A stretch of 64,000 nucleotides of DNA from Xanthostigma xanthostigma (Eukaryota > Arthropoda > Insecta > Raphidioptera > Raphidiidae). The notes under the pieces are model-generated. The model was not told where the DNA came from. It saw nothing but the letters and a program-made list of their open reading frames with translations, and ran no database searches. Made by a program: the position numbers and the translations under genes. The stretch's first letter is position 1. Every line of letters begins with the position of its first letter. Positions 1 to 64,000 of this stretch are shown piece after piece. The stretch is taken from positions 26,746,465 to 26,810,464 of the forward strand of contig OY754468.1 of the NCBI GenBank assembly GCA_963575645.1. Direction: 5' to 3'.

Positions 1-170
1 CTTAAAATAGTGAGCGCCATTTCAAGCTTCACCCGGAGTTTGTGAATTTTCGTATTTTACCTCCGGTTGGCTGATTATGCAGTCTATTCTCAGGGTTGCT
101 ACAATTTATACAATACTAATATTATAAAGAGATTTTTCTGGAAACTGGAATAATGAATAAAGTTTACTCT
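1..170. repeat. Degraded interspersed-repeat ends
   Basis: The start holds GCGCCATTTCAAGCTTCACC, which resembles the TAGCGG...TTTCACCCGGG start of the repeats near 9.09 and 30.35 kb. At about 108-135 the text TACTAATATTATAAAGAG resembles the reverse of the GTATAGAT tail of the same class. It is probably two abutting, decayed retroposon pieces. No coding sequence is visible. Confidence 0.35.
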
Positions 171-717
171 ATAAAGGTACTTACTAATTTTTTTATTTTT
201 CGTTTTGAAATTTGGCAACTTTCGTCACCACAGCGTAAAAATTTTTATTAAAAGTGCATTTTTGAGAACTTGGTCATTCATGCGAAATAATAAAATAAAA
301 TAACAAAAATATACATCGTACATTAGCTTACTGCTAGATAAGGAGCAATTTGTAGTGTTGGTTCACTTTAGAAACTTTTATATTTTATTATATGTGTCCG
401 TTTTCTTTGTAAATATGATAATCTTATAATTTGTCTTTAATGCGTGTTGTTAGGTGCACGCGAGACAAATAAAAACAAAACAAGAAAAAGCAAACAAAGC
501 GGGCGATACGATGCAAATTTGCTTGCTATATGTGAGCTTTTTTCCAAATTGCCATAACTTCGAGTCAAAAATTTGTATTCGTGATTTGCAGAAGCTGGAT
601 GTAAGCTGAGCCTTGAATGTTACACGCTGTGGTTATGAATTAAGTTCCGAAAAAAAATTGCTTGCACGTGAGTGCACTCAAAGTCTACACTTCTTTGCAA
701 TTTTTAACTAGTCCGCT
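171..717. other. AT-rich stretch, no gene seen
   Basis: Long A and T runs with one GC-richer patch around 450-520 (GCGGGCGATACGATGC). I see no open frame with splice signals and no complete repeat. The last 8 bases before 718 form the left target duplication of the next element. Confidence 0.4.
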
Positions 718-902
718 CGGTGGCGGATCCAGGATTACGGCAAGGGGGGGGGGCCTTGAAAAATTTTTACTCCTTTTGCGAAGAATTCATGAAAAACATG
801 AAAAGCTTTTTTTATCGCGCAGTAAGATTTTAATTTGGGATTTTTGATTCTCTGGAAGGGGGGGGGGGTTGAACACGAACCCCCCCCGTGGATCCGCCAC
901 TG
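718..902. mobile_element. Short hAT-type MITE (185 bp)
   Basis: The ends are imperfect inverted repeats: CGGTGGCGGATCCA on the left and TGGATCCGCCACTG on the right. Poly-G and poly-C runs sit just inside each end. The flanks AGTCCGCT (710-717) and ATTCCGCT (903-910) look like an 8-bp target duplication with two differences, the size made by hAT transposases. There is no transposase, so it is non-autonomous. The open frame crossing it is accidental. Confidence 0.7.
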
Positions 903-1385
903 ATTCCGCTTGAATTTATGTCACTTATTGGAATATCGAATACCAGAGACCGAAAGCTGAGTCTTTTCCTGTCTAAAACCTCATTTGAAACATGTTTACG
1001 ATTTTATTTTCGTAAAGTTACAAGAATTTGAAAATTGATGATTTTTAATTTCTGAAAATTGATTCCCTAACTATTTTGAGAAATTTATAATATATAGTAG
1101 GTAATACGCATTAAAATTTAACAAGAGGGCGTGTATTCGTTTGCACAAAAAAAAACAACAGTTTGATCCTTGTTGAGTTTAAAGCAATTTATATTTTCAC
1201 GTCGCATTAAACATTGCTTTTTTTGTTAAACGAAGCCGCGCCCTGACCTCTCCCAATTTTAATACTGCTACAGGCGATTTGTAGCCATGTCCACGGTAAA
1301 CAATGCATATGCAAATAATCAACATTCCAGGAGTATTATACAATCGTAAAACATTAGAGAAGCTATAAGTTCGAAATTTAATAAA
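903..1385. other. AT-rich stretch, no gene seen
   Basis: No convincing coding segment or complete repeat. A GC-richer patch near 1225-1300 reads through as part of a 70-residue minus-strand frame, but it has no splice context and resembles repeat-derived sequence. Confidence 0.35.
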
Positions 1386-1533
1386 TATATGTCGCCGGGA
1401 TATTGTCAAATCCGTGATTTTGTAATTTCACTAGTGAAATTACAATATCACGATTGACAAAGATTCGTGATATTATAATTTCACTAAGTGAAATTATAAT
1501 ATCACGGGTTTGACAATATCCCGGCGACATATA
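1386..1533. mobile_element. T-shaped fold-back element, copy 1
   Basis: The outer arms TATATGTCGCCGGGATATTG and CAATATCCCGGCGACATATA pair completely. Between them lie two separate perfect or near-perfect hairpins, one centred on TTTCACTAGTGAAA and one on TTTCACTAAGTGAAA. The single strand would therefore fold as a stem with two side arms, a three-way junction. It has no coding capacity. A close second copy lies at 53039..53190. No clear target duplication can be separated from the TATA at the tips. Confidence 0.8.
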
Positions 1534-2653
1534 CAAGCTATAATTTCATAACTACTATTTGTAATATGTTACACCCGAAGACTTTAATGATTGTAGAGAC
1601 ACGAAACCTGTGACATTTAATTCAACCTTAAAATGAAGTTTCTCAGTTTAAGGGGGGCACCTAGTGTAACAGATAAAAAAAAACACTTATTTCAAACATT
1701 TTATTTTTATACTAACTATATTTTTATGATATTTTAATGAATTAGATAATAACAACTTATTTCCATAGTGACATAATATAACCCCAGGACCGACCTCAAA
1801 ATTAAAGAAAATTGAATAAAACTTATTTAAACTTCGAAAGGCTGTTTCTTTCTTATTTTTGAGTTTTCATAAAATAACTATTTGAAATATTTGCTCGTCT
1901 ATTTGATTTTTACACGCTGTAAAAAAAAGCATCAACTTAAAACTCACCTTGTATAGAACATCTTTTAAAGTTCTTAAAAAAAATTATTCATTTTTTCGGT
2001 AAAAAATGGCGACTTGGTAGAACATGATTAATAACAAATAATAAAATCACTTGAAAATTCTGCAAAATGAGTCCAATCAGTTCATCTTCAGGAGTACTCC
2101 TAAAAAAGGGCTGGTTGTCCGAAACGATCGTCGAGAGAGAAAATATTTTGTAGAATTTTCAAGTGTTTTTATTATTTGTTATTCTGTATTATTTCTATAT
2201 CTGCCATTCTGTATCATTTATGTTAAATATTTAATCCAGAGATTTCAACGCTGGTAGAGAAACGAAACATTTATTAAACTTTAAAATGACCCTGAATTTA
2301 GGTTTCCATATCAGTATCTTATTTTCAAAGTAATTGAAAAATACGGCCACATTTGTTCATGAAAACAACGATTTTAAGTTAGGAATTCGATTCCTTCTCA
2401 CTGCTTTGTAACTAAAAATACGTTTGTAATACGAATTAACTAAATAAGGTATTTCATGGGTTGCAGAAAGCATTGTTAGAAAATCTGATTGGAGAATAAT
2501 CTTAGATTGCATAATACATAATAAGAAAAGTATAGTAAAATTTAAGTCTATCTTGCTCGAAATGTAGGTAATTGATCGATCGATTGCGTGTAATGTGCAT
2601 ATAAATGTATTTTTAACATAGCTTTTTTGTACAATTTACACTTCAAAACAACA
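1534..2653. other. AT-rich stretch with a weak internal repeat
   Basis: A segment near 1585-1655 (GTAGAGACACGAAACCTGTG) recurs in weaker form near 2240-2300 (GTAGAGAAACGAAACATTTA), suggesting an old duplicated repeat. No gene is seen. Confidence 0.35.
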
Positions 2654-3319
2654 TTTTTTGACGTGATAACGTCTTATAAATTGATGAATCACCAATCTTA
2701 TAAATTGATAAAACACCGGCTGCATGTACGAAAAAGTGTAACGTTCCTAACGTAACGTTCCTAACGCGTAACGCGTAACGTTCCGCCTGACCCTGTGCGT
2801 GCTTTTTGCTAATTTCTCGCTCAATTTAAATCAGATCGGTTTGAAACCAGTCTTAAACGAAAGAGGAGAACATTTTACATAGATTTCGTATAACAGAATT
2901 TGCCTAAACAGTTTTTTTATACAAATTTATATAGAAAAATAGCTGTATAAATGCAATGTTGTCTAATGCATGACGCGACACGGTCGGTCGTCTTTGTTTG
3001 CCGTACATGGAAATTAGAAAATAACGTATGTCTTGTCTTAACATGAAAACGGCTGCATTTCTAATGTTTAATTCAATTTTTTGACATTAGTATTTTGTGA
3101 AATGCAACGCCTTCTAAGTTAAGTATTGGAATAACTAATTATTATTAGAACATAATACTTTGACAGTTGCAAACGTCACTTTTGACATTTCTTATCATTC
3201 CGACACCAAGGATAAGCGGATTGAAACCAAATTTTGGGAGGTTTAGGTTATGTATTACGGAATACGTTATCACGTAAAACTATCGTCCGTAAACCGACTT
3301 TACAGACAACCAATTTTTT
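2654..3319 (-). repeat. Family A repeat, long version with block B
   Basis: The left end TTGACGTGATAACGTCTTAT and the right end CGTCCGTAAACCGACTTTAC match the ends of shorter family A copies at 11.28, 15.39, 32.04 and 62.63 kb (this one is reversed relative to three of them). A block of about 400 bp replaces part of the middle. Much of that block (about 2815-3125) recurs alone at 13425..13765. Within the left end CCTAACGTAACGTTCCTAAC is a small local duplication. No coding region. Confidence 0.7.
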
Positions 3320-3789
3320 AAGGCATATTTTTGCTTGAGAAGCGATCTTTTTCTATGTACATCAATCATTTGTTTTTCTGTACATACCTACCGTCTAATG
3401 TTATATATGACAGAAGGTTCCTGAATGTATAAAAACTGCAATAAATTGTGTGAAAACAATCTAAGAATTGTCAAATCAGATTTTTCGACCATCATGTCTG
3501 CAACCCAACAAAAGTATAGGTAATAGCTGCCGTGTTAACTAGGGCCTCCAATATAGGCTAAACCTTAATTACCGCACTGATTTTGATATTTCATTCTTAG
3601 TTCCAGAATTATCCCAGAACTGTTTTCCGATAGAGAAAAATCTATATACCTACTAGATGCACGTAGCAGTAACCTTTTATTCAATTACATTTTGGGGGTC
3701 AAACAAGAAAATAAACACTGTCGACTAGTAATAATTAGAATCCTTTCGAATATATACATTAAACAAACTTGTGAGTACCTATACTAAAT
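3320..3789. other. AT-rich stretch with a small dispersed repeat
   Basis: Around 3335-3420 the sequence (GAAGCGATCTTTTTCTATGT, then ATCATTTGTTTTTCTG) resembles 19552-19620. Nothing else is recognised. Confidence 0.35.
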
Positions 3790-4594
3790 ATATATACAGG
3801 TGTTAGAAAATTCCCGGATCCCCGAAAAATCTTGCAGACGACGCATGCAATAAAAAAACGTGAAAACACGTGAAAAATATTTTTTGTGAGCTATTTAATG
3901 ACACCACCCATAACCCCCCACCCCCCACACAGTGGGTGGGGCGGTGGGCAACTTTGTAATTTTAAATGAAAACCCCTAATTTTTATTGCAGATTCGGATT
4001 TTACTACAAAAAATACGTAAATTTTACTTGAACTCTTTCTTGTTTATCCGCGACACATGTCGCGGTAATCGCGAAAAATAAAAAAGTCAAATATTTCTCG
4101 AAACAATCAAATAAGAATTGGCATCAAAGAGGAACACTAAAAAGCACGTATCTAATACTTTTTTAAAGCCATTCATTGATATCAGTAATGACCCCCTATT
4201 ACATTTTAGCTAATAATCGCGAACAGCTGTCATATTTTGTGTATTTACGTATAAATTCAAAGCTTGCTTTGTCAGTGTTTGTATGTAATTAATACGTAAT
4301 TAATTAATGTATTTAATAATCGTGCTTACGACCAAGGTATTAAGAAAAATAGTATACACCGCACTGGCCGAAGGTATTTTTTGTAGTAAAATCCGAATCT
4401 GCAATAAAAAATAGGGGTTTCCATTTAAAATTTCAAAGCTGCCCACCGCCCTACCCGCTGGATGAGGGGTCATGTGTGGTGTCATTAAATAGCTCTTAAA
4501 AAAATATTTTTTAAGTGTTTTCATATTTTTTGATTCCATGCATCGTCTGCGAGATTTTTCGGGGTTCCGGGACTTTTCTAACACTCTGTATATC
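3790..4594. mobile_element. Inverted-repeat element, about 210-bp arms
   Basis: The left arm (about 3790-4010) and right arm (about 4371-4594) are inverted copies. Both carry GGTGTTAGAAAA or its complement at the tip, then a CCCGAAAAATC block, a GACGACGCATG block, a GTGGGTGGGGCGGTGGGC-like block and TTTACTACAAAAAATAC. The central 360 bp contains part of repeat G. The 112-residue frame on the minus strand is only the read-through of the right arm. Confidence 0.7.
4185..4366 (-). repeat. Repeat G fragment
   Basis: Text from CCCCTATTACATTTTAGC through AGAAAAATAGTATACACC to GCACTGGCCGAAGG matches the reverse of 26878..27065. In that second copy it continues into a palindromic core (26765..26891). 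Here the core is missing and the sequence passes straight into the right arm of the surrounding inverted repeat. Confidence 0.65.
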
Positions 4595-5358
4595 ATTCTA
4601 GAAAAATTGTTGGCGAAAAGTTTATATTTAAGGTACACTTCCGGGTCGGAAAATTAAGCAACAATTTGTTAATTTTTAATCTTTTCATTAGCTCCAATAT
4701 TAATATCTTCACTTCCAGGATTATGTTTAAGCGTTTGTCCGGAATTGCGAAGTCTCGGTTTTTCCGTATGAATTCCCTAGTGTTAACTTCGTTCTATTTG
4801 AAATTTAAAATAATAACGACTTCGTGTTTTTTTTTTTAATTTGTAAATCTATAGTTCCGACAGAATATTCTCAAAGTATTTTTTTCTGTAAGAAATGCTT
4901 TAATGTAAATGTCTCCATAAAAATAATAAATAACAGCGTCGTTACCGTAAAAAATCACAAAGTTTACGTCACCTAGCAAATAAAATTTAATTATTACCTA
5001 TTCTTAGTACAATTCACGTAACGAATCGTGTCTTGATATTATCGTTGCGTTGTTATAATAATGTCTTCAAGATGAGACGTGTCTTTTTTATGAGAGATTT
5101 TCCACGTTGATATTAAATCTGCGTAAAGTTGCATGTTCTCTAACATCACGGCTGTTCCAAAAAAGCCAATACAATCATTGTTATAATTTTGTTTACTAAT
5201 CGAGCCCGCTTGAAGGTGATTTTTAGTCGATATTAAAGCCGAAGCAAAACTTCGTTTGAGAACTGCATAAATAAAAAAATAAAAGTAGCTTTTCCTTTGA
5301 GATAAGAAACTCGAAGCGAAATATTTGATGTCGGTCGTACATAGGCAGTGGTTTAAGC
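4595..5358. other. AT-rich stretch, no gene seen
   Basis: I find no supported exon or complete repeat in this stretch. Confidence 0.3.
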
Positions 5359-5660
5359 CAGGCGTGTCAGACTGATTTTTCTAAAGAGCCATTTATAAGA
5401 TTTAGGGTTTGTTAACGGACCAGACTCTAAATTAAAAACTAAAACACATATAAAATTATTTAGTTTAAATCTAATTTCATATAAAGGTGATAAAAATGGT
5501 AAATTATCTTGAGCTTGAGGATTCAGCAATGTTAAAAATGCGTAGTTGTAATCGTATGCCGTCTTAAATCGTTATTGGATAGATTCTGGTCGCGGGCCGT
5601 ATTGAGATGGCTTGAACGCCGGATGCGGCTCGCGGGCCATAATATCTTTGACATCACTTG
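5359..5660. mobile_element. Degraded hAT/Charlie-like element
   Basis: The left end CAGGCGTGTCAGACTG and the right end TTTGACATCACTTG are weak inverted repeats of the CAGNNGTGTCAAA type. Two CGCGGGCC blocks (about 5592 and 5633) lie near the right end, as is common in this group of hAT elements. No transposase remains. Confidence 0.5.
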
Positions 5661-6355
5661 TGTAAATCATAGACCTGTACATTTGGACTGAGCCATCCGT
5701 ATCTTCACAATGGGATGAAAATGGTCACACAGAGTAATAAGACGTGCGTGCGGTAAATTCTATCCTTGTCTGGGTGGTGAGCAGTGAGAGAAATGTGATT
5801 TGCACCCTGGCAAGCCCGGACCGGGCAGCGATAGTATTTCCCATCAACAGATATAGATCATCACGAGAACAGCACATGCTGGCTTGGAATGTGCAAAGTA
5901 TCTGATTGGTTGCTCTATAATCTACTATCTTTCTTGTTTTGATGTGTTGAGTTTCAAGCGACCAATCGGATGCTAAGTAAGCAGTTTTTTTGCTACATCC
6001 AGCTCATGGAATAGAGTTTGTGCTAGCATAACTATGTATTTAGATTTTAGAAGAGGTTCTGCAGCTTTTGAAATTAATGATGAGGTTAAAAATGTGATCG
6101 CTAGAATGTCGATTTTGATTTTGTTCATTTTACTCTAATATATTCTTGAGTCAAAGTTTCTTCTTCAAATTAAAAAATGCCTGAAAATTGTACGTCAGAA
6201 CGAGATACACGTTCTTGTGCTCACATTTTGCCGGCATTTTATCAATTTGCCTGAATTAATAACGAAAATTGCATTGTTCGCTCGCGTTTTGCCGGCTTTT
6301 TATAAAATCCTTAGACATTTTGTAAAATTCCTAATTTTGTATTATGCCTACGACA
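5661..6355. other. Mixed repeat-like DNA, no supported gene
   Basis: A GC-richer patch (about 5720-5840) with ATAAGACGTGCGTGCGGTAA looks like a dispersed repeat. From about 5905 to 5985, GATTGGTTGC and GCGACCAATCGGATG form a loose inverted pair. A 51-codon minus-strand frame with a signal-peptide-like start (6128 down to 5973) overlaps this repeat and is not accepted as a gene. Confidence 0.35.
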
Positions 6356-6483
6356 TAATATACTCTACACGGGCAGAAGGTTTGAGACTCTTGAACTGCG
6401 TGTCATGCTGCCCTCGGTTCGCCTCGGGTATCATGACGCGCAGTGCAATAATCTCTAACTTTCTGCCCTGTGGTGTAATATAC
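6356..6483. mobile_element. Palindromic MITE, family H copy 1
   Basis: Almost the whole unit is an inverted repeat. The outer arms carry AATATACTCTACACGGGCAG and its near complement, the middle arms carry ACTGCGTGTCATG and CATGACGCGCAGT, and the loop is rich in TCGG/CCTCGG. The same architecture and core recur at 26765..26891 and 43267..43390. No coding capacity; both long open frames here are palindrome shadows. Confidence 0.7.
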
Positions 6484-6630
6484 TTTTTTACTAATGTTGT
6501 TTCGATATCTTTTAGACGATGTATTGTTTTACTTACATCTTTTGTAACATGCTGTATGTAAATATAAGAATACAAATAATCAAAATATGCATTGCTTTCA
6601 TTTACGTGAAAGTATTTTCACATAATGTAG

Positions 6631-6840
6631 CCGACACCCGCATATCGGTTTACCTGATATTAAGTATCAAAGAAAGAAAATACATAATAATATATGAAGC
6701 TGAAGGAACTGTAACTAATCCACGGTCACACTTTTTGCAAAGCGCCGGCGTGTTATTAACATTGATACCCGGTTATCATACTGCGATAAATAATAGTCCT
6801 GCAAAAGTTTTAACTGTATTTCGAGGAATAAACGGGATAA
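6631..6840 (+). CDS. Candidate exon, unidentified protein
   Basis: An open frame of about 70 codons runs from just after ATAATGTAG (possible acceptor) to GGGATAA followed by GTAAGTAAGC, a strong donor. It would be a symmetric phase 1-1 exon of 210 nt, a pattern common in modular extracellular proteins. The encoded text includes EAEGTVTNPRSHFLQSAG and LLTLIPGYHTAINNSP. I do not recognise the family. The AG acceptor lacks a good pyrimidine tract. The opposite strand also has an exon-like reading here (6798 down to 6715), so only one, or neither, can be right. Confidence 0.25.
6715..6798 (-). CDS. Alternative terminal exon candidate of the ZP gene
   Basis: On the minus strand a good acceptor (AAAACTTTTGCAG) precedes 28 codons ending in TAG. 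It opens in phase 0, the phase in which the ZP exon at 7120..7253 ends, and the intervening intron would be about 320 bp. The peptide (DYYLSQYDNRVSMLITRR...) does not look like the second half of a ZP domain, so use of this exon would truncate the protein. It may be chance, and it conflicts with the plus-strand reading of the same DNA. Confidence 0.2.
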   Translation of the reverse strand, partial: DYYLSQYDNRVSMLITRRRFAKSVTVD

Positions 6841-7119
6841 GTAAGTAAGCACTTATAAGCTCCTACGCTTTATTTCATTATTCCAGATCTCAAGCGATGA
6901 AGACACTATTGTGTTTTTGAGATCATTCGGAACTTCTTCGAGAAGTTATTACAATTTCCAGAATCAGTTGGGACCTTTTCGATGAGAGTTATTTCGAGTT
7001 CGTGTGAATTTTCCAGTGAGTTTTTCATTCATTTACGTACTTCGTTGAAAATCGTTTAGAGTCAATAAGTTTTACAGGTTATAAAATGGATTAGTAGTTT
7101 AAAATTCAGTTTTGCTTAC

Positions 7120-7253
7120 ATTGTTTGCAAAAACACCGCAGTATTCGGGCGAACCGTATGGTGCTAGAAGGTTGATTCCGAGCTGTAAGAAATTGGAACC
7201 GTTTCCTGTTGTCATACATGCCGGCGTTCGGAAATCTCTTGAATGAACAGCGC
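7120..7253 (-). CDS. ZP-domain protein gene, exon with ZP-N part 2
   Basis: This is the second recognised exon of a zona pellucida domain gene; such proteins form filaments of the apical extracellular matrix or cuticle in insects. The acceptor is TTTCTATTTTCAG and the donor GTAAGC. It opens by completing a split Gly codon with the upstream exon (10863..10965) and ends in phase 0 after 44 further codons. Readable blocks are GAVHSRDFRTPACM, GINLLAPYGSPEYCG and VFANN. The Cys in PACM and in EYCG fit the conserved second and third cysteines of the ZP-N module, and GAVHSRDFRTP fits the F-x-G-x-V-x-x-x-D segment. Its open frame is hidden from simple ORF searches because the frame shifts at the splice. 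The exon carrying the remaining ZP-N cysteine and ZP-C was not found to the left. Splicing is inferred, not observed. Confidence 0.85.
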
Positions 7254-7300
7254 CTGAAAATAGAAATGTTTAAGCGTTAGTGTGATTTTATTGTGTGAAG

Positions 7301-7580
7301 CAGTGGTTCCCAAACTCTTTTGACCCACGGACCCCTTTTCATAGTCAAAACTTGCCCACGGACCCCCTTTCATAGTCAAAACTTTCACACGGAGCCTGGG
7401 TAAAAAACTACATAAATGCATAATAGAAACATTAAAAATTTAATTTTGATGATTGAAACGTCAATGTATTAATTATATATTTTTTTGTTAATATATTGTC
7501 TGAAAAATTGGTCGATAATTTTGTTTTAATATTTATTTAAATTGTCTGCCGTTCTGACCTCGGGTCCCCCGTGTTTACTA
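7301..7580. mobile_element. hAT-like end fragment in the ZP intron
   Basis: The left end CAGTGGTTCCCAAACTC is a typical hAT terminal repeat, followed by two copies of a GACCCACGGACCCC-like block. The right terminal repeat was not found, so the right boundary is a guess. The left end lies only 48 bp from the splice acceptor of the exon at 7253. Confidence 0.55.
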
Positions 7581-8886
7581 AACTTGTATGATTATGGCTG
7601 TTCCTCTCAGTTGAAATTTCGAGTTTCAACAATATCTTTTATAGAGTTGGCTCAGCTAGGGATTTTGGATTTCGCGATTTTTTTAAGCTTAATCGGTGGA
7701 AAAGTGATCACTAGTACACTGTCATTTTTTTAAGAATAATATAAAAATAATGATAATCGAATATGAAAAATAACTTTATTATCTGATAGTATTGTTTAAT
7801 ACCTATTTATTTTTATTTTTTGACATTCCAGAAATCAGTGAACACTTAAATTTTTAATGTTTTTGTAAACTGCATTTTCAAAATGAACTAAAACAACGGC
7901 CACGCGTCTCTTTGGAAACTCTTTTGTTTTTGTTTCATATTTTTGTTTAAAGAAATCGAGATTAAGTTTTGAGTCTCGATGTATGTCTGGAAACTGAGTC
8001 GGGATCACCTCACTGTTTGTAATGACTAATGTTTAAAATGATATTTTGGTTGTCACTTTGTTTAGCAGAATTAAAAAAAAACAAATAAAAGTGATTACCC
8101 AGAGTGATTATTTTGCTAAGCACTTTATAATCACCGTGGTTATAGTTACTAGAAAAGACCTGAATACGATGTATCGTTAGTAGATTACTGGTGGGTTACA
8201 AGATTTGAGAATTGGTCGCACACAGACTGCACCAAATTTGTATAAAAATTAATTGAAGACAACACAAAACTTCCTGTGCAATTTATTCGGGTACCATTTC
8301 GAAGATAATTTTGATTTCCTGTGTTTTGCAATACATGGTACATGGACAGTGGACACTATTAAAACTGAATTTTATTACATATTATAGCTGTGTAAAATTG
8401 TTGGTTTTTAATACGCGATGTTAATTATCCAACAGTAAAACTGTAATCGTTTTTATGACATTGCCTTTTAATCGTGCGGAAGTGGTTCTTTTGGCCCCAT
8501 GATCGACCGTGTGAAAAGGGAAACCGTACGGTTAATGGACAGAGTATTTCATTCATCTCTGATAATGCCGACTTCATCTCATATTATGTTGCATCGTATG
8601 TCAGAGGAAATTGTAATCAAAACAGCATCCTCTCGTTGATAGGCATCAAATACATGGGTGCTTCGGTACTCACTTTTTGTCACTGCAGAGCATATTATAT
8701 GATTTTTTCTCCGATTTTAATACAAACCCTATTCTTTCATTCCATAATATCAGATATTTGTGAATTTGTATCGAATCTGAGCTATACAACTTGTAATCAC
8801 TATCGCCTAAATGTGCTTTGTTGTAATACGGTTTTGTCCTAAGCTCAGAGAGTGAGATCTCCAATTTGAAATTTATAAATATTACT
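7581..8886. other. ZP gene intron, no further exon seen
   Basis: Unremarkable AT-rich DNA. A 122-codon plus-strand frame at 8474-8842 starts with GTG rather than ATG, has no recognisable domain and no splice context, so it is left out. Confidence 0.35.
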
Positions 8887-9075
8887 AGCGGCCCGGTTCG
8901 GCTTCGCCCGAATTTGTAAATTGCCTCCGCTTGTTCGTCGACTTACGTTGCAAAATTGATTTTCACGAAAAGCGTTTTTATTTTAACGCGATAATATATA
9001 GGCTATGTTCTGAAAGTCCATTCTAAAAAATGAAAACATTTTTGCAATCGAATTTTGGAGTCTAAACTTACAAAA
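8887..9075. repeat. Interspersed repeat with CTAGCGGCCC end
   Basis: ACTAGCGGCCCGGTTCGGC followed by TTCGCCCGAATTTG is the reverse of a hairpin plus CTAGT end, as at the 3' tips of Helitrons. Similar heads also occur on insect retroposon fragments. Only the end is recognisable. Confidence 0.45.
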
Positions 9076-9091
9076 TTTATCTCTTTATATA

Positions 9092-9500
9092 ATATAGCGG
9101 TCTTTTCCGGTTTCACCCGGGTATAAGAGATACCTATAATGCTACAAAATGTATTCGTGTGCGACCCGGCATCTGAACTAATAGCTTTGAGTAAATTGCA
9201 AGATCTAACAGATGTCGCTATTTGGTACTAAATCAGTTTTGTTGAATTGCTTCTGAACAAATATTAGTTCAGATAGAATTTACTCAAAGCTTTGAGTAAA
9301 TTCTATCAGACGTCGTTACGTGTTACTAAAACAGGTTTTTGGAAAAAATATCATAATTTTGCACAAAATATTTAATAAAAACTATACTATAGCGTAAGTT
9401 TCACCAAGCAAGACACATTTAAAATTTTATTAAAATCTGTTCAGTGGTTTCGGAGATTAGCGCGGCCAAAATTGTGACACGGGAATTTTATATATATAGA
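9092..9500 (+). repeat. Family P retroposon-like repeat
   Basis: It begins ATATAGCGGTCTTTTCC plus GGTTTCACCCGGGT and ends with GAGATTAGCGCGGCC and an ATATATATAGATA tail, the same head and tail arrangement as 30350..30690. It contains a perfect 36-bp palindrome at 9272-9307. It has no coding sequence and lies in the ZP intron. Confidence 0.6.
9272..9307. repeat. Perfect 36-bp palindrome
   Basis: GATAGAATTTACTCAAAG is followed at once by its exact complement CTTTGAGTAAATTCTATC, with no spacer. A partial third copy (AGCTTTGAGTAAATTGC) sits about 90 bp upstream at 9185. Confidence 0.9.
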
Positions 9501-9842
9501 TATATTTCGTTAGTGAGCTCAAGTTACGTAATCATCCTACTGCCTCCCATAATATCATGTCGGACCCTCATTCCTCATATTATATTCAATCTTGAATTTG
9601 CGACTGTCTTCTGCCAAATCAAGACTTTCCGTAAGAAAACAGTCAAGGTGTTAGGCTTGGCAATACGATAAATAGTACAGATTTTCGTCTGCGAGGGAAC
9701 AGTCAATAGTAATCTGAATGATTATTAACAAGGTCAATGAATTTAACGTTAAGAAAATACACTGTTTTATAGCAATGTGAATTAAAAATAAAAAAAATTA
9801 TTTTAATTATTACTTAACATTGAAACCGTTCATAAAAAAATA

Positions 9843-9971
9843 AATAGTAGGATAATGTGAACTTGGACTAAATATAATATAACTCTACTTCTTCAGACAA
9901 ATAATAACGTTGCAAATTTGTAAAATTTAGCATTTGCTTTATTTAGTCCAAGTTTCTATTATCCTACTATT
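9843..9971. mobile_element. 129-bp MITE inside the left arm
   Basis: The terminal inverted repeats begin GTAGGATAATGTGAACTTGG on the left; the right end reads as its complement, GTAGGATAATAGAAACTTGG, when reversed. TA flanks each side. Non-autonomous; a Tc1/mariner-type origin is only suggested by the TA flanks. Confidence 0.7.
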
Positions 9972-10338
9972 CATTTAATTATAACCGTAAAAATTTTTAC
10001 TCAAATAACTATAATGTTTATACATTTATAAATATTTGTATAAATTATTGTATTATCTTCAAAAACAGCTTAGATGCATCATTACTTTGTAAATATATAT
10101 AAAAAATTCCAAAAGTAAACTTAAATTTTAAAATGTATGAAAAATAATACACGTCTAACCAAAAGAACGTTAATCTAAAATTAAATTAATAAAATAGATC
10201 TTAATTTATGACAACATTAATAATAATTTGTGTCACCTAAAATTAAAATGGTAAAAATTAACGCTGTTTTACAAATATTTATAAATGTATAAACATTATA
10301 GTTATTTGAGTAAAAATTTTTACGGTTATAATTAAATG

Positions 10339-10467
10339 AATAGTAGGATAATAGAAACTTGGACTAAATAAAGCAAATGCTAAATTTTACAAATTTGCAA
10401 CGTTATTATTTGTCTGAAGAAGTAGAGTTATATTATATTTAGTCCAAGTTCACATTATCCTACTATT
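10339..10467. mobile_element. Same MITE inside the right arm
   Basis: This is the inverted counterpart of 9843..9971. Both arms carry it at the same position, so the MITE was present before the arms were duplicated, or one arm later copied the other. Confidence 0.7.
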
Positions 10468-10862
10468 TATTTTTTTATGAACGGTTTCAATGTTAAGTTA
10501 TAATTAAAATTATTTTTTTATTTTTTTCACATTGCTATAAAACAGTGTATTTTCTTAACGTTAAATTCATTGACCTTGTTAATAATCATTCAGATTACTA
10601 TTGACTGTTACCTCGCAGACGAAAATCTGTACTATTTATCGTATTGCCAAGCCTAACACCTTGACTGTTTTCCTACGGAAAGTCTTGATTTGGCAGAAGA
10701 CAGTCGCAAATTCAAGATTGAATATAATATGAGGAATGATATTATTATTATATTATTCTTTATGTGAATATTAATGATGTGCAAGCTGTTGCGAATAGAT
10801 TAATTACTATTATTATTTTTAACGTGGTAAATCATCCATAAATAAATAATGTTTAGACCTAC

Positions 10863-10965
10863 CTATAAAACTTTGATTGAAGGCTATTTTGATGGTCATA
10901 TGCCCTCCTTTACATGTAGCTGTGACTGTGGGAGCGAAATCCGTGTCCACTAGCTGTCCTCTAGC
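10863..10965 (-). CDS. ZP-domain protein gene, exon with start of ZP-N
   Basis: This exon opens the ZP domain. The acceptor is ATCTTTGTGTTTCAG and the donor GTAGGT. It has 34 codons in phase 0 plus one G that pairs with the next exon (7253). Readable blocks are ARGQLVDTDFAPTV, then TATCKGGHMTIKIAFNQSF. The Cys in TATC and the pattern C-x3-H-M-T-I-K-I-x-F fit the first conserved cysteine and first beta strand of ZP-N. The family comprises secreted or membrane-anchored matrix proteins, in insects often needed for cuticle or tracheal shape. The preceding exon, with signal peptide, was not located. Which member it is cannot be told from about 79 residues. Homology is recognised from the sequence pattern; the splice joints are inferred. 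Confidence 0.85.
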
Positions 10966-11113
10966 CTGAAACACAAAGATAAAAATATATTTTTTTCTAT
11001 AGCCAAATTTTGGTTCTGCAATTATAAAGTAATAAGAAATTAGATTATATATATAACAAATTCCCACGTTACAATTTTACAATCCTGATATATGTATAAC
11101 ATTTTTATATTTT

Positions 11114-11172
11114 TGGCCTAGGCCAAACTGGTTTGTAGAACTAGTTTGGCCTAGGCTAAACTAGTTTGTCCT
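11114..11172. repeat. Short palindrome with CCTAGG and CTAGTT units
   Basis: GGCCTAGGCCAAACTGGTT and AACTAGTTTGGCCTAGG pair around a 5-base loop, followed by a third half-copy CTAAACTAGTTTG. It lies in the intron upstream of the ZP exon at 10965. No function is apparent. Confidence 0.6.
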
Positions 11173-11278
11173 GACATCGGGTTTGGCCGGTAACATATAC
11201 ATTTTTTGGCTCCTTTTAGGCTTTCAAATGTTTGATTAAAAAATACATTTATTACAATAAGAAATAAATTTAAAAAAA

Positions 11279-11510
11279 ATTGGTTGTCTGTAAAGTCGGT
11301 TTACGGACGATAGTTTTACGTGATAACGTATTTCGCTCGAATAATACATAACCTAAATTTTAGTAGCTGTCAAACTTGGGCCGATCGTGCGCGGAACGTG
11401 ACACATTTCGGAACGTGATACATTTCGGAACGTGACACATTTCGGAACGTGACACTTTTTCGTGCGTGCAGCCGGTGTTTCATCAATTTATAAGACGTTA
11501 TCACGTCAAA
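11279..11510 (+). repeat. Family A repeat, short copy
   Basis: It starts ATTGGTTGTCTGTAAAGTCG and ends AAGACGTTATCACGTCAAA with A runs at both edges. The inner part carries a threefold tandem CATTTCGGAACGTGA. Same family as 2654..3319, 15385..15580, 32038..32284 and 62632..62841. Confidence 0.75.
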
Positions 11511-11964
11511 AAAAAAATGAAAATACGTAGTCACCCAAAGGTGGGCCAATCTAGCTACACAGATTGCTCGATATTACTCTATAGTCTATGCTATAGTATA
11601 AAATTCATTCATTAATTTGAAATATACTGTCAAATTGTTTATAACAATTGATCGCACAAGAATTTTTCAATTCTGACAAATTTTGTTCAATCTAAACCTA
11701 ATTCTCAATGTTCAAGATTTTGCGGATTTTTCTGAGCGATCCTTATGGTGATAAGCAATGTTTAAGATCTTTTTTCCGAAAAAATATTTTTGAATTCGTG
11801 CTTCAATAAGCTTTCATTTGACATCCCTGCACGTTGCTCTTGAAACATTTTTTTTTCATTTACAATTTACCCACTAAAATCAACTCCCAGAATCAAAATT
11901 CTATTTTTATTGGCCAAATCTTTAAAAAGTTTTTCGTTTTTAATAAATTTTTGATCCTATGCAG
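11511..11964. other. AT-rich stretch, no gene seen
   Basis: No recognised element. It ends with a pyrimidine-rich run and AG that could act as an acceptor for the open frame that follows. Confidence 0.3.
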
Positions 11965-12080
11965 GTGAATTGGAATGCAGTGTTACTGGTGTTACAGATA
12001 ATAATACATTGAAGGCGAAAGTTGAAAAAACTAATCGACCTTCGTCACCGAGAAAACTTATTGTTCAACGACGCGCATGT
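11965..12080 (+). CDS. Candidate exon or coding relic, unidentified
   Basis: After TTTTTGATCCTATGCAG the sequence reads ELECSVTGVTDNNTLKAKV and then EKTNRPSSPRKLIVQRR before a T run and a stop. The residue mix is protein-like and richer in GC than its surroundings. The possible donor (TGTGTTTTTT) is poor. I do not recognise the family; it may equally be a transposase relic. Confidence 0.3.
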
Positions 12081-12309
12081 GTTTTTTTTTTCATTTTATA
12101 CTTGACATGACACAGAACTATTTTATATCAGAAATGATTGGTTATAAAGTCTATAGTCATCAGAATTTAATAATATTTATTAATTTTAAAACGACGCTAT
12201 TCTTAAATCATTTGTTTTTTATCCGTTTTTAAAAAGTACGTTTCTCTTTCCATTTTAAATGTATTATTAATATTAGGAAAACTGTTCAAAATAGATATTT
12301 AAAGTGTTA

Positions 12310-12545
12310 TATATTTTCTCCCGACTACGAAAAAAAAGGGATTATTAGAATCAATGTACTGGGCCGATTTTTTAAATTTCGTACCCAAAGGGCAAAAAAT
12401 GGAACCCTTATAATTTCGTCACGGCCGTCCGTCCATCTGTTTGTGTATCTGTCCGATTGTTTCAGCCTTGTAACTCCGCCATCTTTCTATCGATTCGGAT
12501 GAAATTTGACAGGCAAGTGTCTTATGTGGACTGGCATACAATTGT
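12310..12545 (-). repeat. Lepidopteran SINE-like repeat, reversed
   Basis: The block CTCCCGACTACG, then GGAACCCTTATAATTTCGTC, CCGTCCGTCCATCTGTTTG and the sentence-like CTTGTAACTCCGCCATC is the reversed tail of the SINE-like class seen forward at 37275..37815 and 15105..15205. Confidence 0.6.
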
Positions 12546-12878
12546 GTAATGAAATTAGAAAAAATAAAATTAAAAAAAAAAAACAAGAGAGTGACACTTT
12601 ACAAATACCTACTTTTAACGAAAATATATATAAGTAAGTAATTTAAGAATACACCTATGATGTTTATGTACATTGGCGCGACGTTTCGCTTGACCAGAGA
12701 CGTTATTTTTTGTTTGCTTTATTAAAGAAATGAAAGATGGCAACTAATGTGGATAATTTTTTTAGACAACTTCCAGTTTTGATCTCATTCTATGTAGTAA
12801 TATACCTATTATGAATATTTTTTTTTGGTATAAATTCTTGTTTTGAAGTTTTGGAACAAAGTTCTTTATGGGACGTTA

Positions 12879-13326
12879 TGGGCTATGTGCACGGAGGCGG
12901 AGTTACAAATTTTTCGATGCGAGCGTTTGTGGTGAGCACTAGGGGAAACTTCGATCTCCAATTTTTCGTATGTCAGTGAGCAATGTTTATTAAAAGTGAA
13001 AGTAATTATAATTTTATAAAGTTTTTTAATTACAAAGAAAACATAGGAAAAACTAAGCGATCGGGAAATGCTTGTTGTGTTCCAGGCTGTTGCGCAGATG
13101 GCGATTTAAGTAAAATAAAGACCATTGGCGCCCTATTTTGACGTTCCGCTGTCAGTGTAAACAAATTAACATGTTTTCCTTATTACATTTTTTTTTTGAC
13201 ACATCATGGCCAACTAAAGTTTTTGACTTATCACCATAGAAACATGTCGCGATTTCCATAAAAAGTTAGTTCAATAATTCTCTATTAGCCACTAGCGGCG
13301 CTAATAGGCTTCGTGCACACAGCCTA
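12879..13326. mobile_element. 448-bp TA-flanked MITE with THAP relic
   Basis: The terminal inverted repeats are TGGGCTATGTGCACGGAGGC on the left and GCTTCGTGCACACAGCCTA on the right, each flanked by TA. Inside is a short coding relic with a THAP-like start (13043..13141), so the element probably derives from a longer transposon that encoded a THAP protein. Confidence 0.6.
13043..13141 (+). pseudogene. THAP zinc-finger N-terminus relic
   Basis: The frame reads IGKTKRSGNACCVPGCC, then ADGDLSKIKTIGALF and a stop. A short basic start followed by C-x-V-P-G-C is the usual opening of a THAP zinc finger, a DNA-binding domain common in transposases. The first codon is ATA where ATG would be expected. 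The rest of the domain is missing, so it cannot be functional. Confidence 0.45.
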
Positions 13327-13337
13327 TAGATATGAAT

Positions 13338-13422
13338 GGAGAGAGCTAGATCCTAACGGAGTCAGATTTTTGAATTTTGGTCCCAGAGAGGAGCAAATTG
13401 AAAACAAAAAAGTTTTTTGCTT
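13338..13422 (+). repeat. SINE-like fragment, family V
   Basis: TTTTTGAATTTTGGTCCCAG followed by AGCAAATTGAAAACAAA matches the blocks at about 52308 and 52445. Confidence 0.5.
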
Positions 13423-13424
13423 AT

Positions 13425-13765
13425 AATTCGCTCAATTTAAATCAGATCGATTCTAAATCTGTCTTAAACGAAAGAGGAGAACTTTTTACAAAGATTTTGT
13501 ATAACAGAATTCGCAAAAATAGTTTTTTTTATACATAAAAAAGCAGAAATAAACACTGTATAAATTCGAATTTGCCTAATATATCGCGCACGTGAATCGG
13601 CTATCCTTTTCTCTTACACAGTGTGTTATGGACATTTAAAGATTGCGTATGTTCTGTCTTAAAATAAAAAGATTGCATTTGTTCAAAATAGGATGCCATT
13701 TCAAATATTAGTTAGTTTTTTTAGATTAATATTTTGTGAAATGCAACGCCTTCTAACTTCACGAT
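13425..13765 (+). repeat. Block B, stand-alone copy
   Basis: From CGCTCAATTTAAATCAGATC through GTCTTAAACGAAAGAGGAG to TGTGAAATGCAACGCCTTCT it aligns by eye with 2815-3125, which is embedded in the long family A copy. No coding sequence. Confidence 0.7.
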
Positions 13766-13806
13766 TTGTTATTAAACCTACATATTATTTATATAGCGAT
13801 ATCTAA

Positions 13807-13875
13807 GCAATGTCAGTGGTTCAGTGGTATATTATACTCATCTGCCATGCAGGTTTGATTCCCGACAGATGCGCA
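13807..13875 (+). tRNA. tRNA-Gly(GCC)-like relic, probably inactive
   Basis: GTGGTTCAGTGGTATA is the A-box half of tRNA-Gly, CTGCCATGC is the anticodon region with GCC, and GGTTTGATTCCC is the B box. Compared with a normal tRNA-Gly the bases between anticodon arm and T arm are deleted, and the acceptor stem does not close (GCAATGT against AGATGCGC). A pseudogene or SINE head is more likely than a working tRNA. A T-rich run follows. Confidence 0.55.
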
Positions 13876-15104
13876 AACATTGTTATTTTTATTTTTTTAG
13901 AGTTGCCAATCACACGTTTAATTTTTGTTTATTAATCATATTATAGTATAAATAAAATTTTCGAATAATTTGTAGACAAATTAGTCAAAAAATTATGTGA
14001 TACATAAATAATAAATAGCGAAAAGAACTTCGTTCCAACCAGGTGTTTCACGAGACATCTCGTCTTTTTTTGTTTGTTTTTCTTTTTTTTTAACCACTTA
14101 ACTGCATCATCATCTCCGCTCAGTATTTTTATTATAATTTTTAGAATCAACGTTTCCAATAGCATTCTTAAATACAAAACAAAATGTTTGAAATAATCAT
14201 TTTTATTGATGTTAAAGCATTTGAAAAAATACGATTTTTTACAAAAACTAAACTCTAGCTAGAACCAATGAATTAGTTTTTTGTAGTAAGTTTTTTGTAC
14301 ACAAAAATAACGCACTTTAGCGATTTTTGAATTTTGATTTTAAGCGATCTTGAGATTGACATTCCTGGAATATTATTATTCGTAAGAATTTCAATTACAA
14401 GTAATCACTGTGACGTCATTAAGATTACACAGAAATGTATAATTTTATATTACAACCGTTACCAGTTTAAATCAACTACATATAATATATATTATATACC
14501 TCTAACGTTTTATTACCATGCATAAGCATGAATGATTTACATAGATATGTAGGTACTATCTTACTCATTCATAAACAAAGTGTAATAAATTATTTTATAT
14601 AGGGCTAAATCCTTTTAATACTTTTTAATGTAAATATTGCATTTTTTTTAATATACTGATTTTTGGCTTCTACACTATTTAATGTAATTAGTCACGTCTT
14701 ATTTAGCTAGATTACTTTTAAATACATAAAATAAATTTAAAAAGAATACAAGATACAAGATGGATGGACCATATTGCATTTATAATTTTCTATATTGTAA
14801 ATTAATATAATTCGTGACTTTCTGAGGTCATTATTTACATTAACCAAAAAAATAAAATTATTCGACAAATGTTAATTTGCATTATTAGAATTGATAAATA
14901 ATCTAGGTAGTGAAAATTAATAAAAATAAAAAAAAACATTAATTATAAAATTATAAAAAAATATATTTCTCATAATAAGCGATTTCATTTGATATGTAAA
15001 TAATTTTTATTTCATTTTCTAATTAAAAATGAATTCGTCTATTTAGACTATGCGTACGTGATAGGGTAACTTTATATAAATCTACCAAACAACTTTTTTC
15101 GTCC
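13876..15104. other. Very AT-rich stretch, no gene seen
   Basis: Long A and T runs with a TA-rich patch near 14480. The only long open frames are low-complexity. I see nothing to annotate. Confidence 0.4.
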
Positions 15105-15205
15105 CGTAGATTTGGAGAAAATAAACTGTGACAGACGGACAGATAGACAGACACGAGAATAAGGGTTCCGTTTTTTCATCGGATGTATGGAACCCTAAAA
15201 ACGAT
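15105..15205 (+). repeat. SINE-like 3' tail
   Basis: GACAGACGGACAGATAGACA followed by GAGAATAAGGGTTCCGTTTT is the tail of the lepidopteran SINE-like class found complete at 37275..37815. Confidence 0.6.
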
Positions 15206-15384
15206 ATAAATCTGTTTTGCCTCTTTACGGAATGATACATTACAGTGTAAACTCTATATAGCGAACTTGAAGGGACTGGGTATTTTATTGCGTTTTGAAG
15301 AGTTTTCGTTAAACGGAAAGTACAAGATAACAATATAATTTTACCAACAAATTGTTCTCATTTTGAATAAATTAAGTAAAAAAA

Positions 15385-15580
15385 ATTGGTTGTCTGTAAA
15401 GTCGGTTTACGGACGATAGTTTTACGTTTTAACGTATTCCGCTCGAATATCATATTTAATAATCACGCACAGGGTCAGGCGGAACGTTAGGAACGTTACA
15501 CTTTTTCGTGCATGCAGCCGGTGTTTCATCTTTTTATATTGACGCCATTCATCAATTTATAAGATGTTATCACGTCAAAA
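15385..15580 (+). repeat. Family A repeat nested in the pogo-like element
   Basis: It begins ATTGGTTGTCTGTAAAGTCG and ends GATGTTATCACGTCAAA. The inner AGGCGGAACGTTAGGAACGT and CAGCCGGTGTTTCATC blocks match the other copies. Confidence 0.75.
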
Positions 15581-15854
15581 ATTTACATAACAAAATTACA
15601 GTTCTGTTTTTTACTATGCCAGTATTTTAATGTATTTTATACATATCTTGGGATATCTATAGTAGAATTATCTTCGTTTTTTAAAAACAATTTTTCTAAT
15701 AATTTTGAGGCACGCAGATATTTTTTAGCGAAATTAAAGTTTATTGGGGTCTGAATAATGCCGTATTGTTTCGCTATTGAGAGTTGTTACGTTATTTAGA
15801 CTGTTTCAATATAAGGGGAACAATGTAAACCAAACAAACCTTAGCAATTATATA

Positions 15855-16018
15855 GGTTTGATCCAAGCTGCGGAAAACGGTCACAGAATTGTCGCAGTCT
15901 GTTACCGCGCAAGACTGTCTTGCGCACTAGCTCAAAAATCGATATAAACAGTTTCGTTTCAGCTAGTGCGCAAGACGATGACGTTTCTGTTACCGTTCTT
16001 TGACTGCTTGGAACATAC
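15855..16018. mobile_element. Palindromic MITE, family K copy 1
   Basis: ATCCAAGCTGCGGAAAACGG and CCGTTCTTTGACTGCTTGGA are the inverted tips. The inner arms carry GCGCAAGACTGTCTTGCGCA, itself a palindrome, and TAGTGCGCAAGACGATGACG. Second copy at 18528..18700. Confidence 0.7.
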
Positions 16019-16134
16019 CTAATTTCTACGTTTTAAGGAGTTTTTCGTTAAATAGAAGTTCGTTATATAGGGTTTACACGGTATATATAACCGTGTCGCG
16101 GTGTGGAAATAGTTATTTATTTGCAAGCACGCGT

Positions 16135-16563
16135 TTAAGAGTATTCGTCCCTGCAAACACCCCCTGCACCCTTCATCTCAAATCTTTTCCTCTCGCCTAA
16201 AAACGGTTCGCGCTCTCCCGACGCTATTTTTAAAGCTAGAGGGTTCTGGTAAACGCAAAATGAAAGACAAAGAATCAGACTACAGATCCTTCAGGTGATT
16301 TTTTTGAAAAACAGTTTCGCCTACGTGTGAAATATTACGTAACTTATTATTTTTTTCAAAAGGTTGTAAGTTTATTCAGGAATTTTTTTTCAAAAAATTC
16401 GCCTGAAGGATCTGTAGACTGATTCTTTGTCTTTCATTTGGCGTTTACCAGAACCCTCTAGCTTTAAAAATAGCGTCGGGAGAGCGCGAACCGTTTTTAG
16501 GCGAGAGGAAAAGATTTGAGATTAAGGGTGCAGGGGGTATTTGCAGGGACGAATACTCTTAAA
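16135..16563. mobile_element. Fold-back element E copy 1, about 178-bp arms
   Basis: The left arm starts TTAAGAGTATTCGTCCCTGC and the right arm ends in the complement. Both arms carry CGCTCTCCCGACGCTATTTT, GCTAGAGGGTTCTGGTAAAC and CAGATCCTTCAGG or their complements, almost without differences. The loop is about 75 bases. A decayed relative lies at 58476..58775. Confidence 0.85.
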
Positions 16564-17205
<642 letters not shown>

Positions 17206-17533
17206 AATGTAACAATACTTGCTACATTATGAAAACTTTCAATATACATTTTTCAACCCCATAAAAAAAACCATTCGTATAGCTCCTGGTAAAAAATCGT
17301 TGTATTAGTTTATTTAAAAAAAATTAAACGTTAGTTTAAAATAATCAATGATTAATTGTAACTTTAACTCTAAAAACAAATTCACTTCCATAAGAAAATT
17401 ACCGTTTCCAGTTAACAGCCTGCCTAACATTATAATAGTCTATATAACGACAGTTTTTTAAATGACAATGCAGGAATGAAAGTGTATTCGTTTGTGGAAA
17501 ACGGTTTGAATCATTTATTTTTTAAATCGTGGC

Positions 17534-17808
17534 AAATACATGGGAAAATGGATTTCGGTGAATTTTTTTCAAACTGAAGGAAATGAATCAGTCATTTGAT
17601 GCTGAAAAGTTTCCAATACAACTTGAGTCTGAAAATCCTGGTGTCCAAAGTTGCAAGCTTATCAAAAACGGCTGTTTTGTGGATAAATATATAATATAAT
17701 GGGATTATCAGACCCAAGTTGTATTGGAAACTTTTTTCAGCATCGAATTACTGATTCATTCCCCCCAGTTAGAAAATATTTCACCGAGATCCATTTTCCC
17801 ATGTATTT
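17534..17808. mobile_element. Inverted-repeat MITE R, about 105-bp arms
   Basis: AAATACATGGGAAAATGGAT pairs with ATCCATTTTCCCATGTATTT at the tips, and GAAAAGTTTCCAATACAACT pairs with AGTTGTATTGGAAACTTTTT further in. The loop is about 65 bases. The open frame at 17724-17924 is read from the right arm. Confidence 0.8.
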
Positions 17809-18527
17809 GGTGCGGGGTCCTTAACATTCATTGCTTATCCATAAGTTACTCTTTCTTATTTAGAAGAATTGTGTTAAGAAATATGATATTATTAAGTAAT
17901 TATAATGAAACATATTTTTTGTGAAGATTCTGTATACATTGTTTGTTAGTAAAGACGCTTATAAAATTCAACCGATGATGAATTTGCGAATTCGTGTGAA
18001 TAATTGAATCGCGGTCCATGAAATTACAGCTTTGCGAGCATGCATATTTGTTTTATGGTCTAAAATCATTTCTTAAGATTATAATCATCTATGTTGAGCC
18101 ATGTTTTGATGATATTCGATATTATAATGGTAGGTACCTACTTGTAGAGCACCGTTTTTAATTTACATTTATTAGATCTTCAGAATGTACAGTTACGCAA
18201 ATAATACTAGATATTTCACTTTAAAATTCATATTAAGATATCATCTAAAGAGCTTAAAAAACAAATTTAATTTACAGTATGAAGATATATTTTGATACAA
18301 GATGAATTTTTTATAAACGAAATATTAGATTTTGTAGATTTGACTCTCAGTTTAATAAACGTTATGCTCTAAAATTTTGTACCTCAGGCATGTTTTGTTA
18401 ATTTTCTTTCTCTATAATCTTAATAACATAACGGGGAAAATGTGGATAATTACAGATAGTCATTATACGAATGGCGCCTGTTATGACCACATTTTGATTG
18501 AAGCTTCATAAAATATTCGTTATTATT
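17809..18527. other. AT-rich stretch, no gene seen
   Basis: I see no coding exon and no complete repeat. Confidence 0.3.
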
Positions 18528-18700
18528 TATGTTCCAAGCAGCCAGAGAACGGACACAGAACCGTCCCCATCTTGCGCATTAGTCCACAGTTTTGCGCAGT
18601 AGCTCAGTCTTGTGCAGTAAACCGATACAAGAAGTTTTGTTTTAGCTACTGCGCAAGGCGATGACGGTTCTGTATCCGTTCTCTGGTTGCTTGGAACATA
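18528..18700. mobile_element. Palindromic MITE, family K copy 2
   Basis: TATGTTCCAAGCAGCCAGAG and CTCTGGTTGCTTGGAACATA are the tips. GGACACAGAACCGTC and GACGGTTCTGTATCC follow, with TTGCGCA units inside. The minus-strand open frame is a palindrome shadow. Confidence 0.75.
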
Positions 18701-20879
18701 CCTATTATTACTGATATACATAATGTTTTACCCGGTACCATGGGTGTAGGTGGCACGTTAAACTTTTCAACCATGCATGAAATAAACTTGAAAACAGGTT
18801 CCAATTAAGAAACATTGGACCAGTCCGCCTCTGATTCCAAATAATTTTTCCGATTTCTAATAGTTTCAATTAATCGAAAATCTATCAGACGCCTTGACCG
18901 AGATTGCAATTTTCTTTGGCTTTGGCTCTCTATTCATGTATTCTATGGTAACATAGCATGACCCATTACGTAATTACATTAATAAGAGCAATTCTCGTAC
19001 GTAGTATTTATGCTCGGATTTAGTATCATACAGAAAGAGCCGTTGGAAAATTGCTGATGCGTGCGTTTAATTTGAATAAGTATTATGATGGACATACCAG
19101 CACATACTCGATCTATCCAGTGACCATAGTGAGTTGCAGAATTATTGACAGAAGAAAAATTAAAAATTTTGGCACACATGGGCAGTTTATTACAAGAGAT
19201 GACTTTCATTGAATTAGGGTTCTGGATACTTAAATGGAATTTTTTTATTATGTAGAACAAAATTATGCGTCCATCTGAACAAAATTTAATAATCTAAGAA
19301 ATACTGAATGATTCCTTGAAGCGTTAAACATCATTATTGCGTCATTTATGTTCGATTGCAAAAATCACTGTCAGAAAAGCTGATTTTACAACTGCCCTTA
19401 TATTGCGACTAGTCATATTTCTTCATAAGAATAGCATTGTAGAGTTTTAAATCGATCCTGATCGAAAAATAATTTGATCGATTGACACAATATTTTCTTT
19501 AAACTGCGTATACATGTATTTGACAATTGATAATTGATTCAAAATTTAGCTTGAAGAGCGATCTTTTTCTTTGTGAGTCAATTATTTGTTTTGGTGCAAA
19601 TGCACTCTAATGTTCTACATGGTAGGGAATTAACTAAATTTCTGAATCGATTTCGATAAAAGTTGGCAATAAAGTAAATTCATTATGCAATCTATATGAT
19701 TGGTGCTGAGAAAGAGGCGGCTGATACTTAATACCTAGGGCGGTCAAGACTGAAAATTCGCCACTGAATAGGATGTCTATGTAGGTAATCGTATGATAAC
19801 CTTACAATGGGATAATTATTGTTATTTTGGAATTAATGCCGCCACATGAGGTTAACGTTGGTTATTAAAAAAAAAACAGTGCTGTCGTTTTAAAGCGAAA
19901 CAATCAAATAATTCGTCAGGTACACTTTATACGACAATTTTCAATTAATTTGTGATTTCAATAATAGCGGGGTTTTCCATTCGGATTCGCATGTATATGC
20001 TTTCGTTTATTTTTCGAATTCAGTCGATTTAGAGCGTGTACAATTTTCCAGTATGTAAAAATTTGTGTTTGATTTTGATTAGAAAAATCTAATAGGGATT
20101 TCGAAAAAGGTTCTTTGTTTGGTCTGGATTAATGTCAGCTGTACGTTGAATGGTTTCCGAGATATTTGCGAAAAACTGAGTAAAACATGATCTGACACCT
20201 TCCTCTCATCCAAACGAGACAGTCTTTCTGCGGAGACTTTTTATCACATTTAGTGGAAAGGATAATAAATAGTTTGTGACACTCAAACCTTTTTTTTTTA
20301 ATTTTATCCTTCGGAGCTAATTTTACTGTACTATAATTTGGTAAATATATTTTTCAGCTTCAATAGCTTGTTGGGTGCTAGTTTACATTGTTCATTTAAC
20401 ACTTTTTTGGGGATTTTTCACTTTTGTTCATTTTAGCGACTGCTTAATTTCTCCTTTTTATCCCTATCCCGATCTTTTCCTTGCCGTTACTCGTATCTTT
20501 CCGCACTTTTCTTCCCACGAAAAGCATCTAGTCTTCAATTATCTAGTCGTCTTTGTTATTTGGACATCTGTATGATATCTATTATTGCACTGTTAAAAAT
20601 AATATGAAAATGTGTATGTATGGATAATTGCAAAAATGAATAATGCATTCGACTATATGTATACAGTTAGATTGTATGCGCAGCCGTCATGTCATTTGCA
20701 ATGCACTTTTCTAGAAAATTACATTGTTTATGTGCTCCACGCATCGTTAGAAAATTGTAACAAAAATGCTTTATACTGAAACGCCATGCTAATCATTTAA
20801 AATCGTACACGATTTAACTAATTATTATGTAACTCAAAATTATTTGCATATTCCGTAAGGAAATCATGTCCGAGTTAGA
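18701..20879. other. AT-rich stretch, no supported gene
   Basis: The segment 19552-19620 matches the small repeat near 3335. A T-rich plus-strand frame at 20375-20575 follows an acceptor-like TATATTTTTCAG but starts with GTG and encodes only a hydrophobic, low-information peptide. A 93-codon minus frame at 18979-19260 has no domain I know. Confidence 0.3.
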
Positions 20880-20960
20880 GCCTGTGCACACGAGACTACT
20901 CACAAAAGCATGCGTAAGACTCTCGCGCATTAGAAGTGAAACTTCTTAAGTTCCAGCATT
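20880..20960 (+). repeat. Possible family M end fragment
   Basis: AGAGCCTGTGCACACGAGAC resembles the AGGCCGCTGCACACGA tip of the Harbinger-like MITEs at 54.2 and 56.3 kb. No right end was found. Confidence 0.35.
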
Positions 20961-21779
20961 CGTGGACGAATTGCGTGTGTGGTTTATTTTAAAACAAAAC
21001 TGAAATAAATTATTCGCAATTAAACTTTACAATACAATAATTTATAGGTTATGTCAAAATGTCAGTTGCTGAATGCAGGGGGGTTAAGTTTTGTAACTAT
21101 GGCAATGGTAATCAACTGTCATGGTTAAAACAGGTAGGTACTGTATAGAAGTTTATGTCTAACAGAACAGTGCGGAGGGAAATTTTAGTTTATCTTCCAT
21201 CTCTCATCTTCAGAAGTAAAGCCGATTATCGAAACATCGTAGAAAATATATATAAGAAATTCATCAATTTCTGTCTTTTTTTTATTTGATAAAAAAAATA
21301 TGAAAAACACATTGATTAAGGTGTGAAGCTTGAGTGCGCCGCATCGCCATTTAGGCAGTTGGGGTGAGAATTGCGCTTTGGGGTGATCGCCAAATATAAC
21401 ACAGGATTTAACTTCTATATAGTATCTCTTCTGTGTCAATACATATTATTTTAACTACACGACAATACTCAAATAAGAACAAGTTATCGGACGACTACAT
21501 ATTTTGTGTAGTATATGAGAAAAATTCTATGGCTATCTTAAAAATTAGGATCGTTGTTGAATGGTTGTAGGGCGTATATAATAGGTATACAATATCTCTT
21601 TCTAGCAGTAGAAAGTTTTATTTAAAACATTTTGAAAAGATGTAGCATCGCAGTGACGTCGCATTTGCGTATTCCTGCAGTGGTATAGGTAGTGGTTTTA
21701 GGTTAAAGAGTTTGTCCGATAACATTTGAAAATAAGATTAAATCAATAAGTAATAATAGTTCTAATATGCTTTTAGTTC
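20961..21779. other. AT-rich stretch, no gene seen
   Basis: No supported coding or repeat feature. Confidence 0.3.
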
Positions 21780-22110
21780 AGCTTAGAGAGCAGACTGTCC
21801 TCTGTGGCGATGCATAATGTCCAGTCTACTGTCTACAGGTTGTAGATTACATCTGTTGATATGCAAATCAATCAAACTGGGCCACACTGGGCTGCGTACC
21901 GGTACGGCACGCTTGCCACATGCCAGCAGTTCTAAACAAATAGACACTAATCACTGTGAACAATGAGCATACGCCATGAACTATAACAGGCAGTATGGCA
22001 GCGGGTCCGCTGCCACATAATATATCTATCGCAGTTGTAGACGAAACGTTAGGTAGAAGTACTAATGAACCACGGTCTACAAGCTCGGAAAACAAGGAAC
22101 GCCGACCTTG
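21780..22110 (-). repeat. Repeat-like block with CTAACGTTTCGTCTAC motif
   Basis: This block has higher GC than its neighbours. Reversed, it reads CTAACGTTTCGTCTACAACT, close to the loop GACGTTTCGTCTATAG of the fold-back at 29210..29360. A 75-codon minus frame (from 22095, TTG start) contains a hydrophobic stretch but no known domain. A repeat is more likely than a gene. Confidence 0.35.
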
Positions 22111-22484
22111 AAAGCCTACACACTTTCATAATTGGCTTTTTTAATGAAATTTGTTTTGACAATAAATGGAAAGATCATACACAAGTTTTATAGCAAAACA
22201 ACATTTATCTTTTTTCACATCATAATTAAAAAGTTACCTATATTTAATTTAAAAATAACTCTTAAACTTAGTTCTAAAAAGTTGTGAGACGTCGTTATGT
22301 TTGAATGGTTCTTGATTACTTTGATGTATAATAGATGTATAATATATATACAAATACACAACTTTTAACAAGATAACCAATTATTGACATTTATGTCGAT
22401 TGCTGTATCTTGGCACAAGTGAGGTAGCTAGGTCAGTAATGACAAAGTCATGAGTTCATGTTTTAATGATAAGTACCTGGGTGA

Positions 22485-22706
22485 CCGAGCTTTGCTCGGA
22501 AAGTTAAATAAAATACTGATATGCTGATATCGCCAAAACTTTGAGAATCGTAGGTTCTCTGTCGCTTCCCTTTGTGGAGCCTACGTCTCCACCTTTGTTA
22601 CAGTCTTACCTCGCGGGGCTGCGCCCCGCTCGGTTGTAAACAACATTAGTCGAGCCTTCGGCTCTCCATATAAGAACCGTAGGTTCTCTGGGGAAGCTTC
22701 GCTTCC
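22485..22706. repeat. Series of seven small hairpins
   Basis: In order: CCGAGC-TTT-GCTCGG; GAGAATC-GTA-GGTTCTC; GTGGAG...CTCCAC; GCGGGGC-TGC-GCCCCGC; GAGCC-TTC-GGCTC; AGAACC-GTA-GGTTCT; GGAAGC-TTC-GCTTCC. Six of the seven have a three-base loop. The set recurs in tandem copy 2, where the second hairpin is perfect. Confidence 0.85.
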
Positions 22707-22882
22707 TTTTGTGGAGCAATAAGATAATATTGCTAAAACAGTTTGACTCCTTTGTGGAGAGGATTGTCGGCCCTTATGGCAATCCGGTACTTGTAAAACT
22801 GATTCGCCGTCATCTTGATCTATGATATTGCATCTTTCGCTTCAAATTTAGGTTAAAAATTTATTTATTAAAATTACTCATC

Positions 22883-23922
22883 TATTGGGCTTTGACTTGC
22901 TCACTCCTGACATCTGGTGGCTAACATAAAAAATAAAATGTGACTGCATTTAGTCGATCTATCATCTGTGAACAGTACTCCATTCGTACTTTTAAATTCT
23001 TATAAAATGAAATAAATAAAAAGCTTTGAAAATAACTGAACTTAAAAAATCAATGTACGTTTGCTTAAAAAGATGATTTTATGTTATCAAGTAAGTATAC
23101 AAGTGTAACGTTACTATTATACTATATAACCTCATAGTTTTAATATAATAATTTATTGTCTATACCTTATTAATTTTTTTATCTACAAATACTGCTAAAA
23201 AACAGGATTTGAAAGAAAATGCTATACCTTCAGTCAATTTGTCTGGGAAAAAACACAGCTACTGATCAGAACCATAGGATTCAATTATTGTATGAATTAG
23301 GCAATAAAGAAAATGACGATAGTCTTATTGTTGAAAACTAAGATAATAATGAAGTTTATGATGATGATCATAACGACAATCAAAGTAATTATTTCACTAA
23401 AAAATTAGTTTTAGTTACAATTTATTATACTTTTCATTGATGTTTGATGTACTGAATCTTTATTTTCCAAATTAAATTTTTTGTTCTTCTTTTCTCTTGT
23501 TCCTCTTTATCCTACGGTTCTCATCAGTAGCTGTGTTTTTTTTTCCAGGTAAATTGACTGAAGGTACTTATAGCATTTATTTTCTTTCAAATTCTGTTTT
23601 TTAGCAGTATCTGTAGATAAAAATATTAATAATAAACAAACTGTATATTATAACTATGAGGTTATAATATAATAGTAACGTCACAGTTGTATAGTACTTA
23701 CTTGAAAACATAAAATCATCTTTTAAAATGTGCAGAGCAAACTTTCATTGATTTTTCAACTGCAGTTATTTTCAAAACTCTTTATTTATTTCATTTTTTA
23801 AGAATTTAAAAGTACGAATGGAGTACTTACTGTTCACAGATGATAGATCGACTAAATGCATTCACATTTTATTTTTTATGTTAGCCACCAGATGTCAGGA
23901 GTGAGCATGTTAAAGCCCAATA
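22883..23922. mobile_element. 1.04-kb fold-back element inside copy 1
   Basis: The tips are TATTGGGCTTTGACTTGCTC and the near complement of TATTGGGCTTTAACATGCTC. The arms run about 22883-23278 and 23509-23922 and share CTGACATCTGGTGGCTAAC, GTCGATCTATCATCTG and CAGCTACTGATCAGAACC. The spacer holds a short relic frame rich in Asp and Asn (DNNEVYDDDHNDNQSNYF after a stop), perhaps from a transposase. Confidence 0.75.
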
Positions 23923-24293
23923 ATACTTAATAATTGTTTTTAACTTTCTTTCAAATACGTATTTATTTTAAATCTCACTTGGATAGTAATTAAAGATTAA
24001 CTGTCATAATATTTTTAAAACAATTGTTTCATTGTATAAAATTCCAAAACCTACTTACAATATTTAAGTATTTTCATACGTCAAAAAATTGATTTTTATA
24101 ATGATAAAATTTGTAAGAAAATGATTTTTTCGAGAGATGAGACCTAGCTAAAACGATTTTTTGCCCCCCAAAACCCCTTTTCAGTAAATTTCATCCAAAT
24201 CGTTAGGGCCGTTTTCGAGAAAATATTTAGGGACATAGGTACATAGATACATAGGTACATAGGTAGATACAAGATTAGCTCGTTTAATAATAG

Positions 24294-26114
24294 TACCTGG
24301 GTGACCGAGCTTTGCTCGGAAAGTTAAATAAAATACTGATATGCTGATATCGCCAAAACTTTGAGAACCGTAGGTTCTCTGTCGCTTCCCTTTGTGGAGC
24401 CTACGTCTCCACCTTTGTTACAGTCTTACCTCGCGGGGCTGCGCCCCGCTCGGTTGTAATCAACACTAGTCGAGCCTTCGGCTCTCCATATAAGAACCGT
24501 AGGTTCTCTGGGGAAGCTTCGCTTCCTTTTGTGGAGCAATAAGATAATATTGCTGAAACAGTTTGACTCCTTTGTGGAGAGGATTGTCGGCCCTTATGGC
24601 AATCCGGTACTTGTAAAACTGATTCGCCGTCATCTTGATCTATGATATTGCATCTTTCGCTTCAAATTTAGGTTAAAAATTTATTTATTAAAATTACTCA
24701 CCTATTGGGCTTTGACATGCTCACTCCTGACATCTGGTGGCTAACATAAAAAATAAAATGTGACTGCATTTAGTCGATCTATCATCTGTGAACAGTACTC
24801 CATTCGTACTTTTAAATTCTTATAAAATGAAATAAATAAAAAGCTTTGAAAATAACTGAACTTAAAAAATCAATGAACGTTTGCTTAAAAAGATGATTTT
24901 ATGTTATCAAGTAAGTATACAAGTGTAACGTTACTATTATACTATATAACCTCATATAGTTTTAATATAATAATTTATTGTCTATAATTAATTTTTTTAT
25001 CTACAGATACTGCTAAAAAACCAGGATTTGAAAGAAAATTCTATACCTTCAATTTGTCTGGGAAAAAAACACAGCTACTGATCAGAACCATAGGATTCAA
25101 TTATTGTATGAATTAGGCAATAAAGAAAATGATAGGTCTTATTGTTGAAAACTAAGATAATAATGAAATTTATGATGATGATCATAACGACAATCAAAGT
25201 AATTATTTCACTAAAAAATTAGTTTTAGTTACAATTTATTATAATTTTCATTGATGTTTGATGTACTGAATCTTTATTTTCCAAATTAAATTTTTTGTTC
25301 TTCTTTTGTCTTGTTCCTCTGTATCCTCCGGTTCTCATCAGTAGCTGTGTTTTTTTTCCCAGGTAAATTGACTGAAGGTACTTACTACTTATAGCATTTA
25401 TTTTCTTTCAAATGCTGTTTTTTAGCAGTATCTGTAGATAAAAATATTAATAATAAACAAACTGTATATTATAACTATGAGGTTATAATATAATAGTAAC
25501 GTTACAGTTGTATAGTACTTACTTGAAAACATAAAATCATCTTTTAAAATGTGCAGAGCAAACTTTCATTGATTTTTTAACTGCAGTTATTTTCAAAACT
25601 TTTTATTTATTTCATTTTTTAAGAATTTAAAAGTACGAATGGAATACTGTTCACAGATGATAGATCGACTAAATGCATTCACATTTTATTTTTTATGTTA
25701 GCCACCAGATGTCAGGAGTGAGCATGTCAAAGCCCAATAATAATAATTGTTTATAACTTTCTTTCAAATACGTATTTATTTTAATTAAGTCTCACTTGGA
25801 TAGTAATTAAAGATTAACTGTCATAATATTTTGAAAACAATTGTTTCATTGTATAAAATTCCAAAACCTACTTACAATATTTAAGTATTTTCATACGTCA
25901 AAAAATTGATTTTTATAATGATAAAATTTGTAAAAAAACGATTTTTTCGAGAGATGAGACCTAGCTAAAACGATTTTTTGCCCCCCAAAATCCCTTTTCA
26001 GTAAATTTCATCCAAATCGTTAGGGCCGTTTTCGAGAAAATATTTAGGGACATAGGTACATAGATACATAGGTACATAGATACATAGGTACAAGATTAGC
26101 TCGTTTAATAATAT
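24294..26114 (-). mobile_element. Tandem 1.82-kb unit, copy 2
   Basis: It abuts copy 1 head to tail at AATAATAG/TACCTGGG and is nearly identical over its length, including the inserted fold-back at 24703..25739. Small differences (for example a shortened spacer near 25125) show the copies have begun to diverge. Confidence 0.75.
24703..25739. mobile_element. 1.04-kb fold-back element inside copy 2
   Basis: Same element and same insertion point as 22883..23922, so the fold-back entered before the unit was duplicated. Confidence 0.75.
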
Positions 26115-26125
26115 AGGGATAGGGA

Positions 26126-26456
26126 TATTTTAAATCTCACTTGGATAGTAATTAAAGATTAACTGTCATAATATTTTTAAAACAATTGTTTCATTGTATA
26201 AAATTCCAAAACCTACTTACAATATTTAAGTATTTTCATACGTCAAAAAATTGATTTTTATAATGATAAAATTTGTAAGAAAACGATTTTTTCGAGAGAT
26301 GAGACCTAGCTAAAACGATTTTTTGCCCCCCAAAACCCCTTTTCAGTAAATTTCATCCAAATCGTTAGGGCCGTTTTCGAGAAAATATTTAGGGACATAG
26401 GTACATAGATACATAGGTACATAGGTAGATACAAGATTAGCTCGTTTAATAATATA
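26126..26456 (-). repeat. Partial third copy of the tandem unit
   Basis: It begins at TATTTTAAATCTCACTTGGA, which lies inside the unit (copy 1 near 23963), and runs to the TTAGCTCGTTTAATAATA end. Its ending microsatellite has the same layout as copy 1 rather than the adjacent copy 2. Confidence 0.75.
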
Positions 26457-26764
26457 AGGATTTGGGAAAATTGACAATGATGCTACTTTGTTTTTAATTA
26501 TGATATCAGTAATGTTTTTTGGTACTTCTGTTAACTCCGCTGTTGTCTAAATGCAAAATGCGTACAACAAGTATAGTATCTACTATACATATAGAAAATA
26601 CAGCGTTATCGTTGATCCGCATATCCTGCTTTCAATTACGTACAAACATAGCTGCATGAACAGAAATTTTGCACAATTTATGGATCGAAAATCATTCAAT
26701 ATTATTAGATTCACACGCCAAACAATATTCAACTGTATTGTTGCAAAGTTGTAGTTAAAAAAAA

Positions 26765-26891
26765 GGTATATTACAACACACTGGCCGAAAGTCTGATACC
26801 TTGTCCTTCGCGCCATGATGCCCTCGGCTTCGCCTCAGGCATCATGGCGCTTTGAGCCAGTTATCACACTTTCGGCCAGTGTGGGGTATAC
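26765..26891. mobile_element. Palindromic MITE, family H copy 2
   Basis: ACACTGGCCGAAAGT and ACTTTCGGCCAGTGT are the outer arms; CGCCATGATGCC and GGCATCATGGCG are the inner arms around a CTCGGCTTCGCCTC loop. Repeat G follows directly on the right. Confidence 0.8.
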
Positions 26892-27240
26892 TATTTTTCT
26901 TCATACCTCAGTCGTAAGCACGCTTATTAAATATATTAATTAATTAATTACTTATTGATTACATAAAAACAGATAAAGTCCAAGCAAGCAGCTTTGAGGT
27001 TATACGTAAAAACACGAATGACAGCTGTTCGCGACTATTAGCTAAAATGTAATAGGGTTGCTATGGAATCGACATCTAAACAACAATTGTTTTGCTTTAC
27101 TACCGCCCGAACGTACGAACTTCCCGCATTGGTACATGTAATCCCACCAAGGAGGAAATGGTGGACTTTCTGCCTTACAATTGGTGCCGAAAGTATGCAC
27201 TTTCGATCGAGGTATGAAGAAAATGTACATTTATGAAACA
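26892..27240 (+). repeat. Repeat G, second copy, and adjoining block
   Basis: From TATTTTTCTTCATACCTC through GACAGCTGTTCGCGACTATT to AAATGTAATAGGG it is the reverse of 4185..4366. A further block to about 27225 (GAAAGTATGCACTTTCGATC, GGTATGAAGAAAAT) resembles the tips of the palindrome at 43398..43626. Confidence 0.65.
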
Positions 27241-27949
27241 TTTTCAGAATATTCAGAACTCATTAACTGCAGGGGATATAATATGTTCTTGTAAAAATCC
27301 GCGATTGGTAAGGACAGGTCATTTTGGGATGATCAGGTGTATTGCAAGTAACAACGTAGTTTTTTTTTGCTACTAAAAAAATAACGCGTTGTCACAAATC
27401 CGTACTGCCGCTGGAAAACATGAGGAGGCGTTCTCAAATATATTAATATCTATATCTTGTGAAATCCTTGGTAAAGTTGCCCACTACATAATATAGTTCT
27501 ACCTCATTTTTCTTTCGTTATAAATGAATATAATTTTTAATTACAATTTAAATGGCATATTTTGAATTTTAATATTAAATAGACACACTTATACAATTTA
27601 ATTGTCACAACTTTGTATTAGGTGTTGTAAAATTAAACAAGAATAATATTTATAATACGGAAGCAATAAAACACTACTCTAACCTTCAAAATCAGTGTCC
27701 TTGTCAGTTTATGGCGCGACAGTTTATAAAAATTGTTTTTTTATTAGTTCAGTAATTATAATGCGGTGCCAATTAATTACATTATATTTTTCGTTTTATT
27801 GACATTCTTAAAGGACAGGTTTAATACGATTTATTTGGATTTACATAATGTTATTTTGTGATCAAGATATTGTCAGTTCGATGAAATATTGTTTAAAAAC
27901 TTTTTCAAGTACTCTGGCCAAATTAAAATCTAGCTGAACTGTAAAGCTG
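27241..27949. other. AT-rich stretch, no gene seen
   Basis: No supported feature. Confidence 0.3.
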
Positions 27950-28030
27950 CGTACTGACTATGCCGATCGGCCATACTGATCGGCAAAGCTGCACCAGTGT
28001 GGACGTGAAACCGAATACTGAACGCGTCTG
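27950..28030. repeat. Small hairpin repeat, GCCGATCGGC type
   Basis: TGCCGATCGGCC and GATCGGCA lie 5 bases apart, flanked by AAAGCTGCGTACTGAC and AAAGCTGCACCAGTGTG. It looks like a MITE tip or a very small MITE. Confidence 0.4.
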
Positions 28031-29209
28031 GAAAACAAGTATGTGAACAAATTACTCTCTTTATTATTGAGATTGTTAGTAAAATGGAAAAGTATCTCTA
28101 AATAACTATTTTTTCATCTGTAATAGGTGTTGGTTCACTAAGTTAGAACTATTTCATTTATTATTTTCACCGTAAAGTAATTATTATATTACTTTCTTAC
28201 CCATTCACTGTGATTACTTTCTGTTTTAAAGCAAGTTTTCTATATTAAATCTATAATTAAAGTAATATGATTTTGTTGCAAATTAACAATATTTCTTTTA
28301 GAATAAATTAACTTGCTATTAAACTTGAGTCGCTTGAGCCATGCTAATTAATTTTTACGACATTTCCCTCTGCAGCTTCTGTTTACATTATTTAAAACAC
28401 ACAGTCAAAATACATAAGACTTAAGAGCTATATTAATTTGATGTATAGGAATCGATATTTTAAAACATCGTTGATTTTCTTCGCAATGTTTATTGCGTCT
28501 TTTTAATAATTTTGATTACTGATGGCTTTACGATATGTAAGTATCAAATAATTTTTAGAGGACAGTCTATGGAATATTTTCATATTTTGTCTATTAGTAG
28601 CTTCTGTCAATTTGAAAGTATCAATTCATTAAAAAAGAAGAACCGAGTCTCACACGGGACTAAACGCACGCATTCTTCTTGTGGCCTTTAACAAAAATAT
28701 CAGAACTTTCTATATGATCCACAGAAATAAGTAAACCATGATTTCAAATTATATATTTTATAAACAAACTTTGACCTTTTATAAGTAACACATAGCTTGA
28801 GGGAACTTTGGTTTACTTGATATGCATGTTTATTTATTGTCATCAAACAACTGATCTGATCCCTGACCTTGCTTCTCGTAGACCATAGATTAGTATTTAA
28901 AAATTTTTTAGTACCAGTTGTAAAGATTTGATTTAGCAGTATGTATCCACTATAATTCTATCGTCTTATTTTACTTATTTCTGAATTTCTGATTATTTAA
29001 ACAGATTGCGGCGGCCAATATGGTGACACTTTTCACGAATTCCACACATTGTCAATTCAATTGTCAAAATATAATGATTACAGAAAAAAACAAACAAAAA
29101 TGAAAACAAATAAAAAATGAAAAAATTGTTGTAAGTTTTCTTTAATGTATTTTTCATAATCATTGTATTTTGATGATTTGAAGAGCTGAGATATCGTGTC
29201 CATCGAGAT
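28031..29209. other. AT-rich stretch, no gene seen
   Basis: One GC-richer spot at about 29005 (GCGGCGGCCAATATGG) has a YY1/Pho-like core, but nothing around it supports a promoter. Confidence 0.3.
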
Positions 29210-29360
29210 AATTAATAATAAAAATCGCAGGATTGTGGACAAAAAGTTATTTATTTTGTGTACGACGTTTCGTCTATAGATTTAGACTTTTTAAGTACAA
29301 AATTATAATAAATAAATAAATAACTTTTTGTCCACAATCCTGCGATTTTTATTATTAATT
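29210..29360. mobile_element. Fold-back element Q copy 1
   Basis: AATCGCAGGATTGTGGACAA and TTGTCCACAATCCTGCGATT are the core of two 45-50-bp arms. The loop contains ACGACGTTTCGTCTATAG. A different-sequence element with the same plan and a GACGTTTCG loop lies at 63599..63777. Confidence 0.8.
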
Positions 29361-29431
29361 TTTGGTATTTGTTCATGATAGTCCCAATAAGATTTTTGTG
29401 GATAGAAAAGCTGGAATATAAACTCAGAATA

Positions 29432-29627
29432 TTGTGGAGCCGTAGGCTCCACTAACTACTACTGTTGCTGCTGAGCGGGGCGCAGCCCCGTGAGACAAGA
29501 GTGTTTCGTCTTAATCGCGTGCGAAATATATTGCAACGCTCTGCAAATACTGCTATTATTCCATAATAATCTATCTTTTATAAGCAATCTGTATACAAAT
29601 CCACGCGAAGCTGGATCGGGCTACTAG
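29432..29627 (+). mobile_element. Helitron-like 3' end
   Basis: It ends CCACGCGAAGCTGGATCGGG then CTACTAGT: a short imperfect hairpin, a few bases, then CTAG followed by T, as expected for a Helitron 3' tip. Inside are the small hairpins GTGGAGCC-GTA-GGCTCCAC and GCGGGGC-GCA-GCCCCG, the same style as the hairpins at 22.5 kb. The left boundary is arbitrary and there is no Rep/helicase. Confidence 0.5.
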
Positions 29628-30349
29628 TTAAGAAATAAAAGCAGGAAGATAGGCGTAATAGTTTTTTATGTGCTTATCATCTTAGTATAAACAAAACGTA
29701 ATATTTTAATATTTCATTTCATTTAATGAAATCATTTATACGACTTTATTTTCATATTATGAGCGTCTGCAGCTACATACTTTGCAAATAATCAAAAAGT
29801 CTTAAATAATTCTTCTTCGATTAATTTCAATATTTTTTACTGATATCCATTTATAAAGTTAAGTTGCTATCTTAGATACACCTTGTATAAAAATATGCAA
29901 ATTTTTAACGAAACTTGAACTTCAATCGCACAAAAGCAAATCAAGTTGCAATTATGTGTTGTAAAAATAATGACTTTTAATAATTATATACTTAGATGTA
30001 TCCATTTAACTTAATTTTGTTTATTTTGAAAATAAAATTTTAAATGATACCTGTAAAACACTTATGTAAAACAGTTTACGGACAAAATCAATTATCCTAC
30101 CATCTAACCTTCCGTTAACACCTCGTTAGTGTAACTTAATGTTACTTCTTATCGTACAAATCTTGCGTGAAGCATTTTTTCTGCTCTAGAAATTTGCAAG
30201 CATATCAATGTTTTAATGTAGAATCTATATGAATGTCTACATCGATGTTAAAACGTTTAAAAATTTTGTTGTCGTAATATTAAAGGTACGATAAAATAAA
30301 AACGAAAGCTTCAATTACCTACACGAAAATGTGTAATAATAATATAATT
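29628..30349. other. AT-rich stretch, no gene seen
   Basis: No supported feature. Confidence 0.35.
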
Positions 30350-30690
30350 TATAGCGGTCCCGTCCGGTTTCACCCGGGTGCAAAGTAACGAATTGGGGGG
30401 GGGGGGGCATGAGTACGCAGATTCATTTTAGTTTATCGAGATGAATGTTGTGTCAAAAGTTTTTGTCTGACAGACAAATTTTGAGTTATATTTTGCAACG
30501 TTTTTCAATGATGCTTCGCTCTTATTGGTCGTAGCGTGACATTATATGTATAGCCTATAGCCTTCCTTGATAAATGGGCTATCCAACAAAAAAAAAATGT
30601 TTTCAATTCGAACCAATAGTTTCTGAGATTAGCGCGTTCAACCAACCAAACAAACAAACAAACTCTTCAGCTTATTATATTAGTATAGAT
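30350..30690 (+). repeat. Family P retroposon-like repeat
   Basis: The head is ATAGCGGTCCCGTCCGG plus TTTCACCCGGG, followed by a run of 13 G (30395-30407). The body contains TAGCCTATAGCCTTCCTTG and CTGAGATTAGCGCGTTCAAC, and the tail is ACAAACTCTTCAGC then TTAGTATAGAT. A longer reversed copy is at 32783..33380. The tail style fits a non-LTR retroposon. Confidence 0.65.
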
Positions 30691-30712
30691 TTTATAATGA
30701 AATGATATATAT

Positions 30713-30924
30713 CTATATGATATTATGTAGGGGGAATCTGGACCCAAATGACCGGGAAATACCAGCGGTAAAATTTTTGACCAATTGCACCCTCCCCAAG
30801 CCACTCCTTGAACATAAATTCACTTTCTTAGGAGTGGCTTGGGGAGGGTGCAATTGGTCAAAAATTTCCGCCGCTGGTATTTCCCGGTCATTTGGGTCCA
30901 GATTCCCCCTATATAATATCATAT
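30713..30924. mobile_element. Palindromic MITE with GGGGGAATCTGGACCC tips
   Basis: GGGGGAATCTGGACCCAAAT pairs with ATTTGGGTCCAGATTCCCCC; the arms continue almost perfectly to AGCCACTCCT/AGGAGTGGCT with a loop of about 20 bases. TA flanks both tips at 30728 and 30910, and the flanking ATATGATATTAT is itself mirrored. Both long frames here are palindrome shadows. A decayed end of the same type is at 31013-31032 (GGGTCCAGATTCCGCC). Confidence 0.85.
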
Positions 30925-31039
30925 AGCGGTTCCATAACAGAATCTAAATTTTTTTTAATTTTAACTATTTTTTTACCATCTTTGACATTTTTTATTCCCC
31001 TTATCTTAAAATGGGTCCAGATTCCGCCTATATATCATA

Positions 31040-31596
31040 AAAGAAAAATGCTCTAAATTACTTAAATAGCTTATGTACCAGGCGGCAGAAAGTTGGGACG
31101 ACATGGTTTTTTTGCGCGTCAGCTCTCTAACTATAGTTTGTTATACGAAAACGTATCCTCAGAAATGATTTCACTTCAAAAGAAACGTACACGAAGCCTA
31201 TATCTTCATTAATACTTATTGTAATACTGATCTGAAAAAGATAAAGTAACTAATTTAGATTAATCTTACAATTAACTTAAAATGATAGATAATTATATAC
31301 CAACAGATTACTCTCTCAATTTGATAACCTGTTTTTATATTATAAAAATTACAATAATTGTCCGCTAAGTATTCGTTTATTAAATAAATTATAGGTAATA
31401 CCTATAAGGAATGTGCGAAATCATATCATTTTCGACATATTGGCTAGTCATGCCGAGTAATTATTTTTTTTTATAAAAAAGGAGTTTTTAAAGTAGATAT
31501 AGAACGCTATGTGTGGCATAACTTTAATCTACAAATACTTAAAGACATTAAGTTTTTTTTGTATGTATGCCTGCGCTAATCTCCGAAATTATTTAC
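31040..31596. other. AT-rich stretch, no gene seen
   Basis: No supported feature. Confidence 0.3.
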
Positions 31597-31856
31597 AGAC
31601 CGCGCACACTTGTCAAGCATTGATCAGCGCGCTCAGAGTGGAGCAGAAAAGTGTGTTTTTGAAGGTGCCCATGAGAGCCCATGCTATTTAACGAAGTAGC
31701 GCACATTAGACCAGTACCTGTATCCAGCAGCCAGCAACAACCGACGCGTGCTGGACCAATCTAGTGAGCTTGTGATGTGTCGTTCTTGAACCCGCACTAA
31801 AAGTTGCTAGTTTGTGCTGTGCTGTTGGTCCATGCTTGACAAGTGTGCGCGGTCTT
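31597..31856. mobile_element. TIR element N (260 bp)
   Basis: AGACCGCGCACACTTGTCAA and TTGACAAGTGTGCGCGGTCT are perfect terminal repeats, continuing to GCAT/ATGC. Inside, TGGACCAATC and TTGGTCCA are subterminal inverted units. The tips resemble the Harbinger-like MITEs of family M, but no clean 3-bp duplication is seen. Confidence 0.75.
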
Positions 31857-32037
31857 TTAACCGATTTCAACAATCGACTTTACAATACCATTTCCACATT
31901 AAATAATAAAACGGTGTAAAAGAACGTTATAAGCAATGACTCTATTGCTTTAACTCTTCACTAAATGAAAAGGTGATTGTAAAAAGGGGGGTGGAAGGGG
32001 GAGAAAGATCCCTTTTTTGTACTTTTTTGAAAAAAAA

Positions 32038-32284
32038 ATTGGTTGTCTGTAAAGTCGGTTTACGGACGATAGTTTTACGTGATAACGTATTGCGCTCGAA
32101 TATCATATTTAATAATACATAACCTAAATTTTAGTAGCTGTCAAACTTGAGCCGATCGTGTTTCTCCATCGCTTATACTGCGCTCTCGCTTGCACGCACA
32201 GGGTCAGGCGGAACGTTACGGCGTTACACTTTTTCGTGCGTGCAGCTGGTGTTTCATCAATTTATAAGACGTTATCACGTCAAA
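32038..32284 (+). repeat. Family A repeat, short copy
   Basis: It starts ATTGGTTGTCTGTAAAGTCG and ends ACGTTATCACGTCAAAA. It contains the CAAACTTGAGCCGATCGTG and GCTCTCGCTTGCACGCACAG blocks shared with 62632..62841. Confidence 0.75.
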
Positions 32285-32782
32285 AAAAAAATTATGTCTA
32301 AATACATTCATCGTTTCTCGTCGAAGGTCCTATATCACTGCTGTTGATTTTTAACATTTCTCAAAAATTAGCTTTACATTTTTACCACTCGACTAACGTC
32401 CTGCTAAAACATTTAAAATAAAATAATTGTACGAATTATACATAACTGACTCTTTTGAATGTTTTTGTTAGAAGAACAGTTCATTAACTTTTAGTGTTTA
32501 GCCTCATGTTACAAATATTGTCTGCACTGCATTGTGTTATACAAATATTATTGAAATATGATTTGAATGTAACATTGTCTGCATAATAGATAGCATATGT
32601 ATCTCTAATATAATTATGTATTTATTATTTAAATAGGTGTAACACACGCTATAATCCATTTGACAACAACTTTCTCCTCGTATTTTCACTTTCAAGAAGA
32701 CACTTAACTCGATTGTGTGTTTGTTATTATATATCGTTCAATGTAACGCAGCGCCCAGCCCATTATTTTTACATCACATTAT
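32285..32782. other. AT-rich stretch, no gene seen
   Basis: No supported feature. Confidence 0.3.
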
Positions 32783-33380
32783 ATCTATACTAATATATAA
32801 AGTTGAAGAGTTTGTTTGTTTGGTTGAACGCGTTAATCTCAGGAACTACTGGTTCAAATTGAAAACATTTTTGTTTGTTGGATAGCCCATTTATCGAGGA
32901 AGGCTATAGGCTATATAATATTACGCTACTACCAATAGGAGCGGAGCATCAATGAAAAGTATTGCAAAATGTAACTCAAAATTTTTTCGTCCAACAAAAA
33001 CTTTTGAACGGTAACTGCGATCATCATGAAATTTGGACACAACATTCATCTCGGTAAACTAAGACCGTTCGCTTTTTTATAATGATCGAAGATTGTACAG
33101 AAAGGTCGTCGTCATTTATAAAGACTAGACAAGGAGATATTGTTGACAATTAAAGACTAGTTCCTCATATAGATTAGTTTAATTTTTGAAGTGAAACTTC
33201 TTTTGCGACGTAATTTTCTTTAACGTTAAAGGGGAAAATATAAGAGATATCTTGGTGTCCCAAAATGGAAACGAATCGATGAAACGAGTTCATAACTCTC
33301 AAGAAGCTTATGTCCCCCGGGAGCTTATGTGCGGGTGAAGTACACACATTTTTTTTTGTTTGTAGTTCCGCTATATAATA
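32783..33380 (-). repeat. Family P retroposon-like repeat, reversed
   Basis: Reversed copy of the type at 30350: ATCTATACTAATATATAAAG is the tail, TTGTTTGGTTGAACGCG and GGCTATAGGCTATATAATAT the body, and GCGGGTGAAG with GTTCCGCTATATAATATT the head. It is longer than the other copy by a segment at about 33075-33290. Confidence 0.65.
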
Positions 33381-35130
33381 TTACTTTTGTAAATTATTTG
33401 GTTCACGTTCGTCGAGTGAAGTGAAAAGCTGATACTACATAGGATGAAACAAACTTGCCTGAAAACGTGTTAAGCCGCTCAAGCTTATTCGGACAGCTGC
33501 GCGTTTTGTTTCGAACGGACAATATAGAGTTGATGTTTTGATTGGTTCTATAGTAATAAAAATAGTATTTCTCTTGGCTTTTTTTTAAAAATTATTTGTA
33601 GACTAGCGAAATTTGTAGTGAAAATTCAATCGTGTAATTATAAAATTCACTATAAGACAAATTAAACTTGTTTTTTATTGCCATCTCTGTTTTTATAATC
33701 AGTTTCGTCTCTCAGAACACACTTTAGAGTCTTTTATAATAACTGATTGACCCTAAATCGGGACATTCGGCGTTCCGATCAAGTATGAATCGGGGCGTGT
33801 TCAAAGATCTCTGAAAATCGTAACGTCCCGCGCTTATTGAGTTCTTCTAAATATTTAGATTGTATTATTTTGTCCTTCTGCAGGTTTTCTTGTTCATTTG
33901 TAATGTCAAAATAACGAATAATTGGTAGCAGTTTGACTCTCATACATAATATGGAGAGAAATAATTGCATGAGTGTTGTCTGGACTGAAGCACAGATTCC
34001 ACTTCAATATTGAAGACTATAATTGCACCGAAGTTATGCCTGGATTGTTGTTAAATGCAAGTAATCTTTGTGGGCAGATCACCGTCTGATCGCGGCAGTC
34101 TGCACCCCACAGGCCACAGCACCAGACAATAGCGCATTAAGTTAGTGTTGCCAGATTGGGGGTTTTCCTGCATTTATTTGTGGTGTGCGGCTAGACGATT
34201 AAGAAGCGCGATTGATGGAGACGATATTTTAACGGAAAGTAGAGAACAAACAGTTGCGGTGTATTGTTATAGTGTCAAATCATTTAAACTGCCTCTAAAT
34301 TATGCTCTGCTTTGATATTGAGATGCAATAACAAACTACAAATGAAGTACACGGTACAATAAGTAAGTGAAATTTTCACATGCTTGAAAACTTCGTTAAC
34401 CGATAGTTATTGTAGACGCTCAACAACAATATATCTAGATAATAAGTCTTTTTTAACCAGTGCAACGGGCTCTAGTTAATAATAATCGCAGTATTGAACT
34501 TTTATCTAATATGTCACTGATTTTGTCACTGTAGGGGAACATAACGAAACCCTTTAACGGACCTGTGACTCGACTAACACAAGTAATTATTATTTATTAA
34601 ATTTTTAATTTTACCTAATTGAACTATCAACGTAAATATGTTTGTAACTGTCCCACTAGCCAGCTGGAACTCTCAAATATGTGAAATGATCTCGAAAATA
34701 ACAAAAATATATTTATTAAAAGCTCGTACAATTTTTACTGTTTCATCGTTTTACACTGATAATAATATACTGTCGATTCTAAACAACATTAACGCGTTCA
34801 AACCCAAAATTTATAGACGAAGCACAACGACGGAATAGTTACACCAGGGAGGGACACATTGCCCAAAAGACAAAACCTGTGCCGTAGCTAGCTTTTTAAA
34901 TGAAAATGTAAAATGGAACATCTAAATATATTTTCTCAAAAAGGTCAATGACCCATTAAAACTCCCCGAAAAGGTCCGTTCCGAAAGTTTAATCTCAAAT
35001 CCCATTTAGCCTTGAATGGTATGAGAATAACGTATTTTTTAGATTCTAGTATAATCTAACAAAATCTTCTCAAAACTGAAGATCCTCTTAGCTGTAAGCT
35101 CTTTTGGAATATTCGGTCGTAAAGAATTAA
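33381..35130. other. AT-rich stretch with two weak coding-like spots
   Basis: A minus-strand ATG frame at 33970-33779 (63 codons, ITNEQENLQKDKIIQSKY inside) looks protein-like but has no known domain. A GC-richer patch at 34066-34135 reads CGLWGADCRDQTVICPQR on the minus strand without clear splice sites. Neither is accepted as a gene. Confidence 0.3.
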
Positions 35131-35340
35131 AAATATACATTTATTTGGCAACACTGCATTTTTGTGTGTCGGCGTCTACTAAAAAAGGAATTGGTGGAAC
35201 TCATCGGACGGACGGTTCGTGCATTGGCTGGTAGCCATCAGGGTGCCGATTGCATGCCATGTACGGGTTCGTGCGGATCGAAGGTCGATACGGTTATGAT
35301 AATGCGTGGAACTACTCGGCCTACCTTTTTACAGTCGGAT
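35131..35340. other. GC-richer island, both strands open
   Basis: About 180 bp are clearly richer in GC than their surroundings. The plus strand reads KELVELIGRTVRALAGSHQG then ADCMPCTGSCGSKVDTV, without an ATG. The minus strand reads VVPRIITVSTFDPHEPVHG. No splice sites fit either. It could be a fragment of a transposon or of a transferred gene. The function is unknown to me. Confidence 0.3.
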
Positions 35341-36169
35341 CTTTCATTGCAAACTTTTGATTTGCAAATTTTCTCCGTCAATTTATTCAAATTTGTTATT
35401 ATTGTTTCCAATTTATCTCACACTATCACCATACTTGATTATCTTAAAGACATACGAAACAAAAAAAAGTGATACAGATTTAAAAATCAATTTAAAGTTA
35501 AAAACTTTTTTACTCGTGCTGGGTTTTGTTATTTGCACAATTTTCGATCATATTTTAAAATTAAAATTTGGGATCGGAGAGAATAACTGCATAGTATTTT
35601 ACATCAACAAAAAGAAAAAACAACATAATAGTACTTAACGTAAGAGCCATTGGTAGACCAATATTTCCATATAATAAAAAAAAAATTTTTGGTTAAAAAA
35701 TATAGAAACTTGATAATACCTAATGCTTACAAACGGCGAAATTAAATTTACAAATTCGTGGTTAAAGTCTGCATAACTGGTTCTAAAATTAATGACGCCA
35801 TTCTGTATAGCCAATGACTTAACGTATGCAGGTAAATGGTTTGTTAAAAAGTGATAAAAAACAGCAGTACCTACTCTAAATTCTTACATTGATCATACAT
35901 AATAATATTTTCATACCGACAACTACAACTTTTGCAATATTTCATTGATTTTTGTTAATTGCTGATCCGACTTTGGACATACTCTATCGAATAAAAAAAT
36001 AATCATCGAAATTGGTTCACAGCCGGCGAAGATATCGACAAACACACATACAAAAAAAAAAAACAGTTGTGTGGTTTTAAGAAACCACGACGCAAGTGAA
36101 ACTTTTATTGGATTGTAGGCGTTGGATTGTAGACACTTATCCATCACGATTAATTATAAACAACAATAT
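35341..36169. other. AT-rich stretch with a repeat-like segment
   Basis: At about 35985-36110 the block GAAATTGGTTCACAGCCG, then GAAGATATCGACAAACACAC and AAACCACGACGCAAGTGAAA, has the look of a dispersed repeat. The 74-codon minus frame crossing it is not accepted. Confidence 0.3.
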
Positions 36170-36420
36170 TCACATGAATACACGAATAAAAACATGTAAA
36201 CACTGTACAGCACTTGCCCGCATGACAGACTGACTATGTGTTATACATACTACACGGTCAGCTGATGCTAACCATGGGCGCCGCCATATTGGCCTTGGCT
36301 GCTCTACCGAGCGCCTACTCCGAACGCCTTTCACTTTACCCCTACTCCGCGGCCGCCTGTAATGTGACATGCAACAGACGGCCAGAAAAATTCGGGGCGA
36401 TAGAATAAAAGTTTCACTTT
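36170..36420. promoter_or_regulatory. GC-rich, CpG-rich island, possible promoter
   Basis: The block 36230-36375 stands out with GGGCGCCGCCATATTGGCC, a Not I-type GCGGCCGC and several CpG. GCCGCCATATTGG read in reverse is a good match to a YY1/Pho site, often found close to start sites of broadly expressed genes. A minus-strand ATG (MAAPMVSIS) runs out after nine codons. No attached exon was found, so promoter status is a guess. Confidence 0.3.
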
Positions 36421-37274
36421 AATAAATAAAATACAATAGAACTGAGTACCTCCTCCTTTTTTTGAGTTTGGTTAAAAAGGAATGTTTCTCTATATTTATT
36501 TAACGAAGACCGCTTCGTTATGACGCGCATTGGTGTGGGTCAACCGTAAACATTACGACTACAGGATTATTTATTGACCGGTCGTTTTGGTATTCCTCGG
36601 ATGCTTTTCAGGTCGATAACCTCTCTGACGGCGGAAAAGGCTAACAAAACACTTAACAAATATTAATGTGAAGTAAAAAGTGTTATTATATGGCTCAATT
36701 AGTTTTTAATATTCGTCAACGTATTGTTAAATTGAGAGGAAAATTTCGTTACACTAAATTGAGTTTTTTTTGTCAAAAAACGGAAAATTGAATATCAATT
36801 TCAAGAGCTGACTTGAAACGAATATATATAGGACGATTAAATTAATATTTACGAGTTTTGCTATATTGTGACCTTTTTTTTTGTTTCTTTTGGTTTATCA
36901 TTTATTTATTAACTGAACAGTCAAGAGATGGCATGGGTGTCGCTAGAAATAAAATCAAGGGGAAGACAGGATGATATAAAAACCTCCGTAATAGATAAAA
37001 TCCAATATGTTTTAGAATAGGTATTTTTTTATAATTATAAAAAGTAGGTAGGTACCTATAGGTATTAATATTCAAATAATTAATTTCTAAATAAGAATGT
37101 AAGCATCCAAGGTTTGTTCCAACGTCAACCACTTTGTTCACTTTTTCTCATACATAAACCCATTGTGCGTTCCTCCGAACTATAGTGGGTCGTAACCACG
37201 TTTTGACTCTAATTAAAAACAAAATTATATGTCGGCGTCCATGCTTATGGGTACAATGATATATTGTTCAAATA
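36421..37274. other. AT-rich stretch, no gene seen
   Basis: No supported feature. Confidence 0.3.
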
Positions 37275-37815
37275 TGGCAAAAAAAAAACGGCCGAGCGCA
37301 AGTCGGACTCGCGCACCGAGGGTTCCGTATAAACTTGTAGGTATGTAAATAGTTCGTCCATCACGGGAATCGGGTTTCGAAGATTTTTCCCGCTTTGCCG
37401 TTGGACATAGGTCGCGGTCAATTGACCAATTGCAAATAAGTTTATAATCGCAAAAAGAATTTTTTTTTGGGATGTAGCTACAAATTTACGGTTTTCGGAT
37501 TTTCCCCTTTATTTGTGCTATAAGACATTGCTTCTTCCAAATTTCATGATTCTAAATCAACGGGAAGTACCCTATACGTTTTGATTTCCTTGGGAGTGTC
37601 AAAATATGCGGCATAAACGGCCGTATCTTTTGATTGCGTTGACTTAGAAGTTTGATTTTTTCACGGTTTCAAGGGATTGCATACCTGAATATTTGATAGT
37701 AATTTCAACTCGATACCTCCACGCGTTCCTGAGAAAAAGAGTGTTGACAGACAGATACACAGCCATACAGACAGACAACGAAATGATCCTATAAGGATCC
37801 TTTTTTGGTTTTCAG
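37275..37815 (+). repeat. Lepidopteran SINE-like element, about 540 bp
   Basis: It opens with an A run and CGGCCGAGCGCAAGTCGGAC, then TCGCGCACCGAGGGTTCCGT, a very common opening in moth and butterfly genomes. It ends with ACAGACAGATACACAGCC, GACAACGAAATGATCC and a T run. No coding capacity. The class is recognised by its text; whether it is a true tRNA-derived SINE cannot be settled here. Confidence 0.75.
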
Positions 37816-37831
37816 GTACGGACTAGTTATT

Positions 37832-37988
37832 GGCGTAACTAGTAGTCTAAGTCATTCATGGCGTGTCAGCGCGATGTTTTCAGCACTCGTCTCCGGTGCG
37901 CAGTATACACTCGCTTCGCTCGTGCCTGCGCACCTCGTGCTGAAAACATCGCAACTGACAGGTCATGACTTAGCCTACAAGTTGCGCC
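37832..37988. mobile_element. Palindromic MITE (157 bp)
   Basis: GGCGTAACTAGTAGTCTAAG pairs with CTTAGCCTACAAGTTGCGCC; GATGTTTTCAGCACTCG pairs with CGTGCTGAAAACATC; the centre has GCGCAG and CTGCGC around CTCGCTTCGCTCGTG. It sits directly after the SINE-like element. Confidence 0.75.
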
Positions 37989-39115
37989 CATAATTTTATT
38001 CAACAAATGCGCGTTATTCATGTTTTAATTATAATGAGATGTTGTAAATATCTATTTATTTCTTTATAAAAAAAACTGTCAATACTAACAGCACCAAACA
38101 GCACGATTCAATGTTTTGGTTTGAGGTTAGCTGGTTATGAATAAACTCCATGTCGAAAACATTCGGCCTCTCAATTTTAGTCTCAACGGAGTTGTTGTTA
38201 CCTACTATTTAGTTACGACTCAGAAAATAGTTACGTTTATTTTCATTACTCTACAATGGCCGAGCTAGTAGGAATCTTCATTGAGTTATGACAAGTAATT
38301 GTCACCAGTCGGTAAATGGCTATTTAGGGTTCGGTTTTTAGGCATGATAAAACATGAATAACGCGCATGAGTTGAATAAAATATTTTTCTATATATGATT
38401 ACGAAATGAAAAAAGTAAAACACATAATGTCGACGGCGCAATGTCGCCACAGCATATGTAAGCGTCAGTAGATTCACTCGAGTGTCGGCACTTCCACTTA
38501 GATTAGATTAGATTAGATGAGGGTGTGAGGCGCGCCTCGTCAACACTGCGACCTTATTAGATCTAGCACTTAGATGCTTGTCAGTCAATTTACCGCACGC
38601 TAATACCGCTCCTAATTTTATTACACGATTAATAGGACAGTTTTATTCAGAATAATAATATAAAAAAAAAATATTTTGGGCAACGCTTTTTTGCGTGTCA
38701 ATAAGAAATGGGTTTAGTGACGAAATATCAGTTTGTCAAAGCAATCTCAAATGTATTTACTTAGGCAATTTTTTTTGCCGAATAAAGCTCTATTAGTAGA
38801 CTAATTTGTCATTTTCTGAATCAGAAATGGTAAGTGGTGAAGAGAATGTTAAAGTTACTGATGTATCTAAAATGGACAGTGACTGCCAACTTATTATATT
38901 TCCTTTAGTTGGTTGAATTTACTAAAAATATGCCGCAACAAAAAGTTATTTGGTACAAATGACGTGGAAAATAGTAGGTGGTAGGTAATGGTTGTAGAAC
39001 GTTTGTGGTTGTTTTTATTAAAACTTTACCACACTCGTTCGATCTCTCTCAGAGTGAGGCAACAAGTTATTCACATTTCATATGTGCTTTAGCTTAGCAT
39101 AATATAATTTAGAAA
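37989..39115. other. AT-rich stretch, one weak coding-like spot
   Basis: A short run of GATTA units lies at about 38499-38518. At 38828 an ATG opens MVSGEENVKVTDVSKMDSD and stops after 29 codons; the same ATG is followed by GTAAGT. This is too little to call an exon. Confidence 0.3.
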
Positions 39116-39404
39116 CTAGCTGTTGCCCGTGACTTCGTCCGCATGGGTTTTAGTTTTTTTTGCGCGGAGCCCTAATTCTTTTACTAAAATAAAAGTAGCC
39201 TAAGTTACATAACAACAGCTATCTGTCAGTGAAAGTCCCGTCAAAATAGTTCCCGTCGTTTCGAAGATTATCCGGAACAAAACGACAGATCAATATAGAC
39301 AAAATTTTAAAAATTGTTTTTTGTTATGTACTTTCATATGCGCATTTAGTAAAAAGCTGTTATTTTGACATTACAAACAGACACTTTTGTATATTTGTAT
39401 AGAT
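39116..39404 (+). repeat. Retroposon-like repeat, CTAGCTGTTGCCCG head
   Basis: The head CTAGCTGTTGCCCGTGACTT then CGTCCGCATGGG and the tail TATTTGTATAGAT are those of a very common lepidopteran non-LTR retroposon remnant. No reading frame survives. Confidence 0.65.
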
Positions 39405-39757
39405 ATAATCGTTACCTATGATTTTAACAAAATTGGGCAAACAGATTCAGCCAGTGTAAAATTGCAAATACTAATTTACGCGAATAGTGAATTACTTATT
39501 GTATAGTGAGCCTAAAAACGAAACAGAAAATTTTGATCATTTATGAGGGGTTTAAATTTTGATTTTTTTTGGAAACCATTCAAATATCAAAATGTAAGTA
39601 CAAAGCCATTATTTAGTTGTTATACTTCATCTAATATACTTAATTATTGCCAAAATAATTAAGTATTTTTTTTAGTTACAAATAGTTAGTCGCCTGGAAA
39701 ATATTGTAAGCGATATTGTAAAGCTGGGTAGATCGAGATTTCTTCTTTTACATACTG

Positions 39758-39778
39758 CTACTACTACTACTACTACTA
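39758..39778 (+). repeat. (CTA)n microsatellite
   Basis: About seven CTA units. Confidence 0.9.
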
Positions 39779-40619
39779 GATTGTTCAAGTGTAAATCGAT
39801 ATTGTTGTCCACTAGCCATCCCCTTGGCGTAGCATAATAATTTTGACAGTATATTTTTAACAGCGGTCCCCGATGTCTATCGAGAGCGGTGCCCGTCTTT
39901 GCTTTAGGTCTTTTTTAAATGAATTTTTACATACCTAACAACCAAAACCGAAAAAGTGGTTATTTAGCATATCATCTAAAAAACGTAAAATCTGTCAACT
40001 ATGCTCATAGGAGCTATTACAGAACCAACGACGATATTCAGTTTAAAGCTTGTAGTTCACTGCTGCTTATAGAGTTAGGTGAATGGCGACAGAAATGGTC
40101 AAGGAACACTGGGTGGCTGAAACACTCTCTTTTGTGTAGTCTGAGCCCCCTCTACAAATCCGCTTTGTGGAGTAGGGGTAGGAAAAATATTTTCTGCCAA
40201 TTTAAATAGGTAAGCGAGGTGGCGACAGAAATCGTCATCTCCTCTACCTATTAATAATAATAATAATTAAATAGGTGCTTCTGAAAAACCAAAGTTTAAC
40301 AAGTACAAATTAAATTTTCTTCCTTTCGAATTAAATACTTGCGAATTAGCTTATCAATCTTATCGACTATCTCCAAGTAAAAACACTATAAGATATGACA
40401 CAACGTATTATGCAACTTATGTTAGGTTAAATCTAATGAGAACAAGATATTAGGAGCACCGCAGTAAACCTACGTACGTGTGTGCTGCCATTTACGGTCG
40501 GATCTCGAGGGCCGGTTTCAGTGAAGGCAAGAGTTACTGTCGCCGCCCGTAACCGTTATGTGTTTACTCACATCACGAAATAATTGTATACAGTTTGCTG
40601 CAGAAATGGACCGTTTTAA
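39779..40619. other. Mostly unique DNA, no supported gene
   Basis: An ATG frame at 39919-40209 (96 codons) ends just before AATAGGTAAGCG, a donor-like site, but has no known domain. A GC-richer patch at 40480-40555 contains GGATCTCGAGGGCCGG and a TCAGT initiator-like motif. Neither is convincing. Confidence 0.3.
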
Positions 40620-41083
40620 CCACTTCGGCCCTGAATTGTATATTTTTGAAACACAGAATATTTTTTAGGGTGTTGGACTTATTTAGAGTGTAATTAAGGT
40701 ATATTCAGTGAAAAACTAAATTTAACATTTACAGAACTCTAGAAAATCCTTTGTCCATTGAAATGGACAGCAGATCCACTAAAAAGTTTTTTTACGGTAA
40801 TCACTAGCATAGGATTACATCATGAAAATGCGTAAGTTGTACTAAGTAATACACAATCAGATTGTACTCTTTTACCAGTTTTGCGTGAATCCATGACTGT
40901 GGTCAACACTTGACTCAATATTTCTACCTACACATAGTATTTCTTTGTTTTGTTTGGCCTGCGTACATCTCAGATAAGCCCCAAGCACAACGAAATGTTT
41001 TTATTTGATAATTAATTACGCTGATTTAAATTACTCACGTTAGAATAGTATGTTCATTGAAATGACCGCTAGGACCGAAGGGG
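40620..41083. mobile_element. PiggyBac-like MITE (464 bp)
   Basis: TTAA (40616-40619) precedes CCACTTCGGCCC, and GGACCGAAGGGG precedes TTAA (41084-41087). A TTAA duplication with tips starting CC is the hallmark of piggyBac elements. Subterminal blocks TCCATTGAAATGGACAG and TTCATTGAAATGACCGC are near copies. No transposase. Confidence 0.7.
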
Positions 41084-41757
41084 TTAATTATTTTTCAGGA
41101 AAAATAATTAATAGAAATATACAGCAGAAAAAAACGTTAACTGAATTTCACTGATTAATTATTATCGTTTCTATTCACAGAATTTACAATATTTACAATA
41201 ATTAGCCTAGAGTCTAAATGTTTTTTTTTAATTATCAAAGTAAAAAAATAGTTGTACATTCTCTTTTGACGAATTACGGTAGGATCTTTGAGTGATTAAA
41301 ACTGCTGTTGATTTCAAATGTATAAATTAGAGATCCTAAGTATAGTTTAAAATTCTCACGATTTCTGTATCAAATATTTTATACTTAAATTCACCAAATG
41401 TTTCTTCAAACGTTGATCTTCTTAAAACGTAAGTACTTACACGTTTGTTTACTGAGTCTGTTTTACACAACCAGTTTTCCAACGTTTTTAAATATCGCTA
41501 AAGTAACGATATATCATACATTTTATGAAATTTTAGCGTATCTTTATTGAACGTCTGTTATATAACCGGCCATGTTTTATGATCACAAATATCCGCCATT
41601 AAAGGCAGGTTAACATGTGCAGATAAATCTCTTTGAGAATTCGACATGCTGTAGGCCTATTACTATACTGACTGTTTTATTAAAACAAAAAGTATTTCTA
41701 TTAGTAGATTGATTTTCAAAATGGTCATAAGTCTAGGTTGAAATTAAATATTAGCTA
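41084..41757. other. AT-rich stretch, no gene seen
   Basis: No supported feature. Confidence 0.3.
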
Positions 41758-42422
41758 GAATAGGCATGATGACAGTACCTATAAAAGAAAGAATAAATGG
41801 TTTTAGAGAAAAATATATGTGGAAAGGATTCTACAAGATGACCCAGTGTTAATATAAATATTGAGATTAATAAGATTTTTAATTAAACAAAAGTATAAAA
41901 TACTGCAGTTGGCCATGTTTACTGAAACATCGAATGACGTCACGCCTTCTTAAATCAAAGAGACTATTAACACTTGAAGTAAATAATCACCGTGTCACTT
42001 AAATTTTTGTTGCGATCATTATCATTTAATTAGTAGATTTGTTGTTTATTCCTTTTTTTGTGATATTTTATTACATCTATGTTATAGGTTATTTTTAGGT
42101 TAGTTAACTTGCAACTTTTTACTACTAAGCATCTACTTTGAAGAAAATACTTAATATAAATCATATCATTAAGTAAATTTACATATCTTTCTACGAAATA
42201 CCTCTGCACGACAACTCTACACCCATAAATACAACATCTAATGTCAGCTGTCCCTAAGACGTGACTTCACAAACGTTCTCGCGATTATTTCAGAACAGAA
42301 AGATACAAATGCAATATTTTGCGTTAAAATTTAATTTATTGCCGAAATAATGTTTTTTTTCGGAAATAGATGTTTACCTACATTGTAGAACTGGATTTAG
42401 AAATCTGTCATCATGCCTATTC
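41758..42422. mobile_element. TIR element (665 bp)
   Basis: GAATAGGCATGATGACAG at the left is exactly complementary to CTGTCATCATGCCTATTC at the right. The interior is AT-rich without a reading frame. No clear target duplication, so the superfamily is open. Confidence 0.6.
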
Positions 42423-43037
42423 TCTGTCTCGTTTCGGTGAGAAGCGACAAAATTGATAAAATAAGACATCTAGGTTTTGCATTGTCTTAACGAGAATTCT
42501 TCTGTGATTTTTGGAAAAGCATACGCAAAAAGCTACAAAGTAAAAATATAATGATTGACTGGTCTTTACGACCAATAGTGTGTTAATTATTTGGTTGATT
42601 CTATTGATGATTCTTATACAGACAATCTAGATTCTAGTATTATACAGTTACTAATGTAATTTGGAAATTAAATTGAAAGAATTCGGATAATTTTGTCCTT
42701 TTTTAAAATAACGTCATAAAAATTCATGAAACGGTTCCAACGAGTTTCCGCTATGCGTCGTACATTTTGTATGCGTGAAGCGTCGAGGTTTTCTTGCGAA
42801 ATGACATTCCGCGTAGGTTTGAAACCAACATATGTACGTTTGGTTTTGTTGTATCTGTAGGCTGGCACCTCTGTATGATGTAAGTTCAACACTGGAAACA
42901 CCCACGGCTTCAGAACTGAACATTCCTTTAAGAGTAAACTGATACTGTTTGTTTCTCAAGTAACGCCAACTGGCTATGACGCTGATTTTCGATTGAATCA
43001 GAACTGTTCACTTTCGATATCAATGGAAGAACGAAAA
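42423..43037. other. AT-rich stretch, no supported gene
   Basis: Two overlapping minus frames at 42668-42959 share a GC-moderate patch (CGTTTGGTTTTGTTGTATCT) but have no domain or splice context. Confidence 0.3.
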
Positions 43038-43266
43038 AATTCCAATCAATTGGGCGACGGGACTATTCCAACTTCAAAAATATTGACATAATATAATGAA
43101 AAAAAAGGAAATTTATGATATTGCGTGAGGTGACGCGGGTAATGGCTAATATTCAACATGATATTTGCTATTCTTGTTATGGTTACATAGATAACATGTT
43201 CCACACCACGTAAAAATTAATCAAAGCATGCTTAACTAGTTTATTTTTGACAGATCTACAAAATAG

Positions 43267-43390
43267 TATATTACATCACAAGGGCCGAAAGTTGAATGTT
43301 CGGCCCTGCGCGTCATGATCCCTTGGCTTCCCCTCGGGATCATGACACGCAGGGCCGAGATTTCAACTTCTAAGGCCCGTGTGATGTATA
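43267..43390. mobile_element. Palindromic MITE, family H copy 3
   Basis: GTATATTACATCACAAGGGC and GCCCGTGTGATGTATAC are the outer arms, CGTCATGATCCC and GGGATCATGACACG the inner arms. Same plan as 6356..6483 and 26765..26891. Confidence 0.8.
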
Positions 43391-43397
43391 CGATTTT

Positions 43398-43626
43398 TCT
43401 TCATATCCGCTCGAAAGTACGTACTACTTTCGTCAGCAGGGACGAAACATTGACATTTACTCCTAGTGACAACGGCGGGAGGAAAAAATTTCTCATGCGT
43501 ATTTATACCCGTAACTAGGGTTACCGGCCGCTGTCATTTAATATAATAAATAACAGGGAGTAAATGTCAAACTTTCGTCCCTGCTATAAGGGACGAAAGT
43601 ACGTACTTTCGATCCAGGTATGAAGT
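43398..43626. mobile_element. Palindromic element I next to H3
   Basis: TTCATATCCGCTCGAAAGTA and GATCCAGGTATGAA mark the tips; GCAGGGACGAAACATTGACA and TGTCAAACTTTCGTCCCTGC, then TTTACTCC/GGAGTAAA, form the inner arms. CGAAAGTACGTACTTTCG near the right tip is itself a perfect palindrome. Confidence 0.65.
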
Positions 43627-43933
43627 AAAACAATTTTTTTAACGAAACTTTGTTGAAAAAATAAATAGAATAATACGGCGTTATGAAAAGTATAAGCATT
43701 ATTGTATAAAAAACACCGTTATAGCATATTATATGTATTCTGCGAATGCGCCGATTTTCCCCATTAACAGTAGATTATATACCTATCTAAGCTGAGTTGC
43801 AGAAACCGTTGTCAAAAATTTTGATTTGACTATGGCCTTAGATTGTGATCATTAAATTACAGTTTTTGTACATTCTGGAGCAGTTTAATGTACCTAGTTG
43901 TTGAATCCTTTGTTATGTAGAGCATTAGATTGT

Positions 43934-44235
43934 ACTCACACATAATACATATCGCTTCACTAGCGGTTTGTGCTCTATTATCGCTTTGCGCGTCAGAGCT
44001 GACTTTCGTTCATACAAGAAGTTATATCTAAGTTAATTTCACACGAAATCCAATCAAATAGTATTTTTTTGAAAAGAGGAGATTTTTTTCTATAAAACAG
44101 AACCATTTTTAGATCGATTTGAGTTCATAATTACTTCGAAAATTGTAATTGAAAATCACCAATAGCAGTCGTCGGTTGGTCTGTACAGATGTACGTACGT
44201 CCGAGCTCTACAGATTATAATCTTGTCCTCTGGTT
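43934..44235 (+). repeat. Family Z repeat, copy 1
   Basis: GTCAGAGCTGACTTTCGTTC, ATATCTAAGTTAATTTCACA and AGTCGTCGGTTGGTCTGTAC followed by a short GTACGTAC run match the reverse of 49262..49586. Confidence 0.65.
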
Positions 44236-44559
44236 GAACTTTTTGTAACGGTAACCTATCCCTTGGATTGTATTATACATGATATTTAAAAATAATTTTA
44301 ATAAATATTTTCATATAAAAAACAACAGGTGAATTGTGTTTGGTCTATATAAATATGCAACCTTGCAGACTAAAAATTTACATAATATAAAACCTTCTAA
44401 AATATCAATCGATATGCTTAATAAATCTATTATTATGAACGATATTTTTTACTACATCGCCACTTTACGCTGTCTGATATTCTATAATTGTTGTTACTCT
44501 CAATAATGAGAGTGAGAAAGAAATTCAATGACGTAGTAATTTCTAAGAACGCAATAGTG
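44236..44559. other. AT-rich stretch, no gene seen
   Basis: No supported feature. Confidence 0.3.
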
Positions 44560-44872
44560 CAGGGGTGGCGAACCTATGGCACGCGTGTCACAGGTGCCAC
44601 ACGACAGATTATTGTTGACACGGCATTGATTGAGGTGCAAAATCAAAATAATTAAAGATATGCTAGATGTCGAAAAAAACTGACTGTCACCAAATAGCAA
44701 ATACGAGAAAGTTTCATAGTGCTCAGTGTATTATCGAAATTAGTCTTTTCATCTATGTTTGATTCGTTTTTTTCACAACTAAATTTCTTTGGCTGCTTCT
44801 CGGCACGTCGTGGTTACAAACATGTATGAAAAAAAAAATGGCACGTACAGGTAGAAAGGTTCGCCAACCCTG
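44560..44872. mobile_element. hAT-like non-autonomous element (313 bp)
   Basis: CAGGGGTGGCGAACCTATGG at the left and AGGTTCGCCAACCCTG at the right are inverted repeats of hAT type. The interior has no reading frame. An 8-bp duplication is not clean (CAATAGTG against CTGAGTAG). Confidence 0.65.
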
Positions 44873-46539
44873 CTGAGTAGTGCAATTGTTCAGATTATTC
44901 ATGTTAATTTAGAACTATTTTAATATTTTAAATAATAATTTCCTTTCTGTGTTAATTTATGGGAGTGTGCCGATTATATTTTTCCGCGTAGTGTTATATA
45001 GAGTGTACTATTTTGAAAAAAATATTCCTGATTGTTACTTCAATTATAATGCCTACAAACCTTTATTCGTCATCTTTTCTGCGAAAAATTTGGAAGATGC
45101 CTCATCCGAACGAATAAAAAATATTTTTATAGAATCACAAAATAAAAAAGTTAAATATACTGTCCAACATCAATATCTGCCGTTTGCACATATTTCTACA
45201 TCCGTCCCCAATCGTTTATTTTTATTTTTTATTCCATGCAAATAGAAGATGAAATAAATATTTCGTTAATACGTAATTTAATGATGTCTATTTAAAATAT
45301 TTTTATTTTGATGGGGTAGATTAAAAATCAACTTTGTCTGTACTTCGGAACCCAAATAAACAATTTATTAAGTTAACAAATTGCATACACTATAAAAACA
45401 TACAGTATAAAAACGTATAAAAAGCTGCATATCTATTATCATGTATATTTTATTACTATAATATATTATGAACTTTCATCTAAAATTTTGGTAACAAATA
45501 GATCAAGGTTGCTCGATAGAGGTAAGAACAAGAGTTTATTTAGCTATTAATAAACAATAACGTATCGAATTGATTGATTATAACTAGCATATCATTTACC
45601 AATCGATTACAATTTCGTATACTGTTATTTTTTTATAAAGGTTAAGATTATAATATATTTTGATATTTAAATAAATGATAATCGTTTATTTCAGAATAAA
45701 ATTACAAGTTGCAGAACTTTATTCATGCGTAACAATAAATGTATGGACATAAACTATAGTCAGTGCAGACAAACCGTTATACTTAGCGAAATTAATGTCC
45801 GTTAACTTCGTATGCAAATGAATACACCACATAATTTGTACGCAAACTTTTAAATTGTTGCGAAAACATGACTGATGCTGGGACAGCGAAGGAGGGGTTA
45901 GTTGCGCATAGGGCAAGTTGTAACATAGCTATATCTCGGAACACGAACAAATCACAGTCTGAACACGTGACGGCTGCGTAATTTCAGCGTGAACAGAGTT
46001 AATCGTCGTCTGACAATTAAATGAAGCTAAAGAATGCATTCTTTTTTAATTTTTTTGCCAATAAGTTAATATTTTCTTCGAAATTGTTTTTTGCCTGAAA
46101 ACAAAAGCTTTCGATAAATTAAGTTGAAGTATGTGTCTTTTTATTACACGATTATCTTATGTTATTATAGCAACATCAAAAATGAAAATAGTAAAGGGTT
46201 TTACAGTATTATTTTTAACATGATATTTATTCAGAAGTACGCGTTTGGGGCTAGTTGTATACGCGACTCAATTAACCCCGTCATTCATGAAACATTGCAT
46301 TTGTTTTTCAGGATGTATCGAGTATAGGTAGGTGTGGCTGACGTTTGATTGAAGTGTGATATCGGCAAAGACGGATTGGTCGTTTTAAACTTATATTTTT
46401 TAATTAAAAATGATTGATATAATTTATATTTTGTTTCTGTATGTTTTCGTTTGATTTAAAAGTTAAAATTCTGCTTATTACAGGGTCGTTTTTAACTGCA
46501 TTCTTTCAATATTTATATTATAATCAAGTAAATAATAGT
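44873..46539. other. AT-rich stretch with one protein-like frame
   Basis: A 98-codon plus frame (44949-45245) starts with GTG; its second half (IFSAKNLEDASSERIKNIF) looks protein-like, but no family is recognised. A minus-strand ATG at about 45926 opens MLQLALCATNPSFAVPAS and ends within 45 codons. Neither is accepted. Confidence 0.3.
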
Positions 46540-46770
46540 GCTTGCTCAGCTTGCTCCAGACTTTGACTCAGTGGGGTAAGTTGAGCAGCTCTGACTTCAT
46601 AAAAATAAATGTTATTGTCTTCTTAAGCATATCTTCTGAAATAAATTTATCCCCATTTATAACTTCTAGGGTAAGAGGCTTTCCTTTGTTATGCTTATGT
46701 TGCATGCATTACAAGTTGTTCTAAAAATATATTATTTTTTGCTCAACTAGCCCCGTCCTACCCTACCTAC
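46540..46770. repeat. MITE-like repeat with GTTGAGCA ends
   Basis: GTGGGGTAAGTTGAGCAGC at the left and TTTGCTCAACTAGCCCCGTC at the right are loosely inverted. The boundaries are uncertain. Confidence 0.4.
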
Positions 46771-47071
46771 ATTTATTTTTTCGATTGGATCATGTCGAGT
46801 GTGACGAGAAAATTATTCTCTCTAATATATTTTATTTTTTTGTTTGTTCAGCCTTAACTTCTCGAGCGGATAAATGATTTCGACACCGCTCTGTTCAGGT
46901 AGATGACTGATTACTCCCATATAATTTGTTTAACAAACACAAATTTAATCGCCTTCAAAAAGGACCACAAAGAGTGAATAATAAAACTTTTTATAATGAA
47001 AAATTGGAAAAAAAAAACAGAAAAATATTTTAGAGATGAGTGACAATTTAGTAGAAGCATAGATGTAATTA
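46771..47071. other. AT-rich stretch, no gene seen
   Basis: No supported feature. Confidence 0.3.
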
Positions 47072-47716
47072 AAAAATTCCAGCCAATTGGGCGACGGGAC
47101 CATTCCAACTTCAAAAATGTTGACATTTGATTATAATGAAGAAAATAAAATTTCTGATATCGCGTGAGGTGACGCGGGTAATGACTAGTATTCAATATGA
47201 TATTAACTATTCGTTGCCATGGTTATCTACATAGTATGTTCCACGTCATGTAAAAATTAATCAAAGCATGCCTAACTAGTTTATTTCTGACAGATCCAGA
47301 GCGGATGATTTTTTTTTTATTTTCAAAATATTTCCGAAACTATAAAGTTTAGAAAAAAAAAATTTAACAAAACTTTCTTGAAAAAATAACTAGAATAATA
47401 AGCCGTTATGAAAAGTATACCATTATTATATAAAAAATACCGTTTTAGCATGTATCTCTTCTGCGCATGCGCCGATTTTCCCCAAAAACAATAGGGCTCT
47501 TCATATTTGGATACCAAACATCCTCTCAAAATTTGGTTTCAATCCGTTTGACCTGTATCGTGTTCACAGACAATCAGACTAACAGACGCACAGAGTTTTT
47601 CTAAAAATATGTTTTTTGGATTCGGGGGACCTCAAAACGGAAAGATATTGTAAAATTTTTGAAAAGTGATTTTTGACCTAAACTAGTACCATTCCCCACT
47701 TGTGGGTTGGAATGGT
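47072..47716 (+). repeat. Family J repeat, uninterrupted copy
   Basis: It begins AAAATTCCAGCCAATTGGGC and GACGGGACCATTCCAACTTC and ends CCCACTTGTGGGTTGGAATGG, so the two ends share an inverted ATTCCAAC unit. Near the end it holds TCACAGACAATCAGACTAAC, a phrase common in insect repeat tails. No coding sequence. Confidence 0.65.
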
Positions 47717-48479
47717 AAAAAATGTTTTCAACGAGCAAGACTTTTCCCGAAGTATTGTTCTTGCAGTTCTTGAAAGTTGAGTTTTAATCTTATTCTTGCT
47801 ACCAAAACTAAGACTGCAACACCAATATCGATTTTGCTCATGAAGTCATGACGAATAATTTGTGTTTATGAAAGAAAATTTCAAATTGGTTTATACTATT
47901 GAATTAAATAATATTGAAAACAATAATTGTGAGCATAGTAAAATATTGTGTATGTTCCTCATATGCGTTTATAATTGTAATACCGTAACTGCGTATTTGA
48001 AAATATTTTTACAAAAGGAAAAATAAGGTATATTAAACGTGAAAAAGACATTAAATGCATTTTATGATATTTGTATGGCAACACTTAATATAAATACAAC
48101 AATAGACACAGATGTAGAGGTGTAAAAACACGATAACGACCATAAATTTAAAACTAATACCCTATATGCGCGAAGATGGGTAGTGTTTGTAAAGAATTCT
48201 ATACAAGAACTTCTTAGAACTCGTGAACTCTCTGGTATAGGTTTATATTTTTTTATCGTTGTTATGTTTCCAAAATCGGTTTTATTTTTAGGTGTTTATG
48301 ATACTGATAACTATAAAAGTTTATAGCTGAATTATTTCAAAGAAAATTTATTTTTGCATAGTATAAAATTCTCAATTTAAAAAATATAGTTAAAGACAAA
48401 AAACGTATATATTTTATCTTTAATGATATTTTTAAATTTAGTAAGCAGAAATAATCCTTCTAAATAAAATATCGCGCAC
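47717..48479. other. AT-rich stretch, no gene seen
   Basis: No supported feature. Confidence 0.3.
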
Positions 48480-48660
48480 ACTATACCAACACGACCAGCA
48501 TAGAACGAACCAGAAAAACCTGTTCGTGAAGATACGAATGTTACTTAACGGAGTAGCGCAACCGGCAAACGGCAACAACCGTAAGTTGTCCGCCTGCAAC
48601 TTTTGTCTAGCTGCGCTGAACCGATCTATGCGAATTATAAGTAAGTTGAAATGTCTCTTT
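48480..48660. repeat. Possible relative of element N
   Basis: CGCGCACACTATACCAACAC and TTAACGGAGTAGCGCAACC with GGCAACAACCG echo blocks of 31597..31856 (CGCGCACACTT, TTAACGAAGTAGCGCAC, CAGCAACAACCG). The match is weak and partial. Confidence 0.35.
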
Positions 48661-48950
48661 TGACTGGACTAAATATAGTATGTTATTTTTTGCATTGCAC
48701 AATTTTGGACAATGTTTTTCAATTTTCGACCTTGACCTTGCTGTCGTACCACCGAAAAAAAATCCTTTTTGAATCAACTTTATTATATATAAAAATAGTT
48801 GGCAAAACCAAAAGTGCACATCCCGCAAGTTTTCCACTGTACATATTATAATGAAAAAAAAATTGAGAAAATAGATTTAAAAAAAAACAATTAAAAAAAT
48901 AGAAAAAAAAAATAAAAATAAAATGGAATAGAAAAAAAAAATATATTACT

Positions 48951-49027
48951 TGGTGTCAGCGGGAATCGAACTCGGCACCTTGCTATTACTGGACTACGCG
49001 TTTAACCACTCGGCCATTCTGATATCC
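48951..49027 (-). tRNA. tRNA-like pol III unit, Leu/Ser-type head
   Basis: On the minus strand ATGGCCGAGTGGTTAAACGC is a strong A box and GAGTTCGATTCCCGC a strong B box, 3' end TGACACCA, followed within about ten bases by a T run that could stop RNA polymerase III. The acceptor and T stems pair poorly (CCGAG against CCCGC), so a normal tRNA is unlikely; a tRNA-derived SINE head is the best guess. An A-rich block (48850-48950) lies downstream. Confidence 0.5.
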
Positions 49028-49261
49028 CAGCTTGCGTTGTTATTATGGTATAGAAGTGGAGCAGTTATTCTACGTAATACACTACATTACAATAACAGTA
49101 ATAGATATTTTTTTGTTTTTTTAAGGTTTTTTATTTTAACTATTAGCTGTCAAAAATAATAAAATAAAACTGTTTATAAAAATTAAACTACTGAACACAT
49201 TTATGTGAATTTAAATAGGGTTCTGGTCTGATAGTAAACAAAGTGAATAAAATATAACCCA

Positions 49262-49586
49262 AGGCAATCCGACCAAAATTGCGATCTGTAGAGTCGTGAC
49301 GTACGTACATACGTACATACGTACATCCGTACATACGTACATACGTACAGACCAACCGACAACTGCTGTTTGTAACTTTCAATTACAATTTTAATAGTAT
49401 TTATGAACTCGAATTGATTTAAAAATGGTTCTGTTTTATAGATCAGAATCTCCTCTTTTCAAAAAGCTTCAATTTGAATGGATTTCGTGTGAAATTAACT
49501 TAGATATAACTTCTTATATGAACGAAAGTCAGCTCTGATGCTCAAAGCGATAATAAAGCACATACCGCTAATTTAGCGGTATGTGC
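49262..49586 (-). repeat. Family Z repeat, copy 2, with end hairpin
   Basis: Reverse of 43934..44235. It contains an expanded CGTACATA run (about 49299-49348) and ends in a perfect hairpin GCACATACCGCT-AATTT-AGCGGTATGTGC at 49558-49586. Confidence 0.7.
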
Positions 49587-50078
49587 AATTGGATGTCCTA
49601 ATATGTGAACGATGAAATTAAATACCAATGTAATTATTTATAATTATATTGACTTTTTTGCAACCAATTCATAAACTTTAGAAGTTCTTTTCTCGCCACG
49701 CGCCACTTAAAATCAATCGCGTATCCCCGTTTGGAAAATATTGAAGTAGGGAAAGAAGTTCACAATAATATTTTTTCAAACGTTTTGTTTTTGCTTTTTA
49801 CCTCCATGGTTATTTTATTTTCGACTTCGTTGTTTAAACGTTGAAATACGTCATTAGCATGTTTATTTGCATAATTGACTCTGTACATAATGCGGACCTT
49901 TTTCGTTATTTGATTAAAAAGCTGACAAACAAGAATTTTAAACGGATTCAGTTGATTTTTAATTTGTCTCATCATCTTTTACATTTGTATTTTTATACGT
50001 AGCTGAGATAATATTAACATTCTTAAGTAGGTAGATAGGTTAAGTTCGAAAGAGTTATACCTAGAACCGATAATACCA
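49587..50078. other. AT-rich stretch, no gene seen
   Basis: No supported feature. Confidence 0.3.
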
Positions 50079-50539
50079 CAGTAGAACCTCTGTAATTCGA
50101 ACTTCAAGGGAGACGCTAAACCATTTGAGTTAGATATAGAGTTTTAGACTTATTAAGGATTTCAACTTAGGCGGATTTTCTCAGGAAATATTCGACTTGT
50201 AGAGGCTAAGATTTATTCTAATTTTGAGTTAAATTTCAAATAAAATCAAGAAACAATAATATGCTATGTTCCAGATACAGAGGTCCAATTTATTTTTTAG
50301 AGTAACGCCTAGCACACATGAAGAGCGTTCAACGCGCGTTGGGCCAACGCGCGTTGAACGCCTCTCATATAAACTAGGCCTTATAGAGGGAAAATATGTA
50401 CCGAAGTGGCTTGTAGGGACTCATTGATTTTTACGACAAATAGAGGATTGCGATTTCGAGTAATGGAGGTTTTGGAGCTTGAAGAAAACAAAACATGTTT
50501 TTGAGTTTTGAAGGTTTTAGACTTATTGAGGTTCTATTG
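50079..50539. mobile_element. Pogo/Tigger-like MITE with nested palindrome
   Basis: CAGTAGAACCTCTGTAATTC at the left and TTATTGAGGTTCTATTG at the right are pogo-type tips. The interior repeats GTTTTAGACTTATT and GAGTTTTGAAGG units. A second palindromic element (50305..50380) is inserted inside. Confidence 0.55.
50305..50380. mobile_element. Palindromic micro-element, GCGTTCAACGCGCGTTGG
   Basis: GCGTTCAACGCGCGTTGG and CCAACGCGCGTTGAACGC are exact complements separated by a single G. CGCCTAGC and ACTAGGC lie at the outer tips. All-CpG arms stand out in AT-rich DNA. Confidence 0.75.
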
Positions 50540-52149
50540 AAAAATTATTATTGTAAAATATTTGAAATATGTATAAATGATTTTCTCTTTAAATTTGATT
50601 CACAGTAATAATAATTGTTGTACATTTTTCAAATCCGTTTTGTTTATTAAATTATTTTTCTTTATTAGTACAAATTTTTTACTAATAAAAAAAAAGACAT
50701 ATATAAGTTCACGGCACTACTCTCTGGCTGAACTGCTTCAATCGTGAATTTTGGTTTATCAATAAACTACTCCTTCTGGATTTTTTCAAAACAAATGAAT
50801 GATGGCGCATAAAAGGGTCAACAACTATTTTTGAAATATGACTGAAAACGCTGGAACACTTCGAACCTTTTTCGAGAATATTCCAGATTTATTTTTTCAT
50901 TCATCACGACACACCGCTCTTTCTAGATTTCTTCAAAACGAATGTCGGCATAATCAAAATCATTACAGCCGTATTCCAGAAAACAGCAGTTTTCTATTTT
51001 TATACATCAGTAAACTACGCTTATTTAGGGAAGTAGAGACAAGACAACAAAAAGGCCCTAAAGGAATTCTATAAAAATATTCAGTTTAAAATTTTGTTCT
51101 GATCCGTTAAAAGGTGTATCACTTAGGCCAGGTGTCGGCAGCCTATGACCCACGAATCACCAAGTGATTCATCTAATAATTTCAAGCGATCCATTTCTTG
51201 AGTATCGCAAATAAAGTATAAATCATTATAAAATATACAAAAATAAATTTTAAAACATAAACATGAAACCATCACTTTAAGAAAATATTAATAGTCTACG
51301 ATAAATATTTAGTTTTTCTATATTTTGGACCCGAAGCCAAAAAAGGTTTCCGACGTTTGAGCTACGCCTTTGCTTATAGGACGCACAAATGGACGGACAT
51401 TCAAAACTTATTTTTTTCGGTATGTATGGATTATGTAAAAAACCTTGTAGTCTACTTTTTCTCCATGACAAGACTTTTTTTAGTGTCCTGTATGGTCGCT
51501 TGAAAGTAAAAACGAGCGATTTTAGTTGAAATTTCGTTTTGTTTTAATGAATTCATTGAAAAAATATTATTGTTCAAGCCATGAACGAGCAGAAAAAATA
51601 TTCGTTGGAAAACAAAGGCGTAATTAATGGGATGAACGTTTTGTCAAGGTTTTTTGCGCCCACTAAATACTTATGACTAGTGGAATACCTAATATATTAC
51701 GTATAATTGGAATATTACATCTTTATTATTACGTTTTGCAATATGTCACTGGGACAATTATAATAACAAACAACAAATTATTAAACTGTTACAGAACTGT
51801 TGTTTACTGCCACCAAAATATTATGTAAATCAATAAACATATTTCGTAGGCAAATTATTAGTTCACATTGTTTTTATCTACGACTTCGGTCGTATGGACG
51901 TCGTTTTTGTCTGTAGATTCGCTCGCGTTAACGTTAGTTTTAGCCCGAGAGTAGCAGGGCAAAACTACATATTTAGGTATCAAATAATCAACTGATAATA
52001 ATGCATCAAGTTTAATCAAAATCGATGTAGTCGTTTTTATGTAATGCCGGTACAAACAGGAAAAACCGTCAAAAATTCTGGAAACGCTGTATCCAGAGAA
52101 GAAAAATCTCGAAAGAAAACGAAATTGATGACAAAACTCTTGTATTATT
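50540..52149. other. AT-rich DNA with scattered repeat ends
   Basis: CTTCTGGATTTTTTCAAAAC (50773) and TTTCTAGATTTCTTCAAAAC (50921) are repeats of one another. AGGTGTCGGCAGCCTATGAC (51129) is a lone hAT-like tip. At 51300-51460 GACCCGAAGCCAAAAAAGG and GGACGGACATTCAAAAC look like a SINE piece. No gene is supported. Confidence 0.35.
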
Positions 52150-52540
52150 TTTTACCCGACTGCGGCGCAGCCAAAAAGGATGGATTATAAGTATAGCAAT
52201 GTATTTACGGATGTTCCAACGTAACTCCTAAACTGTTCATCCGATTTTAATAAATAAAGTTTCAATCGATTCGTTATTATTATGGTCTGGTTAACATAGG
52301 CTACATTTATTTTTGAATTTTGGTACCAGGGGTGGCAAATTGGAAACAAATAAAAAATAATTAAAAAAAAAAACAATAATTTAAATAAAAAATAAGTTCA
52401 TAAGCTAAAACCCGAATATGGTCCGGGTAACATAGGCTACATTTATTTTTGAATTTTGATCCCAGGGGTGAGCAAATTGGAAACAAATAAAAAATAAATT
52501 CCAAAAAAATAATTTAAATAAAAATTAAGTTCAAAACTTG
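52150..52540 (+). repeat. SINE-like family V with internal duplication
   Basis: It opens TTTTTACCCGACTGCGGC then GCAGCCAAAAAGGATGG. The block GTAACATAGGCTACATTTAT with TTTTGAATTTTGATCCCAGG occurs twice (about 52285 and 52423), so a 137-bp part is duplicated in tandem. Confidence 0.6.
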
Positions 52541-52790
52541 CTGAAAAGTATGAAACAAGAAAATATTCTCATCTGAGGATAGCCGTGGTCGTATGCCACC
52601 CACCTTAACAAAACAAGCGATCATAAGTTTTAGGGTAAAGTGTATCACGCTAATGCTATACATCTAGAGGGCGCCATATGACCCATATATATGGGTGGCA
52701 TACGACCACGGCTATCCTCAAACGAGAATATTTTCTAGTTTCATACTTTTCAGTAGTCGGGTTTTAGTTTTTGAACTTAATTTTTATTTA
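52514..52790. mobile_element. Inverted-repeat element, about 100-bp arms
   Basis: GATAGCCGTGGTCGTATGCC and GGCATACGACCACGGCTATC, GAAAATATTCTC and GAGAATATTTTC, GAAAAGTATGAAAC and GTTTCATACTTTTC are the paired blocks; the pairing goes on outward through AATTAAGTTC/GAACTTAATT. The loop is about 65 bases with GGCGCC at 52670. Confidence 0.75.
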
Positions 52791-53038
52791 TACAATAAGG
52801 CCTTCACATGAAGTTGTGTTGACATGGTAGCTATTGAAATCATAAAGGCATTACAAAAACTCGTTCCACAAAAATACAACATAGACCGGACGCCCAAAGA
52901 AGGTCTATATGCATTTAGTATGGAACGATTCTCTTTATTGAATTCCCATAGCTACTATATCTTTAAATTAAATTCATTGTATAATTACACAGTTTTAATT
53001 TCGCAATAGGACTACGCCTATTAAAATGACGCCTGGTG

Positions 53039-53190
53039 TATATATGTCACCGGGATATTGTCAAATCCGTGATATTGTAATTTCACTAGTGAAATTACAA
53101 TATCACGATTGAAAAAGAGTCGTGATATTGTAATTTCACTAAGTGAAATTATAATATCACGGGTTTGACAATATCCCGGTGACATATATA
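53039..53190. mobile_element. T-shaped fold-back element, copy 2
   Basis: Same design as 1386..1533: outer arms TATATATGTCACCGGGATAT and ATATCCCGGTGACATATATA, two inner hairpins on TTTCACTAGTGAAA and TTTCACTAAGTGAAA. Compared with copy 1 the outer arms differ by one base pair that changed on both arms together (GTCACC/GGTGAC here, GTCGCC/GGCGAC there). Confidence 0.8.
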
Positions 53191-53770
53191 ATAAATTGCT
53201 TAAAGCTTTTCTGTTTCTGATTTTTTTGTTTTTTATTTTTCTTATAAATGTTGAAAGTGTGATACCTTAATCTTACAACTCGGGTCAAATAAATCAAGTA
53301 ATTGAATTGAAAAAAAAAAATTATTTTCTACCAAGTTTTTTTGTCGTCTAAAATATGAACGGTTGCAGAACATTATTTTCTGTTAATTTTTTCAAAGGAT
53401 TCAAAAAACAGTTTCTCCTGAACATGCGCTACATATTCACTAGACACATTAGCATACAACTTTGCAGCGAACAACACAGTAAATACGTCCTTGCGACAAA
53501 TTGAAACAGTGTGGGCTGTGTGTATTATGCATTATGGATTGTTTGTGAATTTTACACATGGATGTATTGCAATAATACGTGGACTGTAGAATGAGTTTTA
53601 TTGTCCAGTCTTGACTGTCTCTCTTCCATATATTTTTGTAGCTACGACACCGACAAGCTTTAATGTATCTGTGGCTACAAATAACAATTGTTTATGTCAA
53701 ATTTTTTATTTTTTTTCTGAATACATGGAAACATTTTTTAATGTGTAATATTGTGTAAGTCATTTTTATT
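53191..53770. other. AT-rich stretch, no gene seen
   Basis: No supported feature. Confidence 0.3.
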
Positions 53771-53990
53771 CTGCCCTAAAAAGGCAAAGGGCAGTAAGTG
53801 ACATTTGTTGAAAAATGAGTTCATACTGAAACCAACGACAGCAATAATTTTATTGTCTTTAAAAAATGTTTTCCCCATGTTTTGGTTTCCATAATCTCAA
53901 ATTCTGGACGGTCAATACATTTTTAGTAAATCTTGATTTACTCAAATTCATAAGTTAGTCACTTACTGCCTTTTGCCTTTTTACGGTAGT
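53771..53990. mobile_element. TIR element X (220 bp)
   Basis: CTGCCCTAAAAAGGCAAAGG with GCAGTAAGTGAC at the left mirrors GTCACTTACTGCC with TTTTGCCTTTTTACGGTAG at the right. The arms are about 32 bp. No coding capacity. Confidence 0.7.
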
Positions 53991-54175
53991 ATTTCTAAAC
54001 ACATTTTTAATTTCAAAACGCTTTATTAAATTAATGTCAAGCGCGTTTGCAGGTCATCGAGGTTTTATTATTCACAGCAATGAAAATGACAGCATTTTCG
54101 ATCACATGCATCGAGGACCTCGCAATGAAGTATGATAGAAGAGCACTTTGATTCGAGGAGCTGTCCTACGTATTA

Positions 54176-54561
54176 AGGCCGCTGTACACGAGGCTAAAAA
54201 CACTACTAGAAACGCTGCTTGGACTTCTGCTGGCCGGTAGGCTGGGTACGAAGCTGGAAATGACGTCAGTGACCAAGAATCCATCAGGAAACAGTATCTT
54301 GTCACGTGGGCGACATGAACAAACGCCCTCAAACCAACATGGCGTCATTCTGCTCAGAATCAGACAACAGACACGTTTTGCTCTGTGTTTATATTTAAAC
54401 TGTTACTGCGCACGCACCAGATCTATCCCCAAAACAAGCTTGAAAAGTAGTCTCGTGTCAAGTGAGCACATAAAAGCAATTAAGAAAACCAGAGCTAGAA
54501 AACTAGTAGTCAAATCTAGCAGGGAATCTAGCGGCAAATCCAGTCTCATGTTTAGCGGCCT
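54176..54561. mobile_element. Harbinger-like MITE, family M copy 1 (386 bp)
   Basis: TTA (54173-54175) precedes AGGCCGCTGTACACGAG, and CTCATGTTTAGCGGCCT precedes TTA (54562-54564). A TTA duplication fits PIF/Harbinger. The interior holds a series of CTAG-rich units (54495-54540). The 132-codon plus frame crosses the boundary and is not a gene. Confidence 0.7.
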
Positions 54562-54650
54562 TTATACAAGAAGCATCGCGACCGACACGGAGTGCATCGA
54601 CCAAGTTCTCGCACACTGCGTACCTACTTATATTTACACGAAACGTTTTA

Positions 54651-54769
54651 AACCTTAACTCCCCTGAAAAAATTCAGCTCTAAAACGTAACTAGTTTCAT
54701 AGGTAGGAAGGGTCTACCTATGAGACTAGTTACGTTTTAGAGCTGAATTTTTTCAGGGAAGTAAAGGTT
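54651..54769. repeat. Near-perfect hairpin, 45-bp stem, 7-base loop
   Basis: CCCTGAAAAAATTCAGCTCT through CATAGGTAG pairs with CTACCTATG through AGAGCTGAATTTTTTCAGGG with one mismatch; the loop is GAAGGGT. The pairing continues more loosely outward. Confidence 0.9.
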
Positions 54770-55592
54770 ACCATAAAGAAGTATTACTCCAAATTTCATA
54801 CGTGCAGGTGGAATAATTTCCAAAATACGAGTGTCCAAAAATCACGAGTTTGGGCATCTGCAGATCATAATTCACAAGCGTCTAGCCAGTGTTGGAAGTA
54901 TCGTTCCGAATGCATTAACTGGTCGTCCGAAGACTACTTACGGTCTAGTCAGTATTGGGATATGCACAACGTGAAGTATGATATTTAATTATAATATTGC
55001 GTTTCAATACTGGGAAAAAAATTAAACGAATTGAGTGATCTTATTGTCCTGAAAATGTGGCATAAGCTGTTTTGCCCTGTGACCAGAAATACTGTCTGTC
55101 GATATGACCATATATGGCTGTCATAAAATCAGTGTCAGTAAGATAAACATATACCAACAAGTGTTCTAGGTAAATAGTTACGTCCTGCCGTAATTTATGT
55201 AACGCTGACGAATGTGTCGAGATCTCGAGATCGTTTTAGATGAATATTTAAAGAAAACTATTAAGTTTTCGTATCACCTCACTTTAGGCAAGCTCTTTAA
55301 ATTGCTGTGGTTGGTGATACTGAAGTATTTTAGCGAAAAGTTCTATTTTAGGTAATGCTTTGAAGGTAAGATTAGTTAGACTACCACGTTTATGCATAAC
55401 ATTTGCTTCCGTACAAAAGATTGAACAAATTATCTCAAATCTGCGACTAAAATAGAGAGGGTTAAATAGTCGAGAACTTGTAGTGATATGATACAAAAAA
55501 GTTATAAATTATAATTTTTAATGTCTTTAATTTTTTCCTGTATTGAATTTTGAAAAAAATAAATGGAAACATTTTGTTAACTTTTGAATGTA
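54770..55592. other. AT-rich stretch, no gene seen
   Basis: No supported feature. An AGATCTCGAGATC-type small palindrome occurs at about 55220. Confidence 0.3.
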
Positions 55593-56021
55593 CAGTATAA
55601 ATTCTATTTAACATCACTCGATATATATAGACAAACTCCATCATCCGTCGAAATAACTTAACTCTAGTTGTTTTACCTTGTTGCTCATACAATGATACAC
55701 TCTAAATAACGACACACACACTCTAAATAACGACACACACACTGTAAATAACGACAACAATACGTCATCATTAAGCAATAAACAATATTAGATTCTAAGA
55801 AATCCGTTCTTTTGTTTGTTGGGATTATCTTTCATATGTTTAGCTCAGCAGCCTATCGATAAGTTATCACATTCTTAGTTGCCCAGTTGCTCAGTTGTAA
55901 ATTTTAATTATTATAGTAAAAAAAATTTAATGGATTATTTCTTCACTCCGCTTAACGACAACTCTCAATAACGCCACAAAGTGCTCAGTTCCTTCAGTGT
56001 CGCTATATAGAGTTTACATTT
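55593..56021 (+). mobile_element. Pogo/Tigger-like MITE L1 (429 bp)
   Basis: TA-flanked with CAGTATAAATTCTATTTAAC at the left and CGCTATATAGAGTTTACATTT at the right. It contains three 21-bp tandem units of CTCTAAATAACGACACACA type (55700-55755). Related to 56950..57422 in the opposite direction and to 15243..16081. Confidence 0.7.
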
Positions 56022-56275
56022 TATAATGATTTTATTTTATAATTAGTTAAAAACTTCTTATTGTTTAATAAATCATCATCTTGCTTTTAAAATGAAAACT
56101 AAATAAAACAAACAAATAAATGGAAGTAGATAAGAAACCAACTCGTATATTGTAAAAAATTAAGCCGAACCTGCTACGAAGGAATGACAAGAATTTATTT
56201 ACTTGTATAATAAGTATACATCGTTATAATATAAGTAATATAAATGATTTTAAAACCAACCGCTGTTAACACTTA
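56022..56275. other. AT-rich spacer between MITEs
   Basis: Nothing is recognised between L1 and M2. Confidence 0.3.
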
Positions 56276-56649
56276 AGGCCGCTGCACACGAAGCTGATTT
56301 TGTCTCTAGATCTGTAGCTTGGTTTAGCTGCTAGGTTCAAGCATGCTGTGGCGCTAGATTTTCAAATGATTTTGGCGTACGCGCAGTCACAGTTCGAATG
56401 TTAATAAAACTGAACGTTGATTGTCTTTGAACAGAACACACACTATAACGTCATGTTTGTTTATAAACGTTTTCCCATGTCGTCCACGTAACAAGATATT
56501 GTTTTATGATTGGTTCTTGCTAAAAAATAGCCCGGTTTTATTTTGAAATCCAGATTGTATAAACGTACGCGAGTTCGCAGTGAGGTCATTTCCATCCTGC
56601 TAGCCAGCGCAAGTTCCAGCGAAAAAACAAGTCTCGTGTGCAGCGGTCT
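56276..56649. mobile_element. Harbinger-like MITE, family M copy 2 (374 bp)
   Basis: TTA then AGGCCGCTGCACACGAAGC at the left; GTCTCGTGTGCAGCGGTCT then TCA at the right. Tips match copy 1; the interior is largely different. Confidence 0.7.
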
Positions 56650-56949
56650 TCAGGTAGATTCACAGTCTTAACTCTTTTTAAAGCATTGTACAATGTACAT
56701 TTCATACATATAAATGTCATTTACAATGTATGACCAAGATCGAGAGAACCGTTACCGATATATAGAAATAAGGTACCTGTTTGGTTTTATATGTTCACAA
56801 TAGTGCATTGACGTGTGTTTAAAATTTTTTTCGGATTCTTGCACTGTAAAATATTTTTTTACACGAATTCCTATAAAGTGCTGCTTTTCATGCTTGTATA
56901 TCGGCTGTAAAATGACTAGTGCACTAGTGCGTAAAGTAAACCAAAAGTA
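56650..56949. other. AT-rich spacer, no gene seen
   Basis: Nothing is recognised. Confidence 0.3.
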
Positions 56950-57422
56950 CAGTGTAAACTCTTGTGGCGTTATTGAGAGTTGTCGTTAAATATTATTATT
57001 AATAAAACTTTTTTCGTCAATTTACACAAAGATTTTCTTTTACTCGCCATGTTCACAGTTAGCAAGTTTGTGGACAACTAAGAATATGATAATTTATCGA
57101 TAAGCAGCTGAGCTAAACATATAAAAGATAATCCCAACAAACAAAAGAACGAATTTTCAGTAAGGATGATGCCGACAACAAAGCAACAAAATAACAAACA
57201 AGTACTGTTTATTGATTGATGATGACGTATTGTTGTCGTTATTTAGAGTGGGTGTGTCGTTATTTTGAGTGTATCATTATATGAGCAACAAGGTAAACCA
57301 ACTAGAGTTAAGTAATTTTGACGTTTTAAGGAGTTTGTCGTTAAACCAACTAGAGTTAAGTAATTTTGACGTTTTAAGGAGTTTGTCGTTATAATGAGTG
57401 ACGTTAAATAGAGTTTACACTG
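56950..57422 (-). mobile_element. Pogo/Tigger-like MITE L2 (473 bp)
   Basis: TA-flanked on both sides, with CAGTGTAAACTCTTGTGGCG at the left and AATAGAGTTTACACTG at the right. A 48-bp unit is perfectly duplicated in tandem at 57294-57341 and 57342-57389. It retains the first codons of a transposase gene (57009..57050). Confidence 0.75.
57009..57050 (-). pseudogene. Pogo-type transposase N-terminal relic
   Basis: An ATG at 57050 opens MASKRKSLCKLTKK and then runs into the terminal region. A basic MASKRK-S-L start is typical of the CENP-B-like N-terminus of pogo/Tigger transposases. Everything after about 14 codons is deleted. Confidence 0.45.
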
Positions 57423-57689
57423 TAATTTGATTTTACCAATCCAATAGTAATATCTTGGTCAGTGACCCTTTAAATCCATATGAGCAAAAGAGACCGCATA
57501 ATAACTATAGTCATCGTAAACAGTCCAATATTTATTTTATAGAAGGTCCGTGCAAAAATGTAGTATGTATCTTGATTATATAATGCTTGTATGACTCGTG
57601 AGACTGTTAAAACTCCTTAATCGCTTGCTATTAACAATGTTAAATCTCGTACGTAATATATAATGCCTTACAATCTTGATACATAAACT
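57423..57689. other. AT-rich stretch, no gene seen
   Basis: No supported feature. Confidence 0.3.
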
Positions 57690-57957
57690 ACTATTTTTAT
57701 TATTAACCGACTTCAACAAAAAGGAGGAGGTTCTGTGTATGTTCACCGATTTCTTCGTCAATTATGGACCGAGTTTCAAAATTTTTTTTTTATTCGAAAG
57801 AGTGCACTTCCGAGGTGGTCCCATCGGAACCAAGTCAGGATCTGATGGTGGAACCCGGAGAAATCGAGGGAAACTCTCAAATTTCAAAGGCATGCATAAT
57901 GTTTTTTATGTATGTTCACCGATTTTTAGTGTTATATTAACACTAAAAAGAGAAAAA
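57690..57957 (+). repeat. Dispersed repeat with ACCGACTTCAAC...AGGAGG head
   Basis: AACCGACTTCAACAAAAAGG then AGGAGGTTCTGTGTATG is a phrase widespread in insect repeats; TATGTTCACCGATTT occurs twice, 170 bp apart. The 94-codon frame here is not considered a gene. Confidence 0.5.
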
Positions 57958-57960
57958 TAA

Positions 57961-58168
57961 AATATTTTTAACAAAAAAATTGAACCGACCTCAAAAAAGG
58001 CACTAAAAAGTAAAAAATAATTGCGTATTGAAATGTTTTGGAGTCGGTGTCAGCCAAAATGAAATCTATTCCGAGAACTGCACCGACTCAAAACATTTCA
58101 ATACGCAATTATTTTTTACTTTTTAGTGCCTTTTTCGAAGTCTGTTCAATTTTTTTGTTAAAAATATT
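57961..58168. mobile_element. Palindromic MITE O, about 88-bp arms
   Basis: AATATTTTTAACAAAAAAAT at the left mirrors ATTTTTTTGTTAAAAATATT at the right; GGCACTAAAAAGTAAAAAAT and ATTGCGTATTGAAATGTTTT have full complements. The loop is about 30 bases between GAGTCGGTG and CACCGACTC. Confidence 0.85.
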
Positions 58169-58475
58169 TTTTGTTGAAAACTTTTTTCAGAAATAGTTGT
58201 AATTGTTGGAAAAATAAGGTTTTAAAATACTTTGTGTAAAGCTAGTTAAGAACTACCAAGGTTATCTGAGTCTAGTACTAATTCGTATTTTTGATTAATT
58301 ATTCTTTATTTTAATTAAAAATTAACTTTAAAAGTACCTATTAATATATCATTTTTAGCAGTTTTCAGATTAAAATCTGTAAATACACAATGGAGGTGCC
58401 ACGGATATGCCATATAAACAATGACTCTTTTAAATTCCAATTTGGTAGTCGAATTTATTATGAACGTCGGATATC
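58169..58475. other. AT-rich stretch, no gene seen
   Basis: No supported feature. Confidence 0.3.
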
Positions 58476-58775
58476 TACAAATACCCTTTGCACTTTGTCT
58501 CAATTCCTTGTCCTTCTCCTAGAACGATTACGGCTCTCCCGACGCTGTTTTAAAGCTAAAGGGTTTGTGTAAACGCCAAATGAAGGACCAAAAATCACAT
58601 TACAGATCCTGCAGGCAAAAAATTGAAAATTTGTAACTCTAAAAAAATTATAAATCAGGTAGCCAAACATTTTTTTTCAAAAAATTTGCCTATACTACTA
58701 TAATGTCATTCTAGTTCGATCATTTGACATTTACCCTTTAGAATTAAAAAAATAGCTTTGGAAGAGCTTTTGTTT
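58476..58775. mobile_element. Fold-back element E copy 2, decayed
   Basis: CGGCTCTCCCGACGCTGTTTT, GCTAAAGGGTTTGTG and CAGATCCTGCAGGCAAAAAA match the left arm of 16135..16563. The right arm is recognisable only as CAAAAAATTTGCCTA, CATTTGACATTTACCC and AATAGCTTTGGAAGAGC, so it no longer pairs well. Confidence 0.6.
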
Positions 58776-59944
58776 GATGAAAGCTACAATAATAAATAAT
58801 AAATAAAAAATAGGAATTGGACACAAAATATAGTTTAAACTGTTACTCAAATTGTGGTAATAAATGTAATAAATTCATTAACTAAACTTTTCCAAATATT
58901 CTAATGTTGAGCAGAAAAAGAGAAAATTATAATAACAAAAAACAAAGAATGGTACGGATGGCATTTGCTTAAAGGTATAGATCAGGAAGCAGATTTAAAC
59001 GCATTATTATTTATATATTAACGCAATTATTTAAACGAATTAAACTATTAAGTTAACTGTGACTGTATCAAATGGTTAAATCGTGCATCTTTCAGATTGC
59101 ATAGTCTTTTTATATCAATATTAGTCATACTAAATTATTAAATTTATTAAAATACTAGAAATCTTTAAGTTTGTTCTACTTCCTTATTTTTCTTCCGGTC
59201 ATTTTTAGCATAATCACTACAGGTTTTGAAATCACATTAATTATGCGAACAAACTTATTTTTAGGCTATAGAATATAGATATTTTTTATTTATTGCTTGC
59301 AACTATATGGTGACGTAAACCACGAGTATTATATTTCTGAAGCTATGAGACAAAATGGTTTATGTTTATAATCTACAAGAGTGGTGCTCAATATTTAGTC
59401 TATCTCGAGTAAATTTAGAATTGAAAATTTTTAGTCGACCTTCACATATAGCGTAGGAGCCTGCGAAGTTTTTTGGGCAGAAATTTCGCCAAAGCTGAAA
59501 ATTTATGTATTATATAAGAATGTTGTATATATTCGAAAACATAAATTCAGCTGGCTGAAATGCGGGGGTTTATATAATTACAATAGACCTTTTCATAATT
59601 AAAATTTTTTTGTGCACTTGATTCAACTTCCGTCATTTTTTTCGGGCACATTTCATTTTGACAAGTGTATTGTAATTGATTTTGAAAAAAAGTAAGTAGT
59701 AATTATATAAGAAATATTATTTAAAAAACTCGGGTCGCAGTGCGAAACCCTGCCGACAATATAGTGTATTTGCTTTTATAAGCAGTGTGGCTCTATTGTA
59801 TGAACTTAACTTTGTTTTTGGACAAAATAAAAAAAATTACCCCTTAATACACTTCTTAAAACAACATTTTTTTACTTAATTTCAATACTATATACCAATT
59901 TAACATCTGTACCAAATTATATGCACCCTTCAGTATGTAAATCC
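58776..59944. other. AT-rich stretch, no gene seen
   Basis: One loose inverted pair at 59498-59560 (AGCTGAAAATTTATG and CATAAATTCAGCT). Nothing else. Confidence 0.3.
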
Positions 59945-60310
59945 ATATCAATAAACTTGCGTTTTCATAAAATTTGTAAGTCCGGTTCTGTCGGGCCGAT
60001 TTTATTAAAATTTTAGCAGCACGTTTCAATAATTACTAAAGGGTTAAATTTCAAATTTGAAACGATTCTGAGAATTTTTTCGGTATTTTTGGGCCCAAAA
60101 ACATTTTTCAACTCCTAAATACCCCCCTTAAAATGGCCCGATCGGGCCCATTTTAAATAGGCTTCTTGCGATGATGGATTCCAACATGTGGACCAAATTT
60201 CATTTAAATCGATTAAGTCTGTCGAGAGTTATCGTGGTCACACATATATATATAAATATATAAATATATATATATATCTATATATATATATACATATATA
60301 TATAAACATT
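59945..60310 (+). repeat. Retroposon 3'-tail-like repeat with (TA)n
   Basis: CTTAAAATGGCCCGATCGGG and GTCGAGAGTTATCGTGGTCA are followed by a TA-rich microsatellite (60243-60303), the tail arrangement of many insect non-LTR elements. Confidence 0.5.
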
Positions 60311-60779
60311 TCCAAAAATGGTGCCAAACTTCTTAGAAAGTTATGAAACGTCGAGAAATTTTGGTCCGACCCCTAGGTCCCGCCATCCGACCGACGCCAA
60401 TAGTGTAAGTGCCTTATGGCAAATACACTAAAAATGATACAACACCGTATAAAATTATTTTACTAATTATAAAGATATTTTTAGAAAAGATCTTACTCTT
60501 ATTATTATTAGTTTGAAGGAGGTTTAATTTGGTTGAGGAACAATTGAAGAAATAAGCTTTACTATAGAGTATTGCTTGTAGCCAACGTTTCGAAAATTAT
60601 ATTTTAATCCTCAGGGCCTTATTATTAGCATAATATCGGACGAAAGGTATTGAAAGATTGCTACGCATCTATCTCTCTTGCCTTTTGGCCCTAGATTTAT
60701 GTATACACTTTTAACAACAAAGACTTGCTTAATCATTGTCTTCTAAAAGTGCGGAAACGGTGATTAATTTGCAATATTA
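60311..60779. other. Mostly AT-rich, one ACGTTTCG block
   Basis: GTAGCCAACGTTTCGAAAAT with AATCCTCAGGGCC at 60575-60623 resembles the ACGTTTCG-bearing repeats at 22.0, 29.25 and 63.7 kb. No gene. The TTA at 60777-60779 is the left target duplication of the next element. Confidence 0.4.
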
Positions 60780-61556
60780 AGGTACGTTTCTACCGGAGGA
60801 ACATTGAGGAACTTTTTGTTGCTCCTAGTTGCCATGAGTAGAAACTTTTGGCAACATACGTAAACTTTTTGTTTCCACTCAAGCAACTAAAATTGTCAAT
60901 AGTCGCATGTTGTTTCTTGAGAGCGCAACTAGTGTTTCCACTGCTGAAACAGTATACGGGAATATGGAGGAAGATGAAGAAGTAGCACCCGATTTCTTCA
61001 TTGCGCGATATTTCTTGCGCTCCCTGTAGAACTGCGCAATAATATTTTTCATTTTTCGTTTAACTTCTTGTGCATCTGTTCCGATTTTTTTGGCCAGTGC
61101 TGACCAAGCATCAAATTTTGCGTTCCTGCATTTATACTTTATGTGCTTTGAGTTCCATAAACACTCATAAAGTCTATAATTTTCAATTAATTCAACAACT
61201 AACTCATTCGTCCACTTAAAAGGCATTATATTGTTTAAATAAATATTTATAAATACAAAATATTTAATTGTTTATTTATTTTCACTTCACTGCACACCGA
61301 AATACCAACTAGAGTAGACGCTAGACACAACAACGTACCAAGTTGCATCATCCGTTTCCACTGCGGCAGCAACACGCATTTGTTTCCCCATGTTGCCGAT
61401 TTTCTTTTGAAGTTTACCGCTCAAAATGGAAACCGGCGACAAGTAGAAACAGTCGACATTTGTTGCCGAAACATTTAGAAACTTTGTGGAACATTTTCGG
61501 GAACAAGCAACAGCAACACAAAAGTTCCTCAATGTTCCTCCGGTGGAAACACGCCT
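60780..61556 (-). mobile_element. PIF/Harbinger-type element with MADF ORF (777 bp)
   Basis: Inverted tips of about 43 bp: AGGTACGTTTCTACCGG with AGGAACATTGAGGAAC at the left, and the complement of AGGCGTGTTTCCACCGG with the same next block at the right. TTA lies outside both tips (60777-60779 and 61557-61559), the duplication expected for PIF/Harbinger. Such elements normally encode a DDE nuclease plus a separate SANT/MADF-type DNA-binding protein; only the latter remains, so the element is non-autonomous. Confidence 0.8.
60879..61226 (-). CDS. MADF-domain protein of a Harbinger-type element
   Basis: 115 residues starting at an ATG at 61226. MADF domains bind DNA; in PIF/Harbinger elements the partner protein carries the nuclease to the nucleus and the element ends. 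Residues about 8-80 show the pattern LVVELIENYRLYECLWNSKH then YKCRNAKFDAWSALAKKIG and VKRKMKNIIAQFYRERKKY, with the three spaced aromatic positions of MADF. After GATSSSSSIFPY the frame reads through sequence next to the left tip, so the natural C-terminus has probably been lost by an internal deletion that joined the domain to the element end. A TA-rich tract with TATTTATAAATA lies about 20 bp upstream of the ATG and could serve as a TATA box. Codon composition is less AT-biased than the surroundings. The domain call is good; whether it is still expressed is unknown. Confidence 0.75.
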   Translation of the reverse strand: MPFKWTNELVVELIENYRLYECLWNSKHIKYKCRNAKFDAWSALAKKIGTDAQEVKRKMKNIIAQFYRERKKYRAMKKSGATSSSSSIFPYTVSAVETLVALSRNNMRLLTILVA

Positions 61557-62130
61557 TTATGTAATTATTTGATATCAATTATAATTGCACAGTCTGTATT
61601 ATAATAAATTGTTACAATGTATTTATGTTTATTAAAATCTTGTTATGTTTTTAGACCATATAGTTTTATTGCTTATTATATAACAAAAAAGATAATAAAA
61701 TTTGTAATAAAACCACACAATTATTGAATATCTATCACAAAAAGTGCGTTAAAAGTTGTGAAAACTGCAAAACTATAATATTATCTAATTTTTATTACAA
61801 CTTGCGTATACAATGATTACTTTATATATTATGCTAGTTAGTATAACGTTTGTTAAATGATACATAAAAAATAATTTTAACAGAATTGCCACAAACTATT
61901 ACAAGACATAATATTGCAACTAATGATTTTTGCGTGTTGATTGGTCATCAGTGAATTTAACGAATTTTTTTAAGTGTGAATTTATTGTTGTAACATTAAT
62001 GATTAGCCAATATTATGTTTTTGAAATTAACAGAAACCTCAAAAAAACATATCAGATACGGTTTCAACCGACATAAAAATAATTGTTTGTGAGTGCCGTT
62101 TTAAAAATTTTTACATTTTAAATTTTTATT
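61557..62130. other. AT-rich stretch, no gene seen
   Basis: Long A/T runs only. Nothing to annotate. Confidence 0.35.
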
Positions 62131-62397
62131 ATGAAAGAAATCAGTGATAATTTGGTTAATAGTCCTGTCTCCGATATTTGCGAATGCGAATATTCAGTTT
62201 TCAAATCTGACGCCATTAAAATTTGGCAGCTGATAGGCCGTGTAAGTCGCACGTACACATTTGTAGTGGTTCTGGGTACTAGGTTGACTACTAAATCGAA
62301 AGCTTTATTATCTAATGTTAAAGTAAACGCTGATAAAAGATATAATTGCAAGGTTACATTCGCGAAAAAATTCATTATATTTTTAACAGAGGAGTAA
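62131..62397 (+). CDS. Open frame of 88 codons, unidentified
   Basis: It starts at an ATG and reads MKEISDNLVNSPVSDICECE and on to FAKKFIIFLTEE. I recognise no domain. It is fully overlapped by an open frame on the other strand. The downstream AATGCGAATATTCG is a near copy of the GCGAATGCGAATATTC text inside the frame, which hints at repeat-derived sequence. Weak candidate only. Confidence 0.2.
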   Translation: MKEISDNLVNSPVSDICECEYSVFKSDAIKIWQLIGRVSRTYTFVVVLGTRLTTKSKALLSNVKVNADKRYNCKVTFAKKFIIFLTEE

Positions 62398-62631
62398 GGA
62401 AAAAAAACTTTTCTATTAAAAATAGTAAAAGATTAGTACTTTTTGTCGCATGAATTTTGCGAATGTAAATGTCAAAAATATGCGAATGTTTACAAATGCG
62501 AATATTCGTTACATCATTCGCAGGACCTAAGGACATTTATATGTTTATAAAAAGTTATAGGTACTTCAAAGAAAAGTCGTTAGTTTTAGTTGGTTTCTCG
62601 CAAAATCCATGTTAGTTACAATTTTTTTTGA

Positions 62632-62841
62632 CGTGATAACGTCTTATAAATTGATGAAACACCAGCTGCACGCACGAAAAAGTGTAACGTTCCTAACGTT
62701 CCGCCTGACCCTGTGCGTGCAAGCGAGAGCGCAGTATGCTTCGGCCCAAGTTTGACAGCTACTAAAATTTAGGTTATGCATTACGGAATACATTATCACG
62801 TAAAACTATCGTCCGTAAACCGACTTTACAGACAACCAATT
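62632..62841 (-). repeat. Family A repeat, short copy, reversed
   Basis: Starts TTTTTTTTGACGTGATAACG and ends CCGACTTTACAGACAACCAA. The middle carries AACGTTCCTAACGTTCCGCC and GCAAGCGAGAGCGCAG, as in 32038..32284. Confidence 0.75.
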
Positions 62842-63502
62842 TTTTTTAAGAAGAGATACAGTCGAATCTTTTAGTTATAAAGATTTAACGCCATCTTCTT
62901 TCAATCATTCTAATAGAACTTCGTTTAAAAGTTTATTTTTCTTTCAACCGGTATTGATTAGATACTATTTTAAAATATTTTTATAATATAGATTCTAAAA
63001 AATAATTTAAAAGAAATATATATTTGAATCTTTGTTCGGACTAGAAAAATTAAAAAGAAAAAAACATATTTCCACGAATTGCATCCTTTGGTGGTAGCAA
63101 ATGGCGGCGCCTTAGTCTTTTTTTGCTTATTTATGAACACAAGCAATAAAATTGTTTTTATAAAATAAATTTACCACACAAAGCGTTACGTGTCCGTAAC
63201 TCCGTTGTTACACTAAATTACTGGACGCATCTTTGTGAAGCGGTAAAACCGTTAACGCGGGATCATAATCCACTTTTCGTTGATATTCTGGTGCTGACTT
63301 TAAACTGACAACATGAAACACGCGGCTGTTAAAAAATATGTACAATTCAATTTTACGCACGGCTATTGCACACAGAACTGGCATTTTTATAAAACTCTTT
63401 TGTTGCAATTAAATACTTTTTCATTAGTTTTTTTTTTTGAGATTCAATTTTGACACTTAGTCACACTTGGAAATTCATGTCGTTGTATCTTAAACCGTTT
63501 AA
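62842..63502. other. AT-rich stretch, no gene seen
   Basis: One YY1/Pho-like spot at 63099-63111 (AAATGGCGGCGCC). A 66-codon minus frame at 63208-63408 has no known domain. Confidence 0.3.
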
Positions 63503-64000
63503 AAAAATTCAGCCAATTGGGCGACGGGACCATTCCAACTTCAAAAATATTGGTATTTGACATTAGGTAATAGGTATATATATAATAAAGAAAATCAAAT
63601 CTTTGATTAACGTCTGAATAGAACTCTTCAAGTTAATAAAATTGTCGACCAATTTTTCTCAGACCATACGATATATTGACAAAAAATACAAAACAATATA
63701 ACACAAGATGACGTTTCGATCCGGATTTGTCAATATATCGTATGGTCTGAGAAAAATTGGTCGACAATTTTATTTACATAAAGAAAATCAAGTGAGTAAC
63801 GGTTAGTATTAAATATTATGATATTTGCTATTCGTTTTTATGGTTATCTATATAATAAAAATAAATCAACGCATACTTGTTGACTACCTAACTGACAGAT
63901 CTACAGAACAAACGAACAACAGATTTTTTTAATTTTCAAGTTAAATAGTCCGAAACTATAAAGTTTAGATAAAACTTTTTTTTACAAAACTTTCTCGTAC
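63503..64000 (+). repeat. Family J repeat, runs off the window
   Basis: CAGCCAATTGGGCGACGGGA through GGTTATCTATATAATA and on to the right edge matches 47072..47716. A 179-bp fold-back element (63599..63777) interrupts it. Confidence 0.65.
63599..63777. mobile_element. Fold-back element Q copy 2 with 14-bp duplication
   Basis: AAAATTGTCGACCAATTTTT and AAAAATTGGTCGACAATTTT are parts of 45-bp arms that also pair through GACCATACGATATATTGAC. The loop has GATGACGTTTCGATCC. The host repeat is duplicated as ATAAAGAAAATCAA on both sides (63585-63598 and 63778-63791), marking a recent insertion. Confidence 0.85.

Follow-up and report, generated by a model that had tools for sequence, protein, structure and literature searches.

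Two palindromic copies in the window

The window, the whole 64,000-nt stretch of DNA analysed, carries two fold-back sequences (Table 1) and has no Rfam match at gathering thresholds. As the initial annotation proposed, each consists of outer arms and two inner palindromes, and their outer arms show exactly the paired difference described, with G1394/C1525 in copy 1 and A53049/T53180 in copy 2 (element positions 5 and 136). Element positions 30, 69, 75 and 86 differ too. Both fold-backs are copies of one common, recently active 140-bp mobile element with the ends TGTC[G/A]...[C/T]GACA.

Table 1. Features of the two element copies (TSD, target duplication; positions in the window)
Feature	Coordinates	Strand	Basis
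Copy 1, left TSD TATA	1386..1389	.	sequence
Copy 1, 140-bp palindromic element, G/C subfamily (30T, 75T)	1390..1529	+	
Copy 1, position 5 = G, R of TGTNR, pairs with C1525	1394..1394	+	
Copy 1, inner palindrome 1 (38 nt, element positions 25-62)	1414..1451	+	
Copy 1, inner palindrome 2 (39 nt, element positions 78-116)	1467..1505	+	
Copy 1, position 136 = C, partner of G1394	1525..1525	+	
Copy 1, right TSD TATA	1530..1533	.	
Copy 2, left TSD TATA	53041..53044	.	
Copy 2, 140-bp element, A/T subfamily (30A, 69A, 75G, 86G)	53045..53184	+	
Copy 2, position 5 = A, R of TGTNR, pairs with T53180	53049..53049	+	
Copy 2, inner palindrome 1	53069..53106	+	
Copy 2, inner palindrome 2	53122..53160	+	
Copy 2, position 136 = T, partner of A53049	53180..53180	+	
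Copy 2, right TSD TATA	53185..53188	.	

Folded as single strands, copies 1 and 2 reach -62.6 and -70.3 kcal/mol, with shuffle means near -12.4 kcal/mol (z = -18.3 and -23.3, respectively; 0 of 200 shuffles were equally stable). The parts of the annotated three-way junction, or T shape, are present in the sequence, but the T is no more than an alternative fold. Each inner palindrome nearly repeats the other and can pair with it, and a single long hairpin beats the T, which was written by hand and not optimised, by ~12 kcal/mol in copy 1 and ~19 kcal/mol in copy 2. The element probably does not use the T-shaped fold; what stands of the original observation is the fold-backs, their plan of outer arms and inner palindromes, and the paired difference.

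The exact 21-bp terminal repeat occurs 2341 times in the 623 Mb genome (1168 + 1173), and a reversed-pattern control gave 0 matches. Of 106 distinct aligned places, 94 remained after a loose filter and 83, all with the common 140-bp unit, after a stricter filter that also excluded 11 named truncated or rearranged loci. Every sampled copy was picked for having an exact terminal repeat at one or both ends, and one subset additionally for the A form. Smaller sets of 54 and 46 copies contain L098-L100, which were taken from among copies that match copy 1 exactly; the copies are akin to one another, so that counts are not independent. A locus of ~1 kb (L039) was rejected as a longer relative, since it resembles this MITE with a different repeat enclosed.

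The three-way junction plan had also been linked to the hairpin telomeres of linear single-stranded DNA viruses. That plan is all that speaks for the copies being remnants of such telomeres, and we regard the chance of this as negligible: the sampled copies share their 140-bp unit and are interspersed in chromosomes, copy number is very large, a 4-bp target duplication flanks most copies, and there are also empty sites. Two viral-contig matches, exact over the 18 places searched, had no element-like continuation beyond them and were taken as chance.

Ends and target site of the element

A perfect 4-bp TSD flanks 48 of 54 copies (71 of 83 in the wider set). Among the 48, TATA/TATA accounts for 44, CATA for 2, and GATA and TATG for 1 each; these last three types fix the TSD length at 4 bp, for which reason we rejected Tc1/mariner, whose duplication is described as the 2-bp TA (PMC10741241). 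The target reads RTATAY, with R at -5 in 51 of 54 copies and Y at +5 in 52 of 54 (79 and 80 of 83 in the wider set). Empty sites, suggested in the initial annotation as a check on the target duplication, agree with a 4-bp TSD, mostly TATA in RTATAY. Among the matches listed, 16 of 40 host-repeat sites read GCTT-G-TATA-CACAC, the same context that flanks the filled sites L019 and L023, and the G before TATA is C in one further site and A in another. Position 5 is G or A, as in TGTNR, in 82 of 83 copies and the complement of R stands at position 136 in 83 of 83, counts that are independent only for the second end.

TGTNR termini, a 4-bp TSD and an RTATAY target are the marks described for Ginger2 transposons (PMC2836005). 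Because its ends, TSD and target are these published marks, the element, which has the MITE traits of short length (140 bp), high number (the 2341 exact terminal repeats), inverted repeats and TSD, is best read as a Ginger2-type MITE, a membership that rests on ends and target only. The arms pair over ~65 nt, of which the exact outer repeat takes up 21 bp and is followed by a T/G mismatch (the TIR criterion for Ginger2 is ~50-180 bp). We are fairly confident of the combined reading, namely a Ginger2-type palindromic non-autonomous MITE in which the 5/136 pair marks two sets of source copies and fold-back template switching is probable. Ginger1 was rejected, as its target duplication is given as CCGG/CCGT (PMC2836005) and that of the element is TATA. 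Descent from another superfamily with AT-rich 4-bp duplications, such as Sola2, which also produces them (PMC3627910), seems highly unlikely, for the Sola2 duplications quoted there, as examples only, are AWWT, ATAT, AAAT and ATTT, not TATA in RTATAY, and the TGTNR ends fit Ginger2.

A Ginger2-type MITE would depend for its movement on an integrase-like transposase that is supplied from elsewhere and recognises the TGTC[G/A] ends; the part of this explanation that is observed is insertion into RTATAY with duplication of TATA. Three patterns joining the terminal repeat to foreign sequence, which gave 5, 0 and 1 matches, revealed neither a transposase nor a longer element sharing these ends, which is weak evidence of absence, as each end pattern needs mismatches at several positions together and passes an estimated ~10-25% of foreign continuations. 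The 5 matches were MITE variants, and the single match of the third pattern seems to be a MITE with a deletion. An interior pattern had 0 matches in the genome, and a partner transposase with an H2C2 zinc finger and DDE domain, as expected of Ginger2, was not found with four end and interior DNA patterns of limited reach.

The 5/136 pair separates subfamilies

Across the 83 copies the 5/136 pair is A/T in 45, G/C in 30, G/T in 5, A/C in 2 and T/T in 1. The 45:30 proportion is not a genome ratio, since part of the sample was selected for the A form; the subset free of that selection (n=49, 2 being the window's own) holds 30 G/C, 17 A/T, 1 G/T and 1 T/T. The paired change is real and separates subfamilies. 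A G/C class with 30A/69C/75G/86A (8 copies) and an A/T class with the identical four bases (12 copies) differ, at diagnostic sites, solely in 5/136, and L142 is the one-step G/T form. The commonest G/C form has a 30/111 mismatch that is absent from other forms. An older age of the A/T lineage, taken from pooled divergence (1.65% vs 0.86% and 0.56%), was withdrawn, as divergence class by class is about equal (0.84-1.25%).

The change affects the R position of TGTNR, which tolerates either purine, and would mark two sets of source copies that were both successful and both fit these ends. The step from one form to the other may have been two sequential ordinary point changes, which suffice because one-step forms exist (the 5 G/T and 2 A/C copies); moreover, position 5 of the G form lies within a CpG, from which the A form could arise easily. 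The step may also stem from fold-back template switching, a single event by which one arm of a source copy was rewritten from the other and the result then spread. Template switching that homogenises inverted-repeat arms has been described (PMC8604942, PMC8794818), some loci of this genome resemble its products (L067, L074 and the composite, see below), and the two subfamilies that differ at 5/136 match at the other four diagnostic sites; given that two ordinary changes are enough, we consider a single event possible, if rather doubtful. There is no need to argue that paired arms would be lost in simple MITEs, as descent from matched source copies yields the same pattern. Since template switching yields it as well, a paired change in a repeat does not prove that an RNA or DNA structure is at work.

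Arm changes and the folded shape

The initial annotation had further suggested that either the folded shape matters or one arm is copied from the other, and that a larger sample with independent arm changes would refute its reading, which is largely what we found outside 5/136. In the 46-copy set, the other mirror-paired columns hold 34 one-sided changes and 0 two-sided ones, where 'paired' means complementary when position i is matched with 141-i (a simple mirror register that is correct in the outer part but one position out nearer the middle) and the mixed-end copies L044 and L083 formed groups of one and contributed nothing. Inner palindrome 1 has 10 one-sided changes and 0 two-sided; inner palindrome 2 has 12 one-sided changes and one two-sided (88/106 in L044, AT to GC). 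The T22/G119 mismatch is changed in 10 of 83 copies, and pairing is restored in 10 of 10, hinting at arm correction. Two of these copies, L041 and L047, have another change in common, and the change in L067 belongs to its converted stretch.

Selection on a T-shaped or hairpin fold, with stem pairs kept through compensatory change, would be in line with the pairing of 5/136 in 75 of 83 copies, the compensatory pair in L044 and the excess of pair-restoring changes at T22/G119, but is highly improbable in view of the mirror-column counts, the 30/111 mismatch of the commonest G/C form and the cost of the T fold as written, 12-19 kcal/mol relative to the single hairpin. Furthermore, subfamilies of like divergence span -59.6 to -65.8 kcal/mol, so that success does not depend on tight pairing. 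As evidence for a needed shape, the 5/136 change is weak.

Apparent arm copying and a composite palindrome

The left arm of L067 carries three linked right-arm states (at positions 22 and 33, and an extra T after 42), and L074 is a perfect palindrome of 384 nt that includes 149 nt of flank per side. In addition, a 392-bp host element carrying an insert of this MITE seems to have turned into a multi-copy palindrome (the composite); an empty-site pattern for it had 0 matches in the genome, and the unfilled form of its host element was found by a separate search. Template switching would explain all three. A near-perfect palindrome probably makes its locus prone to fold-back template switching in DNA replication or repair, which would occasionally copy one arm, or one flank, onto its opposite. 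The annotated possibility of copying between arms therefore has support as a process, in a small number of copies and in the composite, but is not shown for the 5/136 change itself. As to the rest of that interpretation, most of the data do not support a role for the shape, and the viral link found no support.

For the composite, the MITE would first have inserted into a 392-bp element whose middle was one-sided, copying that crossed the base of the hairpin would have turned the far side into the near side's inverted copy, and the near-perfect new palindrome of ~680 bp would later have multiplied through the genome. That short palindromic MITEs act in this way as fold-back seeds is a proposal to which we give somewhat less than an even chance. 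If it is true, the palindrome of one transposon converts another transposon into a foldback element, a concrete route for the birth of foldback transposons, and the same process also accounts for paired arm changes. Because this one genome combines numerous near-identical palindromes with an unfilled relative and with palindromic derivatives, fold-back arm copying can be counted in it.

Comparison with known systems

The closest likeness is to Ginger2-1N1_NV, a listed 252-bp family of the sea anemone (Bao et al. 2010, PMC2836005), which shares the TGTNR ends, 4-bp duplication, RTATAY target and nature of a short derivative. The element described here differs in its 140 bp, in being almost a full palindrome with two nested inner palindromes, and in that our patterns found no transposase partner. 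Ginger is among the 16 superfamilies that iMITEdb lists for insect MITEs, likewise classed by ends and target duplication (PMC5199201); among the literature matches listed, none pointed to a published Ginger2 MITE from an insect. Galileo foldback elements of Drosophila willistoni are reported with secondary insertions in one terminal repeat that are later in both (PMC4168063), as proposed for the composite, but belong to the P superfamily and make 7-8 bp duplications. Quasi-palindrome template switches (PMC8604942, PMC8794818) and hairpin-mediated foldback inversions (PMC7467729), as described, resemble the present case in arm homogenisation and hairpin-mediated inversion; they are mutation processes, whereas the element is a transposon family.

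Fold of the two window copies

The two fold-back copies of the window, copy 1 and copy 2, are 140-bp palindromic MITEs flanked by TATA duplications, and both have the inverted arms and two inner palindromes described in the initial annotation. The outer pair that had been noted as G/C in one and A/T in the other (element positions 5 and 136, hereafter 5/136) is present in the sequence as such. The stability of both copies is far beyond chance (folding z = -18.3 for copy 1 and -23.3 for copy 2; 0 of 200 shuffles as stable). The elements of the proposed T-shape are in place, but a single long hairpin is the fold of lowest energy (-62.6 versus -50.7 kcal/mol for the hand-written T-shape in copy 1, and -70.3 versus -51.6 kcal/mol in copy 2; DNA parameters).

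Size and age of the family

A DNA search of the genome (623 Mb, 28 contigs) with copy 1 gave 832 candidates; the best 40 of the 832 were scored, a set biased by the search method, and 40 of 40 matched it at 100% identity across 148 nt. The terminal repeat TGTCRCCGGGATATTGTCAAA has 1168 + 1173 exact occurrences (reversed control, 0), and its A form, with C or T as the next base, has 348 + 333. Copies were drawn from the first 100 matches listed per pattern. The 54 with both ends come from the listed terminal-repeat places (on contig C1, as far as 26.9 Mb), three loci of the copy-1 search and the two of the window; 46 are exactly 140 nt. Among 83 copies, mean divergence from own-class consensus is 0.84-1.25% in the five classes with at least 4 copies, a figure somewhat lowered by choosing copies by exact ends. 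Judged by this low divergence, the MITE family is young.

Paired change in the outer stem

In the 46 copies of 140 nt, 5/136 is G/C in 29, A/T in 15, G/T in one and T/T in one. The paired change had been taken as a sign that the folded shape may be needed; by itself, however, it does not demonstrate a functional structure, and the remaining mirror-paired columns of these copies, each compared with its own class, have 34 one-sided and 0 two-sided changes. One-step forms at 5/136 exist, since 5 G/T and 2 A/C were found among the 83 copies (partly selected for the A form). The G/C class 30A/69C/75G/86A (bases at diagnostic positions; n=8) and its A/T counterpart sharing those four bases (n=12) differ at these sites only in 5/136, and locus L142 is a G/T form of this background. 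Fold energies of the classes differ (G/C, 30T, -59.6; A/T, 86A, -61.2; G/C, 30A, -62.7; A/T, 86G, -65.8 kcal/mol) while divergence is similar, so class success does not track pairing.

Plain subfamilies would account for such a pair without covariation. Against this reading count a two-sided change within inner palindrome 2 of locus L044 and an excess at the T22/G119 mismatch, where 10 of 10 changes in the 83 copies restore the pair (Poisson 1.3e-7 with the all-site mean and 1.7e-5 with the G/C-site mean, both too small because copies share ancestry). Adjacent sites 24 and 118 have 6 and 4 transitions, which break pairs. Even so, it is plausible that arms are occasionally corrected.

L086, L091 and L118 combine A/T ends with 30T backgrounds and are either subfamily recombinants or cases of repeated paired change. 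In L086 the A/T pair stands on a 30T/75T background that elsewhere carries G/C; either the paired change occurred a second time or this copy is recombinant.

Probable copying between arms

That one arm is copied from the other, the second suggestion of the initial annotation, finds partial support in products resembling arm copying at L067 and L074, and is suggested by the composite palindrome described below; it may also have produced the 5/136 change, which two ordinary mutations would explain as well. At L067, three linked right-arm states are present in the left arm. In L074, two left arms form a perfect palindrome of 86 bp. It sits in a 384-nt perfect palindrome including 149 nt of flanking DNA per side, beside a partial copy that shares this flank; a fold-back inverted duplication would produce such an arrangement. 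The left-left core has exact matches in 2 places, L074 and L106, of which L106 is rearranged in another way.

Composite palindrome

The MITE is at the centre of a larger palindrome in 8 of the 30 fetched identical copies (L003, L011, L012, L016, L017, L025, L028 and L030), and likewise in L099 and L100. This composite is a palindromic repeat of ~680 bp with ends AAAGGACCCCGCACGG. Both outer ends are present in nine copies, whose arms mostly measure ~269 nt (deviating more in L011, L012 and L100); in L017 one arm is missing its outer portion. Changes common to both arms occur, but most affect a single arm: the nine share a departure from consensus between arms 5 times (L003, L011, L025 and two in L028; one common to L011 and L028), alongside 16 substitutions and 13 gap runs in one arm.

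An exact-flank genome search for the composite without the MITE gave 0 matches. A composite arm not followed by the MITE was found in 19 places, 14 of which read CAGTATATACAA; the three of these fetched (L154-L156) hold an element of 392 bp, whose end repeats span ~142-148 bp and enclose a one-sided middle of ~100 bp. Because these loci show the unfilled form, the MITE appears to have inserted in the TATA of the 392-bp element; in the inferred order of events, a copy of the left side in inverted orientation would then have replaced the right side, and the product would have multiplied. No intermediate retaining the original right side beside the MITE was seen among the composites and relatives examined, nor, by eye, a clear target duplication around the composite or the unfilled form. 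Since the composite carries a central MITE, its multiplication, rather than transposition of the MITE itself, probably accounts for some of the elements identical to copy 1.

A short stretch that one L012 arm and L154-L156 lack is found in the two arms of several composites, which also points to arm copying.

Other repeats

The two large inverted repeats in the table are perhaps other foldback elements. An arm of the inverted repeat near the window's end resembles, by eye, part of L156 around positions 1197-1393, so this repeat is probably dispersed.

Coordinates of features in the window and in locus L039
Sequence	Positions	Strand	Feature	Details
Window	1386-1533		fold-back copy	copy 1
Window	9784-10526		large inverted repeat	arms 260 nt at 98%
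Window	16134-16563		large inverted repeat	arms 183 nt at 96%
Window	53039-53190		fold-back copy	copy 2
Window	60879-61226	minus	ORF of 115 aa, MADF DNA-binding domain	Pfam PF10545, E 4e-15
Window	63625-63784		inverted repeat	
L039	1500-2508		interrupted MITE copy	interrupting repeat carries own inverted repeats

Target site, proposed mechanism and probable relationship to Ginger2

A perfect 4-bp terminal duplication flanks 48 of the 54 two-ended copies (TATA 44, CATA 2, GATA 1, TATG 1), and the CATA, GATA and TATG cases fix its length at 4 bp. The insertion site consensus is T-R-TATA-Y-A. Among 40 matches listed for a host repeat, empty sites are seen: 16 read GCTT-G-TATA-CACAC, with C in place of that G in one and A in one; L019 and L023 are filled sites whose flanks match these C and A variants.

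For the observed target, duplication, subfamilies and arm-copied-looking products, we propose movement by a Ginger2-like transposase and template switching of DNA across the hairpin or its base. Template switching is described for inverted-repeat arms in two papers (PMC8604942, PMC8794818) and reviewed for palindromes in a third (PMC7999016).

Genome patterns joining the element end to foreign sequence, each estimated to catch ~10-25% of foreign continuations, returned MITE variants or nothing, and thereby no transposase-bearing partner. Ginger2 transposons are described as ending in TGTNR, duplicating 4 bp and targeting RTATAY (PMC2836005). Because the ends, duplication and target of the MITE match this description, it is assigned by ends and target as a probable Ginger2-type MITE, a new family within an established type, in which the variable base of the 5/136 pair is the R of TGTNR.
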